From Pseudomonas sp. BN417 (GTDB lineage: Bacteria; Pseudomonadota; Gammaproteobacteria; Pseudomonadales; Pseudomonadaceae), in NCBI RefSeq assembly GCF_029871205.1, contig NZ_SSOJ01000041.1:1-64000 (forward strand): a DNA stretch of 64,000 nt, given 5' to 3'. The notes under the pieces were generated by a model. The model did no database searches, was not told the DNA's origin, and worked only from the letters and a program-made list of their open reading frames with translations. Shown piece by piece: positions 1 to 64,000 of this stretch (position 1 is its first letter; every line of letters begins with the position of its first letter). A program made the position numbers and the translations under genes.

Positions 1-246
1 TTTCCACCCTTGTATCTCGACTATCGCTCTGTGATGGGGCGATAGTTCCCGACTGATCATCGGGGGAGGGTCAGGAAGCCGTTTCCACCCTAAGGCCTCG
101 AGCCAGCAACGTAGATAGTGCTCCTGCCCTCCACACTCACTCGAATAGCTCGAACGGTATCCAGAGCCCACCTCAGGTGAGAGCTCGCATTCACAAGGTC
201 GTGCCGAGTGCAGTGATGATCCTTCTGGAGAGATTGAGGAGTTCGC
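1..246 (+). ncRNA. IS110 left non-coding region, candidate bridge RNA
   Basis: No credible protein is encoded here. An 8-bp perfect stem ACTATCGC (20-27) / GCGATAGT (39-46) with an 11-nt loop is followed by further small palindromes, for example CACCT-C-AGGTG at 169-179. In IS110-group elements the region upstream of the recombinase is transcribed as a bridge RNA with loops that pair with target and donor DNA (established for IS621). Assigning this stretch to that role is inference from position and structure only. Confidence 0.35.
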
Positions 247-1218
247 ATGTCCGGCATCGTTGGCATTGACATTGCCAAGCACAGTTTCGATATCGCCACC
301 CAGCAGGCCAACGGCAAGTACCGCACCAAAGCCAAGCTGGCCAATAGCGCGGCGGGTTTTCAGGTACTGCAGGAGTGGCTGCTCAAATACAGCGAACCAG
401 GGGCCTGGATCGTGATGGAGGCCACGGGGACCTACCACGAGGCGCTGGCCGAATACTTCCATGGCTTGGGCTACCGGGTTTGCGTGACCAATCCGGCGCA
501 GATTGCCCTCTATGCCCGCAGCCAACTGCAACGGGTGAAGACGGACCAGGTCGATGCCAAGCTGATTGCCGACTATGGCGCCCGGCACGTGGACGAGTTG
601 CGTGCCTGGCGGCCCGAACCGCCGGCCATCCGCCGCCTGCGGGCCCTGGTACGGCGCCTGCAGGACCTCCAGGAGATTGCCCAGATGGAGCGCAATCGCT
701 TGGACGTCGCCGATGTCAGTGTGCAGGACTCGATTCGTTCGGTGCTGCAACACATCGAACAGCAGATCGCCGAAACCTTGAAGGCGATTCAGGCGCACAT
801 TGACGACGATCCCGATTTACGGGGTAAGCGCGACTTGCTGACCAGTATCGACGGCGTCGCGGACAAGACTGCGGCCCTGCTTCTGGCCGAGCTGGGAGAC
901 CCGCTGCAATTCAAGAATGCCCGGGCCATCACGGCGTTTGCCGGGCTGAATCCGCAGCTGCGGGAGTCCGGCACCCAAAAGGCCTACGCCTGCATTTCCC
1001 GGATGGGCTCCAGCCGACTCCGCGCGGGTCTCTACATGCCGGCCATCGTTGCGCTGACCCACAACCCGGCGATCAAAGCGCTGGGACAACGCCTGCGAAG
1101 TCGAGGCAAGGCCGGGAAGCAGATCGTCTGCGCCGCGATGCGCAAGCTGCTGCACATCGCTTATGGCGTCCTGAAATCGGGCCAGCCTTTCGATGCAAAA
1201 CTGGCCCTTGCGCACTAG
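247..1218 (+). CDS. IS110-family transposase (DEDD recombinase)
   Basis: A 323-residue recombinase. The N-terminal RuvC-like DEDD domain shows Asp8 (GIDIAK), Glu58 (MEATGTYH), Asp100 and Asp103 (KTDQVDAK). The C-terminal Transposase_20 domain carries a helix-hairpin-like GVADKTAALL segment and the conserved ISRMGSSRLR motif with the presumed catalytic Ser251. A coiled region at about 125-185 links the two domains, as in the family. The length is full, with no frameshift, so the enzyme is probably active. The ATG at 247 follows GAGGAGTTCGC, which supplies a good ribosome-binding site. Other long frames inside this gene are overlapping artefacts. IS110 enzymes excise and insert a circular intermediate guided by an RNA from the element's own non-coding end. 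Confidence 0.95.
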   Translation: MSGIVGIDIAKHSFDIATQQANGKYRTKAKLANSAAGFQVLQEWLLKYSEPGAWIVMEATGTYHEALAEYFHGLGYRVCVTNPAQIALYARSQLQRVKTDQVDAKLIADYGARHVDELRAWRPEPPAIRRLRALVRRLQDLQEIAQMERNRLDVADVSVQDSIRSVLQHIEQQIAETLKAIQAHIDDDPDLRGKRDLLTSIDGVADKTAALLLAELGDPLQFKNARAITAFAGLNPQLRESGTQKAYACISRMGSSRLRAGLYMPAIVALTHNPAIKALGQRLRSRGKAGKQIVCAAMRKLLHIAYGVLKSGQPFDAKLALAH

Positions 1219-1330
1219 GTTCCAAGACGGTATCTACACAGATCCGGAGCAGCCCGGCGAACCGGGTCAGCCCCATGAGCCGGGGGAGCCCACCGTACCC
1301 GATGAGCCCCCGCCTTCCCCCGTCGTCTGA
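1217..1330 (+). pseudogene. C-terminal remnant of a Pro/Glu-rich hypothetical protein cut by the IS110
   Basis: Immediately after the transposase stop, a frame ending at the TGA at 1328-1330 encodes a strongly biased tail with repeated PGEP/PDEP units (it reads ...DGIYTDPEQPGEPG... and ends PPPSPVV). There is no in-frame start outside the transposase, so the 5' part is missing. The composition is protein-like rather than random, with acidic residues and proline alternating regularly. I do not recognise the family. It is best read as a small acidic Pro-rich protein interrupted by the insertion. It is convergent with nadE, whose stop codon lies a few bases away. Confidence 0.5.
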
Positions 1331-1333
1331 TAT

Positions 1334-2164
1334 TCAGGGCACCAGCGGCAGCATGCGCTTGTGCTGGGAGTTGTCGTAGGTCCGCACTATGGTGGCGTGG
1401 GCCTCGGGGCTGACTTGCTGGCCGTGGAGGAAGGCATCGATTTCCACGTAGGTCACGCCGTGGGCTTCCTCGTCCGGCTTGCCCGGGCGCAGCTCTTCCA
1501 GGTCGGCGGTGGGCACCTTGTGCACCAGGGATTCCGGCGCGCCCAGGTGGCGGGCGATGCTGCGCACCTGGTTCTTCACCAGGCCGGAGAGCGGGGCCAG
1601 GTCGCAGGCACCGTCGCCGAACTTGGTGAAGAAGCCCATCACCGCCTCGGCGGCGTGGTCGGTGCCGATCACCAGGCCGTTGTTGGCGTTGGCGATGGCG
1701 AACTGGGCCACCATGCGGATGCGCGCCTTGATGTTGCCGGTGACGAAGTCGCGGCGGGCATCGGTGAGGTTGTTCAGGTGGGCGACCTGCTCGGCCAGGC
1801 CGATCACGCTGTCGGCGATGTTCACGGTCTCTTCTTCGTCGGCATCGATGAAGTTCATCGCCACCTGGGCGTCCGCCTCGTCGTGCTGGACGTTGTAGGG
1901 CAGGCGCACGGCGATGAAGCGGTAGCCGGCGTCGCCGGTCTCGGCGCGCAGTTCTTCCACCGAGAGCTGGGCCAGGCGGCCGGCGGTGGTGGAGTCGACG
2001 CCGCCGCTGATGCCGAGCACCAGGACCTTCAGGCCGGACTTGCGCAGGCAGTCCTTGATGAAGGTCTTGCGGCGTTCGATCTCGGCCCGCATCGCGGCTT
2101 CGTCGGCGAAGGGCGGGACAACGTCCAGGGCTTGGGCGATTTCTTGCTGGCGGATGCTGCTCAT
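1334..2164 (-). CDS. nadE: NH3-dependent NAD+ synthetase
   Basis: A 276-residue enzyme of the ammonia-dependent NadE class. It catalyses the last step of NAD synthesis, amidating deamido-NAD with ATP and ammonia in the cytosol. The N-type ATP pyrophosphatase P-loop SGGVDST is at residues 53-59. Later family motifs include [16 protein letters not shown] and the [11 protein letters not shown] segment. There is no nitrilase (glutaminase) domain, so ammonia is the nitrogen donor. It lies 9 bases downstream of pncB on the same strand, and the two form a pyridine-nucleotide salvage operon (nicotinate to NaMN by PncB, final amidation by NadE), as in other Pseudomonas. Confidence 0.96.
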
Positions 2165-2173
2165 GGGGAGTCC

Positions 2174-3379
2174 TTACTGGGTATCGGCGACGCGGAATAC
2201 ATGTTTCAGGTAGGCGACGAAATTCTCGTCGCGGCATTGGGTCTTGCCCGGTGTATCGGAGATCTTTGCCACCGGCTGTCCATTGCAACCGGTCATCTTG
2301 ATGACGATGTTCATGGGTTCGACGCCCGGGATATCGCAGGTCAGGTTGGTGCCTATGCCGAAACTGACGTGGATGCGTCCGCGCAAGGCACGGTAGAGCG
2401 CGAGCGCGCGGGGCAGGTCGAGTCCGTCGGAGAATACGAGGGTCTTGGTCTGCGGGTCTATGCCGAGCTTCTCGTAATGGCTGATGGCGCTTTCCGCCCA
2501 GGCCAGGGGGTCACCCGAGTCGTGGCGCAGGCCATCGAAGAGTTTGGCGAAGTAGAGGTCGAAGTCGTTGAGGAAGGCCCGCATGGTGATGCAGTCGGTC
2601 AGGGCGATGCCGAGCAGGCCACGGTATTCGCGGACCCAGCAGTCGAGGGCGGCAATCTGGCTTTCGATCAGCCGCGGGCCGAGCTGCTGGTGCGCCATCA
2701 GCCACTCGTGGGCCATGGTGCCGATGGGCTTGATGTCGTACTCTCGGGCCAGGTGCACATTGCTGGTGCCGACCAGGCGGCCGGGGAAGTCGCGCTTGAG
2801 GATGTGCACCACTTCTTCCTGCACTCGGTAGGAGAAGCGCCGGCGGGTGCCGAAGTCGGCCAGTTGGAAGCCGGCCAGTTCCTCATCGCTGGCATTGGCC
2901 CGGAGCCAGTCGAGCTTGCGGTAGAGCTGCTCGCGCGCCTGGACCAGCTTGATATCGCGGTAACGGTAGCGGTTGCGCACTTCGCTGATGATCGCCAGTA
3001 ACGGGATTTCGAAGAGGATCACGTGCAGCCAGGGGCCGCGCAGGCGCACGCAGAGCTGCCCGTCCTCGATGCCCAGCTGCAGGTAGCGCAGGTTGAAGCG
3101 GAACAGGCTGAGGAAGCGGGTGAAGTCCGGCTTGATGAAGGGAATGCGTTCGAGGAAGGCCAGTTGGTCGGCGGTGATGGAGATGTCCGCCAGTTGCTCG
3201 ATCTGGTAGCGGATCTCCGCCAGGTAAGGCGTCAGGTCCTCGTCATTGCGGCAGCGGAACTCCCATTCGACTTCGGCGTTGGGGTAGTTGTGCAGCACCG
3301 CCTGCATCATGGTCAGCTTGTAGAAGTCGGTGTCCAGCAGGTTCTGATTGATGCGGCCGGAGAAGGCGCTGTCGGGCAT
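2174..3379 (-). CDS. pncB: Nicotinate phosphoribosyltransferase
   Basis: A 401-residue NAPRTase that converts nicotinate and PRPP, with ATP, to nicotinate mononucleotide in the Preiss-Handler salvage route. The N-terminus has the family signature [15 protein letters not shown]. The active-site loop GTMAHEW contains the histidine that is autophosphorylated in the family. [12 protein letters not shown] and [10 protein letters not shown] near the C-terminus contribute phosphoribosyl binding. I take the ATG at 3379 (MPDSAF) rather than an upstream in-frame ATG at 3430, because it gives the usual family length of about 400 and a GGAG lies upstream. It is co-transcribed with nadE. Confidence 0.95.
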
Positions 3380-3465
3380 GTCGGTTCTCGAAGCTCCAGT
3401 CAGCCGATAGGGAGGGGCAGGATGCGACAAGGTCAGGTGATGCGCAAGGTTGTGGGGATAGCTGT

Positions 3466-3564
3466 TGTGGGGGCGAATTCATTCGCTGACCGGACCGCAG
3501 GGCCGGCCTGCAGACTCGCGGGGGGACGCTGCGCATCCCTTTGCGAATGAATTCGCCCCCTACA
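3466..3564. repeat. REPIN, family A (paired inverted REP copies)
   Basis: Two inverted copies of a 21-bp palindromic unit, GTGGGGGCGAATTCATTCGC-type, lie at 3466-3486 and 3543-3564 and enclose a GC-rich spacer. The pncB-quiP gap (3380-3688, about 310 bases) contains nothing else except this element, a terminator hairpin at 3598-3617 and a second hairpin at 3661-3682. The same unit recurs at least ten more times in this window. Confidence 0.85.
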
Positions 3565-3597
3565 GGAAAGGCGAGACCCATTGCGCGGGCAAAAGAA

Positions 3598-3617
3598 AAG
3601 GCGCTCGAGAGCGCCTT
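3598..3617 (-). terminator. Rho-independent terminator of quiP
   Basis: On the - strand the perfect 9-bp stem AAGGCGCTC / GAGCGCCTT is followed by TTTTCTTTT, about 75 bases past the quiP stop. A second hairpin, GGCGGCGG (3661-3668) / CCGCCGCC (3675-3682), sits between it and the stop codon. Confidence 0.75.
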
Positions 3618-3688
3618 GAAATGTGATCTATGGAGTAAGTCCACCGGATCAGATCGGAGCGGCGGCGGGAAGTTCCGCCGCCCCTGGA

Positions 3689-6229
3689 TCATTTTTGCGG
3701 GGTCAGCATCAGGCGCTTGGTGCCGTAGATGCCATCGAGGTTCTGTGGCTGGAAGGGGAACTTCATGTAGCGTGCCTTGAGCCAGGCATCGATGCCGTCG
3801 GCATAGTGCGGGCTGGCCGGGTTGCCGGACTGGCCGGAGCTGTTCATGCCCATCATGGGTTCGGGCTGGCCGAAGTCGACGATGATGCGCATGGCCGGGA
3901 TCAGCCAGGTGTCGAAGCCCTGTCCCCAGTGGTAGGCAGACACGTTCAGGGTGCTGTGGTCGCCACCCGCCGGGTAGGGGCCGCGGTCGAGGTAGCCCTT
4001 CAGCGCATTGAGGCCGGTGCGCTGGCTGGCGCTCATGTAGGGCGCCAGCTGGGTGCTTTCGGTGATCCAGCTGTAGCTGTGCAGCTTGCCCCACTGCCAG
4101 GCCTTGCGGTCGGCGCCGAGGCGGCTTTCGGCGTAGGTGACGGCGGCTGCCAGGCTGCGCGCGAGGATCGCCGGCTTGTCTTCCTTCTGCGGGGTATTGA
4201 CGTCATCCCAGAACGGGCTGTCGACGCGGCCCAGCAGATGGTCGGCCTGGGCCGAGTAGGACAGGTCCGCGGCCTGCACCAGGGCGCGCCAGGCGGGGCT
4301 GGATTCCGGGCCCAGTTCGTCGAGGAAGATCTGCCGCGCGCTCTCGTGGAGGAAGGCGCCGTAGTAGGCGGCGTCCGCCGACGTTGGGCTGAGTCGGCCG
4401 TCGAAGGCCTGCAGGCGGCTGAGGGCTTCCTGGGCCTTGGCCCGGTCGGCGGGCGGCAGTGCAGCGATGGCTTGCGTGAGGGGCTGGGCCATGCCCGGGT
4501 CCTGCAGCATGGCCTTGAGTTTGGCGACGAAGGGGCTGGTCTGGTCGTACTGCATGGCGATCATGCTCTGCCAGTCGTGCTTGCCGCTGCCGGCCAGTTC
4601 AGCGATGCGTTCGGCGCGCTCCGGGTAGTACCAGGAGTTGGACAGCTGCACCCCATAGCCGCCCTGGACGGTGCGGTGGTTGGCGGTGCCGAGCCAGCCC
4701 TGGGCCGGGTCCTGGTCGTAGGGGTGGAGCATGGGGTCGGCGAAGCCGTCCCAGTCATAGCGGCCGTCCCAGCCGGGGGAGGGCAGCAGGCCACGGCCTT
4801 CGCGGCGGTTCGGGTAGCGGCCGGTCACCTGCCAGGCGATGTGCTTCGCGTCGGCATAGAGGATGTTCAGGCCCATGGCGCGAATGGAACGGGTGGCCTC
4901 GTGGGCTTCTTCCACCGACTGGGCGCGGGACAGGGCGAAGAAGGCGTCCAGGGACTGGTCGGCTTCGAACTGGCTGGTCTGCAGGGCCAGCCCCAGGCCG
5001 CTCTTGATCTCCAGCGGCTGCAGCGGGTGCTTGCGCTGGCCCAGCACCGAGTTCAGCAGCGGGCCGTGGCGGGTCTCGTGGATCACCTCGCGCACCGGGC
5101 GCTCACCCTTGATGAAGAAGGTTTCCACCCGTTCGCTGGTGGGCAGCCATTTGCCGTTCGCCTGGTAGTAGAGGCGGTTGCCTTCGCGCTTGAGCTTTTC
5201 CAGAAACAGGTCTTGGTTGTCGTCCATGACCATGGTCATGCCCCAGGCCAGCTTGCTGTTGTAGCCGGCGACCACGGCCGGCACGCCAGCGATGGACACG
5301 CCCGCGGCCTGGAATTTCGGCGAGCGGATCTGGACGAAGTTCCACACCGAGGGCATGGATATGGGCAAGTGGGTGTCGTTGGCGAGGATGCTGCGACCGC
5401 TGCGGCTCTTCTGCGGGGCGATGGCCCAGTTGTTGGAGGCGGCGACGCCGAGCATGTTGAGCGCGGCGATCTGCCCGGCCGCATTGTCCAGTGCAGCAAG
5501 GCCGGGAATCTGCCCGCCCAGTTGCAGGCCCTTGAGTTTCTCGGCCTCTTCGAAGGGCAGCGGTTCGTCCGGATAGACGGGTGTCAGCCAGGCCAGCTTG
5601 TCGGCGCCGACCTTCTGCGCCAGGACCAGGGAGGCGATTTCTTCCTGCAGGTTCACCGCCAGGCCGAAGTTCAGCAGGCTGAACACCAGTGCCGAGTCTT
5701 CAGGTTTCCAGTAGGCCGGCTTGTAGCCGGACTCGGCCAGGTCCATCGGCAGCTTGTCGCGGTAGCGATAGAGGTAGGCGTTGACGCCGCGGGCATAGAC
5801 CTCGAAGAACTCCTTCAGGCGCGGCGAGGCGTTCTTGTAGAGGATGTCGGCGCTCTTGCGCAGGTTCACCGCGCGCATGAAGCGGTCGATCTCCAGCGCG
5901 CCGGGGCCGACCATCTCGGCCAGTCGGCCCTCGGCCATCAGGCGCAGACCGACCATCTGGCTGAGGCGGTCGGAGGCGTGGACGTAGCCGAGGGTGAACA
6001 GGGCGTCGTGGAAGGTGGTGGTTTCGATCAGCGGCATGCCCAGCGGGTTGCGGCGGATCGAGACGCTCTGCGCCAGGCCCTTCACCGGCTGGAAGCCGGA
6101 AGTGGGCGGCAGGCTGTCGGAGTAGCGGCTGTCCAGCCAGGGCTGGCAACCGCTGAGGCCGATCATGGCGCCAGCGGCGGCGGCAACGCAGAACCGGGGA
6201 AGGAAGCGCTTGGGGGCTGGCGAAGCCAT
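3689..6229 (-). CDS. quiP: Acyl-homoserine lactone acylase QuiP (penicillin-amidase family)
   Basis: An 846-residue Ntn-hydrolase precursor that cleaves the amide of long-chain acyl-homoserine lactones and so quenches or recycles quorum signals. It begins with an export signal ending in a lipobox-like GLSGC (Cys28). The alpha chain is followed by the autoproteolytic site [12 protein letters not shown]. Ser265 would become the N-terminal nucleophile of the beta chain, followed by Asn-Asn-Trp as in the family. Downstream are the usual [15 protein letters not shown] and GTANH motifs. The length matches P. aeruginosa QuiP (about 847). The next upstream gene on the same strand is a GST, the same neighbour as in PAO1 (recall). 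The periplasmic location follows from the signal sequence. Confidence 0.93.
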
Positions 6230-6311
6230 GGAACGGGCTCTCCTGAGAGGGGCATCGGATCAAGCGCGCTACGTTAGTGAGCCGCCCCGCGCCGCGCAAG
6301 CGCCGCCAAGC

Positions 6312-6962
6312 TTACTTTTTCACCGCAGCCGGATTGACCTGCTCCACCAGTGCGTAGGCACGGACCGTTGCCGGGCGGGCCTGGATCGCCAGGTACCAGC
6401 GCTTGAGGTTGGGGAAATCGTCCAGGTTCTGTTCCTGCCAGACGTGGCGGTCGATCCAGGGGTAGATGGCCATGTCGGCGATGCTGTACTCGTCGCCGGC
6501 GACAAAGACACGGTCAGCCAGGCGCTTGTCGAGCACGCCGTAGAGACGCGCGGTTTCCTTGAGGTAGCGCTGGATGGCGTAGGGCAGTTTCTCCGGGGCG
6601 AAGCGGTTGAAATGGTGGTTCTGCCCGGCCATGGGACCGAGCCCGCCCATCTGCCAGAACAGCCATTGCAGGCATTCCTGGCGGCCGCGCAGGTCCTGCG
6701 GGATGAAGCGGCCGATCTTCTCGGCGAGGTAAAGCAGGATGGCGCCGGACTCGAACAGGGAGAGCGGCTCGCCGCTATCGGCCGGCTGGTTGTCGACTAT
6801 GGCCGGGATGCGGTTGTTCGGCGAGATCTTCAGGAAGTGCGGCTGGAACTGCTCGTCCTTGCCGATATTGATCGGGTGGATGCGGTAGGGCAGGCCGGCC
6901 TCTTCGAGGAACAGGCTGATCTTGTGGCCGTTGGGCGTGGTCCAGTAATACAGGTCGATCAT
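6312..6962 (-). CDS. Glutathione S-transferase family protein (YfcG/Nu-like)
   Basis: A 216-residue cytosolic thioredoxin-fold GST. The N-terminal motif TTPNGHKISLFLEE and the later PNNRIPAI and ESGAILLYLAEK segments form the glutathione site. TTPNGHK is typical of the YfcG/YghU (Nu) subgroup, which acts as a GSH-dependent disulfide oxidoreductase or peroxidase rather than a classical conjugating GST. The C-terminal all-helical domain contains the Q(M/W)GG-type segment FWQMGGLGPM. The start at 6962 is preferred over a longer frame because GGAG lies 8 bases upstream and MIDLYYW is the normal N-terminus. The substrate is unknown. It precedes quiP by about 80 bases on the same strand and may be co-transcribed. 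Confidence 0.9.
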   Translation of the reverse strand: MIDLYYWTTPNGHKISLFLEEAGLPYRIHPINIGKDEQFQPHFLKISPNNRIPAIVDNQPADSGEPLSLFESGAILLYLAEKIGRFIPQDLRGRQECLQWLFWQMGGLGPMAGQNHHFNRFAPEKLPYAIQRYLKETARLYGVLDKRLADRVFVAGDEYSIADMAIYPWIDRHVWQEQNLDDFPNLKRWYLAIQARPATVRAYALVEQVNPAAVKK

Positions 6963-7003
6963 CGGGAAGGCTCCAACTCGGCTTTGCTCGGTCCTGAAAT
7001 GAA

Positions 7004-7026
7004 CAGGCCCGCACGAGGCGGGCCTG
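7004..7026. terminator. Hairpin, likely terminator between the GST gene and its upstream neighbours
   Basis: The perfect 9-bp stem CAGGCCCGC / GCGGGCCTG has a 5-nt loop. On the - strand it is followed by TTCATTTC, so it could stop transcripts coming from the SEC-C and lipoprotein genes before the GST gene. Confidence 0.6.
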
Positions 7027-7053
7027 GAAGAGTGCGGCGGCGTCCGAACCAGT

Positions 7054-7177
7054 TCACGATCAGCTGCGCGTCGGCCCTGCTGCGTTAAAAGCAGGCTCGG
7101 AATGCTCATTTACCACTCGTAAACTCCGCTTCCTCGCCTGCTTTTGCCTTGCATGGCTCTAGCTCGCAAGATCGTGA
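7054..7177. repeat. Long imperfect inverted-repeat (cruciform) element
   Basis: Nested complementary arms lie in a 124-bp stretch: TCACGATC (7054-7061) with GATCGTGA (7170-7177), AAAAGCAGGC (7087-7096) with GCCTGCTTTT (7136-7145), and TTTAC (7109-7113) with GTAAA (7119-7123) at the tip. There is no coding potential. I recall near-identical elements in other Pseudomonas genomes but cannot verify this here. It fills the gap between the GST and SEC-C genes. Confidence 0.6.
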
Positions 7178-7185
7178 GCAGCTTC

Positions 7186-7380
7186 TCAGGCGCCGTGGCA
7201 CTTCTTGAATTTCTTCTGGCTGCCGCAGGGGCAGGGATCGTTGCGGCCCACTTCCTTCAGCGGGTTGCGCACCGGCTCCTGGTGGCCGTGGTTGCAGTGC
7301 GGGCCATGCACGTGGTGGTGGTGATCGTGGTCATGGTCGTGATTGCAGTCCGGACCATGTACGTGGGGTTCTTGACTCAT
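7186..7380 (-). CDS. His-rich SEC-C motif protein
   Basis: A 64-residue protein with two parts. Residues 1-35 are a His/Asp/Cys-rich tract with repeated HGPxCNH units and an [10 protein letters not shown] run. The C-terminus is a SEC-C zinc motif, [17 protein letters not shown], the same module found at the end of SecA and in YchJ. The N-terminal tract looks like a nickel, zinc or copper-binding tail. The function is not known. Metal storage, or recruitment to the ribosome or SecB through SEC-C, is possible but only inferred. It sits 7 bases downstream of the LEA14-like lipoprotein gene and is probably transcribed with it. The ychJ gene nearby encodes a second SEC-C protein. Confidence 0.85.
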
Positions 7381-7387
7381 GAAGGTT

Positions 7388-7888
7388 CTACTCCGGGATG
7401 TAACTGCCGGGGATTATCTCGCCATTGCGGCTGAGGTGCACGCTCTTGCCGAACATCAACCCGGTTTTCACCTCGCCCTGGAGGCGGTACTTGATGGGCT
7501 CGTCGGGTTTTTCCAGGAGTTTGACGATGTACTTCATGTGCCGCCAGAGATTAGTGCGCACCGGTACCTCGAATGTCTCGCTGCCATGGGCGGGTACGGT
7601 GAACCAGGTGCTGGATTCGCCGGAGGCGAGTTTCACGTCGTTGAGGTGGACGGTGTAGACCAGTCCGCGCACCGGCAGGCTGACATCGTTGGGATTGTCG
7701 ATGCGAAAGCGCAGCACGAACTGCTGCTCCAGCAATTTGGCGCGCACCACGTCCACCTTCAGCAGACGCACGTCGGGGTCCTGGAAATCGCCGCTGATCC
7801 AGGTGGAGCATCCACTGAGACCCGAAAAGGGAAGGGCAAAGAAAAACAGTAGGCTGAGAATTCTTATCGTTTGCGCCTGGGAAAACAT
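7388..7888 (-). CDS. LEA14/WHy-domain lipoprotein
   Basis: A 166-residue predicted lipoprotein. A hydrophobic signal segment ends in the lipobox LSGC at about residues 24-27. It is followed by a single LEA type-2 (WHy) beta-sandwich with the characteristic [23 protein letters not shown] segment. WHy proteins in bacteria are linked to desiccation or envelope stress tolerance, and the specific role here is unknown. The ATG at 7888 has GGAG 9 bases upstream. The His-rich SEC-C gene follows directly on the same strand. Confidence 0.88.
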
Positions 7889-8002
7889 TGCAATACTCCA
7901 AGTGACGCTTCAGTGTAACAAGCAACTGCTCGGCCGCAACCTGTTGTGGGCCGAAAAAAACCTGCGCCATACTGCTCGTCAATTCGGACAGGAGTGTGAC
8001 CA

Positions 8003-8566
8003 ATGGGTCGTTACGAGATTGCCTTTTCCGGGAAGCTGGTTCCCGGGGCGCAGCGGGAGCTGGTGCAGGCCAATCTGGCGAAGCTGTTCCAGGCCGACGC
8101 GCAGCGCATTGCCATGCTCTTCTCCGGGCGGCGCGTGATTCTCAAGAACAACCTGGATGAAGCCGCTGCGGAAAAGTACCGCTCGACCCTGGAGCGCGCT
8201 GGCGCGCTGGTCGAGGTTGTGTCGATGGAGCCGGAGATAGAAGAGGTCGAGCTGGCGCCACCGCCGGAGCCCGAACCCCAGGCCGCGCCGGCCCAGGCAC
8301 CGGCACGCGCCGACGCGCCAGGCAGGCTGAAGGTGGTGCCTCGCGACGAGTACATGGCCGCATTCGTCGGGGTGGATGCACCGGACTTCGGCATCGCCCC
8401 TGTCGGCGCTGACCTGCAGGACGCCAGGCCGGAAACGCCGCCGCCGCGATTCGACCTTTCCAGCCTCAGCCTGGCTCCCGTCGGCAGCGACATGGGACAG
8501 GCAAAGACGCCACCGGCGGGGCCGCCGCCGGACATTTCCCACCTGCGCCTGGAAGAGAGCAGGTAG
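8003..8566 (+). CDS. Hypothetical protein with N-terminal GxLxPGxxxExVxxxLAxLF domain
   Basis: A 187-residue protein I do not recognise by function. The first 70 residues form a compact alpha/beta module (FSGKLVPGAQRELV...LAKLFQ...LFSGRRVILKNNLD...YRSTLERAGA) that recurs at the start of many proteobacterial proteins as an apparent regulatory or interaction domain. The rest is Pro/Ala/Glu-rich and probably disordered, and contains two FGIAPVGADL / LSLAPVGSDM short repeats near the C-terminus. There is no signal peptide or membrane segment. ACAGGAG precedes the ATG at normal spacing. It is transcribed divergently from the LEA14 lipoprotein and ends at a bidirectional terminator facing ychJ. Confidence 0.85.
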   Translation: MGRYEIAFSGKLVPGAQRELVQANLAKLFQADAQRIAMLFSGRRVILKNNLDEAAAEKYRSTLERAGALVEVVSMEPEIEEVELAPPPEPEPQAAPAQAPARADAPGRLKVVPRDEYMAAFVGVDAPDFGIAPVGADLQDARPETPPPRFDLSSLSLAPVGSDMGQAKTPPAGPPPDISHLRLEESR

Positions 8567-8574
8567 ATAGAAAG

Positions 8575-8595
8575 AGGCCCGCAACATGCGGGCCT
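8575..8595. terminator. Bidirectional terminator hairpin
   Basis: AGGCCCGC (8575-8582) / GCGGGCCT (8588-8595) with loop AACAT, between the convergent hypothetical gene (+) and ychJ (-). TTGTC follows on the + strand and TTTCTATC on the - strand. Confidence 0.75.
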
Positions 8596-8608
8596 TGTCA
8601 TCTCTGCT

Positions 8609-9079
8609 TCAGAGATAGCTGGCGCAGCATTTCTTGAACTTCAATCCGCTGCCGCAGGGACAGGCGTCGTTGCGCCCGGCATCGAGCGGAACGGTCGGGT
8701 CGAGAAAGTACCAGCGGCCATCCGCCTGGACGAAGGCGGAGCGCTCACGGTGGCTATGCTCGCCGCCCTGGTCATGCCAGCGCGCGGTGAAAGTGACGAA
8801 GGCGTGCTCGGGCTGGCCGCCGAGCAGTTCATGGCCTTCCACCTCGAGGCCGAGCCAGGTGCTCGACAGGCTCCAGGCGCGGATCGCCTCCATGTCGAGG
8901 CCGGTGCGCTGGGCGGGCAGGGTGGTTTCCACCAGGTAGTCCACCAACCCCAGTACGTAGGCGCTGTAGCGCGAACGCATCAGCGCTTCGGCGCTGGCGG
9001 CAGCGTGGCCGGCGTGATGACGGCCGCAGCAAAGCTCGAGGAGATTGCCGCTACCGCAGGGACAGATCGCAGTGCTCAT
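8609..9079 (-). CDS. ychJ: YchJ family protein (UPF0225, SEC-C motifs)
   Basis: A 156-residue protein with SEC-C zinc motifs at both ends, [17 protein letters not shown] (about residues 7-23) and [16 protein letters not shown] (about 137-152), flanking an NTF2-like YchJ middle domain containing [19 protein letters not shown]. The family is widespread but functionally unassigned. The start at 9079 lies 3 bases after the stop of the DUF6231 gene, so the two form a tight operon. Confidence 0.92.
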
Positions 9080-9082
9080 GGC

Positions 9083-9580
9083 TTACCACCAGTACTTGCC
9101 GAAGTTTTCCGGGTTGGCCCAGAACTTCGCGTTCAGCCAGTCGGGGACCTGCTTGTACTCGCGCAGGTCGTAGGTGAACAGGGTCAGGGTCTGCTCGTCG
9201 CGACGGAAGCGTTCACTCGCCTGCAGGGCCAGGGCGAAGAAGTCGGTGTCGTGCCAGCCACAGGCGTTGAGGTCCGCCAATACCGCCACCCGGCTGGCGT
9301 TGAGGTTGCGGATGCCGCCCAGCAGTTGCAGGCCGGTGCGCTTGGGGAGGTGTTCCAGGCAGTCCGCCAGGACGGCCAGGTCGAAACGGTGCGCCGCCTG
9401 CTCCGCTGGCAGGGGACCGGCGGGCACTTGCACCACCTGGCTTTGCGGGTGCGCGGCGGCGAAAGCCTCGAGCGCCGGGAACGGGCTATTGCCGACCAGC
9501 AGCAGGCTTTGCGGCGCATAGCGTTCGAGCAGGGCGGCGAGGGCTTGCTGGGGCGTGCGGGTTGAGAAGCTGTCAGTCAT
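9083..9580 (-). CDS. DUF6231 family protein (methyltransferase-like fold)
   Basis: A 165-residue cytosolic protein. The N-terminal half resembles a Rossmann methyltransferase-like scaffold (SLLLVGNSPFPALEAFAAA, then FDLAVLADCLEHL, then RVAVLADL), without clear SAM-binding glycines beyond LLLVGNS. The C-terminus ends in the aromatic sequence WANPENFGKYWW. It matches what I know as a Pseudomonas-restricted DUF. The activity is unknown. The ATG at 9580 is chosen because a GAGG lies upstream and the preceding in-frame extension is not protein-like. It is the first gene of the operon with ychJ. Confidence 0.85.
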   Translation of the reverse strand: MTDSFSTRTPQQALAALLERYAPQSLLLVGNSPFPALEAFAAAHPQSQVVQVPAGPLPAEQAAHRFDLAVLADCLEHLPKRTGLQLLGGIRNLNASRVAVLADLNACGWHDTDFFALALQASERFRRDEQTLTLFTYDLREYKQVPDWLNAKFWANPENFGKYWW

Positions 9581-9658
9581 CGAAAATCCTCGAACAGGTT
9601 GTTCAAGACTAGCTTGAAGGCGGGTCATGGCCTAGTGCTGGCGGTTTCCGGGGCTGGC

Positions 9659-9669
9659 GTCTTTACTCC
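9659..9669 (+). promoter_or_regulatory. Shared upstream element GTCTTTACTCC, copy 1
   Basis: This 11-mer lies 42 bases before the first OmpA-lipoprotein ATG. The identical 11-mer occurs at 10451-10461, 39 bases before the second OmpA-lipoprotein ATG. It may be a common promoter or leader element of the duplicated genes, or merely residual homology from the duplication. Confidence 0.4.
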
Positions 9670-9710
9670 CTATTTGTCGGTATGGGCCGATTCTAAGAGG
9701 AGACTCGCTT

Positions 9711-10406
9711 ATGAGCATTACACGGACAGCTTTACCCCTGATATTGGTGACCAGCCTGTTGACCGGTTGCTCCGGCCTGCAGAAGACCGACTGGCCCAAG
9801 TGCGCGGCAGTAGGGGGTGTCGTAGGTGCGGGACTGGGTGCAATCGAAAGCAGCACCTACGCCGGTTGGGGCGCGTTGATCGGCGCTGGCACTGCGGCCG
9901 CCTATTGCTGGGTACACGGGGATGGTGACGAGGACGGTGATGGCGTATTCGATAGCCGCGACAAGTGCCCGGGCACGCCGCCCGGCACCCAGGTCGATGC
10001 CGACGGTTGCCCGCTCAAGGCTGAAGAACCGGTGGTAGAAGAAGTGGTTGTGGTCGAACAGGAAACCATCGTCGTCCGCGACCTGCTGTTCGCATTCGAC
10101 TCCGCCAAACTCGACCCGGCCGACGAAGCCAAACTGGATACCGTCGTCAGCCGCCTGAAGAACGAAGCTCCGGACGCCAAGCTGACCGTCACCGGTCATA
10201 CCGACAGTGTCGGCGCCGACGCCTACAACCAGAAACTCTCGGAACGCCGTGCGCAAGCGGTGGCCGACTACCTGGTTAGCAACGGCATCCCGGCTTCCAG
10301 CATCGTCAGTGTCGGTGGTGCAGGTGAAAGCCAACCGGTGGCCGACAACTCCACCAAGGACGGCCGCGCGATGAACCGCCGCGTGGAAATCCAGATCGAC
10401 CGTTGA
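9711..10406 (+). CDS. OmpA-family lipoprotein, tandem copy 1
   Basis: A 231-residue outer-membrane-associated lipoprotein. The signal sequence ends in the lipobox LLTGC (about residues 16-20). Next come a glycine-zipper-like stretch (GGVVGAGLGAIESSTYAGWGA), a thrombospondin-3-type Ca-binding DxDGDGVxDxxDxCP repeat (HGDGDEDGDGVFDSRDKCP) and a C-terminal OmpA peptidoglycan-binding domain with TGHTDSVGADAYNQKLSERRA. It anchors the outer membrane to peptidoglycan. A strong AGAGGAGA ribosome site precedes the ATG. It is a clear paralogue of the next gene, with the same domain order. A terminator hairpin follows the stop. Confidence 0.93.
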   Translation: MSITRTALPLILVTSLLTGCSGLQKTDWPKCAAVGGVVGAGLGAIESSTYAGWGALIGAGTAAAYCWVHGDGDEDGDGVFDSRDKCPGTPPGTQVDADGCPLKAEEPVVEEVVVVEQETIVVRDLLFAFDSAKLDPADEAKLDTVVSRLKNEAPDAKLTVTGHTDSVGADAYNQKLSERRAQAVADYLVSNGIPASSIVSVGGAGESQPVADNSTKDGRAMNRRVEIQIDR

Positions 10407-10415
10407 TCCCTGGAA

Positions 10416-10444
10416 CCCACGGCGCACGCCTTGTGCGCCGTGGG
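10416..10444 (+). terminator. Hairpin between the two OmpA lipoprotein genes
   Basis: The 11-bp stem CCCACGGCGCA (10416-10426) / TGCGCCGTGGG (10434-10444) starts 9 bases past the stop of copy 1. The T-tract is weak, so termination may be partial. Confidence 0.6.
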
Positions 10445-10450
10445 GCCCGG

Positions 10451-10461
10451 GTCTTTACTCC
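10451..10461 (+). promoter_or_regulatory. Shared upstream element GTCTTTACTCC, copy 2
   Basis: Identical to 9659-9669 and placed 39 bases before the ATG of the second OmpA lipoprotein gene, right after the intergenic hairpin. It suggests an independent promoter for the second copy. Confidence 0.4.
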
Positions 10462-10499
10462 TGCTTACCGGCTTGGCCGGAGACGCAGGAGAACCCATC

Positions 10500-11228
10500 A
10501 TGAGCCCCCCCCTTCCCCGGGTTGCGATTTCCTTTCTTCTGGTCAGTGGTTTCCTTTCTGGTTGCGCATCTACCTCCAGTGATGGCGGTGCAGTGGTCAA
10601 CCAGGGGAATTGGCCCATTTGCAGCCTGATCGGAGGCCTGGCCGGCGGAGGCCTGGGTGCCATCGAAAGCTCGGCTTGGGCGGCGGGCGGCGCTGCGGCA
10701 GGTGCCATAGCCGGTGGCCTGATCTGCTACGCACAGGACGGCGATGCCGACGGCGATGGCGTTTTCGACCGCCGCGATACCTGCCCCAATACCCCGCCGA
10801 ACACTCAGGTCAACGTCAATGGCTGCCCGGAGCGCACCTATCCCCAGGCGCCGGCCGCCGAAGCGCCACCGCCCCAGGATGAGGTGATAGTGCTCAGCGA
10901 TATGGGCAATGTGCTCTTCGCCTTCGATTCGGCGGAGCTCACCTCTTCGGCCAAGGATCAGTTGGCAGGTATCGCCAATCGCCTGATGAGTGCCAGCCTG
11001 GTGGGCGCCAAGGTGATCGGCCATACCGACAACGTCGGCTCCGACCCATACAACCAGGGTCTGTCGGAACGTCGGGCGCAAAGCGTCGCGGACTTCCTGG
11101 CGAGCCAGGGTGTTCCGGCCGACAAGCTGACCACTCAGGGCAGGGGTGAAAGCCAGCCGGTGGCGGACAACGAATCGGATGAAGGTCGCGCAAAGAACCG
11201 CAGGGTGGAAATACAGGTCGACCGCTGA
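10500..11228 (+). CDS. OmpA-family lipoprotein, tandem copy 2
   Basis: A 242-residue paralogue of the preceding gene. It has a signal peptide with lipobox FLSGC, a glycine-rich segment (GGLAGGGLGAIESSAWAAGG), a DxDGDGVFDRRDTCP calcium-type repeat and a C-terminal OmpA domain (IGHTDNVGSDPYNQGLSERRA, then GRGESQPVADN). The ATG at 10500 follows AGGAG at ideal spacing, and the upstream in-frame extension crosses the terminator and is discarded. The two copies diverge mainly in the linker before the OmpA domain. The role is an outer membrane to peptidoglycan tether, with the precise division of labour between copies unknown. Confidence 0.92.
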   Translation: MSPPLPRVAISFLLVSGFLSGCASTSSDGGAVVNQGNWPICSLIGGLAGGGLGAIESSAWAAGGAAAGAIAGGLICYAQDGDADGDGVFDRRDTCPNTPPNTQVNVNGCPERTYPQAPAAEAPPPQDEVIVLSDMGNVLFAFDSAELTSSAKDQLAGIANRLMSASLVGAKVIGHTDNVGSDPYNQGLSERRAQSVADFLASQGVPADKLTTQGRGESQPVADNESDEGRAKNRRVEIQVDR

Positions 11229-11350
11229 CTGAAAGTTCCGTTCGATGTGCAGGGGCCGTCCCTCGGCCCCGCCCTTTTCCCAGCCATGCTCTGGTGCGCC
11301 GTCGGGCTTCGGCGTATGTTCCGCAAAACTAAAAAATGCTAGGGGGAGGC

Positions 11351-11629
11351 ATGCGCTTATACATGGGGCTGGGCAAGCTGGTTGCCCTGATGTTCTGGCT
11401 GGTGGTGGTCGCCAATCTGTTGTCGCCTTTCGCCAGGCCATTCGAAATGCTGCTCAACGGTGCCGGTATCCTGCTGATCCTGGTGCACCTGTTCGAAATC
11501 CTGCTGTTCAACTCGCTACTGCGTGGGCGGGCCAATCCCTGGCGGGATCGTCTGCAGCTGCTGCTATTCGGGATATTCCACCTGCTCAGCCTGCCGCGCC
11601 ACGGCGCCAAGGGGGCTGGCCATGCGTAA
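11351..11629 (+). CDS. DUF1145 family small membrane protein
   Basis: A 92-residue inner-membrane protein with two or three hydrophobic helices (LGKLVALMFWLVVVANLL, then MLLNGAGILLILVHLFEI, then QLLLFGIFHLL) and a short basic loop RGRANPWRD. This matches DUF1145 (YhhL-like), whose function is unknown. A purine-rich AGGGGGAGG precedes the ATG. An in-frame ATG 15 bases upstream (11336) is less likely because it lacks a ribosome site. The stop overlaps the start of the next gene (ATGCGTAA), which implies translational coupling to the collagen-like protein. Confidence 0.85.
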   Translation: MRLYMGLGKLVALMFWLVVVANLLSPFARPFEMLLNGAGILLILVHLFEILLFNSLLRGRANPWRDRLQLLLFGIFHLLSLPRHGAKGAGHA

Positions 11630-12383
11630 GCTCTGCCTGCTGGCGGCCCTGATCGCGCCCATGGCCCTGGCCGAGGGCCAGGTGAAGGTGGACGCCCACA
11701 ACTTGCTCAAACTGCCACCCAGGTCCGGCAGCCTGAGCCTCGACCAGGTCGAGGTCGCCGACTACGCGACCCTGCTGATCCCGGCCGGCGTCACCGAACT
11801 GCGTATCGGTGAGCTGCGCATGGGGCGCGAGGCGCGCCTCGGCATCGCACCATCCGAGCAAGGCTTTCGCCTGGAAGTGGAGAGTGGTGCGATCGGCACC
11901 GGCAGCCATATCACCGCGTCCGGCTTGTCCGGCAGCTCGTCCAGGCCGGCCACCCCTGGCCGAGATATCAGCTTGCGTCTGGTGAATGTCCAGGTCAGCG
12001 AGATGACCCTGGACGTGCGCGGCGGCATTGGTGCACCGGGGTACGCGGGCCTGGACGGCGCCGACGGTGATGCCGCCGGCTGCTTGTGGGGGCAGGCCAG
12101 CCGCGGTTGGGACGGCCAGCCCGGTGGCGACGGCCAGACCGGCGGCGCCGGTGGCCAGGTGCGCCTGGAGGTGCCTGCAACCTTCCCGGTGGAGTTGCTG
12201 CGCGTGCGCCTGGAAGGCGGTGCTGGCGGTGCGCCGGGCGAAGGCGGTGCGGGTGGCCATGGCGGGGCGAGCAAGGGGTGCCTGCTTTACCAGGCCGATG
12301 GAGCGAAGGGCGGCCGTGCCGGGCAACCCGGCCATGCCGGTGCTGCCGGCGGGACCGGCAGCCTCAAGGTCGTGCGTTTCTAG
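11622..12383 (+). CDS. Secreted glycine-rich collagen-like protein
   Basis: A 253-residue predicted exported protein with signal peptide MRKLCLLAALIAPMALA. Residues about 20-130 are a beta-rich, non-repetitive region. From about residue 135 on, Gly-rich collagen-like strings appear (GAPGYAGLDGADGDA, GQPGGDGQTGGAGGQ, GAPGEGGAGGHGG, GRAGQPGHAGAAGG), interrupted by a short non-collagen segment with hydrophobic strands. Two cysteines, in CLWGQ and GCLLY, are placed in the Gly-rich part. I know no assigned function. A surface or periplasmic structural role is plausible. It overlaps the DUF1145 gene by 8 bases. Confidence 0.82.
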   Translation: MRKLCLLAALIAPMALAEGQVKVDAHNLLKLPPRSGSLSLDQVEVADYATLLIPAGVTELRIGELRMGREARLGIAPSEQGFRLEVESGAIGTGSHITASGLSGSSSRPATPGRDISLRLVNVQVSEMTLDVRGGIGAPGYAGLDGADGDAAGCLWGQASRGWDGQPGGDGQTGGAGGQVRLEVPATFPVELLRVRLEGGAGGAPGEGGAGGHGGASKGCLLYQADGAKGGRAGQPGHAGAAGGTGSLKVVRF

Positions 12384-12428
12384 TTCTGCCGACCTGATAC
12401 AGCTGGCGCACAGGGATGTGCGCCCGGA

Positions 12429-12893
12429 TCAGAAGCTGGGGCGGATGGCGACCACGGTCACCAGCGCCAGCCCGATCGCCAGGTTGAACCCCACCACGCG
12501 GCGGATGCGACCCAGCACTGCGCCACCTTCCGGCCAGTTCTCGGCGGCCACCGCCGCGCGCAGTTGCGGCAGCAACAGGGCGCTGATCCGCAGGAACAGC
12601 GCGAGCATCGCGACGTAGAGGCCGATCATCATGTGCACATAGCGCGGCGCCGCCTCCAGGCTGGCGAACGACAGGTGCAGCATGCCGACGCCGGTGAAGG
12701 GCAGGACCAGCACCGCCGGCCATACCCAATAGAAGAAGCGGCGGAACACCTCCAGCCACAGGCGCAGTCGTGCCGGAGGCTCCAGCACGTCCACCGCGGC
12801 CGGTCGCAGGACCATCCAGGCGAAGAACATGCCGCCGACCCAGATCAGGGCGGCCAGCAGGTGCAGGGCATAAAGGGCGGCGTGGGGTGTCAT
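12429..12893 (-). CDS. CopD-like integral membrane protein
   Basis: A 154-residue inner-membrane protein with four predicted helices and the family hallmark LHLLAALIWVGGMFFAWMVLRP in helix 1 (conserved His and Trp), then FRRFFYWVWPAVLVLPFTG, HMMIGLYVAMLALFLRI and GFNLAIGLALVTVVAI. It belongs to the short CopD/DUF2269-like group, linked to copper import or to heme-type cofactors. The histidines in helices 1 and 3 could bind heme or copper. There is no cop cluster nearby, so the physiological role is open. It is convergent with the collagen-like gene and divergent from dinG. Confidence 0.85.
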   Translation of the reverse strand: MTPHAALYALHLLAALIWVGGMFFAWMVLRPAAVDVLEPPARLRLWLEVFRRFFYWVWPAVLVLPFTGVGMLHLSFASLEAAPRYVHMMIGLYVAMLALFLRISALLLPQLRAAVAAENWPEGGAVLGRIRRVVGFNLAIGLALVTVVAIRPSF

Positions 12894-12992
12894 CCGGTCA
12901 ACTCCATTCGGCTGGGAAGAGAAGGCGCGCTATGATAGCCGGCCTGTTAAAGTACTGAAAATTTATCCAGCGTTCCGGCCCCGCCAATTCCC

Positions 12993-15137
12993 ATGCTCAG
13001 CACCGAACTCAAGTCCCAGATCCAAGGCGCCTACAGCCGTTTCCTCGAAGCCAAGGGGCTCAAGGCCCGTTATGGCCAGCGCCTGATGATCGCCGAGGTG
13101 GCCAAGGCCCTGGGTGCCATTCCGGTGGACGATGAGGGCCACCGCGAGGGTGAACCGGCTGTGGTGGCGGTAGAGGCGGGCACCGGTACCGGCAAGACGG
13201 TGGCCTACAGCCTGGCCGCCATTCCTTCGGCCAAGGCCGCCGGCAAACGCCTGGTGATCGCCACGGCCACGGTGGCGCTGCAGGAGCAGATCGTCCACAA
13301 GGACCTGCCGGACCTGATCCGCAACAGCGGCCTCAACTTCAGCTTCGCCCTGGCCAAGGGCCGCGGTCGTTACCTCTGCCTGTCCAAGCTCGACATGCTG
13401 CTGCAGGAAGGCCAGGCGCAGAGCTCCACGGCCCAGCTGTTCGCCGATGAAGGCTTCAAGATCGATGTCGACGAGAAAGGCCAGAAGCTGCTCAACCAGA
13501 TGATCGAGCGACTCGCCGGCAACCGCTGGGACGGCGACCGTGACTCCTGGCCCGAGGCGATCGAAGACCAGGACTGGGCCCGCGTCACCACCGACCATAG
13601 CCAGTGCACCAAGCGCCATTGCCCGAATTTCCAGCAGTGCGCCTTCTACAAGGCGCGGGAAGGCATGACCAAGGTCGACGTCATCGTCACCAACCACGAC
13701 ATGGTGCTGGCCGACCTCGCCCTGGGCGGCGGCGCCGTGCTGCCGGACCCGCGCGAGACCCTCTACGTCTTCGACGAAGGCCATCACCTGCCGGACAAGG
13801 CCATCGGTCACTTCGCCCACTACACGCGCCTGCGCTCCACCGCCGAGTGGCTGGAGCAGGTGGCCAAGAACCTCACCAAGCTGTTGGCGCAGAACCCGTT
13901 GCCGGGCGACTTCGGCCGGCTCGTCGAGGGAGTGCCGGAACTGGCGCGGGAACTGCGCACCCAGCAGCAGTTCATGTTCAACGCCTGTGAGGAGATCGCC
14001 GACTTCCATGCGGGCGAGGACATGGAAGGGCGCGATCGTCCGCGCCACCGTTTCGAGGCCGGCGTGGTGCCCGAGCATCTGCGGGAGCTGGGCATCGAAC
14101 TGAAGAAGGGCTTCTCCAGGCTTCACGACGTCTTCACCCGCCTGACTGAACTGCTCAAGGAGGCCATGGACGGCGAAGCCAACATCGGCGTCGCCAGCCA
14201 CCAGGCCGAGGAGTGGTATCCGCTCTTCGGCAGCCTGCTGGCCCGCGCCCAGGGCAATTGGGAGCTCTGGACCGCCTTCACCACCGAGGACCCTGAGGAC
14301 AGCCCACCCATGGCGCGCTGGCTGACCCTGGCCGAAAGCGGTGCGGCGCATGACATCGAGGTCAATGCCAGCCCGATCCTTGCCGCCGAGACCCTGCGCC
14401 GGAACCTGTGGAATGTCGCCTACGGCGCCCTGGTAACCTCCGCTACCCTGACCGCCCTGGGCAAGTTCGACCGTTTCCGCATGCGTGCCGGTCTACCCAA
14501 GGTGGCCGTCACCGCCGTGGTCCCCAGTCCCTTCCATCACGCCGACGCCGGCCTGTTACGGGTGCCGGACCTCAAGGCCGACCCGCGGGACGCCGCTGCC
14601 CACACCGCGGCCATCGTTCGCGAACTGCCGAACCTGGTGGAAGGCGCGCGCGGAACCCTGGTGCTCTTCGCCTCGCGTCGGCAGATGCAGGATGTGTTCG
14701 AAGGCCTCGAACGTGACTGGCGTAAGCGGGTGCTGATCCAGGGCAACCTGTCCAAGCAGGAAACCCTGAACAAGCACCGGGCCCGGGTGGACGAGGGAGA
14801 ACCCAGTGTGCTCTTCGGCCTGGCCAGCTTCGCCGAAGGCGTCGACCTGCCGGGCGCGTATTGCGAACACGTGGTGATCGCCAAGATTCCCTTCGCGGTA
14901 CCCGACGACCCGGTGGAAGCGGCGCTGTCCGACTGGATCGAGGCCCGTGGCGGCAATCCCTTCATGGAAATCGCCGTGCCCGATGCCTCTCTGCGCCTGG
15001 TGCAGGCCTGCGGTCGCCTGCTGCGAACCGAGGCCGACCGCGGCACCATCACCCTGCTGGACCGGCGCGTGGTCACCCAGCGTTATGGGCGTGCCATCCT
15101 TGACGCATTGCCGCCCTTCCGTCGCGAGATCGCCTGA
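12993..15137 (+). CDS. dinG: ATP-dependent DNA helicase DinG
   Basis: A 714-residue XPD/Rad3-like superfamily 2 helicase that unwinds DNA 5'-3' and removes R-loops and damage-associated structures. Walker A is EAGTGTGKT at 61-69. Four iron-sulfur cysteines are at C129 (RYLC), C205, C210 and C216 (QCTKRHCPNFQQC). The DEGH Walker B box is at 261-264. Motifs V/VI include GLASFAEGVDLPG and the arginine-finger segment LRLVQACGRLLRTEAD. It is full length for DinG. The start is preceded by a poor ribosome site, so translation may be weak. It is monocistronic, and no clear LexA box was recognised upstream. Confidence 0.96.
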   Translation: MLSTELKSQIQGAYSRFLEAKGLKARYGQRLMIAEVAKALGAIPVDDEGHREGEPAVVAVEAGTGTGKTVAYSLAAIPSAKAAGKRLVIATATVALQEQIVHKDLPDLIRNSGLNFSFALAKGRGRYLCLSKLDMLLQEGQAQSSTAQLFADEGFKIDVDEKGQKLLNQMIERLAGNRWDGDRDSWPEAIEDQDWARVTTDHSQCTKRHCPNFQQCAFYKAREGMTKVDVIVTNHDMVLADLALGGGAVLPDPRETLYVFDEGHHLPDKAIGHFAHYTRLRSTAEWLEQVAKNLTKLLAQNPLPGDFGRLVEGVPELARELRTQQQFMFNACEEIADFHAGEDMEGRDRPRHRFEAGVVPEHLRELGIELKKGFSRLHDVFTRLTELLKEAMDGEANIGVASHQAEEWYPLFGSLLARAQGNWELWTAFTTEDPEDSPPMARWLTLAESGAAHDIEVNASPILAAETLRRNLWNVAYGALVTSATLTALGKFDRFRMRAGLPKVAVTAVVPSPFHHADAGLLRVPDLKADPRDAAAHTAAIVRELPNLVEGARGTLVLFASRRQMQDVFEGLERDWRKRVLIQGNLSKQETLNKHRARVDEGEPSVLFGLASFAEGVDLPGAYCEHVVIAKIPFAVPDDPVEAALSDWIEARGGNPFMEIAVPDASLRLVQACGRLLRTEADRGTITLLDRRVVTQRYGRAILDALPPFRREIA

Positions 15138-15304
15138 GAGCCTGACTGCCCTTGACGCTGTGCGCCCCCCATCTGCGATGATGCCGGGGTTTTTGCGGGT
15201 GCCTCGCCGGCGTCCGCGTTGTCCCGCTTCGTTTTGTCGCATCGTTGGCGAGATACGAACTTTTTGCGGTCTATGCACAGCATTCTCTTGGGAACTCCGG
15301 TCCG

Positions 15305-17704
15305 ATGCTTTCGACACCAAAACGCCCCCTCGTCCTGGCCATCCTCCTCGGGATGACAGGAATCCCCCTGGCTGCCCAGGCAGAGACCTTGTTCAACTTT
15401 GTGCGCCCGCTGGACGCGGTCCAGGTGGTAACCCAGGACGCCAGCCTGCCGAGCGTAACCGCCGAAACGACCGCCAATGGCGAAGTCCTCCGCCGGCTCA
15501 CCTTCAACCCGGCAGAGAAGCCCAGCTTGCGCCTGGTCCCTCAGGCCGGCAGCTGGGACTGGAGCAAGGCCGAGGCCATGAGCCTGCGTATCCAGAGCGC
15601 GCAAGACTGGGCCATTACCCTGGATGTCAGCATCGAAAGCACCGATGGCAAGGTCCTGACCACCCAGGTGGCGCTGCCGGCAGGCCCGGCGCAGACCCTC
15701 CTGGTGCCGCTGGCCGCCACTTCCCCCAACGCCCACGGCATGCGCGCGGCGCCGCCGGTACCCTGGACCCGCGACGGTCAGCGCTGGTTGCCTGCGACCC
15801 TGGTCAATGGCGAACTGGACCGCAGCAAGGTCGCCTCCGTGACTATCTCCCTGAACCAGCCGAACGCTGCGCAGAATGTACTGCTGGGGCGTTTCGGCAC
15901 CGCCGAGGCTGACCAGGAGACTGCCCTCTACGTCGGCCTGATGGATGCCTATGGCCAGTACGCCCGCGGTGACTGGCCGGACAAGGTGAAGAACGACGAA
16001 CAACTGAAGAAGGGCGCCCAGGACGAGCAGAAGCAACTGGCCGACTGGACCGCCAAGCTGCCGCAGCAGGACGCCTTTGGCGGCTGGCTCGGCGGTGAGA
16101 CCTTCGAGGCCAGCGGCTTCTTCCGCACCGAGAAGCGTGGTGGCCGTTGGTTCCTGGTGACCCCGGAAGGCCATCCCTTCTTCTCCCTCGGGGTCAACGC
16201 GGTAACGCCCGGGTTGAGCCAGACCTACGTCGAGGGCCGTGAGGCCATGTTCAGGTCGCTGCCCAAGGACAACGAGCCCCTGGCCAGCCACTTCGGCAAG
16301 GGCGACAACCGCGCCGAGACCGATTCCAACAAGGGCCGTGCCTTCAACCAGGGCCGCTGGTACGACTTCTACGGTGCCAACCTGGAGCGAACCTATGGCG
16401 GCAACGACCCGCAGCGCTGGGTCGGCCATAGCCTCGATCGACTCAAGGCCTGGGGCTTCAATACCCTGGGCAACTGGAGCGACCCGGCCTTCAACACCAG
16501 CAAGCGCATGCCCTACACGCTGCCGCTGTCGATCCAGGGCGACTACGCCACCATCAAGACTGGCTTCGACTGGTGGGGCGGCATGCCCGATCCCTTCGAT
16601 CCGCGTTTCGCCATGGCCGCCGAGCGCGCCATCGCCATCGCCGCCCGCGACCACCGCGACGACCCCTGGCTGCTCGGCTTCTTCGCCGACAACGAACTGG
16701 CCTGGGGTGGCCACAGCAATGACCCGAAAGCCCGCTACGCCCTGGCCTACGGCACCCTGCGCCTGACCACCGACGTGCCGGCCAAGCGCGCTTTCCTCAA
16801 GCAACTGCGCGACAAGTACCGCAACCAGCAGGGCCTGTCCAAGGCCTGGGGCATCGAGCTGCAGGCTTGGGAACTGATGGAGGACCCGGGCTTCGAGCCG
16901 CCGCTGCCAAACCCCGAGCACCCGGCCATCGAGGAGGACTTCCAGCGCTTCCAGCGCTTCTATGCCGACACCTATTTCAAGACCATCGCCGACTCGATGA
17001 AGTGGCACGCACCCAACCACATGTTGCTGGGTGGTCGGTTCGCCGCCACTATTCCCGAGGCCATCGAGTCCTGCGCCCAGTACTGCGACGTGATCAGCTT
17101 CAACCGCTATACCCGCGAGCCGCAGCACGGGCTGGACATGGATCTGCTGCGTCGCCTGGACAAGCCGCTGATGATCACCGAATTCCACTTCGGCTCCCGC
17201 GATCGCGGCCCGTTCTGGGGTGGCGTGACCGAGGTCTACAAGGAAGAGGAGCGCGGCCCGGCCTATGCCAAGTTCCTGAAGAAAGCCACCGAGGAGCCGC
17301 TGATAGTTGGTGCCCACTGGTTCCAGTACCTCGACCAGCCGGCCACCGGTCGCCTGCTCGATGGCGAGAACGGCCACCTGGGCCTGGTGGGTGTCACCGA
17401 CAGACCCTGGCAAGGTTTCGTCGGCGCGGTGCGCAAGGCCAACCTGGCCCTGGCCGCCGAGATCAACAAGCCGCTCGAACCCAAGGATCAGGCCGAGCAG
17501 CCGGACGCGGCAGCGAAGAAACCGGCCGCAACTACGAAGCCTGCCAAGCAGAATGAACCCGCCAAACCGACGGAGCCCACCAAGCCTGCAGAGCCGTCCA
17601 AGCCAACGGAAACGGCCGACCCCGCACAGTCTGCCGAGCAGCCCAAGGCAGAAGCGCCCGCAGAGCCTGCCGCGGCGCCAGCCCAGGATAACGGGAAGCC
17701 CTGA
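15305..17704 (+). CDS. Agarase-like glycoside hydrolase with low-complexity C-terminal tail
   Basis: A 799-residue exported protein. The signal peptide PLVLAILLGMTGIPLAAQAE is followed by a beta-sandwich (about 30-220) and a clan GH-A TIM barrel of the beta-agarase/GH42-GH50 type. The likely acid/base is Glu464 in FFADNELAWGG and the likely nucleophile is Glu626 in MITEFHFGS. Residues from about 735 onward are a Lys/Pro/Ala/Glu repeat tail (KPAATTKPAKQNEPAKPTEP-like), which could bind the wall or act as a flexible linker. The genuine substrate is unknown, and agar is improbable in this context. The ATG at 15305 is chosen for its signal peptide. The equivalent gene sits at this place in PAO1 by recall. 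Confidence 0.85.
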   Translation: MLSTPKRPLVLAILLGMTGIPLAAQAETLFNFVRPLDAVQVVTQDASLPSVTAETTANGEVLRRLTFNPAEKPSLRLVPQAGSWDWSKAEAMSLRIQSAQDWAITLDVSIESTDGKVLTTQVALPAGPAQTLLVPLAATSPNAHGMRAAPPVPWTRDGQRWLPATLVNGELDRSKVASVTISLNQPNAAQNVLLGRFGTAEADQETALYVGLMDAYGQYARGDWPDKVKNDEQLKKGAQDEQKQLADWTAKLPQQDAFGGWLGGETFEASGFFRTEKRGGRWFLVTPEGHPFFSLGVNAVTPGLSQTYVEGREAMFRSLPKDNEPLASHFGKGDNRAETDSNKGRAFNQGRWYDFYGANLERTYGGNDPQRWVGHSLDRLKAWGFNTLGNWSDPAFNTSKRMPYTLPLSIQGDYATIKTGFDWWGGMPDPFDPRFAMAAERAIAIAARDHRDDPWLLGFFADNELAWGGHSNDPKARYALAYGTLRLTTDVPAKRAFLKQLRDKYRNQQGLSKAWGIELQAWELMEDPGFEPPLPNPEHPAIEEDFQRFQRFYADTYFKTIADSMKWHAPNHMLLGGRFAATIPEAIESCAQYCDVISFNRYTREPQHGLDMDLLRRLDKPLMITEFHFGSRDRGPFWGGVTEVYKEEERGPAYAKFLKKATEEPLIVGAHWFQYLDQPATGRLLDGENGHLGLVGVTDRPWQGFVGAVRKANLALAAEINKPLEPKDQAEQPDAAAKKPAATTKPAKQNEPAKPTEPTKPAEPSKPTETADPAQSAEQPKAEAPAEPAAAPAQDNGKP

Positions 17705-17787
17705 CGGGCGACCCGTCTTCGGCACGGTTCACAAGGGGCGGCAAGGCTGGAACAATGCCGCCTTCAATTTTCGACAGGAGCACGCCG

Positions 17788-18936
17788 GTGCAGATCCAGG
17801 GCTATTTCGACTTGCGCTTCGAGGCGGCGAAGGAGGCTTTCGCCGAACTCTTCGATGACCCACAGGAGCGTGGTGCCGCCCTCTGCGTGCAGGTCGGCGG
17901 GGAAACCGTACTCGACCTCTGGGCCGGCGTAGCCGACAAGGATGGCCAGCAGGCCTGGCACAGCGACACTATCCTCAACCTGTTTTCCTGCACCAAGCCC
18001 TTCGCCGCGGTGACCCTGCTGCAGCTGGTGGGGGAGGGCAAGCTGGAGCTGGACGCGCCCGTGGCGCGCTACTGGCCCGAGTTCGCCGCCGCCGGCAAGG
18101 AACGCATCACCCTGCGCCAACTGCTCTGCCACCGCGCGGGCCTGCCTGCGATCCGTGCCGCGCTGCCCGCCGAGGCCCTCTACGACTGGCAGGTCATGAC
18201 CAGCGCACTGGCCGCCGAGCAGCCCTGGTGGACACCCGGCGAAGCTCATGGTTACGCCCCCATCACCTATGGCTGGCTGGTGGGCGAGGTGATCCGCCGC
18301 GCCGAAGGCCGAGGCCCCGGCGAATCCATAGTGGCGCGAGTGGCCCGGCCCCTCGAGCTGGATTTCCATGTCGGCCTGGATGACGCGGAATTCCATCGGG
18401 TCGCCCATATCGCCCGCGCCAAGGGCAACCTGGGCGATGCCGCGGCGCAGCGCCTGCTCAAGTGCATGATGACCGAGCCCGCGTCTCTGAGTACCCGCGC
18501 CTTCACCAACCCGCCGTCGATCATGACCAGTACCAACAAGCCGGAGTGGCGACGCATGCAGCAACCAGCGGCGAATGGCCACGGTAACGCGCGCAGTCTG
18601 GCAGGCTTCTACGCGGCCTTGCTGGACGGCCAGCTGCTGGATTCGGAACTGCTCGCCGAGCTGACCCGCGAACACAGTCAGGGCGAGGACCTCACCCTGC
18701 AGACCGCGACCCGCTTTGGCCTCGGCTGCATGCTCGACCAGCCCGAGGTGGCCAACGCCAACTATGGTCTGGGCCGTTATGCCTTCGGCCATCCCGGTGC
18801 CGGCGGCTCCACCGGCTTCGCCGACCCCGAACGCGACCTGGCTTTCGGCTTCGTCACCAACACCCTGGGCCCCTATGTCCTGATGGACCCACGAGCGCAG
18901 AAACTGGCGCGTGTTGTCAAAGGATGCCTGGGCTGA
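17788..18936 (+). CDS. Beta-lactamase-fold serine hydrolase / esterase (EstB-like)
   Basis: A 382-residue class C beta-lactamase-fold hydrolase. The catalytic Ser67 and Lys70 lie in FSCTKPF, a Tyr-containing HGYAPITYGWLVGEVI segment supplies the second motif, and FGHPGAGGSTGFADPE holds the HxG-type third motif. There is no signal peptide, so it acts in the cytosol as a probable esterase rather than an antibiotic resistance enzyme. I prefer the GTG at 17788, preceded by ACAGGAG at 7-base spacing, over an ATG at 17755 that would add 11 residues. It follows the agarase-like gene by about 80 bases. Confidence 0.9.
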   Translation: MQIQGYFDLRFEAAKEAFAELFDDPQERGAALCVQVGGETVLDLWAGVADKDGQQAWHSDTILNLFSCTKPFAAVTLLQLVGEGKLELDAPVARYWPEFAAAGKERITLRQLLCHRAGLPAIRAALPAEALYDWQVMTSALAAEQPWWTPGEAHGYAPITYGWLVGEVIRRAEGRGPGESIVARVARPLELDFHVGLDDAEFHRVAHIARAKGNLGDAAAQRLLKCMMTEPASLSTRAFTNPPSIMTSTNKPEWRRMQQPAANGHGNARSLAGFYAALLDGQLLDSELLAELTREHSQGEDLTLQTATRFGLGCMLDQPEVANANYGLGRYAFGHPGAGGSTGFADPERDLAFGFVTNTLGPYVLMDPRAQKLARVVKGCLG

Positions 18937-19070
18937 GCCACTCGTCAGATAGGCCCTTTTTTCCTTTTCCGATTAATGGGTTGGCGAGAAAATTTAAGAC
19001 CAGTTGTGAAATTAGATCGCCATCATTGCAGTGCTGGCGTGAGGCCCTCAGCGACTACGGAGCCCTGCCC

Positions 19071-19772
19071 ATGAAACTGTTCAAGATCTCTACCTTGATT
19101 CTCTGCATGGCTGCGGCCGGATGCAGCATGCCCGGCCTGCAGAAAGCCGAATCCCCTGCCGTGCCCCAGAAGGCCGCATCGGCCAACCAAGGGTGGTGGC
19201 CCTTCGGTGGTGGCCAGAAGGTCAAGGCGCCCACGGTGGCCAAGGTGGACACCAAGGCGACCCAGGCCTGGCTCGACCAGTACGAACCGCGCCTGCGCGA
19301 GGCGGTGAAGGGCAGCAAGCTGGATGTCGAGCGCCGCGAAAACGTGCTGGTGGTGATCATGCCGGTGGATCCGTCGTTCAACCCGGACCGCCCAAGCATG
19401 CTGCTGCCCATTACGCTGGGTCCCATTACCAGGGTGGCCAAACTGGTGGAGGGCGATGCCAAGACCGCGGTGCTGGTGCTGGGCCATGCCGACGGCTCCG
19501 GCAAGGACGACGCCAACCGCAAACTCAGCCAGGAGCGTGCGGGTGCGGTGGCCGCTATTTTCCGCCTCAGCGGCCTGCAACGTGATCGCCTGTATCTCAA
19601 GGGGCTGGGCTCGGATATGCCGCGCGCGGCCAACGACAGCCAGCAGGGTCGCGCCCTCAACCGCCGCGTCGAGATGATCCTGACACCCCAGAGCACCCTG
19701 GTGGCGCTCATCGCCCAGTACAGCAAGCCGGCCAAGGGCGAAGCGGTGGTTGCGACAGATCAAGCCAAATAA
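19071..19772 (+). CDS. OmpA-family lipoprotein (third copy in region)
   Basis: A 233-residue protein with signal peptide and lipobox AAAGC (about residue 18). A linker follows with a WWPFGGGQK segment and then a C-terminal OmpA-like domain (LVLGHADGSGKDDANRKLSQERA, then NRRVEMIL). It lacks the calcium-binding repeat found in the two earlier OmpA lipoproteins and is more distant from them. It is a predicted outer-membrane lipoprotein that binds peptidoglycan. The ATG at 19071 is chosen for its signal peptide and the upstream GGAG. The long in-frame extension back to 18924 overlaps the esterase gene and is rejected. Confidence 0.9.
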   Translation: MKLFKISTLILCMAAAGCSMPGLQKAESPAVPQKAASANQGWWPFGGGQKVKAPTVAKVDTKATQAWLDQYEPRLREAVKGSKLDVERRENVLVVIMPVDPSFNPDRPSMLLPITLGPITRVAKLVEGDAKTAVLVLGHADGSGKDDANRKLSQERAGAVAAIFRLSGLQRDRLYLKGLGSDMPRAANDSQQGRALNRRVEMILTPQSTLVALIAQYSKPAKGEAVVATDQAK

Positions 19773-19821
19773 GCCGGGGCTTGGGTAAGCTATTGGCTTT
19801 CCGCAAACAGGATCGCCAACC

Positions 19822-20469
19822 ATGACCCAGACCCTGGCCGACATGCGCCGTGACTACACCCGTGACGGGCTCAGCGAGGAACAGGCTCCTGCCGAGCCCT
19901 TCAGCCTGTTCCAGAGCTGGTTCGGCGACGCGGTGAAGACCGAGCAACTGCCGGTCGAACCCAATGCCATGACCCTTGCCACCGTGGACGCCGGCGGCCG
20001 CCCGCACTGCCGGGTGCTGCTCCTCAAGGGCCTGGATGACCGGGGCTTCACCTTCTTCAGCAATTACGACAGCGCCAAGGGCGAGCAGCTCGCCGCCAAT
20101 CCCTGCGCCGCCATGACCTTCTTCTGGCCGGCCCTGGAGCGCCAGGTGCGCATCGAGGGGCGGGTGGAGCGGGTGACCCCGGCCGAATCCGACGCCTACT
20201 ACCAGGTTCGGCCCCTGGGCAGTCGCCTGGGCGCCTGGGCCTCGCCTCAGAGCCGGGTGATCCACGACCGCAGCGAACTCGAATCCCTGTTGGCGAAAAC
20301 CGAACAACGCTTCCTCGACCAGGCGCCCAACTGCCCTCCGCACTGGGGCGGCTATCGCCTGTTGCCCGAACGCATCGAGTTCTGGCAGGGTCGGCCGAGC
20401 CGCCTGCACGACCGCCTCAACTACCGCCTGCTGGACGGTGCCTGGATGCGCGAGCGCCTGGCGCCCTGA
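19822..20469 (+). CDS. pdxH: Pyridoxamine 5'-phosphate oxidase
   Basis: A 215-residue FMN-dependent oxidase that makes pyridoxal 5'-phosphate from PNP or PMP in vitamin B6 synthesis and salvage. Family motifs are present throughout: an N-terminal [10 protein letters not shown] lid, [39 protein letters not shown], the FMN-binding [17 protein letters not shown] and the C-terminal [18 protein letters not shown]. The full-length homodimer type is expected. It is monocistronic and converges on the small membrane protein gene with a 7-base gap. Confidence 0.97.
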
Positions 20470-20476
20470 GTCGTGG

Positions 20477-20716
20477 TCAGTCCTGCGCCCGGTAACCGTC
20501 GGAGGCCTGGCGCAGCCAGTCGGGAAGTTGACGCCGTTTAACGCCGGCTTCGCGCGCCAGGGCCAGCTGCTCCAGCATGAATGCCTGCTTGGCCTTGTCG
20601 CCCCCGGCGAGGGATAGCGCCAGGTCACGGTCCATCCAGCGCTTGATGCGGACGTAGAGCCACCAGTGGAAGTAGAGGCCGGCGGCGGTGGTAATGAAGA
20701 TGATGAAGTAGTCCAT
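20477..20716 (-). CDS. Small hypothetical membrane-anchored protein
   Basis: A 79-residue protein. A single N-terminal hydrophobic segment (YFIIFITTAAGLYFHWWLYV) is followed by a basic, helical cytosolic tail (IKRWMDRDLALSLAGGDKAKQAFMLEQLALAREAGVKRRQL). I recognise no family. The codon use and the conserved-looking position between pdxH and slyB support a real gene. A sequence matching the Pseudomonas PhoP box lies 58 bases upstream on its strand. Confidence 0.75.
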   Translation of the reverse strand: MDYFIIFITTAAGLYFHWWLYVRIKRWMDRDLALSLAGGDKAKQAFMLEQLALAREAGVKRRQLPDWLRQASDGYRAQD

Positions 20717-20773
20717 GGGCTAACCTTGGGTAACAGGGAGGTCTTAGGACGAATCTCCGTTGCTGTCAGGAAA

Positions 20774-20790
20774 CTGAATTCAGGCTGAAC
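20774..20790 (-). promoter_or_regulatory. Candidate PhoP box
   Basis: On the - strand this reads GTTCAG-CCTGA-ATTCAG, an exact fit to the Pseudomonas PhoP consensus (G/A)TTCAG-N5-(G/A)TTCAG. It lies in the divergent region between the small membrane protein gene (-) and slyB (+), oriented toward the former. No good -10 is seen at the usual distance, so the assignment is tentative. Confidence 0.4.
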
Positions 20791-20874
20791 GAAAGCTGAG
20801 GAGAACGGCGCGTCAGGTGACAGCCTTCCCGGCACGGAGTCTAATGGACAAGTAGTCAATTTGGAGGAAATGCT

Positions 20875-21339
20875 ATGCGTAAACCCGTTCTGCTGGTGGC
20901 CTCTTTCACGGCAGTGGCACTGGCGCTGGGTGGCTGTCAGTCGAGCCTGACCGGTGACACCTATTCCCGCGACGAGGCTCGGCAAGTACAGACTGTGCGC
21001 ATGGGCACCATCGAATCCCTGCGCCCGGTGAAGATCGAAGGCACCAAGACGCCGGTCGGCGCTGGTGCCGGTGCGGTGGTCGGCGGTATCGGCGGTAGCA
21101 CCATCGGTCACGGACGCGGCAGCGCGGTCGCGGCGGTGGTCGGCGCGGTTGCCGGCGGCTTGCTGGGTGCGGCGGCCGAGGAGGGTGTGACCCGTACCCA
21201 AGGTGTCGAGATCACCGTGCGTGAGGACGATGGCTCGATGCGCGCCTACGTCCAGGAAGTGGCGCCCAACGAAACTTTCCGCGTTGGCGAGCGCGTGCGC
21301 ATCATGACGGTCAACGGCACCAGCCGCGTCAGCCACTGA
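20875..21339 (+). CDS. slyB: SlyB/PcpA-type outer membrane lipoprotein
   Basis: A 154-residue lipoprotein with lipobox ALGGC (about residues 17-21) and a glycine-zipper 2TM segment (GAGAGAVVGGIGGSTIGHGRGSAVAAVVGAVAGGLLGAAAEEG, described by its ends at about 62-104). A small C-terminal beta domain follows, with VEITVREDDGSM and FRVGERVRI. SlyB stabilises outer membrane proteins in membrane stress and is PhoP-controlled in enterobacteria. A strong GGAGGAAA ribosome site precedes the ATG. It ends in a strong terminator and is monocistronic. Confidence 0.93.
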   Translation: MRKPVLLVASFTAVALALGGCQSSLTGDTYSRDEARQVQTVRMGTIESLRPVKIEGTKTPVGAGAGAVVGGIGGSTIGHGRGSAVAAVVGAVAGGLLGAAAEEGVTRTQGVEITVREDDGSMRAYVQEVAPNETFRVGERVRIMTVNGTSRVSH

Positions 21340-21344
21340 AGCTA

Positions 21345-21366
21345 AGCTGTCCCGATCGGGACAGCT
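21345..21366 (+). terminator. Terminator of slyB
   Basis: The perfect palindrome AGCTGTCCCGA / TCGGGACAGCT begins 5 bases past the slyB stop and is followed by GCTCTTT. Confidence 0.75.
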
Positions 21367-21457
21367 GCTCTTTCCCGTACCAGTCCTGTTTCCCGGGGCG
21401 GCAGTCCTTCAAGCCTGCCGCACCTTGGGCTGGGCGTTTTCCAGCCTCGCTAGCGTT

Positions 21458-21492
21458 TTGAAATAATTCAATCTATCGCGCTCAATCGATAG
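21458..21492. promoter_or_regulatory. AT-rich double inverted repeat upstream of the Mrp operon
   Basis: TTGAA-ATAA-TTCAA (21458-21471) is followed at once by CTATCG-N8-CGATAG (21473-21492), 80-115 bases before the mrpA ATG, in an otherwise GC-rich context. It is a possible regulator site or promoter region. No specific regulator is assigned. Confidence 0.35.
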
Positions 21493-21571
21493 TAATGGAT
21501 AATCGCCAGGTTTTTTCGCCTGCCATTTCCAACCTTTGACGTGAGATGGCGCTGACCTAGGGGAGTTATGG

Positions 21572-24367
21572 ATGATATTGGCGCTGATTGTCGCGCTGCC
21601 TTTTCTCGGGGCTCTTCTTCCACCACTGGCCGAGCGCCATGGCCGTTCCTTCTGCACGGGCGTCACCGCCCTGGTTCCGCTGAGCGGCCTGATCCTGCTG
21701 CTGTTCCAGGCCGATAGTGTCTTCGCCGGCAACACATTGAAGCTGGTCCTGCCCTGGCTGCCCGGTTTCGGCCTCAGTTTCAGCCTGCGCCTCGATGGCC
21801 TGGGCTTCCTCTTCGCCTTGCTGATCCTCGGCATCGGCCTGTTGGTCATCCTCTACGCCCGCTACTACCTGTCGAAAGAGGAGCCCATGGGGCGCTTCTT
21901 CGCCTTCCTGCTGCTGTTCATGGGCGCCATGCTCGGGGTGGTGCTGTCCGAGAACCTGCTGCTGATGCTGGTGTTCTGGGAACTGACCAGCCTGTCGTCC
22001 TTCCTCCTGATCGGCTTCTGGGGCCATCGCTCCGATGCGCGCAAGGGCGCGCGCATGGCTCTTGCGGTCACCGGCGGAGGTGGCCTGGCGCTGCTGGCCG
22101 GGGTGCTGCTGGTGGGGCAGATGGCCGGCAGCTTCGAATTGACCCAGGTCCTCGCGGCGGGCGAGCAGATCCGCACCCACCACCTCTACCCCTTGGCCCT
22201 GGTCCTGGTGCTGCTGGGCGCCTTCACCAAGTCCGCGCAGTTCCCTTTCCACTTCTGGCTGCCCCACGCCATGGCGGCGCCCACCCCGGTATCCGCCTAC
22301 CTGCACTCCGCCACCATGGTGAAGGCGGGTGTGTTCCTCCTGGCGCGCCTCTATCCGGCGCTATCCGGCTCCGACCTCTGGTTCTACCTGGTCAGCCTGA
22401 GCGGCCTGGCGACGCTGGTGATAGGCGCGGCTATGGCGCTGTTCCAGCACGACCTGAAAGGCCTGCTGGCCTACTCGACCATCAGCCACCTGGGCCTGAT
22501 CACCCTGCTGTTCGGCCTGGATTCGCAGCTTTCCAACGTCGCGGCGGTGTTTCACATCATCAACCACGCCACCTTCAAGGCCTCGCTGTTCATGGCCGCC
22601 GGGATCATCGACCACGAGACCGGCAGCCGCGACATGCGGTTGATCAACGGGATGTGGAAGTACCTGCCGCACACCGCGGTCCTCGCCATGGTGGCGTCGC
22701 TGGCGATGGCCGGGGTGCCGTTGCTCAACGGTTTCCTGAGCAAGGAGATGTTCTTCGGCGAGACCCTGCAGCAGGACCTCCTGGGCAGCTTCAGCTGGTT
22801 GGTGCCGGCGGCCGCGACCCTGGCCGGGGTGTTCTCGGTGGCCTACTCGCTGCGCTTCGTCCACGACGTCTTCTTCAACGGCGAGCCGGTGTCCCTGCCC
22901 AAGTTCCCGCCCCACGAGCCGCCGCGCTACATGAAGGTTCCGGTGGAGATCCTGGTATTCCTCTGCCTGCTGGTCGGCATGCTGCCGGGGTATACGGTGG
23001 CGCCCCTGCTGGCCGCGGCTGCCGCCGCGAGCCTCGGCGGTGAACTGCCGGAGTACAGCCTGGCGATCTGGCACGGCTTCAACCTGCCGCTGGCCATGAG
23101 CGTGGTGGCGTTGATCGGCGGTGTGCTCGTCTACGTCCTGCGCAAGCCGCTGTTCCGCTGGTACGCCGGCCTGCCCGACACCGATGCCAAGGAGGTCTTC
23201 GAGCAGCAGGTGCAACGCGTCACGGCCATGGCCCGCTGGCTCACCGGGCATCTGGAGAATGGCTCGCTGCAGCGCTACCTGGCCTGGCTGCTGGGCAGCG
23301 CCCTGGTCCTGATGGCTGTCTCCCTGGCGCCGCTGCCGCAGATCGCCGGCTCGCGTCCCCTGACACCGCTGGATGGCATAACCGCCCTCGGCCTCGTGGT
23401 GCTGTCCCTCTCCGGCGTGCTGACGGCGATCTTTCATCGCCAGCGCCTGATATCCCTGATGATCCTCGGCGTTGCCGGCCTGCTGGTGGCCCTGGCCTTC
23501 GCCCGCTTCTCGGCACCCGACCTGGCCCTGACCCAACTGGTGGTGGAAGTGGTGACCCTGGTGCTGCTGATCCTGGCGCTCTACTACCTGCCGTCCCGCA
23601 CACCGGGGGAAAGCTCCAGCCTGCGCGGCTTGCGCGACCTCGTCCTGGCCTGTGGCGTGGGGGTGATGGTGGCCCTGCTGGCCTACGCCGTGCTGACCCG
23701 CCCCTACGCGGGCATCGCCGAATTCTTCCTTGCCAACAGCCTTTCCGGTGGCGGCGGCAGCAACGTGGTGAACGTGATACTGGTCGACTTCCGCGGCTTC
23801 GACACCCTGGGCGAGATCACCGTCCTGGCCATCGCTGCCGTTGGGATCTTCGCCATGCTTTCCGGCTTCCGCCTGAGCAACCCCACCTGCGATCCCCAGG
23901 GCCGCAACTGGGCCAATGCGAAACACCCGCTGGTCCTGGAGACCCTGTCGCGCCTGCTGTTGCCGCTGGCGTTGCTGATCTCGGTGTTCATCTTCCTGCG
24001 CGGGCACAACCTGCCGGGCGGCGGCTTCATCGCCGGGCTGATCACCTCCGTGGCGCTGGTGCTGCAGTACATCGCCAGCGGCATCGGCTGGGTCGAGCAG
24101 CGCATGCCGCTGAACTACCAGCGCATGGCCGGTACCGGGGTGCTGATCGCCGGTCTCACCGGCCTTGGCAGCTGGTTCTTCGGGCACAGTTTCCTCACCA
24201 CTGCCTTCGGCCATTTCGAATTGCCGCTGGTGGGCGAATTCGAGCTGGCCACCGCCATGCTGTTCGATCTCGGCGTCTATCTCACCGTGGTCGGCTCCGC
24301 CCTGCTGGTGCTGGTCAATCTGGGGCGGGTGAGCCTGGCCCCCGCCGCGATCAAGGAGGTTCATTGA
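21572..24367 (+). CDS. mrpA: Mrp/Sha Na+/H+ antiporter subunit A, with fused MrpB-like domain
   Basis: A 931-residue polytopic protein, homologous to complex I NuoL and the largest subunit of the hetero-oligomeric Na+(K+)/H+ antiporter. The NuoL-like core carries family motifs such as [44 protein letters not shown] and [16 protein letters not shown]. The C-terminal part (about 790-931, including [25 protein letters not shown]) is the MrpB domain, so the operon has six genes rather than seven, as in P. aeruginosa shaA and rhizobial phaAB. It confers Na+ tolerance and pH homeostasis. The stop overlaps the mrpC start. Confidence 0.94.
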
Positions 24368-24702
24368 TGGAAGCGCTGTTCGCCGTGACCCTGGGCCTGC
24401 TCACCGCCTGCGGCGTCTACCTGCTGCTGCGCGGGCGGACCTTCCCGGTGGTGCTGGGGCTGACCTTGCTGTCCTATGCCGTCAACCTGTTCCTGTTCGC
24501 CATGGGTCGTCTAAGCGGCGAGGCGGCGGTGCTGGGGCGTGATGTCCAGTACGCCGACCCGGTGCCCCAGGCGCTGGTGCTGACTGCCATCGTCATCGGC
24601 TTCGCCATGACGGCCTTCGTCGTGGTGCTGGCCCTGCGCGGCGTCGGCGACCTGGGCAACGACCATGTGGACGGGCGCCCCAACGGGGAGTCGTCGCCAT
24701 GA
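24364..24702 (+). CDS. mrpC: Mrp/Sha antiporter subunit C (NuoK-like)
   Basis: A 112-residue three-helix membrane protein homologous to NuoK. It has an N-terminal helix [19 protein letters not shown], a central [20 protein letters not shown] and a third helix [23 protein letters not shown], with the conserved [14 protein letters not shown] motif between helices 2 and 3. It overlaps mrpA by 4 bases (ATGA) and mrpD by 4 bases, the usual coupled arrangement of the operon. It is called ShaB in the six-gene Pseudomonas nomenclature. Confidence 0.94.
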
Positions 24703-26198
24703 ATCACCTGCAGATCCTGCCCATCCTGATTCCGCTGTTCGCCGGCGGCCTGCTGCTGGTGCTGCCGTCCAACGAGCGCCTGAAGCGCAGCCTGTCGGTG
24801 CTCGCCACCCTGGCCCTGGTGCCGCTGGCCCTGCTGCTGATGCAGCAGGCCGACGACGGCCAGCTGCGGGTCTACGCCCTGGGTGGCTGGCAGCCGCCTT
24901 TCGGCATCGTGCTGATGCTGGACCGCCTGGCCGCGCTGATGCTGCTGGCCACCGCCGTGCTGGCCAGCGCCGCAGTGCTCTACGCCGTGCGTGGCGACGA
25001 CCGCGCCGGGCTGCGTTTCCATGCGCTGTTCCAGTTCCAGCTGTTGGGGATCAACGGCGCCTTCCTCACCGGCGACCTGTTCAACCTCTTCGTCTTCTTC
25101 GAGATCCTGCTGATCGCCTCCTATGCGTTGCTGCTGCACGGCGGCGGCGCGGAGCGGGTGAGGGCGGGCCTGCACTACGTGATCCTCAACCTCGCCGGCT
25201 CGGCGCTGTTCCTGATCGCGGTCGGCACCCTCTATGGCATCACCGGTACCCTGAACATGGCCGACATGGCCCGCCAGGTGGCCGCCGCCGGACCGGACCA
25301 GGCGCCGGTGCTGGCCGCCGCCGGGCTGCTCCTGCTCCTGGTGTTCGCGCTCAAGGCGGCACTGCTGCCGCTGTACTTCTGGCTGCCGCGCGCCTACGCC
25401 GCCGCCAGCGCACCGGTGGCGGCGCTCTTCGCGATCATGACCAAGGTGGGCATCTACTCGATCCTGCGGGTCTACAGCCTGGTCTTCGGCCCCGAGGCCG
25501 GCGAGCTGGCCAACCTGGCCCAGGCGTGGCTCTGGCCCCTGGCCCTGGCCACCGTGATCGTCGGCGCCCTCGGCGCCCTGGCCGCTAGCACCCTGCAGGG
25601 CCTGCTGGCCTACCTGGTGGTGGTGTCGGCCGGTACCCTGCTGGCGGCCATCGCCCTGGGCACGCCCGAGGCCCAGGGCGCGGCGCTCTTCTATCTGTTG
25701 CACAGCACCTGGGTGGCCGGCGCGCTGTTCCTGCTCGCCGACCTGGTCAGCCGCCAGCGCGGCGACAAGGGTTGCAACCTGGTGCAGGGTCCGGCCCTGC
25801 AGAATCCGCACATCCTCGGCGCCGCCTTCTTCTTCGGCGCCATCGCGGTCGCCGGCCTGCCGCCGTTGTCGGGCTTCTTCGCCAAGGTCCTGCTGCTACA
25901 GGCGGTGCCGCCGGGCGGTGGGGCACTGCCGCTGTGGAGCGTGCTGTTGCTGGGGGGCTTCATCAGCCTGGTCGCCCTGAGCCGCGCCGGCAGCACCCTG
26001 TTCTGGCGCACCGGCAACACCATGCTCGGCAGCGCCGAGCTGGATGGTGGCCGGCTCTTCGCCACGCTGCTGCTGCTGGCCGGCAGCATCGCCCTGGTGG
26101 CCTTCGCCCAGCCGCTGCTGGACTACGCCCGGGCCAGCGCCGCGCAGTTGCATGACCTGAACCTGTACCGCGGCATTCTCGGGGAGGCCGGAGCATGA
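24699..26198 (+). CDS. mrpD: Mrp/Sha antiporter subunit D (NuoN/M-like)
   Basis: A 499-residue membrane protein of the complex I proton-channel family with about 14 helices. Family features include the channel glutamate segment LFVFFEILLIASYALL, LKAALLPLYFWLPRAYAAASAPVAALFAIMTKVG and LQGLLAYLVVVSAGTLL. Together with MrpA it forms the ion-translocating core. It overlaps both neighbours by 4 bases, so the operon is translated in a coupled way. Confidence 0.94.
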   Translation: MNHLQILPILIPLFAGGLLLVLPSNERLKRSLSVLATLALVPLALLLMQQADDGQLRVYALGGWQPPFGIVLMLDRLAALMLLATAVLASAAVLYAVRGDDRAGLRFHALFQFQLLGINGAFLTGDLFNLFVFFEILLIASYALLLHGGGAERVRAGLHYVILNLAGSALFLIAVGTLYGITGTLNMADMARQVAAAGPDQAPVLAAAGLLLLLVFALKAALLPLYFWLPRAYAAASAPVAALFAIMTKVGIYSILRVYSLVFGPEAGELANLAQAWLWPLALATVIVGALGALAASTLQGLLAYLVVVSAGTLLAAIALGTPEAQGAALFYLLHSTWVAGALFLLADLVSRQRGDKGCNLVQGPALQNPHILGAAFFFGAIAVAGLPPLSGFFAKVLLLQAVPPGGGALPLWSVLLLGGFISLVALSRAGSTLFWRTGNTMLGSAELDGGRLFATLLLLAGSIALVAFAQPLLDYARASAAQLHDLNLYRGILGEAGA

Positions 26199-26695
26199 TG
26201 CGTCGACTCTTTCCCCATCCCGCCGAAAGCCTGCTGCTGCTGCTGGTCTGGCTGCTGCTGGTGGATTCGTTCGCCTTCGGCCACTGGCTGCTGGGCGGCT
26301 TCCTCGGCTGGGCGATTCCCTTCTGCTTCAAGCCGCTGCTGATCGAGCGGCCCAAGCGCTGGCACGCCCTGAAGCTGTTTCGCTTCCTGCTGATGGTGAT
26401 AGGCGATGTGCTGGTGGCCAACTTCCATGTGGCGCGGCTGACCCTGGGCCGGGTCGAGGCGCTGCGCCCGGCCTTCATCGAGGTGCCCATCGAGCTGGAC
26501 AACGAGTTGGCCATCAGCGTGCTGGTGAGCGTGGTGTCGCTGACGCCGGGTTCGCTCGCCGCCGACCTCAGCGCCGACCGCCGGACCCTGCTGGTGCATG
26601 GCCTGGACGTGCCGGACAAGGCCGCCATGGTGGCCGAGATCAAGACGCGCTACGAGGCGCCGCTGAAGGAGATATTCCCATGCTCGCCTACGTGA
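26195..26695 (+). CDS. mrpE: Mrp/Sha antiporter subunit E
   Basis: A 166-residue protein with N-terminal helices (LLLLLVWLLLVDSFAFGHWLLGGFLGWAIP) and a cytosolic C-terminal domain with the MrpE signature ISVLVSVVSLTPGSLAADLSAD and VHGLDVPDKAAM. It is required for assembly of the antiporter complex. It overlaps mrpD by 4 bases and mrpF by 16 bases, the longest overlap in this operon. Confidence 0.93.
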   Translation: MMRRLFPHPAESLLLLLVWLLLVDSFAFGHWLLGGFLGWAIPFCFKPLLIERPKRWHALKLFRFLLMVIGDVLVANFHVARLTLGRVEALRPAFIEVPIELDNELAISVLVSVVSLTPGSLAADLSADRRTLLVHGLDVPDKAAMVAEIKTRYEAPLKEIFPCSPT

Positions 26696-26949
26696 TCCCG
26701 CTGTGCCTGGCCATGCTCGGCCTGGCGTTGCTGCTGGCCCTGGCCCGGCTGATCAAGGGGCCCTGCCTGCCGGATCGCGTGCTGGCGCTGGACACCCTCT
26801 ACGTCAACGCCATTGCGATGCTGATGCTCTATGGCATCTGGAAGGGCAGCGAGCTGTTCTTCGAAGTGGCGTTGCTCATCGCCGTGCTGGGCTTCGTCAG
26901 CACGGTGGCAGTGGCCAAATACATGCTGCGCGGAGACATCATCGAATGA
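26680..26949 (+). CDS. mrpF: Mrp/Sha antiporter subunit F
   Basis: An 89-residue three-helix protein with the family core LIKGPCLPDRVLALDTLYVNAIAML and the C-terminal segment FFEVALLIAVLGFVSTVAVAKYM. The conserved Asp in DRVLALD is thought to take part in ion movement. Its start lies inside the 3' end of mrpE, and its stop overlaps the mrpG ATG by 4 bases. Confidence 0.93.
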   Translation: MLAYVIPLCLAMLGLALLLALARLIKGPCLPDRVLALDTLYVNAIAMLMLYGIWKGSELFFEVALLIAVLGFVSTVAVAKYMLRGDIIE

Positions 26950-27293
26950 TCGGCGAACCCCTGGCCCTCTGGGTGGAAATACTCGTCTCGCTGCTGTTGA
27001 TCCTCGGCAGCCTCTTTGTGCTGATCGGCGCCCTCGGGCTGTATCGCCTGCCAGATTTTTTCATGCGCCTGCACGGCCCGACCAAGGCCACCACCCTGGG
27101 GGTCGGCGGCGTAGTGGTGGCTTCGCTGGTGTTCTTCTCGGCCGGCCGTGACGGCCTCAGCCTGCACGAACTGCTGATCAGCCTGTTCCTCTTCATCAGT
27201 GCGCCGGTCAGCGCCTACATGCTGGCCAAGGCCGCGGTCCTGCAGCAATTGCCCCTGGACCAGAAGACCCGCGGCAAGCCCTGGGACCAGTGA
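26946..27293 (+). CDS. mrpG: Mrp/Sha antiporter subunit G
   Basis: A 115-residue protein with three helices and the MrpG signature GALGLYRLPDFFMRLHGPTKATTLG, followed by SLFLFISAPVSAYMLAKAAV. It is the last gene of the antiporter operon. It starts with the ATG at 26946, coupled to the mrpF stop. The six-gene order A(B)-C-D-E-F-G is complete, so the antiporter should be functional. Confidence 0.94.
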   Translation: MIGEPLALWVEILVSLLLILGSLFVLIGALGLYRLPDFFMRLHGPTKATTLGVGGVVVASLVFFSAGRDGLSLHELLISLFLFISAPVSAYMLAKAAVLQQLPLDQKTRGKPWDQ

Positions 27294-27365
27294 GCGCTAC
27301 AGTTTTTCCAGCTCGTTGTGCCTGTCTGGGGCGGGGAGCGCCCGCCTAGACTGGCGTTTTTCCAC

Positions 27366-27377
27366 AGGAGGTGATCC
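27366..27377 (+). promoter_or_regulatory. Extended perfect Shine-Dalgarno of the EamA gene
   Basis: AGGAGGTGATCC abuts the ATG at 27378 and is complementary over 12 bases to the 3' end of bacterial 16S rRNA (5'-GGATCACCTCCT). The core GGAGG is 6 bases from the start. It is much longer than any other ribosome site in this window. Confidence 0.8.
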
Positions 27378-28283
27378 ATGGCGCAGCAAGGTCGACTGGT
27401 GGCGGTGGCCTGCCTGGTACTGGCCATGGCGCTCTGGGGCAGCTCCTTCATCGCCCTCAAGCTGGCCTTTCGCGAGGTCGCGCCGCATTGGGTGATCTTC
27501 GCCCGGATGGCCCTCGGCAGCCTGGTCTTCCTGCTCGCCTGGCGCTGGCGCGGCAATCTCGACTACCGCCCTGGCGACTGGAAGTACCTGCTGGGCCTGG
27601 CCGCCTGCGAGCCTTGCCTCTACTTCATCTTCGAAGCCCTGGCGCTGCAGCACACCAGTGCGTCCCAGGCCGGCATGATCACCGCGCTCCTGCCGCTGCT
27701 GGTGGCGGTAGGCGCCTTCGCCCTGCTGCACGAACGCATTACCCGCAGCACCCTGGCCGGCTTCCTCCTGGCAGTGTTCGGCGCCGTCTGGTTGAGCCTG
27801 GCCGGCGAATCCGACGCCCATGGGCCGCAGCCGCTGCTGGGCAACTTCTACGAATTCGTCGCCATGCTCTGCGCCACCGGCTACACCCTGCTGCTCAAGC
27901 ACCTGTCGGCGCGCTACTCGGCGTTCTTCCTCACCGCCATGCAGGCCTTCATCGGCAGCCTGTTCTTCCTGCCACTGGCCTGGGTCACCTCACCGCTGCC
28001 GGGGTCGGTCAGCGTCCTGGGCGTAGGCGCCTTGCTCTACCTGGGCACAGTGGTCACGGTGGGCGCCTACGGCCTCTACAACTTCGGCGTGTCGCGCCTG
28101 CCGGCCAGCCAGGCCACCGGTTTCATCAACCTGATCCCGGTGTTCACCCTGGTCTTCGCCTGGTATTTCCTCGGCGAGCGGCTGACGGGCATGCAACTGC
28201 TGGCGGCGGGCCTGGTGTTCGCCGGCGTGGCATTGAGCCAGTGGCGCAGCACCGCGCCGGCACCGGCAGGCGTTCTGGACTAG
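27378..28283 (+). CDS. EamA/DMT-superfamily transporter
   Basis: A 301-residue inner-membrane protein with ten predicted helices in two EamA repeats. The first starts at LVAVACLVLAMALWGSSFIALK and contains the ASQAGMITALLPLLVAVGAFALLHERIT signature. The second starts near LGNFYEFVAMLCATGYTLL and contains ASQATGFINLIPVFTLVFAWYFLGERLTGMQ. The family exports amino acids or metabolites, and the substrate is not predictable. It has an unusually long ribosome-binding site. It converges on the GAPDH gene with a 2-base gap and no visible terminator. Confidence 0.92.
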   Translation: MAQQGRLVAVACLVLAMALWGSSFIALKLAFREVAPHWVIFARMALGSLVFLLAWRWRGNLDYRPGDWKYLLGLAACEPCLYFIFEALALQHTSASQAGMITALLPLLVAVGAFALLHERITRSTLAGFLLAVFGAVWLSLAGESDAHGPQPLLGNFYEFVAMLCATGYTLLLKHLSARYSAFFLTAMQAFIGSLFFLPLAWVTSPLPGSVSVLGVGALLYLGTVVTVGAYGLYNFGVSRLPASQATGFINLIPVFTLVFAWYFLGERLTGMQLLAAGLVFAGVALSQWRSTAPAPAGVLD

Positions 28284-28285
28284 CC

Positions 28286-29284
28286 CTAGGGCGTCAGCCA
28301 GGCCAGCAGCACGTCCAGCATGCGGTTGGCGAAGGCCCACTCGTTGTCGTACCAGGCCAGCACCTTCACCAGCTCTCCCTGTACCCGGGTGTGGTTGAGG
28401 TCCACCACACAGGAAATGGGGTAGCCGTTGAAGTCACTGGACACCAGGGGCAGCGAGTTGCATTCCATCACCCCCGGCGGCAGGTCGCGGGCGCCGGCCG
28501 CCAGGGCGTTGTTGATGGCCTCGCGGCTGGCTGGGCGCTCGGCGATGAAGCTGAGGTCCAGCAAGGACACGTTGGGCGTCGGCACCCGTACCGCCAGGCC
28601 ATCCAGGCGCCCGGCCAGTTCCGGCAACACCAGGCCGATGGCCTTGGCCGCGCCAGTGCTGGTGGGGATCATCGAGAGCGCTGCGGCGCGGGACCGATAG
28701 AGGTCGCCGTGGCTCTTGTCCAGGAGGTTCTGGTCGTTGGTGTAGGCGTGCACCGTGGTTACCAGGCCGCTGCGGATGCCCACTTCACGGTGCAGCAGCA
28801 TGGCCAGGGGCGCCAGGCAGTTGGTGGTGCAGGAGGCGTTGGAGACGATCTGCTGGCTGCCCAGCAGCTCATGGTTGACGCCGTAGACCACCGTCAGGTC
28901 GGCGCTATCGAGCGGGTGTGATAACAGCACGCGCGGCGCGCCGGCGGTGAGGTGCTGTTCCACCTGAGCGCGTTTCTTCATCTTGCCCGAGCATTCCAGC
29001 ACCAGGTCCACACCCAACTGCTGCCAGGGCAGGTTGACCGGATCGCGCTCGCGCAGCAGGCGGATGGTCTGGCCGTTCACCTGCAGGTGGTCGTCGTGCA
29101 GGGCGACGTGGCCGGGAAAGCGGCCGAAGGTGGAGTCGAAGCGGGTGAGGTGGGCCAGCGACTCGAAGTCGCCGAGGTCGTTGATGGCTTCGATGCGCAG
29201 GCGCTGGTCGAGACCTCTCTCGAACAGCGCACGAACCACAGCGCGACCGATGCGCCCGTATCCATTCAGGGCGATTCGCAGCAT
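28286..29284 (-). CDS. gap: Type I glyceraldehyde-3-phosphate dehydrogenase
   Basis: A 332-residue NAD-dependent dehydrogenase. The Rossmann motif NGYGRIGR is at 7-14. Asp36 in AINDL favours NAD over NADP. Catalytic Cys152 lies in SNASCTTNC and His179 in TTVHAYTNDQ. AALSMIPTSTGAAKAIG and YDNEWAFANRM complete the family. The sequence TVHAYTNDQNLLDKSH is GAPDH-like rather than erythrose-4-phosphate dehydrogenase-like, although that alternative (epd) cannot be excluded by eye. It stands apart from glycolytic clusters, so it may be a secondary paralogue. No operon partners are evident. Confidence 0.88.
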   Translation of the reverse strand: MLRIALNGYGRIGRAVVRALFERGLDQRLRIEAINDLGDFESLAHLTRFDSTFGRFPGHVALHDDHLQVNGQTIRLLRERDPVNLPWQQLGVDLVLECSGKMKKRAQVEQHLTAGAPRVLLSHPLDSADLTVVYGVNHELLGSQQIVSNASCTTNCLAPLAMLLHREVGIRSGLVTTVHAYTNDQNLLDKSHGDLYRSRAAALSMIPTSTGAAKAIGLVLPELAGRLDGLAVRVPTPNVSLLDLSFIAERPASREAINNALAAGARDLPPGVMECNSLPLVSSDFNGYPISCVVDLNHTRVQGELVKVLAWYDNEWAFANRMLDVLLAWLTP

Positions 29285-29381
29285 GGCATTCTCCTTCCGG
29301 TTGTCCTTCGTTCAGCTTAGCGACGAAGGGCCCGAAGGGTGTCCGTTGTTGCCGGGGGAATGCTTGGCAGAGACCGTGGGA

Positions 29382-30053
29382 TCAGTCGTCGCGGGCGCCG
29401 CCGAAGGAGGCGCAGCCCCTTTGCGGCTTGCCGTCCAGACGCAGTTCGGCGGTCAGGTGCTGGACCGCGCCACTCATGCTGTCGACGCAGCGCTGGGGTG
29501 CCACCCAGAGTTCCAGGCGCTGGCCGTTGGCTTCGCTGGACAGGTTGAAGCGCCCATCAGGCAGTTGTTCCTCCATGTAGGGCAGGGGCAGGGAGGGCTG
29601 GCCGGGCCGGTCGAGCACCAGGCCCTTGCCGCTGACGTTGATGCTCCAGTCCGGCTCGTGGCCGCCGGCACGCAGCAGCAGGCGCTTGAAGTTGGGGTCC
29701 TCGCAGCCGTGGCCTTCACGTTGCAGGCGATAGAGCGTCTGCAGGTTCAGCTGGCCGTCGGCGCCCTGCACGCCGCTCGGGCCCATGCTGGCGCGGACAT
29801 CGGCGAACAGCGTGCCGGGGCCGTCCGCCGAGAGGTTCGCGGCCTCGGGCAGCAGGCCGGTAGCGCCGCTGTCCACCAGGGCGAAGCGGCGTTGCTCGCC
29901 GCAGGGGCGGAACATCACCTGGCCAGCGTCTACGCTCAGCTCACCCTGCAGACGCACCAGGTTGGCGGCAGGGGCGGGGGCCTTTTCGGCGAACATCTGG
30001 CAGGCGCCGAACAGGGGCAAGAGGCTGAACAGCAGGGGGCGGGCGAAACGCAT
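29382..30053 (-). CDS. COG3650-type putative lipoprotein
   Basis: A 223-residue protein with an N-terminal signal sequence ending LLPLFGAC (a lipobox-like site near residue 18). It contains two weakly similar beta domains. The first includes FRPCGEQRRFALVD and the second GGHEPDWSINVSGKG, which matches the GNEPFW-type motif of the COG3650/YbaY-like lipoproteins. Five cysteines could form disulfides in the periplasm. The function is unknown. It is monocistronic, divergent from the DUF488 gene and upstream of gap on the same strand. Confidence 0.82.
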   Translation of the reverse strand: MRFARPLLFSLLPLFGACQMFAEKAPAPAANLVRLQGELSVDAGQVMFRPCGEQRRFALVDSGATGLLPEAANLSADGPGTLFADVRASMGPSGVQGADGQLNLQTLYRLQREGHGCEDPNFKRLLLRAGGHEPDWSINVSGKGLVLDRPGQPSLPLPYMEEQLPDGRFNLSSEANGQRLELWVAPQRCVDSMSGAVQHLTAELRLDGKPQRGCASFGGARDD

Positions 30054-30122
30054 CGGGGGTCTCCTTCAGGGAGCGGCCAAGTTACCGGTGCGGGGCGCCC
30101 AGCTCAAGGGTGGAGAGGGCGG

Positions 30123-30518
30123 ATGATCCAGTACAAGCGCGTCTACGAGCCTGTGGATAAGCAAGACGGCCAGCGCGTGCTGGTGGATCGCCTCTGGCCG
30201 CGGGGTTGCCGCAAGGATGCCCTGGGGCTGGCGGCCTGGCTGCGCGAGGTGGCGCCCTCCGATGGCCTGCGCAAGCAGTTCTGCCACGACCCGGCGCTGT
30301 TCGACGAATTCCGCCTGCTCTACCGCGCCGAGCTGGCGGCCCATCCCGAGCACTGGCAGGGACTGCTGGAGATGGCGCGCAAAGGCCACCTCACGCTGCT
30401 CTATGCGGCACGCGACGAAGCGCACAACAACGCCCGGGTACTGGCCGAGTTCCTCGAGGAGGAACTGGAACGCGGCGGCCCGCCCAGCTCGCCGGTGTGT
30501 TACGCCGGCGAGCTCTAG
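30123..30518 (+). CDS. DUF488 family protein (YeaO-like)
   Basis: A 131-residue cytosolic protein with the DUF488 motifs YKRVYEPVDKQDGQRVLVDRLWPRG near the N-terminus, LRKQFCHDP in the middle and TLLYAARDEAHNNARVLAEFLEE near the end. Its Asp/Arg/Trp cluster VDRLWPRG is the presumed active or binding site. The family has no confirmed activity. The ATG at 30123 is preceded by GGAGAGGGCGG. A much longer in-frame extension to the left is antisense to other genes and is rejected. Confidence 0.9.
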   Translation: MIQYKRVYEPVDKQDGQRVLVDRLWPRGCRKDALGLAAWLREVAPSDGLRKQFCHDPALFDEFRLLYRAELAAHPEHWQGLLEMARKGHLTLLYAARDEAHNNARVLAEFLEEELERGGPPSSPVCYAGEL

Positions 30519-30533
30519 CTGGCCTGTGGGCTG

Positions 30534-31133
30534 TCACCAGACCCGATAGACCTGTCCGGTCTGTGCACCTTCGGCGCTCTTGGCGTAGGCGAGGGCAGCC
30601 AGTGCGGCGGGCACTGCCTTGTAGCCACGGAAGTAGGGGGCGTAGGCGGGCAGGGCTTCCTCGATCACAGTGGGGCTGACGCTGTTGATGCGGATCCCGC
30701 GTGGCAGTTCGATGGCGGCGCTGCGCACGAAGGCGTCGATGGCGCCGTTGACCAGGCTGGCCGAGGCGCCGTAGCGGATCGGGTCATCGCTGAGCACGCC
30801 GGAGGTCAGGGTGAAGGACGCGCCATCGTTGGCGAACTCGCGGCCGATCAGCACCAGGTTGACCTGGCCCATCAGCTTGTCCTTCAGGCCGATGGCGAAC
30901 TCGGCCTCGCTCATCTCGGCCAGGGCGCCGAAATGCACCTTGCCTACCGCGCTGATCAGGGCATCGAAGGGGCCGGCCTGCTCGAACATCTGGCGGATCG
31001 ACGCCGGGTCGGTGATGTTCACCCGCAGGTCGCCGCTGCTGTGGCCGACGCGGACGATCTCGTGGCGCTCCTTCAATTCGTTGTCGATGGCTCTGCCGAT
31101 GGTGCCGCTGGCACCGACGAGGATGATTCTCAT
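30534..31133 (-). CDS. Short-chain dehydrogenase/reductase
   Basis: A 199-residue Rossmann-fold protein that is short for an SDR. The nucleotide motif GASGTIG is at 7-13. The catalytic Tyr-x3-Lys motif is not obvious. RYGASASLVNGAIDAFVR occupies that position, with Tyr present but the expected Lys replaced, so it may be an atypical or non-catalytic member. It is divergent from a LysR gene with repeats between them that look like the regulator's binding site. The substrate is unknown. The ATG at 31133 follows GGAG. Confidence 0.87.
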   Translation of the reverse strand: MRIILVGASGTIGRAIDNELKERHEIVRVGHSSGDLRVNITDPASIRQMFEQAGPFDALISAVGKVHFGALAEMSEAEFAIGLKDKLMGQVNLVLIGREFANDGASFTLTSGVLSDDPIRYGASASLVNGAIDAFVRSAAIELPRGIRINSVSPTVIEEALPAYAPYFRGYKAVPAALAALAYAKSAEGAQTGQVYRVW

Positions 31134-31203
31134 GGGGTGGCTCCTGGGTTGTTGTAGGACTTCTCGCTCAGTGTAGAGTGGCCTCTGTGATCGATAATCC
31201 ATG

Positions 31204-31234
31204 CAATTGGAAATCTTTGATTTTCAATTGGAAA
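31204..31234. promoter_or_regulatory. Direct repeats CAATTGGAAA in SDR/LysR divergent promoter
   Basis: Identical 10-mers at 31204-31213 and 31225-31234 are offset by 21 bp, about two helical turns. The second copy is part of the palindrome TTTTCAATTGGAAA. The spacing suits a dimer or tetramer of the LysR regulator encoded 20 bases downstream. Confidence 0.55.
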
Positions 31235-31253
31235 CAATCGAGTGGTATCCGCC

Positions 31254-32168
31254 ATGAGCGATATGGAAGACCTGGCAGCCTTCGCGGTGCTGCTGGAGAG
31301 CGGCAGCTTTACCCGCGCCGCCGAGCGTCTGGGCTGCAGCAAGGGCCAGCTGTCCAAGCGCATCCGTCAGTTGGAGCAAGGGCTGGGCGCGGCGCTGCTG
31401 CACCGCACCACCCGACGTCTGGGCCTGACCGCTGCCGGGGCGGCGCTATTGCCTGAAGCCCAGGCCCTGGCCGCCCAGGCCGAGCGGGCGCGGCAGTCGG
31501 TGCGGCGCCTGCAGGAGGAACTGGCCGGCTGCGTACGGCTGACGGTGCCGGTGTCCCTGGGCGAGACCTTCTTCGATGCCTTGCTGCTGGATTTCACCCG
31601 CCAGCACGCGCAGATTCGCATCGAACTGGACCTGCACAACGGCTATCGCGACCTGGTGGCCGAAGGCTTCGACCTGGCCATCCGTTCCGGCATGGACATC
31701 GACGAGCGCCTGGTGGCCCGGCCGCTGTTCTCCCTGCAGGAAATCACCTGCGCCACGCCGGCCTACCTGGCGGCCCACGGCGAGCCCACGCAGCCGGCGG
31801 ACCTGGCCCGTCACCAGTGCCTGCTGAACACCCACTACAGCGGCTTCGAGGAATGGCTCTACCACCGCCAGCATCACGTGGAGCGGGTCCAGGTGGCGGG
31901 GGCGCTGGCCAGCAACCACTACAGCCTGTTGAAGAAGGCGGTGCTGACCGGCGCCGGCATAGCGCGGCTGCCGTCCTACATGATCTACGACGAACTGGCC
32001 GATGGTCGGCTGGTGTGGTTGCTGCGGGACTACCAGACGCGGCAGACGCCGGTGTTCCTGGTGCACCCCTGGCAGGCCGGCCTGCCCCGGCGCACCCAGG
32101 TGCTGGCGGACTACCTGCTGGGTTGGTTCGAGCGCAGTCGGAAGATGCTGGACAAGGCGGGGGAATGA
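31254..32168 (+). CDS. LysR-family transcriptional regulator
   Basis: A 304-residue LTTR with an N-terminal winged helix (LAAFAVLLESGSFTRAAERLGCSKGQLSKRIRQLEQ) and a C-terminal effector domain (PVSLGETFFDALLLDFTRQHAQI, then DLAIRSGMDIDERLVARPL). It probably controls the divergent SDR gene and itself through the CAATTGGAAA repeats. The ATG at 31254 is preferred to an upstream GTG at 31242. The effector is unknown. Confidence 0.93.
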   Translation: MSDMEDLAAFAVLLESGSFTRAAERLGCSKGQLSKRIRQLEQGLGAALLHRTTRRLGLTAAGAALLPEAQALAAQAERARQSVRRLQEELAGCVRLTVPVSLGETFFDALLLDFTRQHAQIRIELDLHNGYRDLVAEGFDLAIRSGMDIDERLVARPLFSLQEITCATPAYLAAHGEPTQPADLARHQCLLNTHYSGFEEWLYHRQHHVERVQVAGALASNHYSLLKKAVLTGAGIARLPSYMIYDELADGRLVWLLRDYQTRQTPVFLVHPWQAGLPRRTQVLADYLLGWFERSRKMLDKAGE

Positions 32169-32190
32169 AACGCAGGGGCTTTGCTATTCC

Positions 32191-32211
32191 TGTGGGGGCG
32201 AATTCATTCGC
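32191..32211. repeat. REP family A, single copy
   Basis: A 21-bp unit (TGTGGGGGCGAATTCATTCGC) 22 bases past the LysR stop, with no inverted partner directly beside it. The following sequence holds a small CCCGGAT-TGC-ATCCGGG hairpin. Confidence 0.8.
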
Positions 32212-32325
32212 CAAGCAGTCAGCAGCCTGGATGAAATCCAGGAAAATCCCACCGCCGCTCCCGGATTGCATCCGGGTTACGACTTGCTAGCCAAGGTGGG
32301 GGAACAGGGCGCGCTTTGCTTTTCC

Positions 32326-32424
32326 TGTGGGGGCGAATTCATTCGCTAAGGGCAGCGCAGCTACCCCTTTGGAATCTTGCAGGGCAGCCCTTCGGTCTGC
32401 ATAGCGAATGAATTCGCCCCCACA
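32326..32424. repeat. REPIN, family A
   Basis: Inverted units at 32326-32346 and 32404-32424 separated by 57 bases, between two convergent LysR genes. Confidence 0.85.
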
Positions 32425-32438
32425 AGGCCTGTCATCAG

Positions 32439-33395
32439 TCAGCTCCGGGGAATGCCCAACCTCAGGCTGTATTCGACCACGGCCTTCTCGTCGGCCGCGA
32501 CGCGCTCCGGCAGGAATTCGCGGAGGAACTCCACCCAGGTGCGGATCTTCGCATCGAGGAACTGCCGTGACGGGTAGAGCGCGTAGATGCCCAGGGGGAA
32601 CAGGCTGTAATGGGGCAGCACGCGCACCAGGCTGCCGTCCTTGAGGCCGCTGATGGCCGAGTACACCGGCAGCACGCCGACGCCGATGCCGGCCTTGATG
32701 GCCTCGGTCATGGCGTCGGCGGTGTTCACCTGGAAGGGCGTCTGGTTGACACTGACCATCTCCTGGCCGTCCGGGCCTTCGAACAGCCACTTGTCCAGCG
32801 ACATCACATTGTTCACCAGGCGCAGGCAGCGGTGCTTCGAGAGCTCCGAGGGCAGGCGCGGCGCGCCGTGCTTCTCGATATAGCCGGGGGAGGCGCAGAG
32901 CACGCTGTAGGTGGTGCCCAGCTGCTTGGAAATGAAGCCCGAGTCCGGCAGCTCCTGGGCGATGACCACGGAGATGTCGTAACCCTCGTCGAGTATGTCG
33001 GTGGTGCGGTTGGCCAAGGTCAGGTCGAAGCTCACGTCCGGGTACTTCTCGCTGTACTGGGCGATGGCCTTGATCAGGTAGTGCTGGCCGATGCCGGTCA
33101 TGGCGTGGACCTTGAGGTTGCCCACCGGGCGCGCGTGGGCCTCGCTGGCCTCGGCTTCGGCCTCCTCGATGTAGCCGAGGATCTGCTCGCAGCGCAGCAG
33201 GTAGCGCTGGCCGGCTTCGGTCAGGGCGATGCGGCGGGTGGTGCGGTGCAGCAGGCGGGTACGCAGGTGGGTTTCGAGGGTGGCCACCGCGCGGGAGATG
33301 TACGAGGTGGTGAGGTCCATGCGCTGGGCGGCGGCGGTGAAGCTGCCAGTCTCCGCCACGCAGACGAAGGCGCGCATGTTGAAGAGGATGTCCAT
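32439..33395 (-). CDS. LysR-family regulator, likely of the adjacent efflux operon
   Basis: A 318-residue LTTR with HTH NMRAFVCVAETGSFTAAAQRMDLTTSYISRAVATLE, C-terminal effector-binding halves and a CrgA-like subgroup pattern (LKVHAMTGIGQHYLIKAIAQYSEKYPDV). It is divergent from the outer-membrane factor gene of the four-gene efflux operon, the position of AaeR relative to aaeXAB in E. coli, so control of that operon by an aromatic acid is inferred. The ATG at 33395 has AGGA upstream. The longer frame to 33470 adds a non-homologous leader and is discarded. Confidence 0.92.
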   Translation of the reverse strand: MDILFNMRAFVCVAETGSFTAAAQRMDLTTSYISRAVATLETHLRTRLLHRTTRRIALTEAGQRYLLRCEQILGYIEEAEAEASEAHARPVGNLKVHAMTGIGQHYLIKAIAQYSEKYPDVSFDLTLANRTTDILDEGYDISVVIAQELPDSGFISKQLGTTYSVLCASPGYIEKHGAPRLPSELSKHRCLRLVNNVMSLDKWLFEGPDGQEMVSVNQTPFQVNTADAMTEAIKAGIGVGVLPVYSAISGLKDGSLVRVLPHYSLFPLGIYALYPSRQFLDAKIRTWVEFLREFLPERVAADEKAVVEYSLRLGIPRS

Positions 33396-33572
33396 GGAGG
33401 GTCCTGGCCCGGGAGGGATGCGAATTTTGTCACGAAGTGTGTCCGGGATTATGGCTGATTCAGTACACAATGCTTCATCTATCCGTCGCCTTATCCTCGC
33501 TCCCGCCCGGCCCTAGAATCGCCGCCGTTCCAGGCCTCGTTCCTGGTTTTCCAGCCCGCAGGATATGCCGCA

Positions 33573-35081
33573 GTGCACCGCAATCCTTGGCCCGGCGTCG
33601 CCCGCGCCAGTCTGTTCGCCGTTGTTTCGCTCCTCTCCGCCTGTATCGACAGCCAGGGCATCGCGCCACAGGCCAATCGCCTGGACGCCGCCCAGCTTGA
33701 CCCCGGCTTGGCCATCCGCCGCGCCGAGCACGATGCCGCCTGGCCCAGCGCCCAGTGGTGGCGCGCCTATGGCGACCCGCAGCTGGACGCCTGGATGGAT
33801 CAGGCCCTGGCCGGCAGCCCCAGCCTGGCCATGGCCGCCGCGCGGGTGCGCCAGGCCCGCGCCCTGGCCGGGGTGGTCGAGTCCGCCGAGCAGCCCCAGG
33901 TCAACCTGGACGCCAGCCTGCAGCACAAGCGCTGGCCGGACGACTTCTTCTACGGCCCCGGCGACCTGGCCCGCACCACCACCTGGAACAACACCAGCCT
34001 GCTCGGCTTCAGCTATGACCTCGACCTCTGGGGCCGCGAGCGCAGCCGCAGCCACCAGGCCCTGGACCAGACCCAGGTGGCCGTGGCCGAGGCGCGCATG
34101 GCGGCGCTGGAGTTGCAGGGCAACCTGGTGCGCAACTACATCCGCCTGGCGCTGCTGCATGCCGAGCGCGATGTCGCTCAGGCCAACCTTGCACAACAGG
34201 AACAAATCCTGCGCCTGGCCGAGCGGCGCCTGCGGGATGGCATAGGCACCCGCCTGGAGGTCAGCCGCGCCGAAGCGCCGCTGCCGGAAACCCATCGCCA
34301 GCTGGATGCCCTGGGCGAGTCCATCGCCCTGGTGCGCAACCAACTGGCGGCACTGGCCGGCAAGGGGCCGGGGGAGGGCGAACGCCTGCAACGGCCCACG
34401 CTCGCCCTGCAGAATCTCCCCGGCCTGCCGGCGCATCTACCGCTGGAACTGCTCGGCCGCCGCCCGGACCTGGTGGCCAGCCGCTGGCAGGTCGCCGCTC
34501 AGGCTCGCGGAATCGAAGTCGCCAAGGCCGGCTTCTACCCGAACATCAACCTGCTCGGCGGCCTGGGTTCCAACGCCACCCAGGGCGGCATGCTGGATTT
34601 CCTCCGCTACGACAAGCTCACCTACGGCCTGGGTCCCGCCCTCAGCCTGCCGGTGTTCGATGGCGGACTGCGGCGTGGCGAACTGGGTGCGGCCGCCGCC
34701 GGCTATGACCTGGCGGTGGAGCAGTACAACCAGACCCTGGTTGGCGCCTTGCAACAGGTGGCCGATGCCCTGGTGCGCATCAAGTCCTTGCGCCAGCAGC
34801 AGGAGCTGGCTGCCGAGGCAGTGGCAGCGGCGCAGAAGACCTGCGACCTCGCGCTGCTGGCCCAGCAGCGCGGGCTCACCGATTTCGATGCGGTGCTGGA
34901 AACCCAGCCCACCCTGTTCCAGCGCCAGCTCCAACAGCAGCAAGTGCGCGCGGCGCTGCTCGGCGCCCAGGCCGAGCTGTTGCTGGCCCTCGGCGGTGGC
35001 GTGCTGCCTGAGCCCGCCGGCCCGGCCGATACGAGCCTGGCCCCGCAGGAACCGCGCCTGCGCTTTCTCCCCAAGCCCTGA
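33573..35081 (+). CDS. Outer-membrane efflux lipoprotein (OprM/NodT family)
   Basis: A 502-residue TolC-like outer membrane factor with GTG start, signal and lipobox LLSAC (about residue 24), and two OEP repeats. The motifs LLGFSYDLDLWGRERSR and RRPDLVASRWQVAAQARGIEVAKAGFYPNINLLG are diagnostic of the NodT group. It is the first gene of an operon with FUSC, DUF1656 and HlyD genes and provides the trimeric exit duct of a tripartite aromatic-acid or fusaric-acid type exporter. AGGA precedes the start at 9 bases. Only 9 bases separate its stop from the FUSC start. Confidence 0.93.
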   Translation: MHRNPWPGVARASLFAVVSLLSACIDSQGIAPQANRLDAAQLDPGLAIRRAEHDAAWPSAQWWRAYGDPQLDAWMDQALAGSPSLAMAAARVRQARALAGVVESAEQPQVNLDASLQHKRWPDDFFYGPGDLARTTTWNNTSLLGFSYDLDLWGRERSRSHQALDQTQVAVAEARMAALELQGNLVRNYIRLALLHAERDVAQANLAQQEQILRLAERRLRDGIGTRLEVSRAEAPLPETHRQLDALGESIALVRNQLAALAGKGPGEGERLQRPTLALQNLPGLPAHLPLELLGRRPDLVASRWQVAAQARGIEVAKAGFYPNINLLGGLGSNATQGGMLDFLRYDKLTYGLGPALSLPVFDGGLRRGELGAAAAGYDLAVEQYNQTLVGALQQVADALVRIKSLRQQQELAAEAVAAAQKTCDLALLAQQRGLTDFDAVLETQPTLFQRQLQQQQVRAALLGAQAELLLALGGGVLPEPAGPADTSLAPQEPRLRFLPKP

Positions 35082-35090
35082 GGAATCTCC

Positions 35091-37331
35091 ATGGTGCACA
35101 CCTTCAACCGCGCGCTGGCCGAGTGGGCGCGCAGTGACGGCCTGACCTGGGCCTTCATCTTCAAGGCCCTGCTCACCGCCTTCCTCGCCCTCTGGCTGGC
35201 CTACCGCCTGGAACTGCCGCAGCCGGGTACCGTACTGGTGACGGTGTTCATCGTCATGCAGCCGCAGAGCGGCCAGGTCCTGGCCAAGAGCTTCTACCGC
35301 ATCGTAGGCACCCTGCTGGGGCTGACGGTGATGGTGGCGCTGATCGCCCTGTTCAACCAGGAACGGGTGCTGTTCATGCTCTGCCTGGCCATCTGGATCG
35401 GCCTGTGCACCGCCGGTGCCGCACGCTATCGCGACTTTCGCGGCTACGCCTGCGTGCTGGCCGGCTACACGGCGGTGATGATCGGCCTGCCGGCCACCAG
35501 TCACCCCGACGACGCCTTCATGCTCGCCCTCTGGCGGGTACTGGAGATCACCCTGGGGATTCTCTGCACCGGCCTGGTCAACGGCCTGATCCTGCCGCAG
35601 AGCACCAGCACCGACCTGCGCAATACCCTGCACGGGCGCTTCCGCGACTTCGCCGCCTTCGCCTGCGAGGGCCTGGCCGGCAGCCTCGACACCGCCCGCT
35701 TCGATGCCCACAACGCGCGCTTCGCCGCCGCCGCGGTGAGTCTCGAGAACATGCGCAGCGCCACCGCCTTCGAAGATCCGCACATGCGCATGCGCAGTGG
35801 CCGGCTGGCGCGGTTGAACAACGAGTTCATGGTGCTTTCCACCCGCTTTCATGGCCTGCACCAGTTGCTCCGGCGCCTGGCCAATGAGTCGCCCGGCGCG
35901 CCGACCCCACCTGTAGGAGCGAGCTCTGCTCGCGAAAGCTCGCTCGCCAGCAGAGCTGGCTCCTACGGTGGTGGCGTGGTGCTGGAGGCGCTGCAGCCTT
36001 GTCTCGCGGAAGTCTCCGGCCTGCTGGCGCCACTGCGCGACCGCCTCAGCAGCGAGGCCGACGCGGCACAACTGGCTACACGCCTGGAGGCCTGCAAGCA
36101 GGAGCTGATGGAGCTGATCCGTGCCGGCCGCGCGCGACTGGCCATGCAGCAGCCCAGTGAGGCGCAGGGCCTGGACTTCGATACCGCCGCCGAGCTGCTC
36201 TATCGCTTCGCCGACGACCTGCACAACTACGCCCAGACCCATGCCTCGCTGCTGGACGACCACCATGCCCGCGAGCAGTGGAAGGAAAGCTTCCGGCCCC
36301 GCGCCAACGCCGTGGCCGCCGCGGTGGCAGGGCTGCGCAGCAGCCTGCTGATCCTCCTGCTCAGCCTGTTCTGGATGGCCACCGCCTGGCCCAGCGGCGG
36401 CACCTTCGCCATGACCGTGGGCATGGTGTCGGCCCTGGCGTCGTCGTCCTCCAACCCCAGGCGTCTGTCGTTGCAACTCACCCTGGGTGCCTTCGGCGGC
36501 GCCTGCCTCGGCATCCTGATGACCTTCTGGGTATTGCCCGAACTGGATGGTTTTGCGCTGCTTTGCTGTGCCCTGGCGCCGGTGGTCGCCCTCGGCGCCT
36601 ACATGCTCTCGCGGCCGCAACTGGCCGGTGCCGGGCTGGGCCTGCTGGTGTGGTTCAGCATGACCTCCATGCCGGCCAACCAGACCCTGTTCGACCCCCA
36701 TCGGGTGCTCAACGAATACCTGGCCTCGGTGCTCTCCATGGCCATCGCCACCGCCGCGGCCGCCGTGCTGTTGCCGCCCAACCGCCCCTGGCTCTGGCGG
36801 CGCCTGGAACGCGATCTGCGCATGTGCGTGGTGAACGCCGTGAGCGGGCGGATGAAGGGCCTGGTATCCGGCTTCGAAAGCGGCACCCGCGACCTGCTGA
36901 ACCAGGCCTACCTGTATTCCGCCGGGCGTCCCGACGTGCAGCGCCAGCTGCTGCGCTGGATGTTCCTGGTGCAGGAGGTCGGCCATGCGGTGATCGAGTT
37001 GCGCCTGGAGCAGGCGCGCCTGCCGGCGCTGTCCTGCTACGCCGAGTCCATGCCCTGGCGCAACGCCATCCGCGCCATGGGCCGGGCCCTGATACGGCTG
37101 TTCATCCAGCCGTCCGAGGCCAACCGCCAGCGCGCACTGGCCGCCGTGGAGCAGGCCATCGACAGCGTACGGACCACCGCCGAGCCCTGTGCGCCACAGT
37201 TCGAGACTTCGCCCCTGCGTCGTCTGCAGAGCTACCTGCATTTCATCCGCACCTCGCTGCTCGATCCGCAGACGCCGCTGGCCGTCGCTGACGAACCGGC
37301 CCCTGCGCAAGGATTCGCCCATGCCACGTGA
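35091..37331 (+). CDS. FUSC-family aromatic acid efflux pump, carrying an in-frame REPIN
   Basis: A 746-residue inner-membrane transporter of the AaeB/FusC type. It has N-terminal helices (FIFKALLTAFLALWLAYRLELPQPGT onward), a long cytosolic domain (about 170-400), a second helix bundle (SLLILLLSLFWMATAWPSGGTF onward) and a C-terminal cytosolic domain. Residues about 275-293, reading VGASSARESSLASRAGSYGG, are encoded by a REP-type palindrome (35912-35966) inserted in frame in the cytosolic loop. The reading frame stays open on both sides. The pump partners with the HlyD and outer-membrane genes and probably exports aromatic acids. Confidence 0.93.
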   Translation: MVHTFNRALAEWARSDGLTWAFIFKALLTAFLALWLAYRLELPQPGTVLVTVFIVMQPQSGQVLAKSFYRIVGTLLGLTVMVALIALFNQERVLFMLCLAIWIGLCTAGAARYRDFRGYACVLAGYTAVMIGLPATSHPDDAFMLALWRVLEITLGILCTGLVNGLILPQSTSTDLRNTLHGRFRDFAAFACEGLAGSLDTARFDAHNARFAAAAVSLENMRSATAFEDPHMRMRSGRLARLNNEFMVLSTRFHGLHQLLRRLANESPGAPTPPVGASSARESSLASRAGSYGGGVVLEALQPCLAEVSGLLAPLRDRLSSEADAAQLATRLEACKQELMELIRAGRARLAMQQPSEAQGLDFDTAAELLYRFADDLHNYAQTHASLLDDHHAREQWKESFRPRANAVAAAVAGLRSSLLILLLSLFWMATAWPSGGTFAMTVGMVSALASSSSNPRRLSLQLTLGAFGGACLGILMTFWVLPELDGFALLCCALAPVVALGAYMLSRPQLAGAGLGLLVWFSMTSMPANQTLFDPHRVLNEYLASVLSMAIATAAAAVLLPPNRPWLWRRLERDLRMCVVNAVSGRMKGLVSGFESGTRDLLNQAYLYSAGRPDVQRQLLRWMFLVQEVGHAVIELRLEQARLPALSCYAESMPWRNAIRAMGRALIRLFIQPSEANRQRALAAVEQAIDSVRTTAEPCAPQFETSPLRRLQSYLHFIRTSLLDPQTPLAVADEPAPAQGFAHAT
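35912..35966. repeat. REPIN, family B, inside the FUSC coding sequence
   Basis: Outer arms GTAGGAGC (35913-35920) / GCTCCTAC (35959-35966) and inner arms AGCTCTGCT / AGCAGAGCT form a near-perfect 55-base hairpin. The same family occurs intergenically at 43872-43923, and a hybrid copy is at 57857-57877. It adds about 19 codons without breaking the frame. Confidence 0.88.
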
Positions 37332-37521
37332 GATCGCCCTGCACGGTGTCTATCTGCCGAGCCTGACCCTGCTGTTCCTGGTCGCCTTCCTGCTGGGCTG
37401 GGCGCTGGACCGGCTGTTCGCCTGGTGCGGCCTTTACCGCCACGCCTGGCACCCGGCGCTGCTGCGCGTCGGTCTGTTCACCTGCCTGTATGGCGCCCTG
37501 GCGCTGACCATCTACCGTTGA
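37321..37521 (+). CDS. DUF1656 small membrane protein (AaeX-like)
   Basis: A 66-residue protein with two helices (LPSLTLLFLVAFLLGWALDRL and LLRVGLFTCLYGALALTIY). It is the usual small third component between FUSC pumps and HlyD adaptors, with unknown contribution. Its start overlaps the FUSC stop by 11 bases, and the HlyD gene starts 7 bases after its stop. Confidence 0.92.
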   Translation: MPREIALHGVYLPSLTLLFLVAFLLGWALDRLFAWCGLYRHAWHPALLRVGLFTCLYGALALTIYR

Positions 37522-37528
37522 GGCCCCC

Positions 37529-38440
37529 ATGTCCCTGAAACGAATCCTCAGTGTCGGCGTGACCCTGTTCATCCTCGCCCTGGCGGTACTGCTGGTGCGC
37601 GCCCTCTGGCTGCACTACATGGACTCCCCCTGGACCCGCGACGGCCGGGTGCGCGCCGACGTGATCAACATCGCTCCGGATGTGGCCGGACTGGTGGTGG
37701 AGGTGCCGGCGCAGGATAACCAGAAGGTCGAGGCCGGCGACCTGCTGTTGCGCATCGATCCATCCCACTACGAGGTGGCGGTGAAGCAGGCCGAGGCCCT
37801 GGTAGCGGCACGCAAGGCGGCGCTGGAAATGCGCAAGGTCAATGCCGACCGCCGCGCCGACATGGACGACTTGGTAGTCTCCCGCGAGAGCCGCGAGGAC
37901 GCCGGCCACCTGGCCGCCGCCGCCCTGGCCGAATACCAGGAGGCCCAGGCCGCATTGGATGCGGCCAGGCTCAACCTGGCGCGTACCGAAGTGCGCGCGC
38001 CGGTGGCCGGGCATATCACCAACCTCAACGTCTACAAGGGCGATTACGCCGCCAGGGGCGAAGCCAGCATGGCCCTGGTGGACGACCGCTCCTTCTACGT
38101 CAACGGCTATTTCGAGGAGACCCGCCTGCCGCACATCAAGGTTGGCGATCACGCCGAGCTGCGGCTGATGAGTGGTGAGCGCCTGCGCGGCCGGGTGGAC
38201 AGCATCGCGCGCGGCATCTATGACCGCGACAACCCGGAAAGCCGCGAGCTGATCGCCGATGTGAACCCCACCTTCAACTGGGTGCGCCTGGCGCAGCGGG
38301 TGCCGGTGCGCATCCACCTGGACGAGGTACCCGAAGGCGTACTGCTGGCCGCCGGCATGACCTGCACCGTGGTGATAGGGGAAGAGGGCGCGGAACCGGA
38401 AACTTCCGGCTTTCTCAACGGATTGTTGTTTGCCCAGTAA
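37529..38440 (+). CDS. HlyD-family periplasmic adaptor (AaeA/EmrA-like)
   Basis: A 303-residue membrane fusion protein with one N-terminal helix (ILSVGVTLFILALAVLLVRALWL). A lipoyl/biotinyl half-motif (DSPWTRDGRVRADVINIAPDVAGLV) is followed by a coiled-coil hairpin (about 85-155) and the return half with EVRAPVAGHITNLNVYKGDY, then a beta-barrel. It bridges the FUSC pump to the outer-membrane channel. It is the last gene of the operon, and a hairpin terminator lies at 38557-38587. Confidence 0.93.
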   Translation: MSLKRILSVGVTLFILALAVLLVRALWLHYMDSPWTRDGRVRADVINIAPDVAGLVVEVPAQDNQKVEAGDLLLRIDPSHYEVAVKQAEALVAARKAALEMRKVNADRRADMDDLVVSRESREDAGHLAAAALAEYQEAQAALDAARLNLARTEVRAPVAGHITNLNVYKGDYAARGEASMALVDDRSFYVNGYFEETRLPHIKVGDHAELRLMSGERLRGRVDSIARGIYDRDNPESRELIADVNPTFNWVRLAQRVPVRIHLDEVPEGVLLAAGMTCTVVIGEEGAEPETSGFLNGLLFAQ

Positions 38441-38556
38441 ATAGTCCTTGTGGTGTTTGGCGCTGTTTAGAAAATTGCCCGCTCAATAAAATAGTCCCGC
38501 CTCCCACGACGAGGCGACGCTGCCGTAAAACTTCACCGACAGGTGTTGCGCTGTAC

Positions 38557-38587
38557 CTTCGGCCAGTTCGTGGAGAGCTGGCCGAAG
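38557..38587 (+). terminator. Hairpin between the efflux operon and the DUF2790 gene
   Basis: The perfect 10-bp stem CTTCGGCCAG (38557-38566) / CTGGCCGAAG (38578-38587) is followed by TTTCAACTT. It lies 33 bases before the DUF2790 ATG, so it is either the efflux-operon terminator or a leader hairpin of the small gene. Confidence 0.6.
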
Positions 38588-38619
38588 TTTCAACTTAAAA
38601 GCACTCGGGAATACATCCA

Positions 38620-38865
38620 ATGAAAGCTTTTGCCTTGCTGGCGCTGACCGGCATGTCGTCCTTCGCCCTGGCTGCGGAGCCGGCGGAAACTGCCGTCGAG
38701 CAGTACCACTACGGCATGGAGCTGGATATCGCCAGGGTCATTTCCCGCAGCGAAATCCCCGATGTTTGCGGAATAGTCCCCGCCTATATGACGTACGAAG
38801 ATCACCAGGGAAAAGTTCATCGCCTGGAATATATGGTGTTCGGCCAGGGTTGCAGTAACGGTTGA
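38620..38865 (+). CDS. DUF2790 family small secreted protein
   Basis: An 81-residue exported protein. The signal peptide MKAFALLALTGMSSFALAA is followed by a DUF2790 domain with HYGMELDIARVISRSEIPDVCGIVPAYMTYEDHQGKVHRLEYMVFGQGC. Two cysteines (in VCGIV and QGC) probably form a disulfide. The family is largely confined to Pseudomonas, is often multicopy and has no firm function. Some members respond to copper by recall. It has its own leader with a hairpin and a weak terminator (38895-38916) behind it. Confidence 0.9.
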   Translation: MKAFALLALTGMSSFALAAEPAETAVEQYHYGMELDIARVISRSEIPDVCGIVPAYMTYEDHQGKVHRLEYMVFGQGCSNG

Positions 38866-38894
38866 TTCTGCGGTTGTAATTCTTTTGACGGAAT

Positions 38895-38916
38895 GCCCGG
38901 CTGTTGAAAGTCGGGC
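38895..38916 (+). terminator. Weak hairpin after the DUF2790 gene
   Basis: GCCCG / CGGGC with a 12-nt partly paired loop, 30 bases past the stop. A T-containing stretch (GTTGTCGTTTC) follows. Confidence 0.4.
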
Positions 38917-38983
38917 GTTGTCGTTTCTGGGGGGATGGATTTATCGCGGTATTGTTCAGGTGGCGGAGCGTTGGGCAAGACCT

Positions 38984-39081
38984 TGTGGGGGCGAATTCAT
39001 TCGCGAAGCAGGCCGAAGGCCTGCCCTTCGATCTCCAAGGGGGCAGCTACGCCGCCCTTGGCGAATGAATTCGCCCCCACA
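38984..39081. repeat. REPIN, family A
   Basis: Inverted 21-bp units at 38984-39004 and 39061-39081 sit directly beside the broken LuxR gene, 17 bases from its end. Confidence 0.85.
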
Positions 39082-39097
39082 GAAAAGCCAATCCCCG

Positions 39098-39298
39098 TCA
39101 CCCCTCCTGCGCCTTCAGGACCAGCCCGAACAGCTCCGACTGCGACTTGATCCCCTGCTTGCTGTAGATGTGCTTGCAGTGGACCTTCACCGTCTCCGCG
39201 GAGATTTCCAGCTTGCGGGCGATCTCCTTGCTGGAGCAGCCGCTCAGCATCAGCCGGCCCACCTCCAGTTCGCGGGCGGTGAGGGCGGTTTCCACCTT
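39098..39298 (-). pseudogene. LuxR-type regulator, only the C-terminal HTH domain remains
   Basis: Translated from 39298 down, the sequence is KVETALTARELEVGRLMLSG-type LuxR HTH (GerE domain), ending with SELFGLVLKAQEG and a normal stop. Everything upstream of the HTH is missing. Beyond 39298 the frame runs into sequence that is antisense to a permease gene. The ATG further upstream at 39352 belongs to that foreign part. Hence this is a truncated regulator, although a short HTH-only polypeptide could still be produced. Confidence 0.75.
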
Positions 39299-39570
39299 CT
39301 GCCCGGCGCCTTCCTGGCCTTCACCCTGGTGAACCTCTCGGTGATCTTCCACTACTGGCTGAACGGCGAACGCCGCGGCCCGCGCGAGCTGGTGCGTTTC
39401 TGTTGTTCCCGCTGGTGGGGATGGTGGCGACCCTCTGGCTGATGGCCAGCCTGGACCACCTGGCGATCATCCTCGGCCTGTCCTGGCTGGCGCTGGGGGT
39501 GATCTACCTTGGCTGGCTGACCGGCGGCTTCCGCCGCCAACCGCCGGAGCTGAGTTTCGAAGAGGCTTGA
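39299..39570 (+). pseudogene. APC-family amino-acid permease, frameshifted C-terminal remnant
   Basis: On the + strand from 39299 the sequence encodes GAFLAFTLVNLSVIFHYWLN and then GERRGPRELVRF, typical of the last helices of an APC permease. Near 39400 the frame shifts. Continuing in the next frame gives LLFPLVGMVATLWLMASLDH, then LAIILGLSWLALGVIYLGWL, ending in PPELSFEEA and a stop at 39570. The N-terminal two thirds are absent. It abuts the LuxR remnant tail to tail with no spacer. Confidence 0.75.
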
Positions 39571-39639
39571 TGCACCGGGGCGGGCGCCATGCGCTCGTCC
39601 CTTCCTCTTCTCGCGGCTGCTGCATTCCGTTGATTTTTC

Positions 39640-39653
39640 GTTAAAATCTTCAC
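39640..39653 (+). promoter_or_regulatory. Imperfect operator upstream of hpaR
   Basis: GTTAA-AATC-TTCAC matches the GTTAA-N4-TTAAC palindrome found at four other hpa promoters, except for one base. It lies 24 bases before the hpaR ATG and overlaps a TAAAAT sequence that may be the -10. This fits autoregulation. Confidence 0.5.
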
Positions 39654-39677
39654 GATGTTCCCCGGACCCAAGCCGCC

Positions 39678-40100
39678 ATGCCCATTCCAAGACCCTCGCT
39701 GACCCTCACCCTCCTGCAAGCCCGCGAAGCGGCCATGAGCTTCTTCCGCCCCTTGCTGAACCAGCACGACCTGACCGAACAGCAGTGGCGGGTGATCCGC
39801 CTGCTGCGCCAGCACGGCGAGCTGGAGAGCTACCAGCTCGCCGACCTCGCCTGCATCCTCAAGCCGAGCATGACCGGCGTACTGGCACGCCTGGAGCGCG
39901 ACGGCATGGTCGTTCGCCGCAAGGCGCCGCAGGACCAGCGCCGCGTGCTGGTGAACCTGACCGAAAAGGGCCAGCAATGCTTCGTCTCCATGAGCGAAGG
40001 CATGGAGAGCAACTACCAGAAGATCCAGGAGCAGTTCGGCGAGGAGAAGCTCAAGCAGCTCTTCGAACTGCTCAACGAGCTGAAGCAGATCAAGCCCTGA
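39678..40100 (+). CDS. hpaR: MarR-family repressor HpaR of homoprotocatechuate degradation
   Basis: A 140-residue MarR regulator with the HpaR N-terminus RPSLTLTLLQAREAAMSFFRPLL, a winged helix (LTEQQWRVIRLLRQHGELESYQLADLACILKPSMTGVLARLERDGMVVRRK described by its ends at about 34-85) and the wing DQRRVLVNLTEKG. HpaR of E. coli represses the meta operon and is released by 4-HPA and pathway compounds. It is located beside the C1/C2 hydroxylase genes. It is the best candidate for the protein that binds the recurring GTTAA-N4-TTAAC palindrome, including the site in its own leader. Confidence 0.93.
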   Translation: MPIPRPSLTLTLLQAREAAMSFFRPLLNQHDLTEQQWRVIRLLRQHGELESYQLADLACILKPSMTGVLARLERDGMVVRRKAPQDQRRVLVNLTEKGQQCFVSMSEGMESNYQKIQEQFGEEKLKQLFELLNELKQIKP

Positions 40101-40109
40101 GAGGCTCCC

Positions 40110-40195
40110 GTAGGATGGGTGGAGCGGAGCGATACCCATCACTCGACCCTGATGGGTATCGCCGAGCTCGCGGAACGCCGCCCGACCCATCCTAC
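40110..40195. repeat. REP-like inverted pair, family C (GTAGGATGGGT)
   Basis: The outer arms are GTAGGATGGGT / ACCCATCCTAC-type, with inner perfect 12-bp arms CGATACCCATCA (40130-40141) / TGATGGGTATCG (40150-40161). It lies between hpaR and the C2 hydroxylase gene, 10 bases past the hpaR stop. Confidence 0.8.
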
Positions 40196-40381
40196 ATATT
40201 GGTTCTGCGCTCCATGAAAAGTGCAATCTAGACTCCGTAACGTCCATTCTTGGGGCTCGGCACCCCATCCCATAATCGCCCTGCACCCACTTGGGTTACC
40301 GCCTTCGGCAGCGGCCTGATCCGGCTATCAGGACCGCTTCGACCCGACGGCGCCACCTCTAACAATAAGCAGGGCTCCGAC

Positions 40382-41551
40382 ATGAAAAAGCCAAACCCTC
40401 TTCTCGATGACCTGCAGGCCATCCTGCCTGCCATCGCCGCCAATGCCGCGAAGGCCGAGCAGCTGCGCCAGGTCCCGGATGAGAACATCGCCATGCTCAA
40501 GGGCATCGGCCTGCACCGTGCGCTGCAGCCGAAGAAGTACGGCGGCATGGAGATCTCGCTGCCGGAGTTCGCCGACTGCGTCGTCGCCCTGGCCGGCGCC
40601 TGCGCCAGCACGGCCTGGGCCTTCAGCCTGCTGTGCACCCACAGCCACCAGTTGGCGATGTTCTCCGCGCAGTTGCAGGAAGAGGTCTGGGGCGAGAACT
40701 CCGACGCCACCGCCAGCAGCTCCATCGCACCGTTCGGCAAGGTGGAGGAGGTGGAAGGCGGCGTGCGCTTCAATGGCGAGATGGGCTGGAGCAGCGGCAG
40801 CGACCATGCCGAGTGGGCCATAGTCGGCTGCCGCCGGAAGAACGCCGAAGGCGAGCTCATCTACTGCTTCGCCGTACTGCCGCGCAGCGACTACGAGATC
40901 CGCGACGACTGGTTCGCCGCCGGCATGAAGGGCAGCGGCACCAAGACCCTGGTCATCAAGGATGCCTTCGTGCCGAACCACCGCATCCAGGCGGCCAAGG
41001 ACATGATGGAAGGCAAGTCCGCCGGCTTCGGCCTGTACCCGGACAGCAAGATCTTCTACTCCCCCTATCGGCCGTACTTCGCCAGCGGTTTCGCGGCCAT
41101 CAGCCTGGGCATCGCCGAGCGCATGCTCGAAGCCTTCAGGGAGAAGACCAGGAACCGCGTGCGCGCCTACACCGGCGTCAGCGTCGGCACCGCCACCCCG
41201 GCGCTGATGCGCCTGGCCGAGTCCACCCACCAGGTGGCCGCCGCCCGCGCCTTCCTGGAGAGGACCTGGCAGGACCACGCCGAGCACGGCGAACGCCACC
41301 AGTACCCGAGCCGCGAGACCCTGGCCTTCTGGCGCACCAACCAGGCCTATGCCGTGAAAATGTGCATCCAGGCGGTGGACCGCCTGTTCGAGGCCGCCGG
41401 CGGCACCGCCTGGTTCGAGAACAACGAGATGCAGCGACTGTTCCGCGACTCGCACATGACCGGCGCCCATGCCTACACCGACTACGACGTCTGCGCGCAG
41501 ATACTTGGGCGCGAGCTGATGGGGCTCGAGCCCGATCCCAGCATGGTGTGA
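40382..41551 (+). CDS. 4-hydroxyphenylacetate 3-hydroxylase oxygenase, C2 type (acyl-CoA dehydrogenase fold)
   Basis: A 389-residue flavin-dependent monooxygenase of the Acinetobacter C2-HPAH class, which uses reduced FMN delivered by a separate reductase to hydroxylate 4-HPA at C3. The acyl-CoA-dehydrogenase-like architecture shows an N-terminal helical domain, a central beta domain with NGEMGWSSGSDHAEWAIVG and GTKTLVIKDAFVP, and a C-terminal helical bundle with AGGTAWFENNEMQRLFRDSHMTGAHAY (His near the end is the usual active-site region). It is not homologous to HpaB at 58500-60071. The matching C1 reductase follows. A long intergenic leader separates it from hpaR. The ATG at 40382 is chosen because the earlier frame has no homology. 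Confidence 0.92.
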   Translation: MKKPNPLLDDLQAILPAIAANAAKAEQLRQVPDENIAMLKGIGLHRALQPKKYGGMEISLPEFADCVVALAGACASTAWAFSLLCTHSHQLAMFSAQLQEEVWGENSDATASSSIAPFGKVEEVEGGVRFNGEMGWSSGSDHAEWAIVGCRRKNAEGELIYCFAVLPRSDYEIRDDWFAAGMKGSGTKTLVIKDAFVPNHRIQAAKDMMEGKSAGFGLYPDSKIFYSPYRPYFASGFAAISLGIAERMLEAFREKTRNRVRAYTGVSVGTATPALMRLAESTHQVAAARAFLERTWQDHAEHGERHQYPSRETLAFWRTNQAYAVKMCIQAVDRLFEAAGGTAWFENNEMQRLFRDSHMTGAHAYTDYDVCAQILGRELMGLEPDPSMV

Positions 41552-41648
41552 TGCCTGCAACCCTCACCTGCGTGCCGGGCGGCGCTGATCCGCCCGCCGA
41601 CGAACAATCGCGCGGCCATCCCATGAGGCGGCCGCCAGGAGCTGCGTC

Positions 41649-42587
41649 ATGTCCTCCCAAGAAAGCGTTTTCGATTCCCGTGCCTTCCGCCGCGCCCTGG
41701 GCAACTTCGCCACCGGGGTCACCATAGTCACCGCCACCGCGCCCGACGGCACCCGCGCCGGTGTCACCGCCAACAGCTTCAACTCGGTCTCCCTGGAACC
41801 GCCGCTGGTCCTCTGGAGCATCGACAAGCGCTCCAGCAGCCTGGCTGTGTTCCAGCAGGCCAGCCATTTCGCTGTGAACATCCTGGCCGCCGACCAGATC
41901 GACCTGTCCAACCAGTTCGCCCGTCCGCGCGACGACAAGTTCGAGGGCGTGGCTTTCGACAGCGGCATCGGCGGCGCGCCGCTATTCCCCGACTGCGCGG
42001 CGCGCTTCCAGTGCGAGCTGCACCAGCAGGTGGATGGCGGCGACCACGTCATCCTCATCGGCAAGGTGCTGGCTTTCGACGATCTCGGCCGCTCGCCGCT
42101 GCTTTACCACCAGGGCGCCTATTCCATGGTCCTGCCGCATACCCGCATGACGCAGAAGAGTGAAGGCCAACCGGCTTCCAGCGCCTTCCAGGGGCGTCTG
42201 TCGCACAACCTCTACTACCTGATGACCCAGGCGGTGCGCGGCTACCAGGCCGATTACCAGCCGAAGCAGCTCTCCACCGGCCTGCGCACCAGCGAGGCGC
42301 GCATGCTGATGGTGCTGGAGAACGACGCCGGCCTCGACCTCTGCGACCTGCAACGGGAAGTGGCGATGCCCCGGCGCGAGATTGAGGAGGCGGTGGCCAT
42401 CCTCAAGCGCAAGGGAATGGTGGCCGATGCCGGTGAGCGTTACCTGCTGACCCCGGCTGGCGTGGAGCAGGCCGAGGCGCTCTGGCGCATCGCTCGCGAG
42501 CAACAGGACAAGGTGTTCGCACAGTTCAGCGAGGAGCAGGTGGAGACTTTCAAGACGATGCTCAAGGCGGTGATTGCGCTGGGGTGA
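41649..42587 (+). CDS. 4-hydroxyphenylacetate 3-hydroxylase reductase, C1 type, with MarR-like C-terminal domain
   Basis: A 312-residue NADH:FMN reductase partner of the C2 oxygenase. Residues about 8-165 are the flavin reductase domain (FRRALGNFATGVTIVTA, GVTANSFNSVSLEPPLVLWSI, FAVNILA, LYHQGAYSMV). Residues about 185-312 form a MarR-like winged helix (YYLMTQAVRGYQADYQP, EARMLMVLENDAGLDLCDLQREVAMPRREIEEAVAILKRKGMV). In the Acinetobacter enzyme this extra domain is autoinhibitory and 4-HPA binding to it stimulates FMN reduction. AGGAG precedes the ATG. A strong terminator follows the stop. Confidence 0.92.
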   Translation: MSSQESVFDSRAFRRALGNFATGVTIVTATAPDGTRAGVTANSFNSVSLEPPLVLWSIDKRSSSLAVFQQASHFAVNILAADQIDLSNQFARPRDDKFEGVAFDSGIGGAPLFPDCAARFQCELHQQVDGGDHVILIGKVLAFDDLGRSPLLYHQGAYSMVLPHTRMTQKSEGQPASSAFQGRLSHNLYYLMTQAVRGYQADYQPKQLSTGLRTSEARMLMVLENDAGLDLCDLQREVAMPRREIEEAVAILKRKGMVADAGERYLLTPAGVEQAEALWRIAREQQDKVFAQFSEEQVETFKTMLKAVIALG

Positions 42588-42604
42588 TCGGTGTTGCCGC
42601 AATG

Positions 42605-42636
42605 AATGGCGCCCCCTGTGGGCGCCATTTTCGTTT
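42605..42636 (+). terminator. Terminator of the hpaR/C2/C1 transcription unit
   Basis: The 10-bp stem AATGGCGCCC (42605-42614) / GGGCGCCATT (42620-42629) with loop CCTGT is followed by TTCGTTT, 17 bases past the C1 stop. Confidence 0.8.
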
Positions 42637-42658
42637 CGGGGAAGGGGTGGGGATAACT

Positions 42659-42955
42659 TGTGGGAGCGAATTTATTCGCGATCTGTGTTCAGTCAAGGCA
42701 CCGAGCGGACGGATACAACCCTCACCCCCGGCCCCTCTCCCGGAGGGAGAGGGGGGACTCGCGGCGGCGGCGAAGTGCCAAATCCCACCTGCTGCACGGC
42801 CAGCCCCCTCACCCTTTGGGAGAGGGTTGGGGTGAGGGGGCTTCGCGATCGCTCGATGCCAAGAAAGTCCCGTAGGTTGGGCTGAGCTATGCGAAGCCCA
42901 ACAGGCGGAGTCGATGCCGGAATCGTTGGGCTTCGCTGCGCTCTGCCCAACCTAC
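42659..42955. repeat. Mosaic of REP-like elements between the two hpa operons
   Basis: The 455-base gap at 42588-43042 holds no gene. It contains a degenerate family A REP (42659-42679, TTTATT instead of TTCATT), an inverted CCCTCACCC / GGGTGAGGG pair at about 42719-42840 and a family C pair GTAGGTTGGGC / GCCCAACCTAC (42872-42955). Terminators lie at both edges (42605 and 42996). Confidence 0.75.
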
Positions 42956-42995
42956 AAGAGCCCCTCTCCCGGTCGCTCGATGCCGGCGGGACGGC

Positions 42996-43024
42996 ACAAA
43001 AAAGCCGGCTACCCGAGCCGGCTT
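42996..43024 (-). terminator. Rho-independent terminator of the hpaG1-I operon
   Basis: On the - strand AAGCCGGCT (43024-43016), loop CGGGT, AGCCGGCTT (43010-43002) is followed by TTTTGTG. It starts 19 bases beyond the hpaI stop. Confidence 0.85.
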
Positions 43025-43042
43025 CCTTCACTCGCGGGGTAA

Positions 43043-43846
43043 TCAATACACCCCACCACCTCCACTCACCGGCGCCTGCGTCTCCTTGAACGCCCCCGCC
43101 AGGCTCTGCAGTCCGCGCATCAGCACCGTGGTATCCACCCCCACTGCGACGAAGGCGGCGCCCAGTTCGATGTAGCGGCGTGCCAGGGCCTGGTCGGCGG
43201 AGAGGATGCCGGCGGCCTTGCCCGCATGGCGGATGCGCAGGATGGCATCCTCAATGGCCGCCTGGACCTCGGGATGGCCGGGGTTACCGCGATGGCCCAT
43301 GGCGGCGGACAGGTCGGCGGGGCCGATGAACACGCCGTCCACGCCGTCGACGGCAGCGATCACATCCAGGTTGGCCAGGCCGTCGAGGTTCTCGATCTGC
43401 ACCAGCAGGCACATCTGCTCGTCGGCGTTGTCCAGGTAGCCGGGGATGCTGTTCCAGCGCGAGGCGCGGGCCAGGGCGCTGCCGACGCCACGGATGCCGA
43501 AGGGCGGGTAGCGCATGGCGCGCACCAGTTCGGCGGCCTGTTCGGCGGATTCCACCATGGGCACCAGCAGAGTCTGGGCGCCGATATCCAGCAACTGCTT
43601 GATCAGCACCGCGTCGCCGATCGGCGGGCGAATGATCGGCTGGGCGGGGTAGGGCGCGATGGCCTGGAGCTGGGCGAGCAGGCTGCGCAGGTCGTTGGGC
43701 GCGTGCTCGCCGTCCAGCAGCAGCCAGTCGAAGCCGGCGTTGGCCGCCAGCTCGGCACAGTAGGCGTCGGCTAGGCCGAGCCAGAGGCCGATCTGCGGCT
43801 GGCCGGAATGCAGGCGGGCCTTGAAGGTATTGATAGGCATGTCCAC
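43043..43846 (-). CDS. hpaI: 4-hydroxy-2-oxoheptanedioate aldolase
   Basis: A 267-residue class II, divalent-metal aldolase of the HpcH/HpaI family that splits 4-hydroxy-2-oxoheptanedioate to pyruvate and succinic semialdehyde, the last step of the pathway. The motifs [31 protein letters not shown] (His of DGEH acts as base), then [12 protein letters not shown] with the metal-binding Glu, [13 protein letters not shown], and [13 protein letters not shown] with the metal-binding Asp are all present. It is the last gene of the seven-gene operon, separated from hpaH by a 103-base spacer containing a REPIN. No succinic semialdehyde dehydrogenase gene is visible in the window. Confidence 0.95.
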
Positions 43847-43871
43847 AGGAGGACTCCTTGAGGGCTCCGGA

Positions 43872-43923
43872 TGTAGGAGCCAGCTCGCTGGCGAAGAGCT
43901 TCGCGAGCAAGCTCGCTCCTACA
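43872..43923. repeat. REPIN, family B, in hpaH-hpaI spacer
   Basis: Arms GTAGGAGC (43873-43880) / GCTCCTAC (43915-43922) enclose inner GCTCG/CGAGC pairs. It is the same family as the copy inside the FUSC gene. Its hairpin interrupts the operon mRNA between hpaH and hpaI and could reduce read-through or stabilise the upstream message. Confidence 0.85.
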
Positions 43924-43949
43924 AGGGCTGGGTGAAGTTCGAATGCGGC

Positions 43950-44753
43950 TCAGACGAAGCGGCAGGCGATGGAGCCGAGCTGGTCGTAGTCGACGTGGAA
44001 GGTGTCGCCGGGGGCGGCCGCCACCGGACGGGTGAAGGAGCCGCCGAGGATGATCTGCCCGGCTTCCAGGGTGACGTCGTAGGGCGCCAGCTTGTTGGCC
44101 AGCCAGGCCACGCCTTTGGCCGGGTGGTTGAGCACCGCGGCGGAGACGCCGGATTCCTCGATCACGCCATTGCGGTAGAGGATCGCCGGCACCCGGCGCA
44201 GGTCGATCTCGGTGGGGCGCACGGCGCGGCCGCCCATCACCACACCGGCGTTGGCGGCGTTGTCGGAGATGGTGTCGAAGACCTTGCGGGTCACCTTGGT
44301 GTCCGGGTCCACTTGCTGGATGCGCGCGTCGATGATCTCCAGGGCCGGGATCACCCAGTCGGTGGCGTCCAGCACGTCGAAGACCGTGCAGTTTGGCCCG
44401 CGCAGGGGCTTGCCGAGGATAAAGGCCAGTTCCACTTCCACGCGCGGGACGATGAAGCGCTCGAAGGGGATGTCGCTGCCTTCGTCGAACAGCATGTCGT
44501 CCAGCAGCGCGCCGTAGTCCGGCTCCGTGATGTTGGATGACACCTGCATGGCGCGGGAGGTGAGGCCGATCTTGTGGCCCACCAGCCTGCGGCCGCCCTT
44601 GATCTTCTGCTGCACCCAGGCGCGCTGGATGGCGTAGGCGTCATCGATGCTGATGGACGGGTAGTCCAGGGAGAACTGGCGCACCTGTTCGCGGGAACGC
44701 TCGGCGGCGTCGAGGCGGGCGGCGGCTTGCTGGATGATGCTGGCGTCGAGCAT
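43950..44753 (-). CDS. hpaH: 2-oxo-hept-4-ene-1,7-dioate hydratase
   Basis: A 267-residue member of the fumarylacetoacetate-hydrolase-related hydratase family (HpaH/MhpD type). It hydrates 2-oxohept-4-ene-1,7-dioate to 4-hydroxy-2-oxoheptanedioate. The motifs [28 protein letters not shown] (metal-binding Glu pair) and GVVMGGRAV, and the C-terminal [27 protein letters not shown], are typical. It is full length compared with E. coli HpaH (267). The ATG at 44753 lies 7 bases after the hpaF stop. The longer frame to 45008 is an antisense/out-of-frame artefact. Confidence 0.95.
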
Positions 44754-44760
44754 GGAAACC

Positions 44761-45171
44761 TCAGGAACTCTTGGTGAACAGGGGGTGCAGGCTGCTGTGC
44801 TTGGCATCAAAGACCTGGCCGGGGCTTTCGTCGATCTGCAGGGTGATGCCGATCGGGCGTTGCTCCAGCAGGCCGTCGAGGTGGTGGCGCAGCACTGCCA
44901 GCAGGCTGTCGCCCACCTGCTTGTGCACCACCGGGCTGCGCCCGGCGCCCATGCGCAGGTTGGCGTAGAGGAAGCCGTAGTCGCCCTGGCCGTCGGCCAC
45001 GGCGACATGGGCGGCCGGGTAGGCCAGCACGCGGGTGCCGCCGGTGGGGAACACCTGGCGGCCGGTTTCGTCGCGCTGCTCGAGCATGCAGTCGGCGAGG
45101 GCGCGGCAGAGGCCGCCGATATCCGCCTCGCGTTCCAGGTCAGGTGTGTAGAGCAGGACCAGATGAGGCAT
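44761..45171 (-). CDS. hpaF: 5-carboxymethyl-2-hydroxymuconate delta-isomerase
   Basis: A 136-residue trimeric isomerase of the tautomerase superfamily converting 5-carboxymethyl-2-hydroxymuconate to 5-oxopent-3-ene-1,2,5-tricarboxylate. Pro2 (MPHLVL) is the catalytic base. [27 protein letters not shown] is the family core. The ATG at 45171 is required to expose Pro2. It lies 11 bases downstream of hpaD and 7 bases upstream of hpaH. Confidence 0.92.
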
Positions 45172-45182
45172 GGCGGCGCTCC

Positions 45183-46106
45183 TTAGAGGCGGCTGGTGGA
45201 GCCGACGCCGGCCGGGCTGGAGGCCTGGGCGGCGGGGATGGCGGAGCCGTCCTGCGGGGTGACCGGGAATACCGCGTTGATCTGGCCGGTGCCGGAGGAG
45301 CCGAAGTAGGGGGTGATCACTTCCGCCTTGCCGTCGTACTTCGACCAGCCCAGGGCGCCCAGCAGCATCGCGGTGTCGTGCATGAAGCCTTCGCCGTGAC
45401 CCTTGACCGCGTACTCCGGGAGCATGGTGCAGAAGTCGTCCCACTCGCCGTCTTCCCACATCTGCACGACGCGGTGGTCGAGGATTTCCAGGAAGGGGCT
45501 CCAGACCTTGGTCGCGAATTCCGGTGCCTGGCCGTTCTGGGCGAAACGGTGAGACAGGGATCCGCTGGCGAGGAAGGCGACGTTGCCGTCGTAGTGTTCT
45601 TCCACCGCCTTGCGCATGGCCCAGCCGAGGCGGGCGCTGTCGTTGAGGTAGTGGGACGTGCACAGCGCCGAGACCGAGATCACCTTGAAGTGCTGGTCGG
45701 CGTTCATGTAGCGCATCGGTACCAGGGTGCCGTACTCCGGTGCCAGGGTCGTGGCGTCGTGGGCCATGGTCTCCACGCCGAAGCGGTTGCATTCCTCGGC
45801 CAGCAGGCGACCCAGTTCGGGGTTGCCGGGGAACTCGTACTCCATGTTGCTGATGAAGTGCGGCAGCTCGTTGCTGGTGTACAGGCCCTGGAAGTGCGGG
45901 CCGCAGTTGACGTGGTAGTTGGCGTTGACCAGCCAGTGGGTGTCGAACACGACGATGGTGTCGACGTTCAGCTCGCGGCAGCGGCGGCCGATCTCGATGT
46001 GCCCGTCGATGGCCGGCTTGCGGAAGCCCTGGCGCGGGCCGGGCAGCTCGGACAGGTACATGGACGGGACGTGGGTGATCTTGGCAGCCAGAGCAAGTGT
46101 GCCCAT
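45183..46106 (-). CDS. hpaD: 3,4-dihydroxyphenylacetate 2,3-dioxygenase
   Basis: A 307-residue extradiol ring-cleavage dioxygenase of the class III LigB superfamily. It opens homoprotocatechuate to 5-carboxymethyl-2-hydroxymuconate semialdehyde with non-heme Fe(II). Likely metal ligands are His12 (ITHVPSMY) and the His of VFDTHWLVN, with the Glu of MEYEFPGNPELGR near the active site. A second His-rich segment SGSLSHRFAQ closes the pocket. The C-terminal SSGTGQINAVFPV is family-typical. It shows the usual length of the Pseudomonas HpaD/HpcB group. Confidence 0.95.
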   Translation of the reverse strand: MGTLALAAKITHVPSMYLSELPGPRQGFRKPAIDGHIEIGRRCRELNVDTIVVFDTHWLVNANYHVNCGPHFQGLYTSNELPHFISNMEYEFPGNPELGRLLAEECNRFGVETMAHDATTLAPEYGTLVPMRYMNADQHFKVISVSALCTSHYLNDSARLGWAMRKAVEEHYDGNVAFLASGSLSHRFAQNGQAPEFATKVWSPFLEILDHRVVQMWEDGEWDDFCTMLPEYAVKGHGEGFMHDTAMLLGALGWSKYDGKAEVITPYFGSSGTGQINAVFPVTPQDGSAIPAAQASSPAGVGSTSRL

Positions 46107-46183
46107 GACGGTTCTCCTAGCGGCGGGCGCCCTCTCTCAAGGGGCGTCCTGGTTGTTGTGGTGTTTGCACGCCAGCGAAAGTG

Positions 46184-46215
46184 GCCGCTCGCGCAGGGCT
46201 TGCCTGCGGAGCGGC
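46184..46215 (-). other. Intercistronic hairpin between hpaE and hpaD
   Basis: GCCGCT + CGCAGG (46184-46197) pair with CCTGCG + AGCGGC (46203-46215), with one bulge position. The 125-base gap is the longest in the operon except for hpaH-hpaI. There is no T-tract, so an mRNA-processing or stabilising element is more likely than a terminator. Confidence 0.45.
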
Positions 46216-46231
46216 TCTATGCGGACGAGCC

Positions 46232-47697
<1,466 letters not shown>

Positions 47698-47701
<4 letters not shown>

Positions 47702-48483
47702 GCCTCTTGCTTGCGGGCGAACTCTTTGTTTTCGAAGAACGCGCCTTCGCTGACGATTCGGTTGACCAGGCGGCCGACGCCTTCCACTTCCACCACCACC
47801 TCATCGCCCGGCACCACGTCGGCCAGGCCCTCCGGCGTGCCGGTGGCGATCATGTCGCCCGGCTGCAGGGTCATGAAGCTGGAGAAGTATTCGATCAGGT
47901 AGGGGATGTCGAAGATCATGTCCGCGGTGGTGCCTTCCTGTTTCAGCTCGCCGTTGACCCAGGTGCGCAGCTTGAGGTTGGAGGGATCGGCCACGTCGGC
48001 GGCGTCGACCATCCAGGGGCCCACCGGGGTGGTGGCGTCGCGGTTCTTCACCCGCAGGTTGGGCCGGTAGTAGTTCTCCAGGTAGTCGCGGATGGCGTAG
48101 TCGTTGCAGACGGTGTAGCCGGCGAGATAGGCGAGGGCGTCTTCGCGCTTGACGTTGCGCGCCGGCTTGCCGATCACCGCCACCAGCTCGCACTCGTAGT
48201 GCATGTAGGCGACGTTGTCCGGGCGCCAGGTGACCTGGTTGTGGCCGGTGTAGGTGCCCGGCGACTTGATGAACGCCAGCGGCTCGGTGGGCGCCTTGAA
48301 GGACAGCTCGGCGGCATGGTCGGCGTAGTTCAGGCCGAGGGCGAACATGCTGCCGGTGGCCGGCGGCAGCCACTGGACCTGGTCTTCGGCCAGCAGGCGG
48401 CCATCGGCGAGGCGGACGGCGTTGTCCGCGTCCACGGTCACGGCGTGGACCTCGCCCTGGTAACGGATGCGTGCGTGTTTCAT
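47698..48483 (-). CDS. hpaG2: HpaG2, C-terminal-half type subunit of the HHDD isomerase/OPET decarboxylase
   Basis: A 261-residue fumarylacetoacetate hydrolase-fold protein corresponding to the C-terminal half of the bifunctional E. coli HpaG. FALGLNYADHAAELSFKAP, the metal-binding HYECELVAVIG (Glu-x-Glu type) and GDMIATGTPEG are present. With HpaG1 it decarboxylates 5-oxopent-3-ene-1,2,5-tricarboxylate and isomerises the product to 2-oxohept-3-ene-1,7-dioate. AAGGAG lies 8 bases before the ATG at 48483. The longer frame to 48555 overlaps hpaG1 and is discarded. Confidence 0.94.
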
Positions 48484-48493
48484 CTCGGGCTCC

Positions 48494-49153
48494 TTATTCC
48501 GCGACCACGGTGTTGGCGAGGCGGCCAAGGCCGCTGATTTCCACTTCCACGACATCGCCGGGCTGTACGTCGACGCGGCCTTCCGGGGTGCCGGTGATCA
48601 GCACGTCACCTTCGTGCAGGGTCATGAATTCGCTGATTTCCTCGATCAGTTGCGGAATGCCGCGCACCAGGTTGGCGGTGCTGTTCTCCTGGCGCAGTTC
48701 GCCGTTGACGAAGAGCTTCAGGGTCAGGGCGTGCGGGTCCCGCACATCGGCGGCGGGGACGAATTCCGGGCCGAGGGGGCAGAAGCCGTCGCGGCACTTG
48801 GCTTTCACCGCCGGGCGGTAGTAGCTCTCTTCCGGCAGGCTGAACTCGTTGACGATCACATAGCCGGCCACATGGTCCAGGGCGTCTGCGGCGCGCACGC
48901 GGCTGGCGTTCTTGCCGATTACCACGCCGAGGGCCGGGCCCGGTTGCAGGCGCTTGACGCCTTGCGGGTAGACCACCGGCTGGCCGTGGCCGTTGCGGGT
49001 GTTCGGGGTCTTGATGAACAGCACCGGCTTGACCGGAGGCTTCTGGTAGGGAGGCTGCTGGAATTCGTCCAGACGGCTCTCCAGCAGGCCCCGGTAGTTC
49101 AGCGCAACGCCGAACAGGGTGCCGGTGGCGACGTGGTCGAGTGCGGGGCGCAT
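48494..49153 (-). CDS. hpaG1: HpaG1, N-terminal-half type subunit of the HHDD isomerase/OPET decarboxylase
   Basis: A 219-residue fumarylacetoacetate hydrolase-fold protein matching the N-terminal half of E. coli HpaG. It contains FGVALNYRGLLESRL, LFIKTPNTRNGHGQPVVYP, LGVVIGKNASRV, GYVIVNEFSLPEE and GDVLITGTPEGRVDVQPGD. AGGAG precedes the ATG at 49153. It is the first gene of the - strand operon, downstream of a well-formed promoter with two palindromic operators. The two halves are separate genes with their own ribosome sites and a 10-base gap, not a broken fusion. Confidence 0.94.
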   Translation of the reverse strand: MRPALDHVATGTLFGVALNYRGLLESRLDEFQQPPYQKPPVKPVLFIKTPNTRNGHGQPVVYPQGVKRLQPGPALGVVIGKNASRVRAADALDHVAGYVIVNEFSLPEESYYRPAVKAKCRDGFCPLGPEFVPAADVRDPHALTLKLFVNGELRQENSTANLVRGIPQLIEEISEFMTLHEGDVLITGTPEGRVDVQPGDVVEVEISGLGRLANTVVAE

Positions 49154-49221
49154 GGGTCGTCTCCTGTGGATAAAAAAGGCGGGTGGGTCGTGACGGAACG
49201 CCACCCGTAAACGAGGATTTC

Positions 49222-49255
49222 GTTAATGTGTTAACGTTATATTTAACATGTTAAT
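49222..49255. promoter_or_regulatory. Two operators at the hpaG1 promoter
   Basis: GTTAATGTGTTAAC (49222-49235) and TTTAACATGTTAAT (49242-49255) share the GTTAA-N4-TTAAC pattern with centres exactly 20 bp apart. One lies between the -35 and -10 of the hpaG1 promoter, the other just downstream of the -10. Confidence 0.7.
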
Positions 49256-49264
49256 GATCGTCAA
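49236..49264 (-). promoter_or_regulatory. Sigma-70 promoter of the hpaG1 operon
   Basis: On the - strand TTGACG (49264-49259), a 17-bp spacer and TATAAC (49241-49236) fit the consensus well. The predicted leader to the ATG at 49153 is about 75 bases. It overlaps both operators, consistent with repression. Confidence 0.75.
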
Positions 49265-49323
49265 GTCTTGCGTCGTCGCCTTTCGTCATCGAAGGTGTGC
49301 GAAGGCAGCGGAGAAAGGTCGCC

Positions 49324-50241
49324 ATGCAAGAGCGCCAACCCATCCCCAACATCAACATCGGCCAGGTCTACGACCAGCGCTACGCCGACGCCGAGGTGCA
49401 CTACGAGGCCCTCGGCAAGCTGGCGGACTTCTTCGGCCGCAACATGCCGGTGCACCGCCACGACCGCTTCTTCCAGGTGCATTACGTGAAGAGCGGGGCG
49501 GTGCGGGTCTACCTCGACGAGCAGCAGTACCGGCAGCAGGGACCGCTGTTCTTCCTCACGCCGCCGACCATTCCCCACGCCTTCGTCACCGAGCAGGACG
49601 CCGACGGCCATGTGCTCACCGTGCGCCAGCAACTGGTCTGGCCCTTGCTCGAAGCCGAGCAGGGCCTGGCCGACGGACCGCAGATCGCGCCCGTGTGCGT
49701 GGCCTTTTCCGAGCTGGGCGAGGAGTACCGCGAAGAGGTGCAGCGCCTGGACCTGCTCTTCGACCAATTACGTAGCGAATTCAGCGCCAATCGCCCGGGG
49801 CGGGACGCCAGCCTGTCGGCGCTGACCCGGCTGATCTTCATCAGCCTGCTGCGCCTCTCGGCCCGCTCGCTCAAGGCGCAGCCGGCGCGCCACGAGGACC
49901 TGCAGGTGTTCCACCGCTTCAACGCCCTGATCGAGGCGCACTACCGCGAGCACTGGCCCCTCGGCCAGTACGCCAGCCAGATGGGCGTGACCGAGGCGCG
50001 GCTGAACGATATCTGCCGGCGCATCGCCGACCTGCCATCCAAGCGCCTGATCCACGACCGGGTGATGCAGGAGGCCAAGCGGTTGCTGCTGTTCACCGGC
50101 AGCTCGTCCAACGAGATCTGCTACCTGCTGGGCTTCAAGGACCCGGCCTACTTCAGCCGCTTCTTCGCCCGCAACGCCGGCATGTCGCCGGGCGAGTATC
50201 GCCAGCGCAGGGCGGGGGACAAGGAAGAGGCCTGGCGATAA
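49324..50241 (+). CDS. hpaA: AraC-family activator HpaA (copy 1)
   Basis: A 305-residue regulator with the HpaA-type cupin sensing domain (PNINIGQVYDQRYADAEVHYEALG, HRHDRFFQVHYVKSGAVRVYLDEQQY, FFLTPPTIPHAF) and a C-terminal AraC HTH (YASQMGVTEARLNDICRRIADLPSKRLI, then SSNEICYLLGFKDPAYFSRFFARNAGMSPGEYRQ). HpaA activates the hydroxylase genes in response to 4-HPA in E. coli. It is divergent from hpaG1. The ATG at 49324 follows GGAGAAAGG. A second HpaA-like protein lies at 60157-61101. Confidence 0.93.
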   Translation: MQERQPIPNINIGQVYDQRYADAEVHYEALGKLADFFGRNMPVHRHDRFFQVHYVKSGAVRVYLDEQQYRQQGPLFFLTPPTIPHAFVTEQDADGHVLTVRQQLVWPLLEAEQGLADGPQIAPVCVAFSELGEEYREEVQRLDLLFDQLRSEFSANRPGRDASLSALTRLIFISLLRLSARSLKAQPARHEDLQVFHRFNALIEAHYREHWPLGQYASQMGVTEARLNDICRRIADLPSKRLIHDRVMQEAKRLLLFTGSSSNEICYLLGFKDPAYFSRFFARNAGMSPGEYRQRRAGDKEEAWR

Positions 50242-50270
50242 GCGTCATTGGCAGGACGGTGTCCTGCTTG

Positions 50271-50338
50271 GCGAATGAATTCGCCCCCACAGTAGAAGCG
50301 CAGACCTGCACACTTCTGTGGGTTCGAATTCATTCGAA
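50271..50338. repeat. Two REP units, families A and A-prime
   Basis: A family A unit at 50271-50291 and a variant TGTGGGTTCGAATTCATTCGAA at 50317-50338, between hpaA and the porin. The variant is directly joined to the terminator stem of the porin gene. Confidence 0.82.
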
Positions 50339-50356
50339 AAAGGCCGCGAAGCGGCC
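50338..50356 (-). terminator. Terminator of the porin gene, fused to a REP unit
   Basis: On the - strand GGCCGC-TTC-GCGGCC (50356-50342) is followed by TTTTTCGAATG. The T-tract is the first part of the A-prime REP unit. Confidence 0.8.
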
Positions 50357-50373
50357 CCTAAGAGTGTCCCCGG

Positions 50374-51621
50374 TTACCACAGCGCCAGGGTATAGCCGAG
50401 GATGATCCGGTTCTCGTCGATATCCTGGGTCAGCCCATCGCCGGAGCGGAAGGTGACGTTGCGCAGGCGGACATTGAAGCCGCGCAAGGGGCCGCTCTGC
50501 ACCACGTAGGCGAGGTCGCTGTCGCGCTCCCATTCGCGGCCATCGCGCACCGCGCCCTGTTTCACCCCATCGCCGCTGACGTAGCGGGTCATGAAACTCA
50601 GCCCCGGAATCCCCAGGCTGGCGAAGTCGTAGTCATAGCGCAGCTGCCAGGAGTCTTCCTCGGCCTTGGTGAAGGTGTTGTAGGTCACCAGGTTGACCAC
50701 GAAGGGATCGCCCCCGGTAAGGAAGGGGAAGGCGCTGTCACCGGACAGCCGCTGCCAGGCCGCCGAGAAGCGCTGGGCGCCGGCGGTCAGGCTGAGCATG
50801 CCGTTGAAGTTGCGGTTGTCGACGCGTCCGGCCTTGGCCGCGCCGCTGTCGCTACTGTCGAAGTAGCGCAGGTCGCTCTTCAGGCTCAGGCCTTCGCCCA
50901 GGGGCAAGGTGTGTACGAGGCCGGCGAAGTGCTGGCGGTAGATGTCCTGCAGCTCCGAGCTGTAGGCGGTCAGCGCGAGGTTGGGCGTCAGTGCATAGGT
51001 GCCGCCGGCGAAGTCGAAGTGGTCGCTGGTCTGCCCGGCGAAGCCGATGTCGTCGCGGCTGGAGGAGTCGCGCAAGTTGGTTTCGGTGAGGCGGCCGGCA
51101 TTCAGGGTCAGGCCGTCGATCTCCTGGCTGGTGAGCATGCCGCCGCTGAAGGTCGAGGGCAGCAGACGGGTGTCGTTGTACATGGCCACTGGCAGGGTGG
51201 GCAGCAGGGTGCCAACCCGCAGGGTGCTTTTCGACGCGCGCAGCTTGGCGGTCAGTCCCAGTTCGCTGTAGTCGTCCACCGGCTCTTTCGAGGTGGGGCC
51301 GAAGGGCAGCAGGCCGGTGCCGCGTCGGTCGCGGCTGGAATCCAGTTTCACGCCCAGCTCGCCCAGGGCGTCCAGGCCGACGCCGATGCTGCCTTCGGTG
51401 AAGCCGGACTCGAAGCGGGCGATGAAGCCCTGGCTCCACTCGGCGGCCTTCGATTGCGGTGCCCCTTCCTGGCGGAAGTCGCGGTTGATGTAGACGTTAC
51501 GCAGCTCGAGGCTGGCCTTGCTGTCCGCGACCAGATCGGCCTCGGCGTTGCCGCTGCAGGCCAGGGCCAGCAGGGCGAATGATGGAAGTGCGAGCGAGTG
51601 CTGCCCTAGGGTCCTGATCAT
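50374..51621 (-). CDS. OprD-family outer-membrane porin, 4-HPA-associated
   Basis: A 415-residue porin. The signal peptide ends near SGNAEA, followed by a beta-barrel typical of the OprD family (LVADSKASLELRNVYINRDFR at the mature N-terminus, VDDYSELGLTAKLRASKSTLRVGTLLPTLPVAM, RLLPSTFSGGMLTSQEIDGL, ending RIILGYTLALW with a C-terminal Trp). The family takes up small carboxylates, and the location in the hpa island and the upstream operator suggest uptake of 4-HPA or related aromatics. The ATG at 51621 has GGAGAAAAG upstream. Confidence 0.92.
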   Translation of the reverse strand: MIRTLGQHSLALPSFALLALACSGNAEADLVADSKASLELRNVYINRDFRQEGAPQSKAAEWSQGFIARFESGFTEGSIGVGLDALGELGVKLDSSRDRRGTGLLPFGPTSKEPVDDYSELGLTAKLRASKSTLRVGTLLPTLPVAMYNDTRLLPSTFSGGMLTSQEIDGLTLNAGRLTETNLRDSSSRDDIGFAGQTSDHFDFAGGTYALTPNLALTAYSSELQDIYRQHFAGLVHTLPLGEGLSLKSDLRYFDSSDSGAAKAGRVDNRNFNGMLSLTAGAQRFSAAWQRLSGDSAFPFLTGGDPFVVNLVTYNTFTKAEEDSWQLRYDYDFASLGIPGLSFMTRYVSGDGVKQGAVRDGREWERDSDLAYVVQSGPLRGFNVRLRNVTFRSGDGLTQDIDENRIILGYTLALW

Positions 51622-51702
51622 TGTTCTTTTCTCCAGGAGGCCGAATTGGGTGAGGCTCGACCGGTCTTGCCGATCCTGAGCGGGGCAGATTACTAGCACT
51701 TG

Positions 51703-51716
51703 ATTAATATCTTAAC
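51703..51716 (-). promoter_or_regulatory. Operator upstream of the porin gene
   Basis: ATTAA-TATC-TTAAC, 82 bases before the porin ATG, falls within a weak -35/-10 pair on the - strand (TTGTTA-N17-TAGTAA). It shares the motif of the hpaG1, TRAP and MFS promoters. The 381-base gap 51622-52002 otherwise holds only AT-rich promoter sequence. Confidence 0.6.
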
Positions 51717-51869
51717 AATGTGTTTTTTGTGTATGCCTGCCAGAGCGCCGAGCGCATGGCATGGCTGTTTTTGCGCGATAAAGTTTTTAAATAATTGTTT
51801 TTAAAGAATTTATTTTTATTTGTTGGGTTCTCGCAATAGCCGTTAGGCGGCAAGTGGAATTGTCTCTGG

Positions 51870-51929
51870 TTGACATGCTTGTTTTAAAAGTTAATGTGTT
51901 AACGAGATCTTGAGGCTGTTAACGAGATC
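51870..51929 (+). promoter_or_regulatory. Promoter and operators of the TRAP transporter operon
   Basis: A perfect -35 TTGACA (51870-51875) has a degenerate -10 near 51892-51898. The palindrome GTTAATGTGTTAAC (51890-51903) covers the -10. The 12-mer GTTAACGAGATC occurs at 51898-51909 and again at 51918-51929, 20 bp apart. The arrangement indicates repression by the factor that binds GTTAA-N4-TTAAC, and perhaps activation through the direct repeat. Confidence 0.65.
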
Positions 51930-52002
51930 CTGGACCGCCGATGCTCCCGCGCGGGGTTGGCTGTCACACCCGCAAATACAAGAACAACGAGGCTCACCCC
52001 CC

Positions 52003-53025
52003 ATGAAGATGTCCAAGCTCGCCGTCCTCTTCGCTGCCGCCTGCACCTCAGGCGCGGCCCTCGCGGAAACCACCTACACCCTGAAGGTCGCGCATTTCCT
52101 GCCTGCCAACTCCAACGCCCAGCGCAACATCATCGAGCCCTGGTGCCAGCGGCTCAGTGACGAGTCCGCCGGCCGCCTGAAATGCCAGCTCTATCCCTCG
52201 ATGCAACTGGGTGGAACCCCGGCCAAGCTGGCCGACATGGCGCGCAACGGCGTCGCCGATATCGTCTGGACCGCGCCGGCCTACTCGGCGGGCAAGTTCC
52301 CGCGCATCGAGGCCATGGAGCTGCCCTTCATGCTGCCGGCGGGGGCGAAGGCCAGTAACCCGATCATCTGGCAGTACTACGAGCAGTACGCCAAGGACGA
52401 CTTCAAGGGCTACAAGGTGCTGTCGATCCACGGCGATGGCGGCATGGACATCCATACCCGCGGCAAGGCCGTGGCCAGCCTCGACGACCTGAAGAACCTC
52501 AAGCTGCGCGCCTCCAGCCGCACCGCGGCGAAGCTGGTGGAAGCCCTGGGCGCCACTCCGGTGAGCATGCCCCCGGCGCAGATGACCGAGTCCATCTCCA
52601 AGGGGGTGGTGGATGGTGCGCTGGCCTCCTGGGAAGTGGTGCCGCCGACCAAACTGGATGAAGTCACCGATCACCATTCGAGCATCCCCGCCGGCGAACC
52701 GGCCTTCTCCTACACCGTGCTCGCCATGCTGATGAACGCTCGCAAGTTCGATAGCCTGCCGGATGACCTGCGCGCCATCATCGAGCGCAACAGCGGCCCG
52801 GTCCTGAATGAGCGCTTCGCCACCGCCTGGGACAAGGCCCTGGACGCAGCCCGCACGGGCACCCCGGTCGAGCAGATGGTGGCGATCGATGCACCGGCCT
52901 ACGCCGGCATGCGCCAGGCCGCCGCGCCGGTGGCCGATGCCTGGGCGGCTGACGCGAGCGACAAGGGACTGGATGGCAAGGCCTTGCTGGAAGGCGCCCG
53001 CAACCTCTCCGCACAGGCCCGGTGA
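52003..53025 (+). CDS. dctP: TRAP transporter solute-binding protein, DctP type
   Basis: A 340-residue periplasmic binding protein with signal peptide ending ALA-E (about residue 20) and the DctP fold starting at TYTLKVAHFLPANSNAQRNII. The conserved Arg-containing KLRASSRTAAKLVEALGATPVSMP segment fixes the carboxylate group of the ligand. It is followed 6 bases later by the small membrane subunit. A C4-dicarboxylate name is conventional for the family, but the context suggests an aromatic acid such as 4-HPA as the ligand. The ATG at 52003 is chosen for its signal peptide. Confidence 0.93.
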   Translation: MKMSKLAVLFAAACTSGAALAETTYTLKVAHFLPANSNAQRNIIEPWCQRLSDESAGRLKCQLYPSMQLGGTPAKLADMARNGVADIVWTAPAYSAGKFPRIEAMELPFMLPAGAKASNPIIWQYYEQYAKDDFKGYKVLSIHGDGGMDIHTRGKAVASLDDLKNLKLRASSRTAAKLVEALGATPVSMPPAQMTESISKGVVDGALASWEVVPPTKLDEVTDHHSSIPAGEPAFSYTVLAMLMNARKFDSLPDDLRAIIERNSGPVLNERFATAWDKALDAARTGTPVEQMVAIDAPAYAGMRQAAAPVADAWAADASDKGLDGKALLEGARNLSAQAR

Positions 53026-53031
53026 TCCACG

Positions 53032-53562
53032 ATGAACGAGTCCCTTTCCTTCGACGCCGCGCCCGAGGTAGGGCGCGGCACGGCGGGTCGCCTGCTGTAC
53101 CGCGTCACCCAGGGCTTCGCCCTCGGTGGTGGGCTGATCCTGCTGGTGCTGGTGGGCATGTCCCTGATCTCGGTGATCGGCCGCAAGCTGTTCGCCACGC
53201 CGGTGCACGGCGATATCGAGCTGATGGAAATCGGCGCCGCCATGGCCATCGCCGCCTTCCTGCCGCTCTGTGAGCTGCGTGGCCAGCACATCAAGGTGGA
53301 TGCCTTCACCCTGAAACTGCCGGTGCGGGCCCAGGCCTGGCTGGACGCCTGCGCCCATTTCCTCTGCCTGGTGGCCGCGCTGGTGCTGGCTTGGCGCACC
53401 AGCCTGCAGGTGCTGGAGAGCCGTGAGTACGGCGAGGTCTCGACGCTGCTCTCGGTGCCCCTGTGGATACCCTTGCTGCTGATCGTGCCGAGCTTGCTGT
53501 TGCTGGCCGTGACTGCCGGTGCCCGAACCTTCCATTGCCTTGCGCGGGAGCAACGCCCATGA
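53032..53562 (+). CDS. dctQ: TRAP transporter small membrane subunit, DctQ type
   Basis: A 176-residue four-helix protein (LGGGLILLVLVGMSLISVIGRKLF, then DIELMEIGAAMAIAAFLPLCELRGQHIKVD, AHFLCLVAALVLAWRT and LLLIVPSLLLLAVTAGA) that links the binding protein to the large subunit. GQHIKVD is a conserved DctQ motif. The TGA overlaps the dctM start (ATGA). Confidence 0.92.
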   Translation: MNESLSFDAAPEVGRGTAGRLLYRVTQGFALGGGLILLVLVGMSLISVIGRKLFATPVHGDIELMEIGAAMAIAAFLPLCELRGQHIKVDAFTLKLPVRAQAWLDACAHFLCLVAALVLAWRTSLQVLESREYGEVSTLLSVPLWIPLLLIVPSLLLLAVTAGARTFHCLAREQRP

Positions 53563-54881
53563 GCGGACTCAGTCTCGGCCTGCTGGCGCTGGCCGCCACC
53601 TTTACCCTGCTGGTGCTGCGCGTGCACATCGGCCTGACCATGATGGTGGGCGGCGCCCTGTGCTTCCTGGCGGTGAACCAGGGCGACCTGTCGGCGCTGC
53701 TCTTCAGCCTGAACAACCTGGCCTGGTCGCGCCTGTCCAACTACGACCTGGCGGTGATCCCGCTGTTCGTGCTGATGGGCCAGTTCGCCACCCACGGCGG
53801 CCTGTCCAAGGCCATCTTCCGCTGCGCGGCGGCGTTCGTGGGGCACCTGCGCGGAGGCCTGGGCATGTCGGCCATCGGCGCCTGCGCTGGCTTCGGTGCC
53901 ATCTGCGGCTCGTCGCTGGCCACCTCGGCGACCATGAGCCAGGTGGCGCTGCCGGAGCTGCGCCGGCACAACTACTCCGGCCGCCTGGCCACCGCCACCG
54001 TCGCGGCGGGCGGCACCCTGGGCATCCTCATCCCGCCCTCGGTGCCGTTGATCATCTATGCGGTGCTGACCCAGGAATCCATCGCCAAGCTGTTCGTCGC
54101 CGCCGTGGTGCCGGGCCTGCTGGCGGCGCTGGGCTACATCCTGGTCGTGCGCCTGATGGTGTCCCGCGAGCCCGAAGGCCATCACCGCAGCGAACCGGCC
54201 AGCGCGACCGAGCGGATCAAGGCGCTGCTGCAGGTGCTGCCGGTGCTCGGGGTGTTCCTGGTGGTGATCGTCGGCATCTACGGCGGCTGGACCAACCCCA
54301 CCGAGGCCGCTTCCATCGGCGCGGCCGCCTGCGGTCTGCTGGCGCTCATCCAGGGCGGCCTGCGCTGGGAGGGCCTGCAGCGCTGCCTGCTGGGCACCGC
54401 CGAAACCAGCGGGATGATCTTTCTCGTGCTGCTTGGTGCCGACCTGCTCAACGCGGGCCTCGCCCTGACCCAGATGCCCACCGAGCTGGCCGAGTGGGTC
54501 AAACAGAGTGGCCTCGCGCCAATCCTGGTGCTCAGCGCCATCCTCCTGCTCTACCTGTTGCTGGGCTGCGTGATGGACTCGCTGGCGATGATCCTGCTGA
54601 CCATCCCGATCTTCTACCCGGTGATCATGGGGCTGGAATTCTTCGGCATGAGCGAAGTGGATAAGTCCATCTGGTTCGGCATCCTCGCCTTGATGGTGGT
54701 GGAGATCGGCCTGATCCACCCGCCCCTGGGGATGAACCTGTTCATCGTCAACAAGGTGGCTCGCGACGTGCCCTACCTGGAAACCGCCAAGGGCGTGCTG
54801 CCGTTCCTCGCCTCCGACCTGCTGCGCATTGTCCTGCTGGTGGCCTTCCCCGGTATCTGCCTGTGGCTGCTCAGCCTGTGA
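53559..54881 (+). CDS. dctM: TRAP transporter large permease, DctM type
   Basis: A 440-residue permease with about 12 helices. Family motifs are PLFVLMGQFATHGGLSKAIFRCAAAFVGHLRGGLGMSAIGACAGFGAICGSSLATSATM (about 67-125, described by its ends), GGTLGILIPPSVPLIIYAV and CVMDSLAMILLTIPIFYPVI. It uses the Na+ gradient, for which the Mrp antiporter elsewhere in the window is a natural support. It is coupled to dctQ by a 4-base overlap, and a weak hairpin follows before the Bcr/CflA gene. Confidence 0.94.
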   Translation: MSGLSLGLLALAATFTLLVLRVHIGLTMMVGGALCFLAVNQGDLSALLFSLNNLAWSRLSNYDLAVIPLFVLMGQFATHGGLSKAIFRCAAAFVGHLRGGLGMSAIGACAGFGAICGSSLATSATMSQVALPELRRHNYSGRLATATVAAGGTLGILIPPSVPLIIYAVLTQESIAKLFVAAVVPGLLAALGYILVVRLMVSREPEGHHRSEPASATERIKALLQVLPVLGVFLVVIVGIYGGWTNPTEAASIGAAACGLLALIQGGLRWEGLQRCLLGTAETSGMIFLVLLGADLLNAGLALTQMPTELAEWVKQSGLAPILVLSAILLLYLLLGCVMDSLAMILLTIPIFYPVIMGLEFFGMSEVDKSIWFGILALMVVEIGLIHPPLGMNLFIVNKVARDVPYLETAKGVLPFLASDLLRIVLLVAFPGICLWLLSL

Positions 54882-54887
54882 CCCGAT

Positions 54888-54908
54888 GCGGGCCGTGCGG
54901 CGGCCCGC
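54888..54908 (+). terminator. Hairpin between dctM and the Bcr/CflA-type gene
   Basis: GCGGGCC (54888-54894) / GGCCCGC (54902-54908) with a 7-nt loop, followed by only CTTCTC. It may attenuate, rather than stop, transcription into the MFS gene 29 bases on. Confidence 0.45.
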
Positions 54909-54936
54909 CTTCTCACCGCCGTCGCGGAGACTCCCG

Positions 54937-56133
54937 ATGAACCAGCCCCTCCCGGCCGGCCGTGGATTGATCGTCCTGCTGGCCGCGTTAGTGGCCTTCG
55001 CGCCCCTGTCCATCGACATGTACCTGCCGAGCCTGCCCACCCTGGCGCGCGACCTCGCCGCCAGTGAGGCGCAAGTGCAGCACAGCATCAGTGTGTTCCT
55101 GGTGGGGCTGTGCCTCGGCATGCTCTTCTACGGGCCACTGTCGGACCGCTTCGGCCGGCGCCCGCTGCTGCTCGGCGGAATCGCCCTCTATGTCGCCGCC
55201 AGCCTCGGCTGCTCCCTGGCCACCAGCGCCGACCAGCTCCTGCTCTGGCGCGGCCTGCAGGCCCTCGGCGGCGCGGCGGCCTCGGTGCTGGCGCGGGCCA
55301 TGGTGCGCGACCTGTTCCCCCTGCAGCAGTCGGCGCGGGTGCTGTCGCTGATGCACCTGGTGACCATGCTCGCCACCCTGGTGGCGCCGCTGCTGGGCAG
55401 CTGGCTGATGCAGCTGGCCGGTTGGCGCGCGATTTTCGTGGGCCTGCTGGGTTTCGCCACCCTGTGTGGCCTGGCGGTCTGGCTGCGGGTGCCGGAAACC
55501 CACCGGGGCGAAGCGCGCGGGCATTCCCTGGGCAGCGCCTTCGCCGCCTACCTTGCGATCCTCCGCAACCCGCGTGCGGTGGGGTTGATGCTGTGCATGG
55601 AGCTGTCCTTCGCCGGCATGTTCGCCTACATCACCGGCTCGCCCTTCGTCTTCATCGAGCACTTCGGCTTCAGCCCGAACCAGTACGCGCTGCTGTTCAG
55701 TTCCAATATCGCCGGGGTGATAGTCGCCACCTCCCTCAATGCCCGCCTGGTGGGGCGCCTGGGGCCGGAGACCCTGCTGCGCCGGGGTTCGGCCGTTTCT
55801 GCCCTGGCCGGGCTGTGGCTGCTTGTCGCCGCCAGCCAGCCGGCCCCAGGTTGGATGGGGATCGCCGTCGGCCTGCTGCTGTACGTCAGCGTCACCGGCA
55901 TGCTCGGCGCCAACGCCATCGCCAGCCTGATGGCGCTGTTCCCTCAGCGTGCCGGCGCCGCTGCGGCGCTGGCGGTGGCCGGACAGTTCGGCCTCGGCGC
56001 CCTGGCCAGCGCCCTGGTGGGGGCCATGCATGACGGCTCGCCACTGCCCATGTGCCTGATCGTCGCGCTCTGCGGTGCGGGCTCCTTCGCCGCCCTTCGC
56101 CTGGCTCTGTGCGCCGAGCCTGCGGTGGCCTGA
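54937..56133 (+). CDS. Bcr/CflA-family MFS multidrug transporter
   Basis: A 398-residue MFS protein of the 12-helix DHA1 group. The motif APLSIDMYLPSLPTLARDL in helix 1 and LFYGPLSDRFGRRPLLLGG between helices 2 and 3 are diagnostic of Bcr/CflA. Position downstream of the TRAP genes suggests export of a toxic aromatic or of a pathway intermediate, but this is inference. The ATG at 54937 follows GGAG. Confidence 0.9.
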   Translation: MNQPLPAGRGLIVLLAALVAFAPLSIDMYLPSLPTLARDLAASEAQVQHSISVFLVGLCLGMLFYGPLSDRFGRRPLLLGGIALYVAASLGCSLATSADQLLLWRGLQALGGAAASVLARAMVRDLFPLQQSARVLSLMHLVTMLATLVAPLLGSWLMQLAGWRAIFVGLLGFATLCGLAVWLRVPETHRGEARGHSLGSAFAAYLAILRNPRAVGLMLCMELSFAGMFAYITGSPFVFIEHFGFSPNQYALLFSSNIAGVIVATSLNARLVGRLGPETLLRRGSAVSALAGLWLLVAASQPAPGWMGIAVGLLLYVSVTGMLGANAIASLMALFPQRAGAAAALAVAGQFGLGALASALVGAMHDGSPLPMCLIVALCGAGSFAALRLALCAEPAVA

Positions 56134-56154
56134 GTTCGGCGTTGAGCCTTGGCT

Positions 56155-56314
56155 CCCAGCGGTGGAAATCGTTTCGCGATTTCCACCGCTGGGCGACTCC
56201 TTGCTGTCCACCATGGTGGTTTGCGGCGGGGAGCCACGCTTTAGCATGTTGGTAGGGTGCGCTGTGCGCACCAGGACCTCGGCACGGGATTCCGGTGCGC
56301 GCAGCGCACCCTAC
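56155..56314. repeat. Hairpin and family C repeat between convergent MFS genes
   Basis: The perfect 17-bp stem CCCAGCGGTGGAAATCG (56155-56171) / CGATTTCCACCGCTGGG (56177-56193) with loop TTTCG is followed by the inverted pair GTAGGGTGCGC (56252-56262) / GCGCACCCTAC (56304-56314). There is no coding sequence. Confidence 0.8.
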
Positions 56315-56380
56315 GAGTGGCTTCTCGCGTCGGGTGGACAGCGCTTTTCTGTCCACCATTGGAATCATCAGCCCAGTTGC

Positions 56381-57628
56381 TCAGCCATCCTCCTTCGGTG
56401 CCGCCGCGATCTCCCGGCCCAGCCAGCGCTGGCGCGGCAGTAGCCAGGCGCAATAGCCGAGCAGCAGCGCGCCGGCGCTGGCCATGGCCCAGGGCGCGCC
56501 GACCTGTTCGGCGAGCACGCCCACCAGCAGGCCGCCGATGGCGTCGAAGCCGAAGCGCGTCGAGGTATAGAGCGCCACCACCCGGCCACGCAGGTGTTCC
56601 GGCGCCAGGCTCTGCAGGAGGATGTTGGTGCCCACGTTGCAATTGGTGATGGCGAAACCGAGCACCGCCATAGCCAGCAGCGAGAGGGCGAGCTGTTCGC
56701 TGGCGGCGAAGGCCAGCAACCCGGCGCCACCGGCCAGGGCGCAGGCCATGATGCTGGTCACCAGCCCCGGCAGGGCATGGCGATTGGCGAGGAACGCGGT
56801 GCCCAGCAGCGAGCCCAGGCCGGCGGCGCCCCAGAGCCAGCCGAGGGTGCGCGCGTCGCCGGCGAAGATGTCCTTGGCGAACACCGGCAGCAGCACTGCA
56901 TAGCTGGAGGCGGTGAGGTTGACCACCAGCACGCTGGTCATCATCAGGCGGATCGGTGGGCGGCCGGCGATGTAGCGCAGGCCTTCGCGGAACACATCGC
57001 CGGTGGAGCCCTGGGCGCGTGGCGTGGGGGCCATGCGGATCACCAGCAGCCCGGCGGCCAGGCCCAGGTAGGAGAGGGCGTTGAGGGCGAAGCAGGTCGC
57101 CTCGCTGGTGAAGCCCAGCAGCAGGCCGGCCAGCGGCGGGCCGATGAAGCGCGAACTGTTGAACAGCATGGCGTTCAGCGCCAGGGCGTTGGGCAGGTCC
57201 TCCTTTCCGCTGACGAACTGGCTGAGCAGGGACTGGCGCAGGGGCGTGTCGAAGGCGTTGAGCACGCCGAGCAGGGTGGCCATGGCGACGATCAGTGTCG
57301 GGCCGATCAGCCCGCTCGCCGTCAGCCCCGCCAGGGCCACGGCCTGCAGGCCGAGCAGGCCCTGCACGCCGATCAGCAGGCGGCGCTTGTCATGCCGGTC
57401 GATCCACGCGCCGGCTAGCGGGCCCACCAGCAGTTGTGGCAGCAACGAGGCGAAGGTGGTGATGCCGAGCAGCGCCGCCGAGCCGGTGAGGCGGTAGACC
57501 AGCCAGGCCAGCGCCACCTGCTGCAGCCAACTGCCCAGGGTGGAGACGGCCTGGCCGGCGAAGTACAGGCGGAAGTTGCGGTGGCGCAGGGCGCGGATGG
57601 CGGCGGGCCAGGGACGGGGTTCGGACAT
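56381..57628 (-). CDS. MFS transporter (EntS/MFS_3-like)
   Basis: A 415-residue 12-helix MFS protein with N-terminal FRLYFAGQAVSTLGSWLQQVALAWLVYRLTGS and the loop GPLAGAWIDRHDKRRLL between helices 2 and 3, as in the EntS/MFS_3 group of exporters. The substrate is unknown. Its promoter region carries the shared GTTAATATCTTAAC operator 33 bases before the ATG, so it is probably part of the hpa regulon, perhaps exporting catechol-like intermediates. It is convergent with the Bcr/CflA gene. Confidence 0.9.
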   Translation of the reverse strand: MSEPRPWPAAIRALRHRNFRLYFAGQAVSTLGSWLQQVALAWLVYRLTGSAALLGITTFASLLPQLLVGPLAGAWIDRHDKRRLLIGVQGLLGLQAVALAGLTASGLIGPTLIVAMATLLGVLNAFDTPLRQSLLSQFVSGKEDLPNALALNAMLFNSSRFIGPPLAGLLLGFTSEATCFALNALSYLGLAAGLLVIRMAPTPRAQGSTGDVFREGLRYIAGRPPIRLMMTSVLVVNLTASSYAVLLPVFAKDIFAGDARTLGWLWGAAGLGSLLGTAFLANRHALPGLVTSIMACALAGGAGLLAFAASEQLALSLLAMAVLGFAITNCNVGTNILLQSLAPEHLRGRVVALYTSTRFGFDAIGGLLVGVLAEQVGAPWAMASAGALLLGYCAWLLPRQRWLGREIAAAPKEDG

Positions 57629-57660
57629 CGGGGCGACTACGGGCTGGGCGGGAGGAGAAG

Positions 57661-57674
57661 GTTAATATCTTAAC
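57661..57674 (-). promoter_or_regulatory. Operator upstream of the MFS gene
   Basis: GTTAATATCTTAAC is an exact GTTAA-N4-TTAAC palindrome 33-46 bases before the ATG at 57628. Its position is consistent with overlap of a -10/+1 region on the - strand. Confidence 0.65.
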
Positions 57675-57688
57675 GTCACGTGCCTTCC

Positions 57689-57951
57689 TGTGGGTTCGAA
57701 TTCATTCGAAAAAGGGTCGCGAAGTGGCCCCCAGGGGAGTTTCCATAGGCGGGACTTCGTCCCGCTTCGCGAATGAATTCGCCCCCACAAGGTGTGGCCT
57801 CGGGCCTGGTTTTTCTGTGGGTTCGAATTCATTCGAAAAGGGCCTCGAAGCGGCCCTGTAGGAGCGAATTCATTCGCGAAAGGACGGCGAGGCCGTCCTA
57901 GGGAGATAGGGCAGCTCGTTGACCTGCATCGCGATTGAAATCGCTCCCACA
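57689..57951. repeat. Array of six REP-type units, families A, A-prime and hybrid
   Basis: Units lie at 57689-57710 (A-prime), 57769-57789 (A), 57816-57837 (A-prime), 57857-57877 (hybrid TGTAGGAGCG start, family B ends) and 57931-57951 (degenerate, ATTGAAAT). A sixth partial copy may be the CGGGACTTCGTCCCG hairpin region. The gap 57629-57970 (342 bases) contains only this array and the MFS operator. Two A-prime units are each joined to a GC stem and T-run that looks like a terminator. Confidence 0.85.
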
Positions 57952-57970
57952 GAGTGTGCCCCCACAGGCC

Positions 57971-58483
57971 TCAGGCCGCGACGCTCGGCCGTTGCAGGTG
58001 GTGGAAGGCGCGGCTGAAGTAGACCAGGCCGTCGCCCCGGTCGCGCACCCGGATATCGTCCAGTTCCACCAGCAGCACCGAGTGGGTGCCCACTTCCCGC
58101 ACTTCCGCCACGCGGCCCTGGAGATTGGCCAGGGCGCCGGCCAGGCGCGGTTGGGCGTCCGGTTCCAGTTGCCAGTCGTGGAGGCCGAAGCGCTGCTCCA
58201 TCTCCACCCGGGTCATGCCGGCGAAGTGCTTGGCCACGTCCTCGTGCTCGCTGGCCAGCACGTTTACGCAGAGCCGGCCGTTGGCCTTGAACACCGGGTT
58301 CAGCGCGCTGCTGCGGTTGATGCAGAGCATCAGCGTCGGCGGCGTGTCGGTGACCGAGCAGACCGCCGTGGCGGTGATGCCGCAGCGCCCGGCGGGGCCG
58401 TCGCTGGTGACTACGCTGACGGCGGCACAGAGGTGCGCCATGGCTTCGCGGAAGGCCTGCTGGCGGGGATCGAGTCGGTTCAT
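57971..58483 (-). CDS. hpaC: 4-hydroxyphenylacetate 3-monooxygenase, reductase component
   Basis: A 170-residue flavin reductase that supplies reduced FAD to HpaB. The core motifs FREAMAHLCAAVSVVTSDG, GITATAVCSVTDTPPTLMLCINRSS, LCVNVLAS and the C-terminal GDGLVYFSRAFHHL are typical of E. coli-type HpaC (170 residues). It lies 16 bases downstream of hpaB. It is a single-domain reductase, unlike the C1 reductase at 41649-42587. Confidence 0.95.
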   Translation of the reverse strand: MNRLDPRQQAFREAMAHLCAAVSVVTSDGPAGRCGITATAVCSVTDTPPTLMLCINRSSALNPVFKANGRLCVNVLASEHEDVAKHFAGMTRVEMEQRFGLHDWQLEPDAQPRLAGALANLQGRVAEVREVGTHSVLLVELDDIRVRDRGDGLVYFSRAFHHLQRPSVAA

Positions 58484-58499
58484 GGCGAGGTCCTCCGGG

Positions 58500-60071
58500 T
58501 CACTGGCGGATGCGGTCGAGGGCGTTGATGTCGTCGGGGTTGGTCAGGTGCGGTACCGTCCAGCCCTGTTCGTCGTAGTCGGCCATGCAGCGGTCCACCA
58601 GGCCCTGCATGCCGGCCAGGGCACCGGAGGCGCGGGCGTAGGCGAGGGTCTGCAGGCGGATGTCGTCCTGATTGCCGGCATAGTTGATCTCATAGAGTTC
58701 GTGGCGGCCGCCGAACTCGCTGCCGATGGCGTCCCAGAGCAGTTTGAGCACCTTCACTCGCGCATGGTGGTCCATGCCGCCGGAACCCCGGCAGTAGGTG
58801 GCCAGGTAACGGTCCAGCTCCGGATTGGCGAAGTCGCGCACGCCGCTGGGCAGGTAGATCAGGCCGCTGGCCACGGTCTGCTCGATGATCTTCTTGATCG
58901 CCGGGTAGGCGGTGGGCGCCATCACCCGGTAGACCTGCTGGGCCTGGTTGCTCGGCAGCAGCGCCGGCGTGCTCCAGCCACTCTGTAGCTCCGGCGCGCC
59001 GCACATGGCGTCGGTCAGCGACCAGAACAGGTTGCGCCAGGCGATGACCTCGCCGACCTGCGCCGAGACGCCACGGAATTCCAGGGAGCCGGTGCATTCC
59101 AGCGCCTTGGTCAACAGGCCGGCGATGAAGTCCAGCTTCACCGCCAGGCGGGTGCAGCCTTGCATCGGGTAGAGGCGGCCGAAGCCCCCGGCGCTGGCGA
59201 AGCGGCGGCAGCGGTCGTAGTCGCGGTAGACCAGCACGTTCTCCCAGGGCACGAAGACGTCGTCGAGGATGAGGATGGCGTCGTTCTCGTCGAAGCGGCT
59301 GGACAGCGGGTAGTCGAAGGGCGAGCCGGTGAGGCCGGCCTGCAGCTCGTAGGACGGCCGGCAGATCAGCTTGAGACCCGGGCTGTTCATGGCGGCGATG
59401 AACATCAGGGCGAAGTCCGGGTCGTCGCCCATCACCTGGGCGGAGCCGAAGCCGATGAAGTTGTAGTGGGTCAGGGCCGAGTTGGTGGCCACCACCTTGG
59501 CGCCCTTCACGATGATGCCGCCTTCAACCTCACGCACCACGCGGATGAACACGTCCTTCACCTCGTCGCTGGGTTTGTCGCGGTCGATGGGCGGGTTGAC
59601 GATGGCGTGGTTCAGGTACAGGCAGGACTCCTGGATGCGCTTGTACCAGGCCCGCGCGTTGCCGGCGAAGTCGCCGTAGAACTCCGGGTTGGCGCCGAGC
59701 ACGGCGCCGAAGGCGGCCTTGTAGTCCGGCGTGCGGCCCATCCAGCCGTAGGACAGGCGTGCCCAGTCGGCGATGGCGTCGCGCTGCTCGCGCAGCTCAT
59801 CCGCGGTTTTCGCGATGCGGAAGAACTTGTGGGTGTAGCCGCTGTTGCCGGTATCGGTAGGCCAGCACAGCTTGTCCTTCGTCTCCGGGTCGTGCAGGGC
59901 GTCGTAGAGGCGGGCGATGGAAGCGGCGGAATTGCGGAAGGCGGGGTGGGTGGTGACGTCCTTCACCCGGTCGCCGTAGATGTAGATCTCGCGATCGTCG
60001 CGCAGGCTGGCCAGGTATTCCTCGCCGGTAAAGGGACGGTCGCCGGCCGCGCGCAGGTCTTCGGGGTTCAT
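58500..60071 (-). CDS. hpaB: 4-hydroxyphenylacetate 3-monooxygenase, oxygenase component
   Basis: A 523-residue FADH2-dependent monooxygenase of the HpaB/PvcC/HpaH family. It contains GDRPFTGEEYLASLRDDREIYIYGDRVKDVTTHPAF at the N-terminus, GRTPDYKAAFGAVLGANPEFYGDFAGNARAWY and RYLATYCRGSGGMDHHARVKVLKLLWDAIGSEFGGRHELYEINYAGN near the C-terminus (described by ends). It converts 4-HPA to homoprotocatechuate and may act on other para-phenols. It is unrelated in sequence to the C2 oxygenase at 40382-41551. Confidence 0.96.
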   Translation of the reverse strand: MNPEDLRAAGDRPFTGEEYLASLRDDREIYIYGDRVKDVTTHPAFRNSAASIARLYDALHDPETKDKLCWPTDTGNSGYTHKFFRIAKTADELREQRDAIADWARLSYGWMGRTPDYKAAFGAVLGANPEFYGDFAGNARAWYKRIQESCLYLNHAIVNPPIDRDKPSDEVKDVFIRVVREVEGGIIVKGAKVVATNSALTHYNFIGFGSAQVMGDDPDFALMFIAAMNSPGLKLICRPSYELQAGLTGSPFDYPLSSRFDENDAILILDDVFVPWENVLVYRDYDRCRRFASAGGFGRLYPMQGCTRLAVKLDFIAGLLTKALECTGSLEFRGVSAQVGEVIAWRNLFWSLTDAMCGAPELQSGWSTPALLPSNQAQQVYRVMAPTAYPAIKKIIEQTVASGLIYLPSGVRDFANPELDRYLATYCRGSGGMDHHARVKVLKLLWDAIGSEFGGRHELYEINYAGNQDDIRLQTLAYARASGALAGMQGLVDRCMADYDEQGWTVPHLTNPDDINALDRIRQ

Positions 60072-60156
60072 GCGTTATCTCCGCTACTTGTAGTTATGGA
60101 ATGCCGGATCGGCTGCGGAGAATCATGGCGTCCAGGCCTTCCGGGCTGAATGAAGC

Positions 60157-61101
60157 TTAGGTCGTAAAACTTGTATTTTTCGCAAGGCCGTCTTCCAGGC
60201 CGCGAGCCCGATAATCACGGGGGTTCAGGCCCACCTGCTGGGTGAAGAAGCGCGAGAAATAGCCCGGGTCCTTGAAGCCCAGGGCGAAGCAGATCTCGTT
60301 GATCGACAGGCCGCTGTGCAGCAGCAGGCGCCGGGCTTCCTGGGTCTGCCGCTCGAACACCAGGCGCTTGGCGGACATGTCGGCCAGGCGCCGGCAGACC
60401 AGGTTGAGACGCGCGGTCGTCAGTCCCAACTTCTCGGCATAGCGGGGCAGGGGCCAGTGCTCGTGGAAGTGCTGCTCTACCAGCTGGTTGAAGCGATGGA
60501 ACAGCAGCAGGTCCGGGCGGTGCACCGGCCAGTCGGGCTGGGCGCTGTCGGAGAAGCGCAGCAGGGTCACCAGGATCAGGCGCACCAGGGCATGCAGGTT
60601 GAGCTCGCGGCCCGGACGGTCGGTGGCGAACTCCCGTTGCAGCAAGTGGAACAGGCTATCCAGCTGTCGCGCGTCGTCCGCCAGTTCGCCGTCGCGATTG
60701 CCCAGGTCGACGCACAGCGGACGTTCCAGGCGCGGGTCCAGCCCGGCGGCGTTCTGCCCGCCGCCGAACAGCTGCCAGACCAGTTGCTGGCGCACCGTGA
60801 TCACATGGCCTTCGCACTCGGCGTCGGTGACGAAGGCATGGGGAATCCCCGGCGGGGTGAAGAACAGCATGGGGCCCTGCAGGCGGTAGGGCGTGTCGTC
60901 CAGGTAGACGTGCACCTGGCCGCGGACCATGTAGTGCACCTGGAAGAAGCGGTCGTGCCGATGCACCGCGACGCTGCGGCCGAATACGGCGGACAGGTGG
61001 CCGTGGGCGTCGTAGTGCAGGTCGGCGTCGGCGTAGCGCTGGTCGTAGTCGCGGCCGAGGTCGAGGATGGGGATGGCGGCCAGTTGGCTTGGGGTGTTCA
61101 C
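60157..61101 (-). CDS. hpaA: AraC-family activator HpaA (copy 2)
   Basis: A 314-residue paralogue of the HpaA at 49324-50241, with the same cupin (HRHDRFFQVHYMVRGQVHVYLDD, LFFTPPGIPHAFVTD) and HTH (YAEKLGLTTARLNLVCRRLADMSAKRLV, SINEICFALGFKDPGYFSRFFTQQVGLNPRDYRA). It is on the same strand upstream of hpaB, so it probably activates hpaBC in response to 4-HPA. The gap to hpaB is 85 bases, long enough for its own promoter. In E. coli, hpaA also lies beside hpaBC. Confidence 0.92.
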   Translation of the reverse strand: MNTPSQLAAIPILDLGRDYDQRYADADLHYDAHGHLSAVFGRSVAVHRHDRFFQVHYMVRGQVHVYLDDTPYRLQGPMLFFTPPGIPHAFVTDAECEGHVITVRQQLVWQLFGGGQNAAGLDPRLERPLCVDLGNRDGELADDARQLDSLFHLLQREFATDRPGRELNLHALVRLILVTLLRFSDSAQPDWPVHRPDLLLFHRFNQLVEQHFHEHWPLPRYAEKLGLTTARLNLVCRRLADMSAKRLVFERQTQEARRLLLHSGLSINEICFALGFKDPGYFSRFFTQQVGLNPRDYRARGLEDGLAKNTSFTT

Positions 61102-61245
61102 GGTGATGTGCCGACGCTTGGGAGTGGATCAGGATGCCTGTTGGGGGAGCGCTTGGGCAATTCGTGATCAGGGAGTACCGCAGGTGAAAGCCTGGGGGAT
61201 ATAGTGACTCTTACGTTTTTCCAGTCGATGCGAAAGAGGTATGAC

Positions 61246-61458
61246 ATGCCCGCTACCGCCACCCTTTCCAGCAAGTTCCAGATATCCATCCCCAAGGCCG
61301 TGCGCGAAGAGCTGCACTGGGAAGCCGGGCAGGAGTTCGTCTTCATTCCCAAGGGCAAGGGGGTGCTGGTGATGCCGGTGCCTGAACTCGACGAGCTCAT
61401 GGGGATTGCCAAGGGCGCCCGCGCGGAGGAGTACCGCGACAGGGAGGATCGCTTCTGA
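61246..61458 (+). CDS. vapB: AbrB/VapB-type antitoxin
   Basis: A 70-residue AbrB/SpoVT-type DNA-binding antitoxin with SSKFQISIPKAVREELHWEAGQEFVFIPKGKGVLVMPV, the swapped-hairpin beta-barrel, and an acidic C-terminus that masks the toxin. The ATG at 61246 follows AAAGAGGT. An upstream in-frame start (61204) adds an unlikely N-terminal tail. Its TGA overlaps the toxin ATG by one base (TGATG). Confidence 0.9.
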   Translation: MPATATLSSKFQISIPKAVREELHWEAGQEFVFIPKGKGVLVMPVPELDELMGIAKGARAEEYRDREDRF

Positions 61459-61853
61459 TGGCGGAAGCGTTGAGGGTGGTGGATACCTCCGCCTGGATCG
61501 AGTGGCTGCTGGGTAGTGATCTGGGGCGGCGATTGCGCCAGGAGTTTCCCGAGCGGGACAAGTGCATCGTGCCGACCATGGTGCAGTTGGAACTTGCCAA
61601 ATGGCTGGTGCGCGAAGTGGGCGAAGACGAGGCCGACCGTGTGATCGCCTACACGGAAAAATGCCAGGTGGCGGCACTGGATACCCGTATTGCGCTGTTG
61701 GCTGCGGACCTGCACCGCCAGCACCGCCTGGCGACGGCCGACGCGGTGGTTTATGCGACCGCGCGGCAGTCAGGGGCGGAACTGCTGACCTGCGATGCGC
61801 ATTTCAAAGGGCTCCCCGGGGTGGTGTACTTCAGCAAGAGCCCGAAAGGATAG
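61458..61853 (+). CDS. vapC: PIN-domain toxin VapC
   Basis: A 131-residue ribonuclease with the PIN acidic triad/quartet: Asp9 (VDTSAWIEW), Glu45 (QLELAKW), Asp95 (ATADAVVYA) and Asp113 (TCDAHF). It is likely to cleave tRNA or mRNA, and is neutralised by the preceding antitoxin. All active-site residues are intact. A terminator/REP follows 64 bases past the stop. Confidence 0.93.
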   Translation: MAEALRVVDTSAWIEWLLGSDLGRRLRQEFPERDKCIVPTMVQLELAKWLVREVGEDEADRVIAYTEKCQVAALDTRIALLAADLHRQHRLATADAVVYATARQSGAELLTCDAHFKGLPGVVYFSKSPKG

Positions 61854-61917
61854 GGCCGCCGCCAGACCCTTGCCTTTTGGGGGAAAGGCTGAGGGCCTGC
61901 CTGTGTCGTGACCTTCG

Positions 61918-61958
61918 GGGCCGTGTTGCGGCCCTTTTCGAATGAATTCGAACCCACA
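61918..61958 (+). terminator. Terminator after vapC, merged with a REP unit
   Basis: GGGCCG (61918-61923) / CGGCCC (61929-61934) is followed by TTTT. The REP A-prime unit TTCGAATGAATTCGAACCCACA begins in that T-run (61937-61958). Confidence 0.75.
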
Positions 61959-61961
61959 GGA

Positions 61962-62744
61962 TCACACTCGCCCGAACGCCAATGTCGGCACGTCGACGAT
62001 GCTCGAACCGCCATCGGCCACCAGGGTAGCGCCGGTGATGATCGAGGCCTCGTCCGAGAGCAGGAAGCGGCAGGCACTGGCGATCTCCTCGGCGGTGGCT
62101 GGCCGGCGCAATGGCACCTCGGCCGTGACTCGGGCATAGGCTGCGTCCAGGCTTTCGCCGTAATGCGCCATCAGCGGCTGCATTTCCGCGTCGGCCATGG
62201 GCGTGCGCACCCAGCCGGGGCAGACGGCGTTCACCCGTACCCCCTGCGGGCCATAGTCCCGCGCGAGGGAGCGGGTCAGGCCGAGCAGGGCGTGCTTGGC
62301 GGTGGTGTAGCCGCAGACGCCGGCACCCGCCGCCAGGGAGGCGATGGAGGCCATCAGCACAATGGCGCCGCGACGTTCGACCAGTGCCGGCAGGCAAGCC
62401 CTGGCGCTGTGGAAGGCGCTGTCGAGGTTGCTGTGCAGGGCGGCCTGCCAGGCATCGTCGGAGGTTTCCGTAGCGCTGCCCAGGCCATGGCCGCCGGCAT
62501 TGGCGACCAGGCCGTCGATGCCGCCGAAGCGGTCGAGGATCTGCCCGATGAAGCCCTGCCAGCCGGCGCTACTGGCGGCATCCCCGGTCAGTACGAGGCC
62601 GCCGGTTTCCGCGGCGACCTGTTCCAGCGGTTCGCGGCGGCGGCCGATGAGCACCAGGTTGGCGCCGTCGGCGGCCAGGCGCCGGGCGCAGGCCGCGCCT
62701 ATGCCGGTGCCGGCGCCGGTGACGACTATGGTGCGGCCCTTCAC
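61962..62744 (-). CDS. SDR-family oxidoreductase, MoaE-like
   Basis: A 260-residue short-chain dehydrogenase. The cofactor motif TGAGTGIG is at 9-16, the NAG motif is in LVANAGGHG, and the catalytic Ser is in MASIASLAAGAGVCGYTTAKHA with the Tyr-x3-Lys in the same segment. It starts with GTG (62744) that overlaps the MoaF stop (GTGA), so the two are coupled. A SDR/MoaF pair is the layout of moaEF in the enterobacterial monoamine regulon. It could act on an aromatic aldehyde or alcohol. Confidence 0.9.
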   Translation of the reverse strand: MKGRTIVVTGAGTGIGAACARRLAADGANLVLIGRRREPLEQVAAETGGLVLTGDAASSAGWQGFIGQILDRFGGIDGLVANAGGHGLGSATETSDDAWQAALHSNLDSAFHSARACLPALVERRGAIVLMASIASLAAGAGVCGYTTAKHALLGLTRSLARDYGPQGVRVNAVCPGWVRTPMADAEMQPLMAHYGESLDAAYARVTAEVPLRRPATAEEIASACRFLLSDEASIITGATLVADGGSSIVDVPTLAFGRV

Positions 62745-63559
62745 AACGGGTACTCCGTGCGGTTGAGCACGCTGCAGTGGGAGCTCACCGGGAAGTTCGA
62801 CAACTGGCCGAAGTCGCCGCCGGCATAGCCGCAGATCTTGCCGTCGCTGCGGTGGTTCCTCAGGTCGATCAGCACCACACCGAGGGTAGGGATGATCTTC
62901 TCGCGCCAGACGAACAGGTACAGCTCCTCGGCGATCTTGTACGTGTGGCAGCGATCAGTGTCCGCGAGCCCCTGCTCGACGCCCTTGAGGCATTGCCAGC
63001 TGTAGAAGTTCTCGTTGAGGTAGATGTGCTCGTAGACCTCGCTGGGGCTGTAGCGGTAGAGGTTGCGCAGGCCCACCAGCTCACGGGTCGGGGCATGGGG
63101 GCAGCAGTCTTCCTGGTAGGGGTGGTCGAGGCTGCCGTGCAGGAACTCGGCTTTCACGCAGGTCAGCTCGCGGCCGGAGAGGGCCTTGCTGAACAGGTCG
63201 CCACGGCACTCCGCCTCGCTGGGCATCTGCCCGATCACGGCGGTGAAGGCGGCATGGGCGATATCCAGCACCAGGCTGACGGAGACGCTGCGGCCGTCCT
63301 CTTCCTTGAGGAAGTCCACCAGGTACAGGCCTTCGCGCACCGAGGTCGCGCGGTAGGTCGCCTCGCCGCTGGCACTGCCATCGAGCAGGGTCCAGTCCAA
63401 CTGTTCGGCGCCGAAGCGATGCTCGATTTGCCAGCCGTTGGCGAAGTGCAGGGTGAAGGTCCTGCCGGCGAGGTCCGCCAGGTTCGGCAGGATGAAGGCT
63501 TCGGGTGCAAAGCCGTCGGCCAGGGCGCCGACGGTGATCCATTCGGGTTGGGTGGTCAT
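62741..63559 (-). CDS. moaF: MoaF family protein (monoamine-regulon MoaF homologue)
   Basis: A 272-residue protein matching the MoaF family, with two lipocalin-like beta-barrel domains. The first includes LAGRTFTLHFANGWQIEHRFG and VREGLYLVDFLKEEDGRSVSVSLVLDIAHAAFTAVIGQMP. The second includes VYEHIYLNENFYSWQCLKGVEQGLADTDRCHTYKIAEELYLFVWREKIIPTLGVVLIDL. The name is unrelated to molybdenum cofactor synthesis; it comes from the Klebsiella monoamine regulon. The biochemical role is not established. The ATG at 63559 is chosen because the homology starts there. The longer frame extends into the divergent SDR. Confidence 0.85.
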   Translation of the reverse strand: MTTQPEWITVGALADGFAPEAFILPNLADLAGRTFTLHFANGWQIEHRFGAEQLDWTLLDGSASGEATYRATSVREGLYLVDFLKEEDGRSVSVSLVLDIAHAAFTAVIGQMPSEAECRGDLFSKALSGRELTCVKAEFLHGSLDHPYQEDCCPHAPTRELVGLRNLYRYSPSEVYEHIYLNENFYSWQCLKGVEQGLADTDRCHTYKIAEELYLFVWREKIIPTLGVVLIDLRNHRSDGKICGYAGGDFGQLSNFPVSSHCSVLNRTEYPL

Positions 63560-63692
63560 GGGGCATCTCCGTTTGGGTGGTGGTGTGGGAGATGTTCGCC
63601 TCCACGTCTCGCCGCCGGTATCAACCGGAAGGTTGAGGAGCCTGCCTGGACTACGCTGGTCTGACCGTCCCCCTTTCAGCGAGGTGCGCGCC

Positions 63693-64000
63693 ATGCACGC
63701 AGCAAGACCACGGTTGCTCGACAAGGTCGCCATTATCAGTGGTGGCGCTGGCGGTTGCGGCGAGGCCGCCAGCCGCCTGTTCGCCGCTGAGGGGGCCAAG
63801 GTGGTGATAGTCGACCGCAATGGCGATGCCGCCCGGGAGCTGGCCAGGCAGATCAAGGCCGCCGGCGGTGAGGCGATAGGTGTGGGCGCCGATGTCTCCC
63901 GTGCCGATGAGGTGAAGGCCGCGGTGGCGGCGGGGGAGGCCGCGTTCGGTGGCGCGGATGTGCTGTTCAATCACGCCGGCACCCTGATCGTGAAGCCTTT
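63693..64000 (+). CDS. SDR-family oxidoreductase (partial, cut by the window end)
   Basis: The first 102 residues of a short-chain dehydrogenase. The reading frame is open to the window end. It has the cofactor motif SGGAGGCGEAASRLF (about 16-30), an acidic residue at the end of beta 2 (VVIVDRNGD, NAD-type) and DVLFNHAGTLI. The usual NNAG is NHAG here. It is divergent from moaF, and the two SDR genes flanking moaF suggest an operonic or regulatory link. The catalytic Tyr-Lys part lies outside the window. Confidence 0.88.
   Translation, partial: MHAARPRLLDKVAIISGGAGGCGEAASRLFAAEGAKVVIVDRNGDAARELARQIKAAGGEAIGVGADVSRADEVKAAVAAGEAAFGGADVLFNHAGTLIVKP

Follow-up and report, generated by a model that had tools for sequence, protein, structure and literature searches.

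A palindrome marking the promoters of a 4-HPA gene island in Pseudomonas sp. BN417 is the probable operator of HpaR

The palindrome GTTAA-N4-TTAAC is real and specific, being almost unique in this genome to one gene island, which carries the genes for 4-HPA catabolism. Its copies are very probably the operators of the MarR-family repressor HpaR, which is encoded in the same island (39678-40100), and the genes behind them would form the regulon proposed by an earlier sequence-only reading of this DNA. The type of operator is already known for HpaR; that it serves this larger group of genes is predicted from the sequence. The features of the island are listed in Table 1, with positions counted in the window, that is, the whole stretch of 64,000 nucleotides that was analysed.

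Table 1. Genes, operators and promoter elements of the island, by position in the window
Feature	Position	Strand	Evidence or state
HpaR-type operator before hpaR (GTTAAAATCTTCAC, 1 mismatch)	39640..39653	+	conserved block
hpaR, MarR-family repressor, likely binder	39678..40100	+	TIGR02337 192.7 bits (cut-off 121.2); PDB 2fbi, 7el2; MarR
p-hydroxyphenylacetate 3-hydroxylase oxygenase (C2 type), following hpaR	40382..41551	+	NF045920 756 bits
p-hydroxyphenylacetate 3-hydroxylase reductase (C1 type)	41649..42587	+	NF045919 549 bits
meta-cleavage operon hpaG1 G2 E D F H I, read right to left	43043..49156	-	profile matches except hpaF
hpaF	approx. 44760-45180	-	placed by position and matches in relatives
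Operator O2, GTTAACACATTAAC on hpaG1 strand, directly downstream of -10	49222..49235	-	exact palindrome
-10 hexamer TATAAC of hpaG1 (predicted)	49236..49241	-	TATAA in most aligned rows
Operator O1, ATTAACATGTTAAA on hpaG1 strand, within 17-bp promoter spacer	49242..49255	-	2 mismatches
-35 hexamer TTGACG of hpaG1 (predicted)	49259..49264	-	hpaG1 upstream alignment
hpaA, AraC-type activator, read away from hpaG1 with the operators in between	49324..50241	+	TIGR02297 444 bits
OprD-family porin	50374..51624	-	PF03573 519 bits
Operator before porin (GTTAAGATATTAAT on porin strand, 1 mismatch)	51703..51716	-	kept at 1-2 mismatches in 5/6 rows
-35-like TTGACA before TRAP operon (predicted)	51870..51875	+	TTGACA in 9/9 rows
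Operator before TRAP operon (exact)	51890..51903	+	0 or 1 mismatch in 9/9 rows
Second TRAP operator, degenerate, with a single good arm (TTGAGGCTGTTAAC), 20 bp past first	51910..51923	+	TGTTAAC arm in 9/9 rows; 3 mismatches here
TRAP transporter: binding protein, small and large permease	52003..54881	+	profile matches; small permease without NCBIfam match, named by position
Bcr/CflA-type MFS transporter, last gene after TRAP genes	54931..56133	+	NF008314 329.5 bits (cut-off 303)
EntS-like MFS transporter	56381..57628	-	Pfam MFS_3; NCBIfam cut-off not reached
Operator before EntS-like MFS gene (exact)	57661..57674	-	exact palindrome in 9/9 rows

Occurrence of the palindrome

A recognisable copy stands at each of the six places named in the sequence-only reading, but its description of five of them as exact was overstated, only three being so (49222-49235, 51890-51903 and 57661-57674). 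The porin copy (51703-51716) has one mismatch (ATTAATATCTTAAC) and the second hpaG1 copy (49242-49255) two (TTTAACATGTTAAT), while the single mismatch noted at hpaR (39640-39653) was correct. TTAA-N4-TTAA is present in five of the six; the site at 39640 has one altered arm. Allowing up to two mismatches, the window holds eight matches where 2.04 are expected, a number reached in 1 of 100 shuffles; the remaining two are at 16193 and 60066. No good operator precedes the second hydroxylase, hpaBC (57971-60071); the single match there, at 60066-60079, has two mismatches.

Genome scans used IUPAC patterns, with the reversed pattern as control. Across the 6.56-Mb genome (166 contigs) the exact palindrome occurs at three places and RTTAAN4TTAAY at four, all of them in the island, and both reversed controls gave 0. 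For neither form did we find the many further copies outside promoters that the sequence-only reading had said would speak against it. With one mismatch allowed there is no genome-wide enrichment (11 places, five of them in the island, vs 35 for the reversed control), and the relaxed scan was rejected as a source of further targets. The hpaR site and that at 49242 can therefore not be called from it, and rest on conservation and position instead. Three of the six relaxed matches outside the island fall within a long open frame (L004, L007, L010), one within a shorter frame of uncertain reality (L009) and two between long frames (L008, L011); inspection by eye of the genes around these six revealed no 4-HPA gene.

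The hpaG1 promoter

The predicted promoter of the meta-cleavage operon, TTGACG-N17-TATAAC, is overlapped by operators: O1 fills the spacer and O2 follows the -10 hexamer, at an offset of 20 bp. A pair of sites 20 or 21 bp apart is found in 57 of 58 hpaG1 promoters, where sites with at most two mismatches were counted and, of the adjacent pairs, the one closest to 20 bp was taken. No consensus promoter was found in 6 of the 58 upstream regions. The upstream alignment comprised 30 rows; eight of these, with a wrong start (L134-L141), gave no site, and the pair count comes from the set of 58 instead. A sigma-70 consensus scan of 39400-58000 returned one match against 1.7 expected and missed the hpaG1 promoter, because TATAAC lacks the final T that the scan demands; the promoter call rests on conservation instead.

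Sites before hpaR and the transport genes

Upstream of hpaR the block [GA]TTAAA[AC]T[CA]TTCA[CT] is kept in all 11 aligned rows while its flanks diverge. It lies one or two mismatches from the palindrome, the right arm being TTCA, not TTAA, in every row. It is a putative site of hpaR autoregulation. The porin operator overlaps a -35-like TTGTTA at 51713-51718.

Function might be confined to the hpaG1 and hpaR sites, with the copies at the porin, TRAP and MFS genes being chance AT-rich sequence, but we regard this as most unlikely. The promoter regions are AT-rich relative to a window of 66% G+C, and the porin site is absent from one of six aligned rows. Yet all four RTTAAN4TTAAY sites of the genome fall in the island, the TRAP site keeps within one mismatch in all nine rows, and the MFS site is exact in all nine although most of the sequence upstream of that gene differs. 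The link of these genes to the 4-HPA regulon, drawn in the earlier reading, has support from conserved sites in relatives, least strongly for the porin.

Conservation across HpaR loci

RTTAAN4TTAAY has 159 copies in the 84 loci scanned, against 2 for the reversed control. The 77 HpaR loci have 156 distinct sites, of which 152 fall no more than 300 bp ahead of a mapped hpa-type gene, compared with 14% of random positions, and none lies inside a mapped gene, the genes mapped being only relatives of the window's genes or fea genes. These loci are not an independent sample, since they were picked for close relatives of HpaR, are nearly all from Pseudomonas and were only partly de-duplicated. The pattern is absent from 12 of the 77. 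In nine of these an HpaR-like gene is present, no hpaG-I gene is mapped nearby and no site upstream of the HpaR-like gene has fewer than two mismatches, so the operator is not universal to HpaR-like genes; the others (L180, L218, L222) have hpa genes, with only two-mismatch sites before hpaR and an hpaG1 promoter that is unmapped or at the locus edge.

Of the 27 exact copies in 18 genomes of the genus, 24 sit in hpa loci, and the three outside (G004:C15, G009:102096, G014:1173158) were treated as chance. The three genomes lacking an hpaR match have no exact copies; three that bear hpaR (G001, G008, G017) have near-matches only. The 119 family genomes were scored for presence of the exact palindrome only. 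Of the 29 with hpaR, 23 have one or more exact copies, but many copies also occur in AT-rich genomes that lack hpaR, so that presence alone says little.

Identity of the binding protein

HpaR of the island scores above the curated cut-off of TIGR02337 (Table 1) and is thus a member of that family. This membership, the footprinted form of the operator and the co-location of the sites with hpaR make a common regulon, with HpaR as its likely binder, the best reading, as the sequence-only reading had proposed.

The gene for the AraC-type activator HpaA (49324-50241) adjoins the hpaG1 operators in a common divergent promoter region, and its product might bind the palindrome in place of HpaR. We give this very little credence. 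As general knowledge, symmetric 14-mers in a core promoter suit a repressor dimer more than an AraC-type activator, and the HpaR footprints in the extracts of PMC7180172 have this form. Three of the 119 family genomes have an HpaA match and no HpaR match (HpaR search limited to E 1e-40); their five regions contain no RTTAAN4TTAAY site, all three being of one AT-rich genus and having one-mismatch copies. Conversely, G001, with hpaR and no HpaA match, retains a one-mismatch site before hpaR.

The binder is here assigned from sequence, and some relatives (G004, G008, G009, G017) have two HpaR matches, so another MarR- or TetR-type regulator encoded elsewhere might be imagined. This too is highly improbable: the genome has a single HpaR match, located in the island, and RTTAAN4TTAAY occurs nowhere else in it.

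A variant site before feaR

A variant site (core TAACATGTTA) precedes feaR, outside the window; the upstream comparison had 50 rows, not de-duplicated, with L204 and L214 (locus edge) left out. A feaR match is present in 26 of the 119 genomes, and since all 26 also have an hpaR match, their joint occurrence does not discriminate between HpaR and some other binding protein. FeaR activates the aromatic-amine oxidation that supplies 4-HPA to the pathway. We suggest, at a little short of even chances, that Pseudomonas HpaR is a two-tier regulator, repressing the meta-cleavage operon, outer- and inner-membrane transport genes and, through the variant operator, feaR, with the conserved hpaG1 pair as a sharp cooperative switch. 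One 4-HPA sensor would then govern the whole path by which tyramine-type amines enter central metabolism. A search of the literature, which was not exhaustive, found no description of an HpaR regulon in Pseudomonas or of the feaR link; an earlier one may exist.

Proposed mechanism

The sites, their near-uniqueness and conservation, the geometry of the predicted promoters and the co-location with hpaR are results of the present analysis. That HpaR binds this form of sequence and is relieved by 4-HPA-type ligands is taken from work on relatives; for this organism we infer binding, cooperativity, ligand response and co-transcription. Without inducer, HpaR dimers would occupy the palindromes. At hpaG1 one dimer would fill the -35/-10 spacer and a second, displaced by two helical turns and so on the same DNA face, would cover the start region, thereby shutting out polymerase, probably cooperatively. 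At the TRAP promoter there is a pair of this kind whose second arm is degenerate; the porin, MFS and hpaR promoters have a single site each. 4-HPA or a pathway intermediate would release HpaR, turning on the meta-cleavage operon, the porin, TRAP uptake with its Bcr-type gene and the EntS-like MFS gene, as well as hpaR and the hydroxylase genes behind it.

The result is a precise predicted regulon map for 4-HPA catabolism in Pseudomonas that is cheap to test. If the OprD-type porin, the TRAP transporter and the two MFS proteins answer to a 4-HPA sensor, this suggests substrates for them. The near-fixed 20/21-bp pair is a ready test case for cooperative repression by a MarR protein, and from the feaR site one would expect amine oxidation and ring cleavage to be linked in their regulation.

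Comparison with known systems

For Escherichia coli W, a description of HpaR and its operators was reportedly given by Galan et al. in 2003. According to the extracts of PMC7180172, E. coli W has a MarR-type HpaR with the operator TTAA-N4-TTAA, which regulates the meta-cleavage operon and hpaR, and the operator form in Yersinia is stated to be similar. In Yersinia pseudotuberculosis, by the same extracts, hpaG1 carries two footprinted 15-bp sites of the form TTAA-N4-TTAA; one overlaps the -10, with its centre at -8, and the other is at -189; repression was shown by deletion, the authors found no HpaA homologue, and HpaR also activates a type VI secretion cluster via a different sequence. The sites here have the form footprinted in relatives, and as in Yersinia hpaG1 has two of them, here 20 bp from each other, the other Yersinia site being at -189.

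In two E. coli strains other than W the same operator form (ATTAACATATTAAT) is found 30 bp before hpaG. There hpaR is the divergent neighbour of hpaG, whereas here hpaA takes this place, the hpaG1 core promoter contains a 20-bp operator pair, and the porin, TRAP and MFS genes also carry sites. The E. coli HpaR shares 64 identical residues with that described here in a pairwise alignment. Acinetobacter baumannii HpaR was reportedly studied by Permsirivisarn et al. in 2022. The latter protein (PDB 7el2, 7el3) is a close relative of ours (E 1e-48). According to the extracts of PMC12718150, HpaR occupies DNA in front of hpaA and of the meta-cleavage operon and dissociates when 4-HPA is present; the likeness is one of protein and regulated genes. 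NadR of Neisseria meningitidis, a MarR repressor resembling HpaR, binds less strongly in the presence of 4-HPA (extracts of PMC2791445 and PMC4841544). Its target is an adhesin gene, not a catabolic island, and its main sites are given as 22 bp. Several operators on one promoter are common to both systems; for NadR one is distal and one overlaps the promoter.

Motif copies in the window and genome

The window carries a 4-hydroxyphenylacetate (4-HPA) catabolic island comprising hpaR, a C2/C1-type hydroxylase, hpaI-H-F-D-E-G2-G1, hpaA, an OprD-family porin, a TRAP transporter followed by a Bcr/CflA-type MFS gene, an EntS-like MFS gene and hpaCB. Of the named HpaR loci returned, the closest came from Pseudomonas sp. 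JM0905a and Pseudomonas resinovorans DSM 21078 (95% identity). Copies of the palindrome GTTAA-N4-TTAAC are listed in the Table; the sequence-only reading had assigned a mismatch to the hpaR copy only, which is incorrect, the porin copy having one and O1 two.

Table. Predicted operators and other features of the island and its surroundings
Feature	Position	Strand	Remarks
hpaR site	39640		one mismatch
C2/C1-type hydroxylase	40382-42587		after hpaR
hpaG1 operator O2	49222-49235	-	exact
hpaG1 operator O1	49242-49255	-	two mismatches
Porin site	51703		one mismatch
TRAP site	51890		exact
TRAP leader repeat, TTAACGAGATC	51899-51909 and 51919-51929		direct repeat, 20 bp apart
EntS-like MFS site	57661		exact
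HpaB/HpaC-type hydroxylase	57971-60071		
Match over hpaB start	60066-60079		two mismatches
Second HpaA-type regulator	60202-61074	-	368 bits (cut-off 274.65)
feaR element, GATAACATGTTAAT	C35:71536-71549 (L142:7536-7549)		same contig (C35), outside the window

Allowing up to two mismatches, the window contains eight matches versus 2.04 expected, a number reached in one of 100 shuffles. Across the genome (6.56 Mb) the exact motif occurs at three places and its degenerate form, RTTAAN4TTAAY, at four, all within the island, while the reversed control pattern is found at none in either search. These genome-wide counts are strong evidence for the specificity of the motif. One-mismatch copies are not enriched genome-wide (11 places versus 35 for the control).

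The island encodes two distinct 4-HPA 3-hydroxylase systems, with a second HpaA-type regulator upstream of hpaBC. The latter genes lack a good HpaR-type operator, the sole match lying over the hpaB start. No hpaB or hpaC match was found in the parts of the genus genomes that were read; hpaB/hpaC are matched in the relatives' loci L125 and L133, and one or the other gene in L173, L174, L176, L177, L179 and L227.

Promoter architecture

The predicted hpaG1 promoter reads TTGACG-N17-TATAAC on the gene's own strand. O1 lies inside the spacer and O2 starts directly after the -10 element, their starts being 20 bp, or about two helical turns, apart. Among 58 hpaG1 upstream regions from named loci, the operator pair is separated by 20 bp in 38, 21 bp in 19 and 103 bp in one (matches at up to two mismatches, taking the neighbouring pair nearest 20), and a TTGA[CT]-N16-18-TA[TC]A-type promoter occurs anywhere within 260 bp upstream in 52.

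At the TRAP promoter, nine of nine aligned rows keep a TTGACA element together with a degenerate second operator arm, placed 20 bp past the first. The leader repeat is identical in four of the nine and almost identical in others; it may correspond to this second arm or be a different element. The exact palindrome precedes the EntS-like MFS gene in all nine rows, with most other positions varying; the porin site is kept in five of six rows and the hpaR block in 11 of 11, each at one to two mismatches. In several relatives (L098, L104, L107, L126, L130) the MFS gene is divergent from the C2 hydroxylase with a site in between, an arrangement that ties it independently to the pathway.

Association with HpaR

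Across 18 genomes of the genus, hpaR is matched in 15 and the exact motif occurs in 12; the copies total 27 versus 13 for the reversed control, and 24 of the 27 are by position in hpa loci. The single exact copy in G002 is at hpaG1, distant from hpaR. Exact copies are absent from the three genomes that lack hpaR (G003, G007, G016), and three that possess it (G001, G008, G017) have the motif as near-matches only.

The 77 named HpaR loci, which were selected for HpaR presence, come mostly from one genus and thus bear on association and position rather than independence, contain 156 distinct RTTAAN4TTAAY sites after removal of two duplicates. For 152 of these, a mapped gene starts no more than 300 bp downstream (hpaG1 90, hpaR 41, hpaA 10, MFS_Bcr 4, porin 4, TRAP 3), as it does for 14% of random positions, and none is inside a mapped gene, mapping being confined to relatives of window genes or fea genes. 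Adding seven more loci brings the total to 159, versus two for the reversed control.

Such a site is absent from twelve of the 77. In nine (L196, L198, L199, L201, L203, L205, L207, L210, L217) there is an HpaR-like gene, but hpaG-I genes were not mapped in its vicinity and its upstream region holds no good HpaR-type site; these genes are possibly paralogues with another target. The other three (L180, L218, L222) possess hpa genes and only a two-mismatch site before hpaR. Six relatives (L095+L096, L097, L103, L106, L129, L130) have two HpaR-like genes each; in five the pair is separated by 8-10 kb, and in G004 the two lie on different contigs.

HpaA is a disfavoured alternative binder: the three genomes of the family that match HpaA but not HpaR (at E 1e-40) contain one-mismatch copies, in AT-rich DNA, yet RTTAAN4TTAAY is absent from the five regions of them that were read.

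The feaR element

The HpaR-like palindrome GATAACATGTTAAT starts 64 bp before feaR, whose product scores 395 bits (cut-off 199). A related element, with core TAACATGTTA or one change, precedes feaR in 45 of the 48 usable rows (not de-duplicated) and is absent from L281, L282 and L284. All 26 feaR-bearing genomes among 119 family genomes also have hpaR. FeaR activates aromatic-amine oxidation, which yields acids of the 4-HPA type, so control of feaR by HpaR is plausible. Since one arm usually has a base other than T at its second position, the element is possibly bound by a different regulator.

Comparison with known HpaR systems

The window HpaR matches chains 2fbi, 7el2 (named HpaR) and 5aip, which is listed as MarR family and which we take to be NadR. 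We consider it very probable, by analogy with relatives, that the palindromes are HpaR operators, as the sequence-only reading proposed; our confidence is tempered because 12 of the 77 loci lack a site and the hpaR block, a candidate autoregulatory site, matches only at one to two mismatches. HpaR dimers would most likely repress sterically, probably cooperatively, and be released by 4-HPA or a pathway intermediate. In this scheme the sites, their arrangement and their conservation are observed, and the binding, its cooperativity and the reaction to ligand are inferred from relatives. Our literature search, which did not reach key papers, returned no report of a larger HpaR regulon. The chain 2fbi is identified as PA4135 (PMC4841544), and Burkholderia xenovorans hpaR is tabled with hpaGEDFHIR and the effector 4-hydroxyphenylacetate (PMC4349456). 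We find ATTAACATATTAAT before hpaG in two E. coli strains. Footprinted sites of Yersinia HpaR are reported to be TTAA-N4-TTAA, one overlapping the hpaG1 -10, and those of E. coli W are said there to resemble them (PMC7180172). The predicted operators and their regulator are of a kind already known; their setting is new, and the regulon predicted for them is larger.
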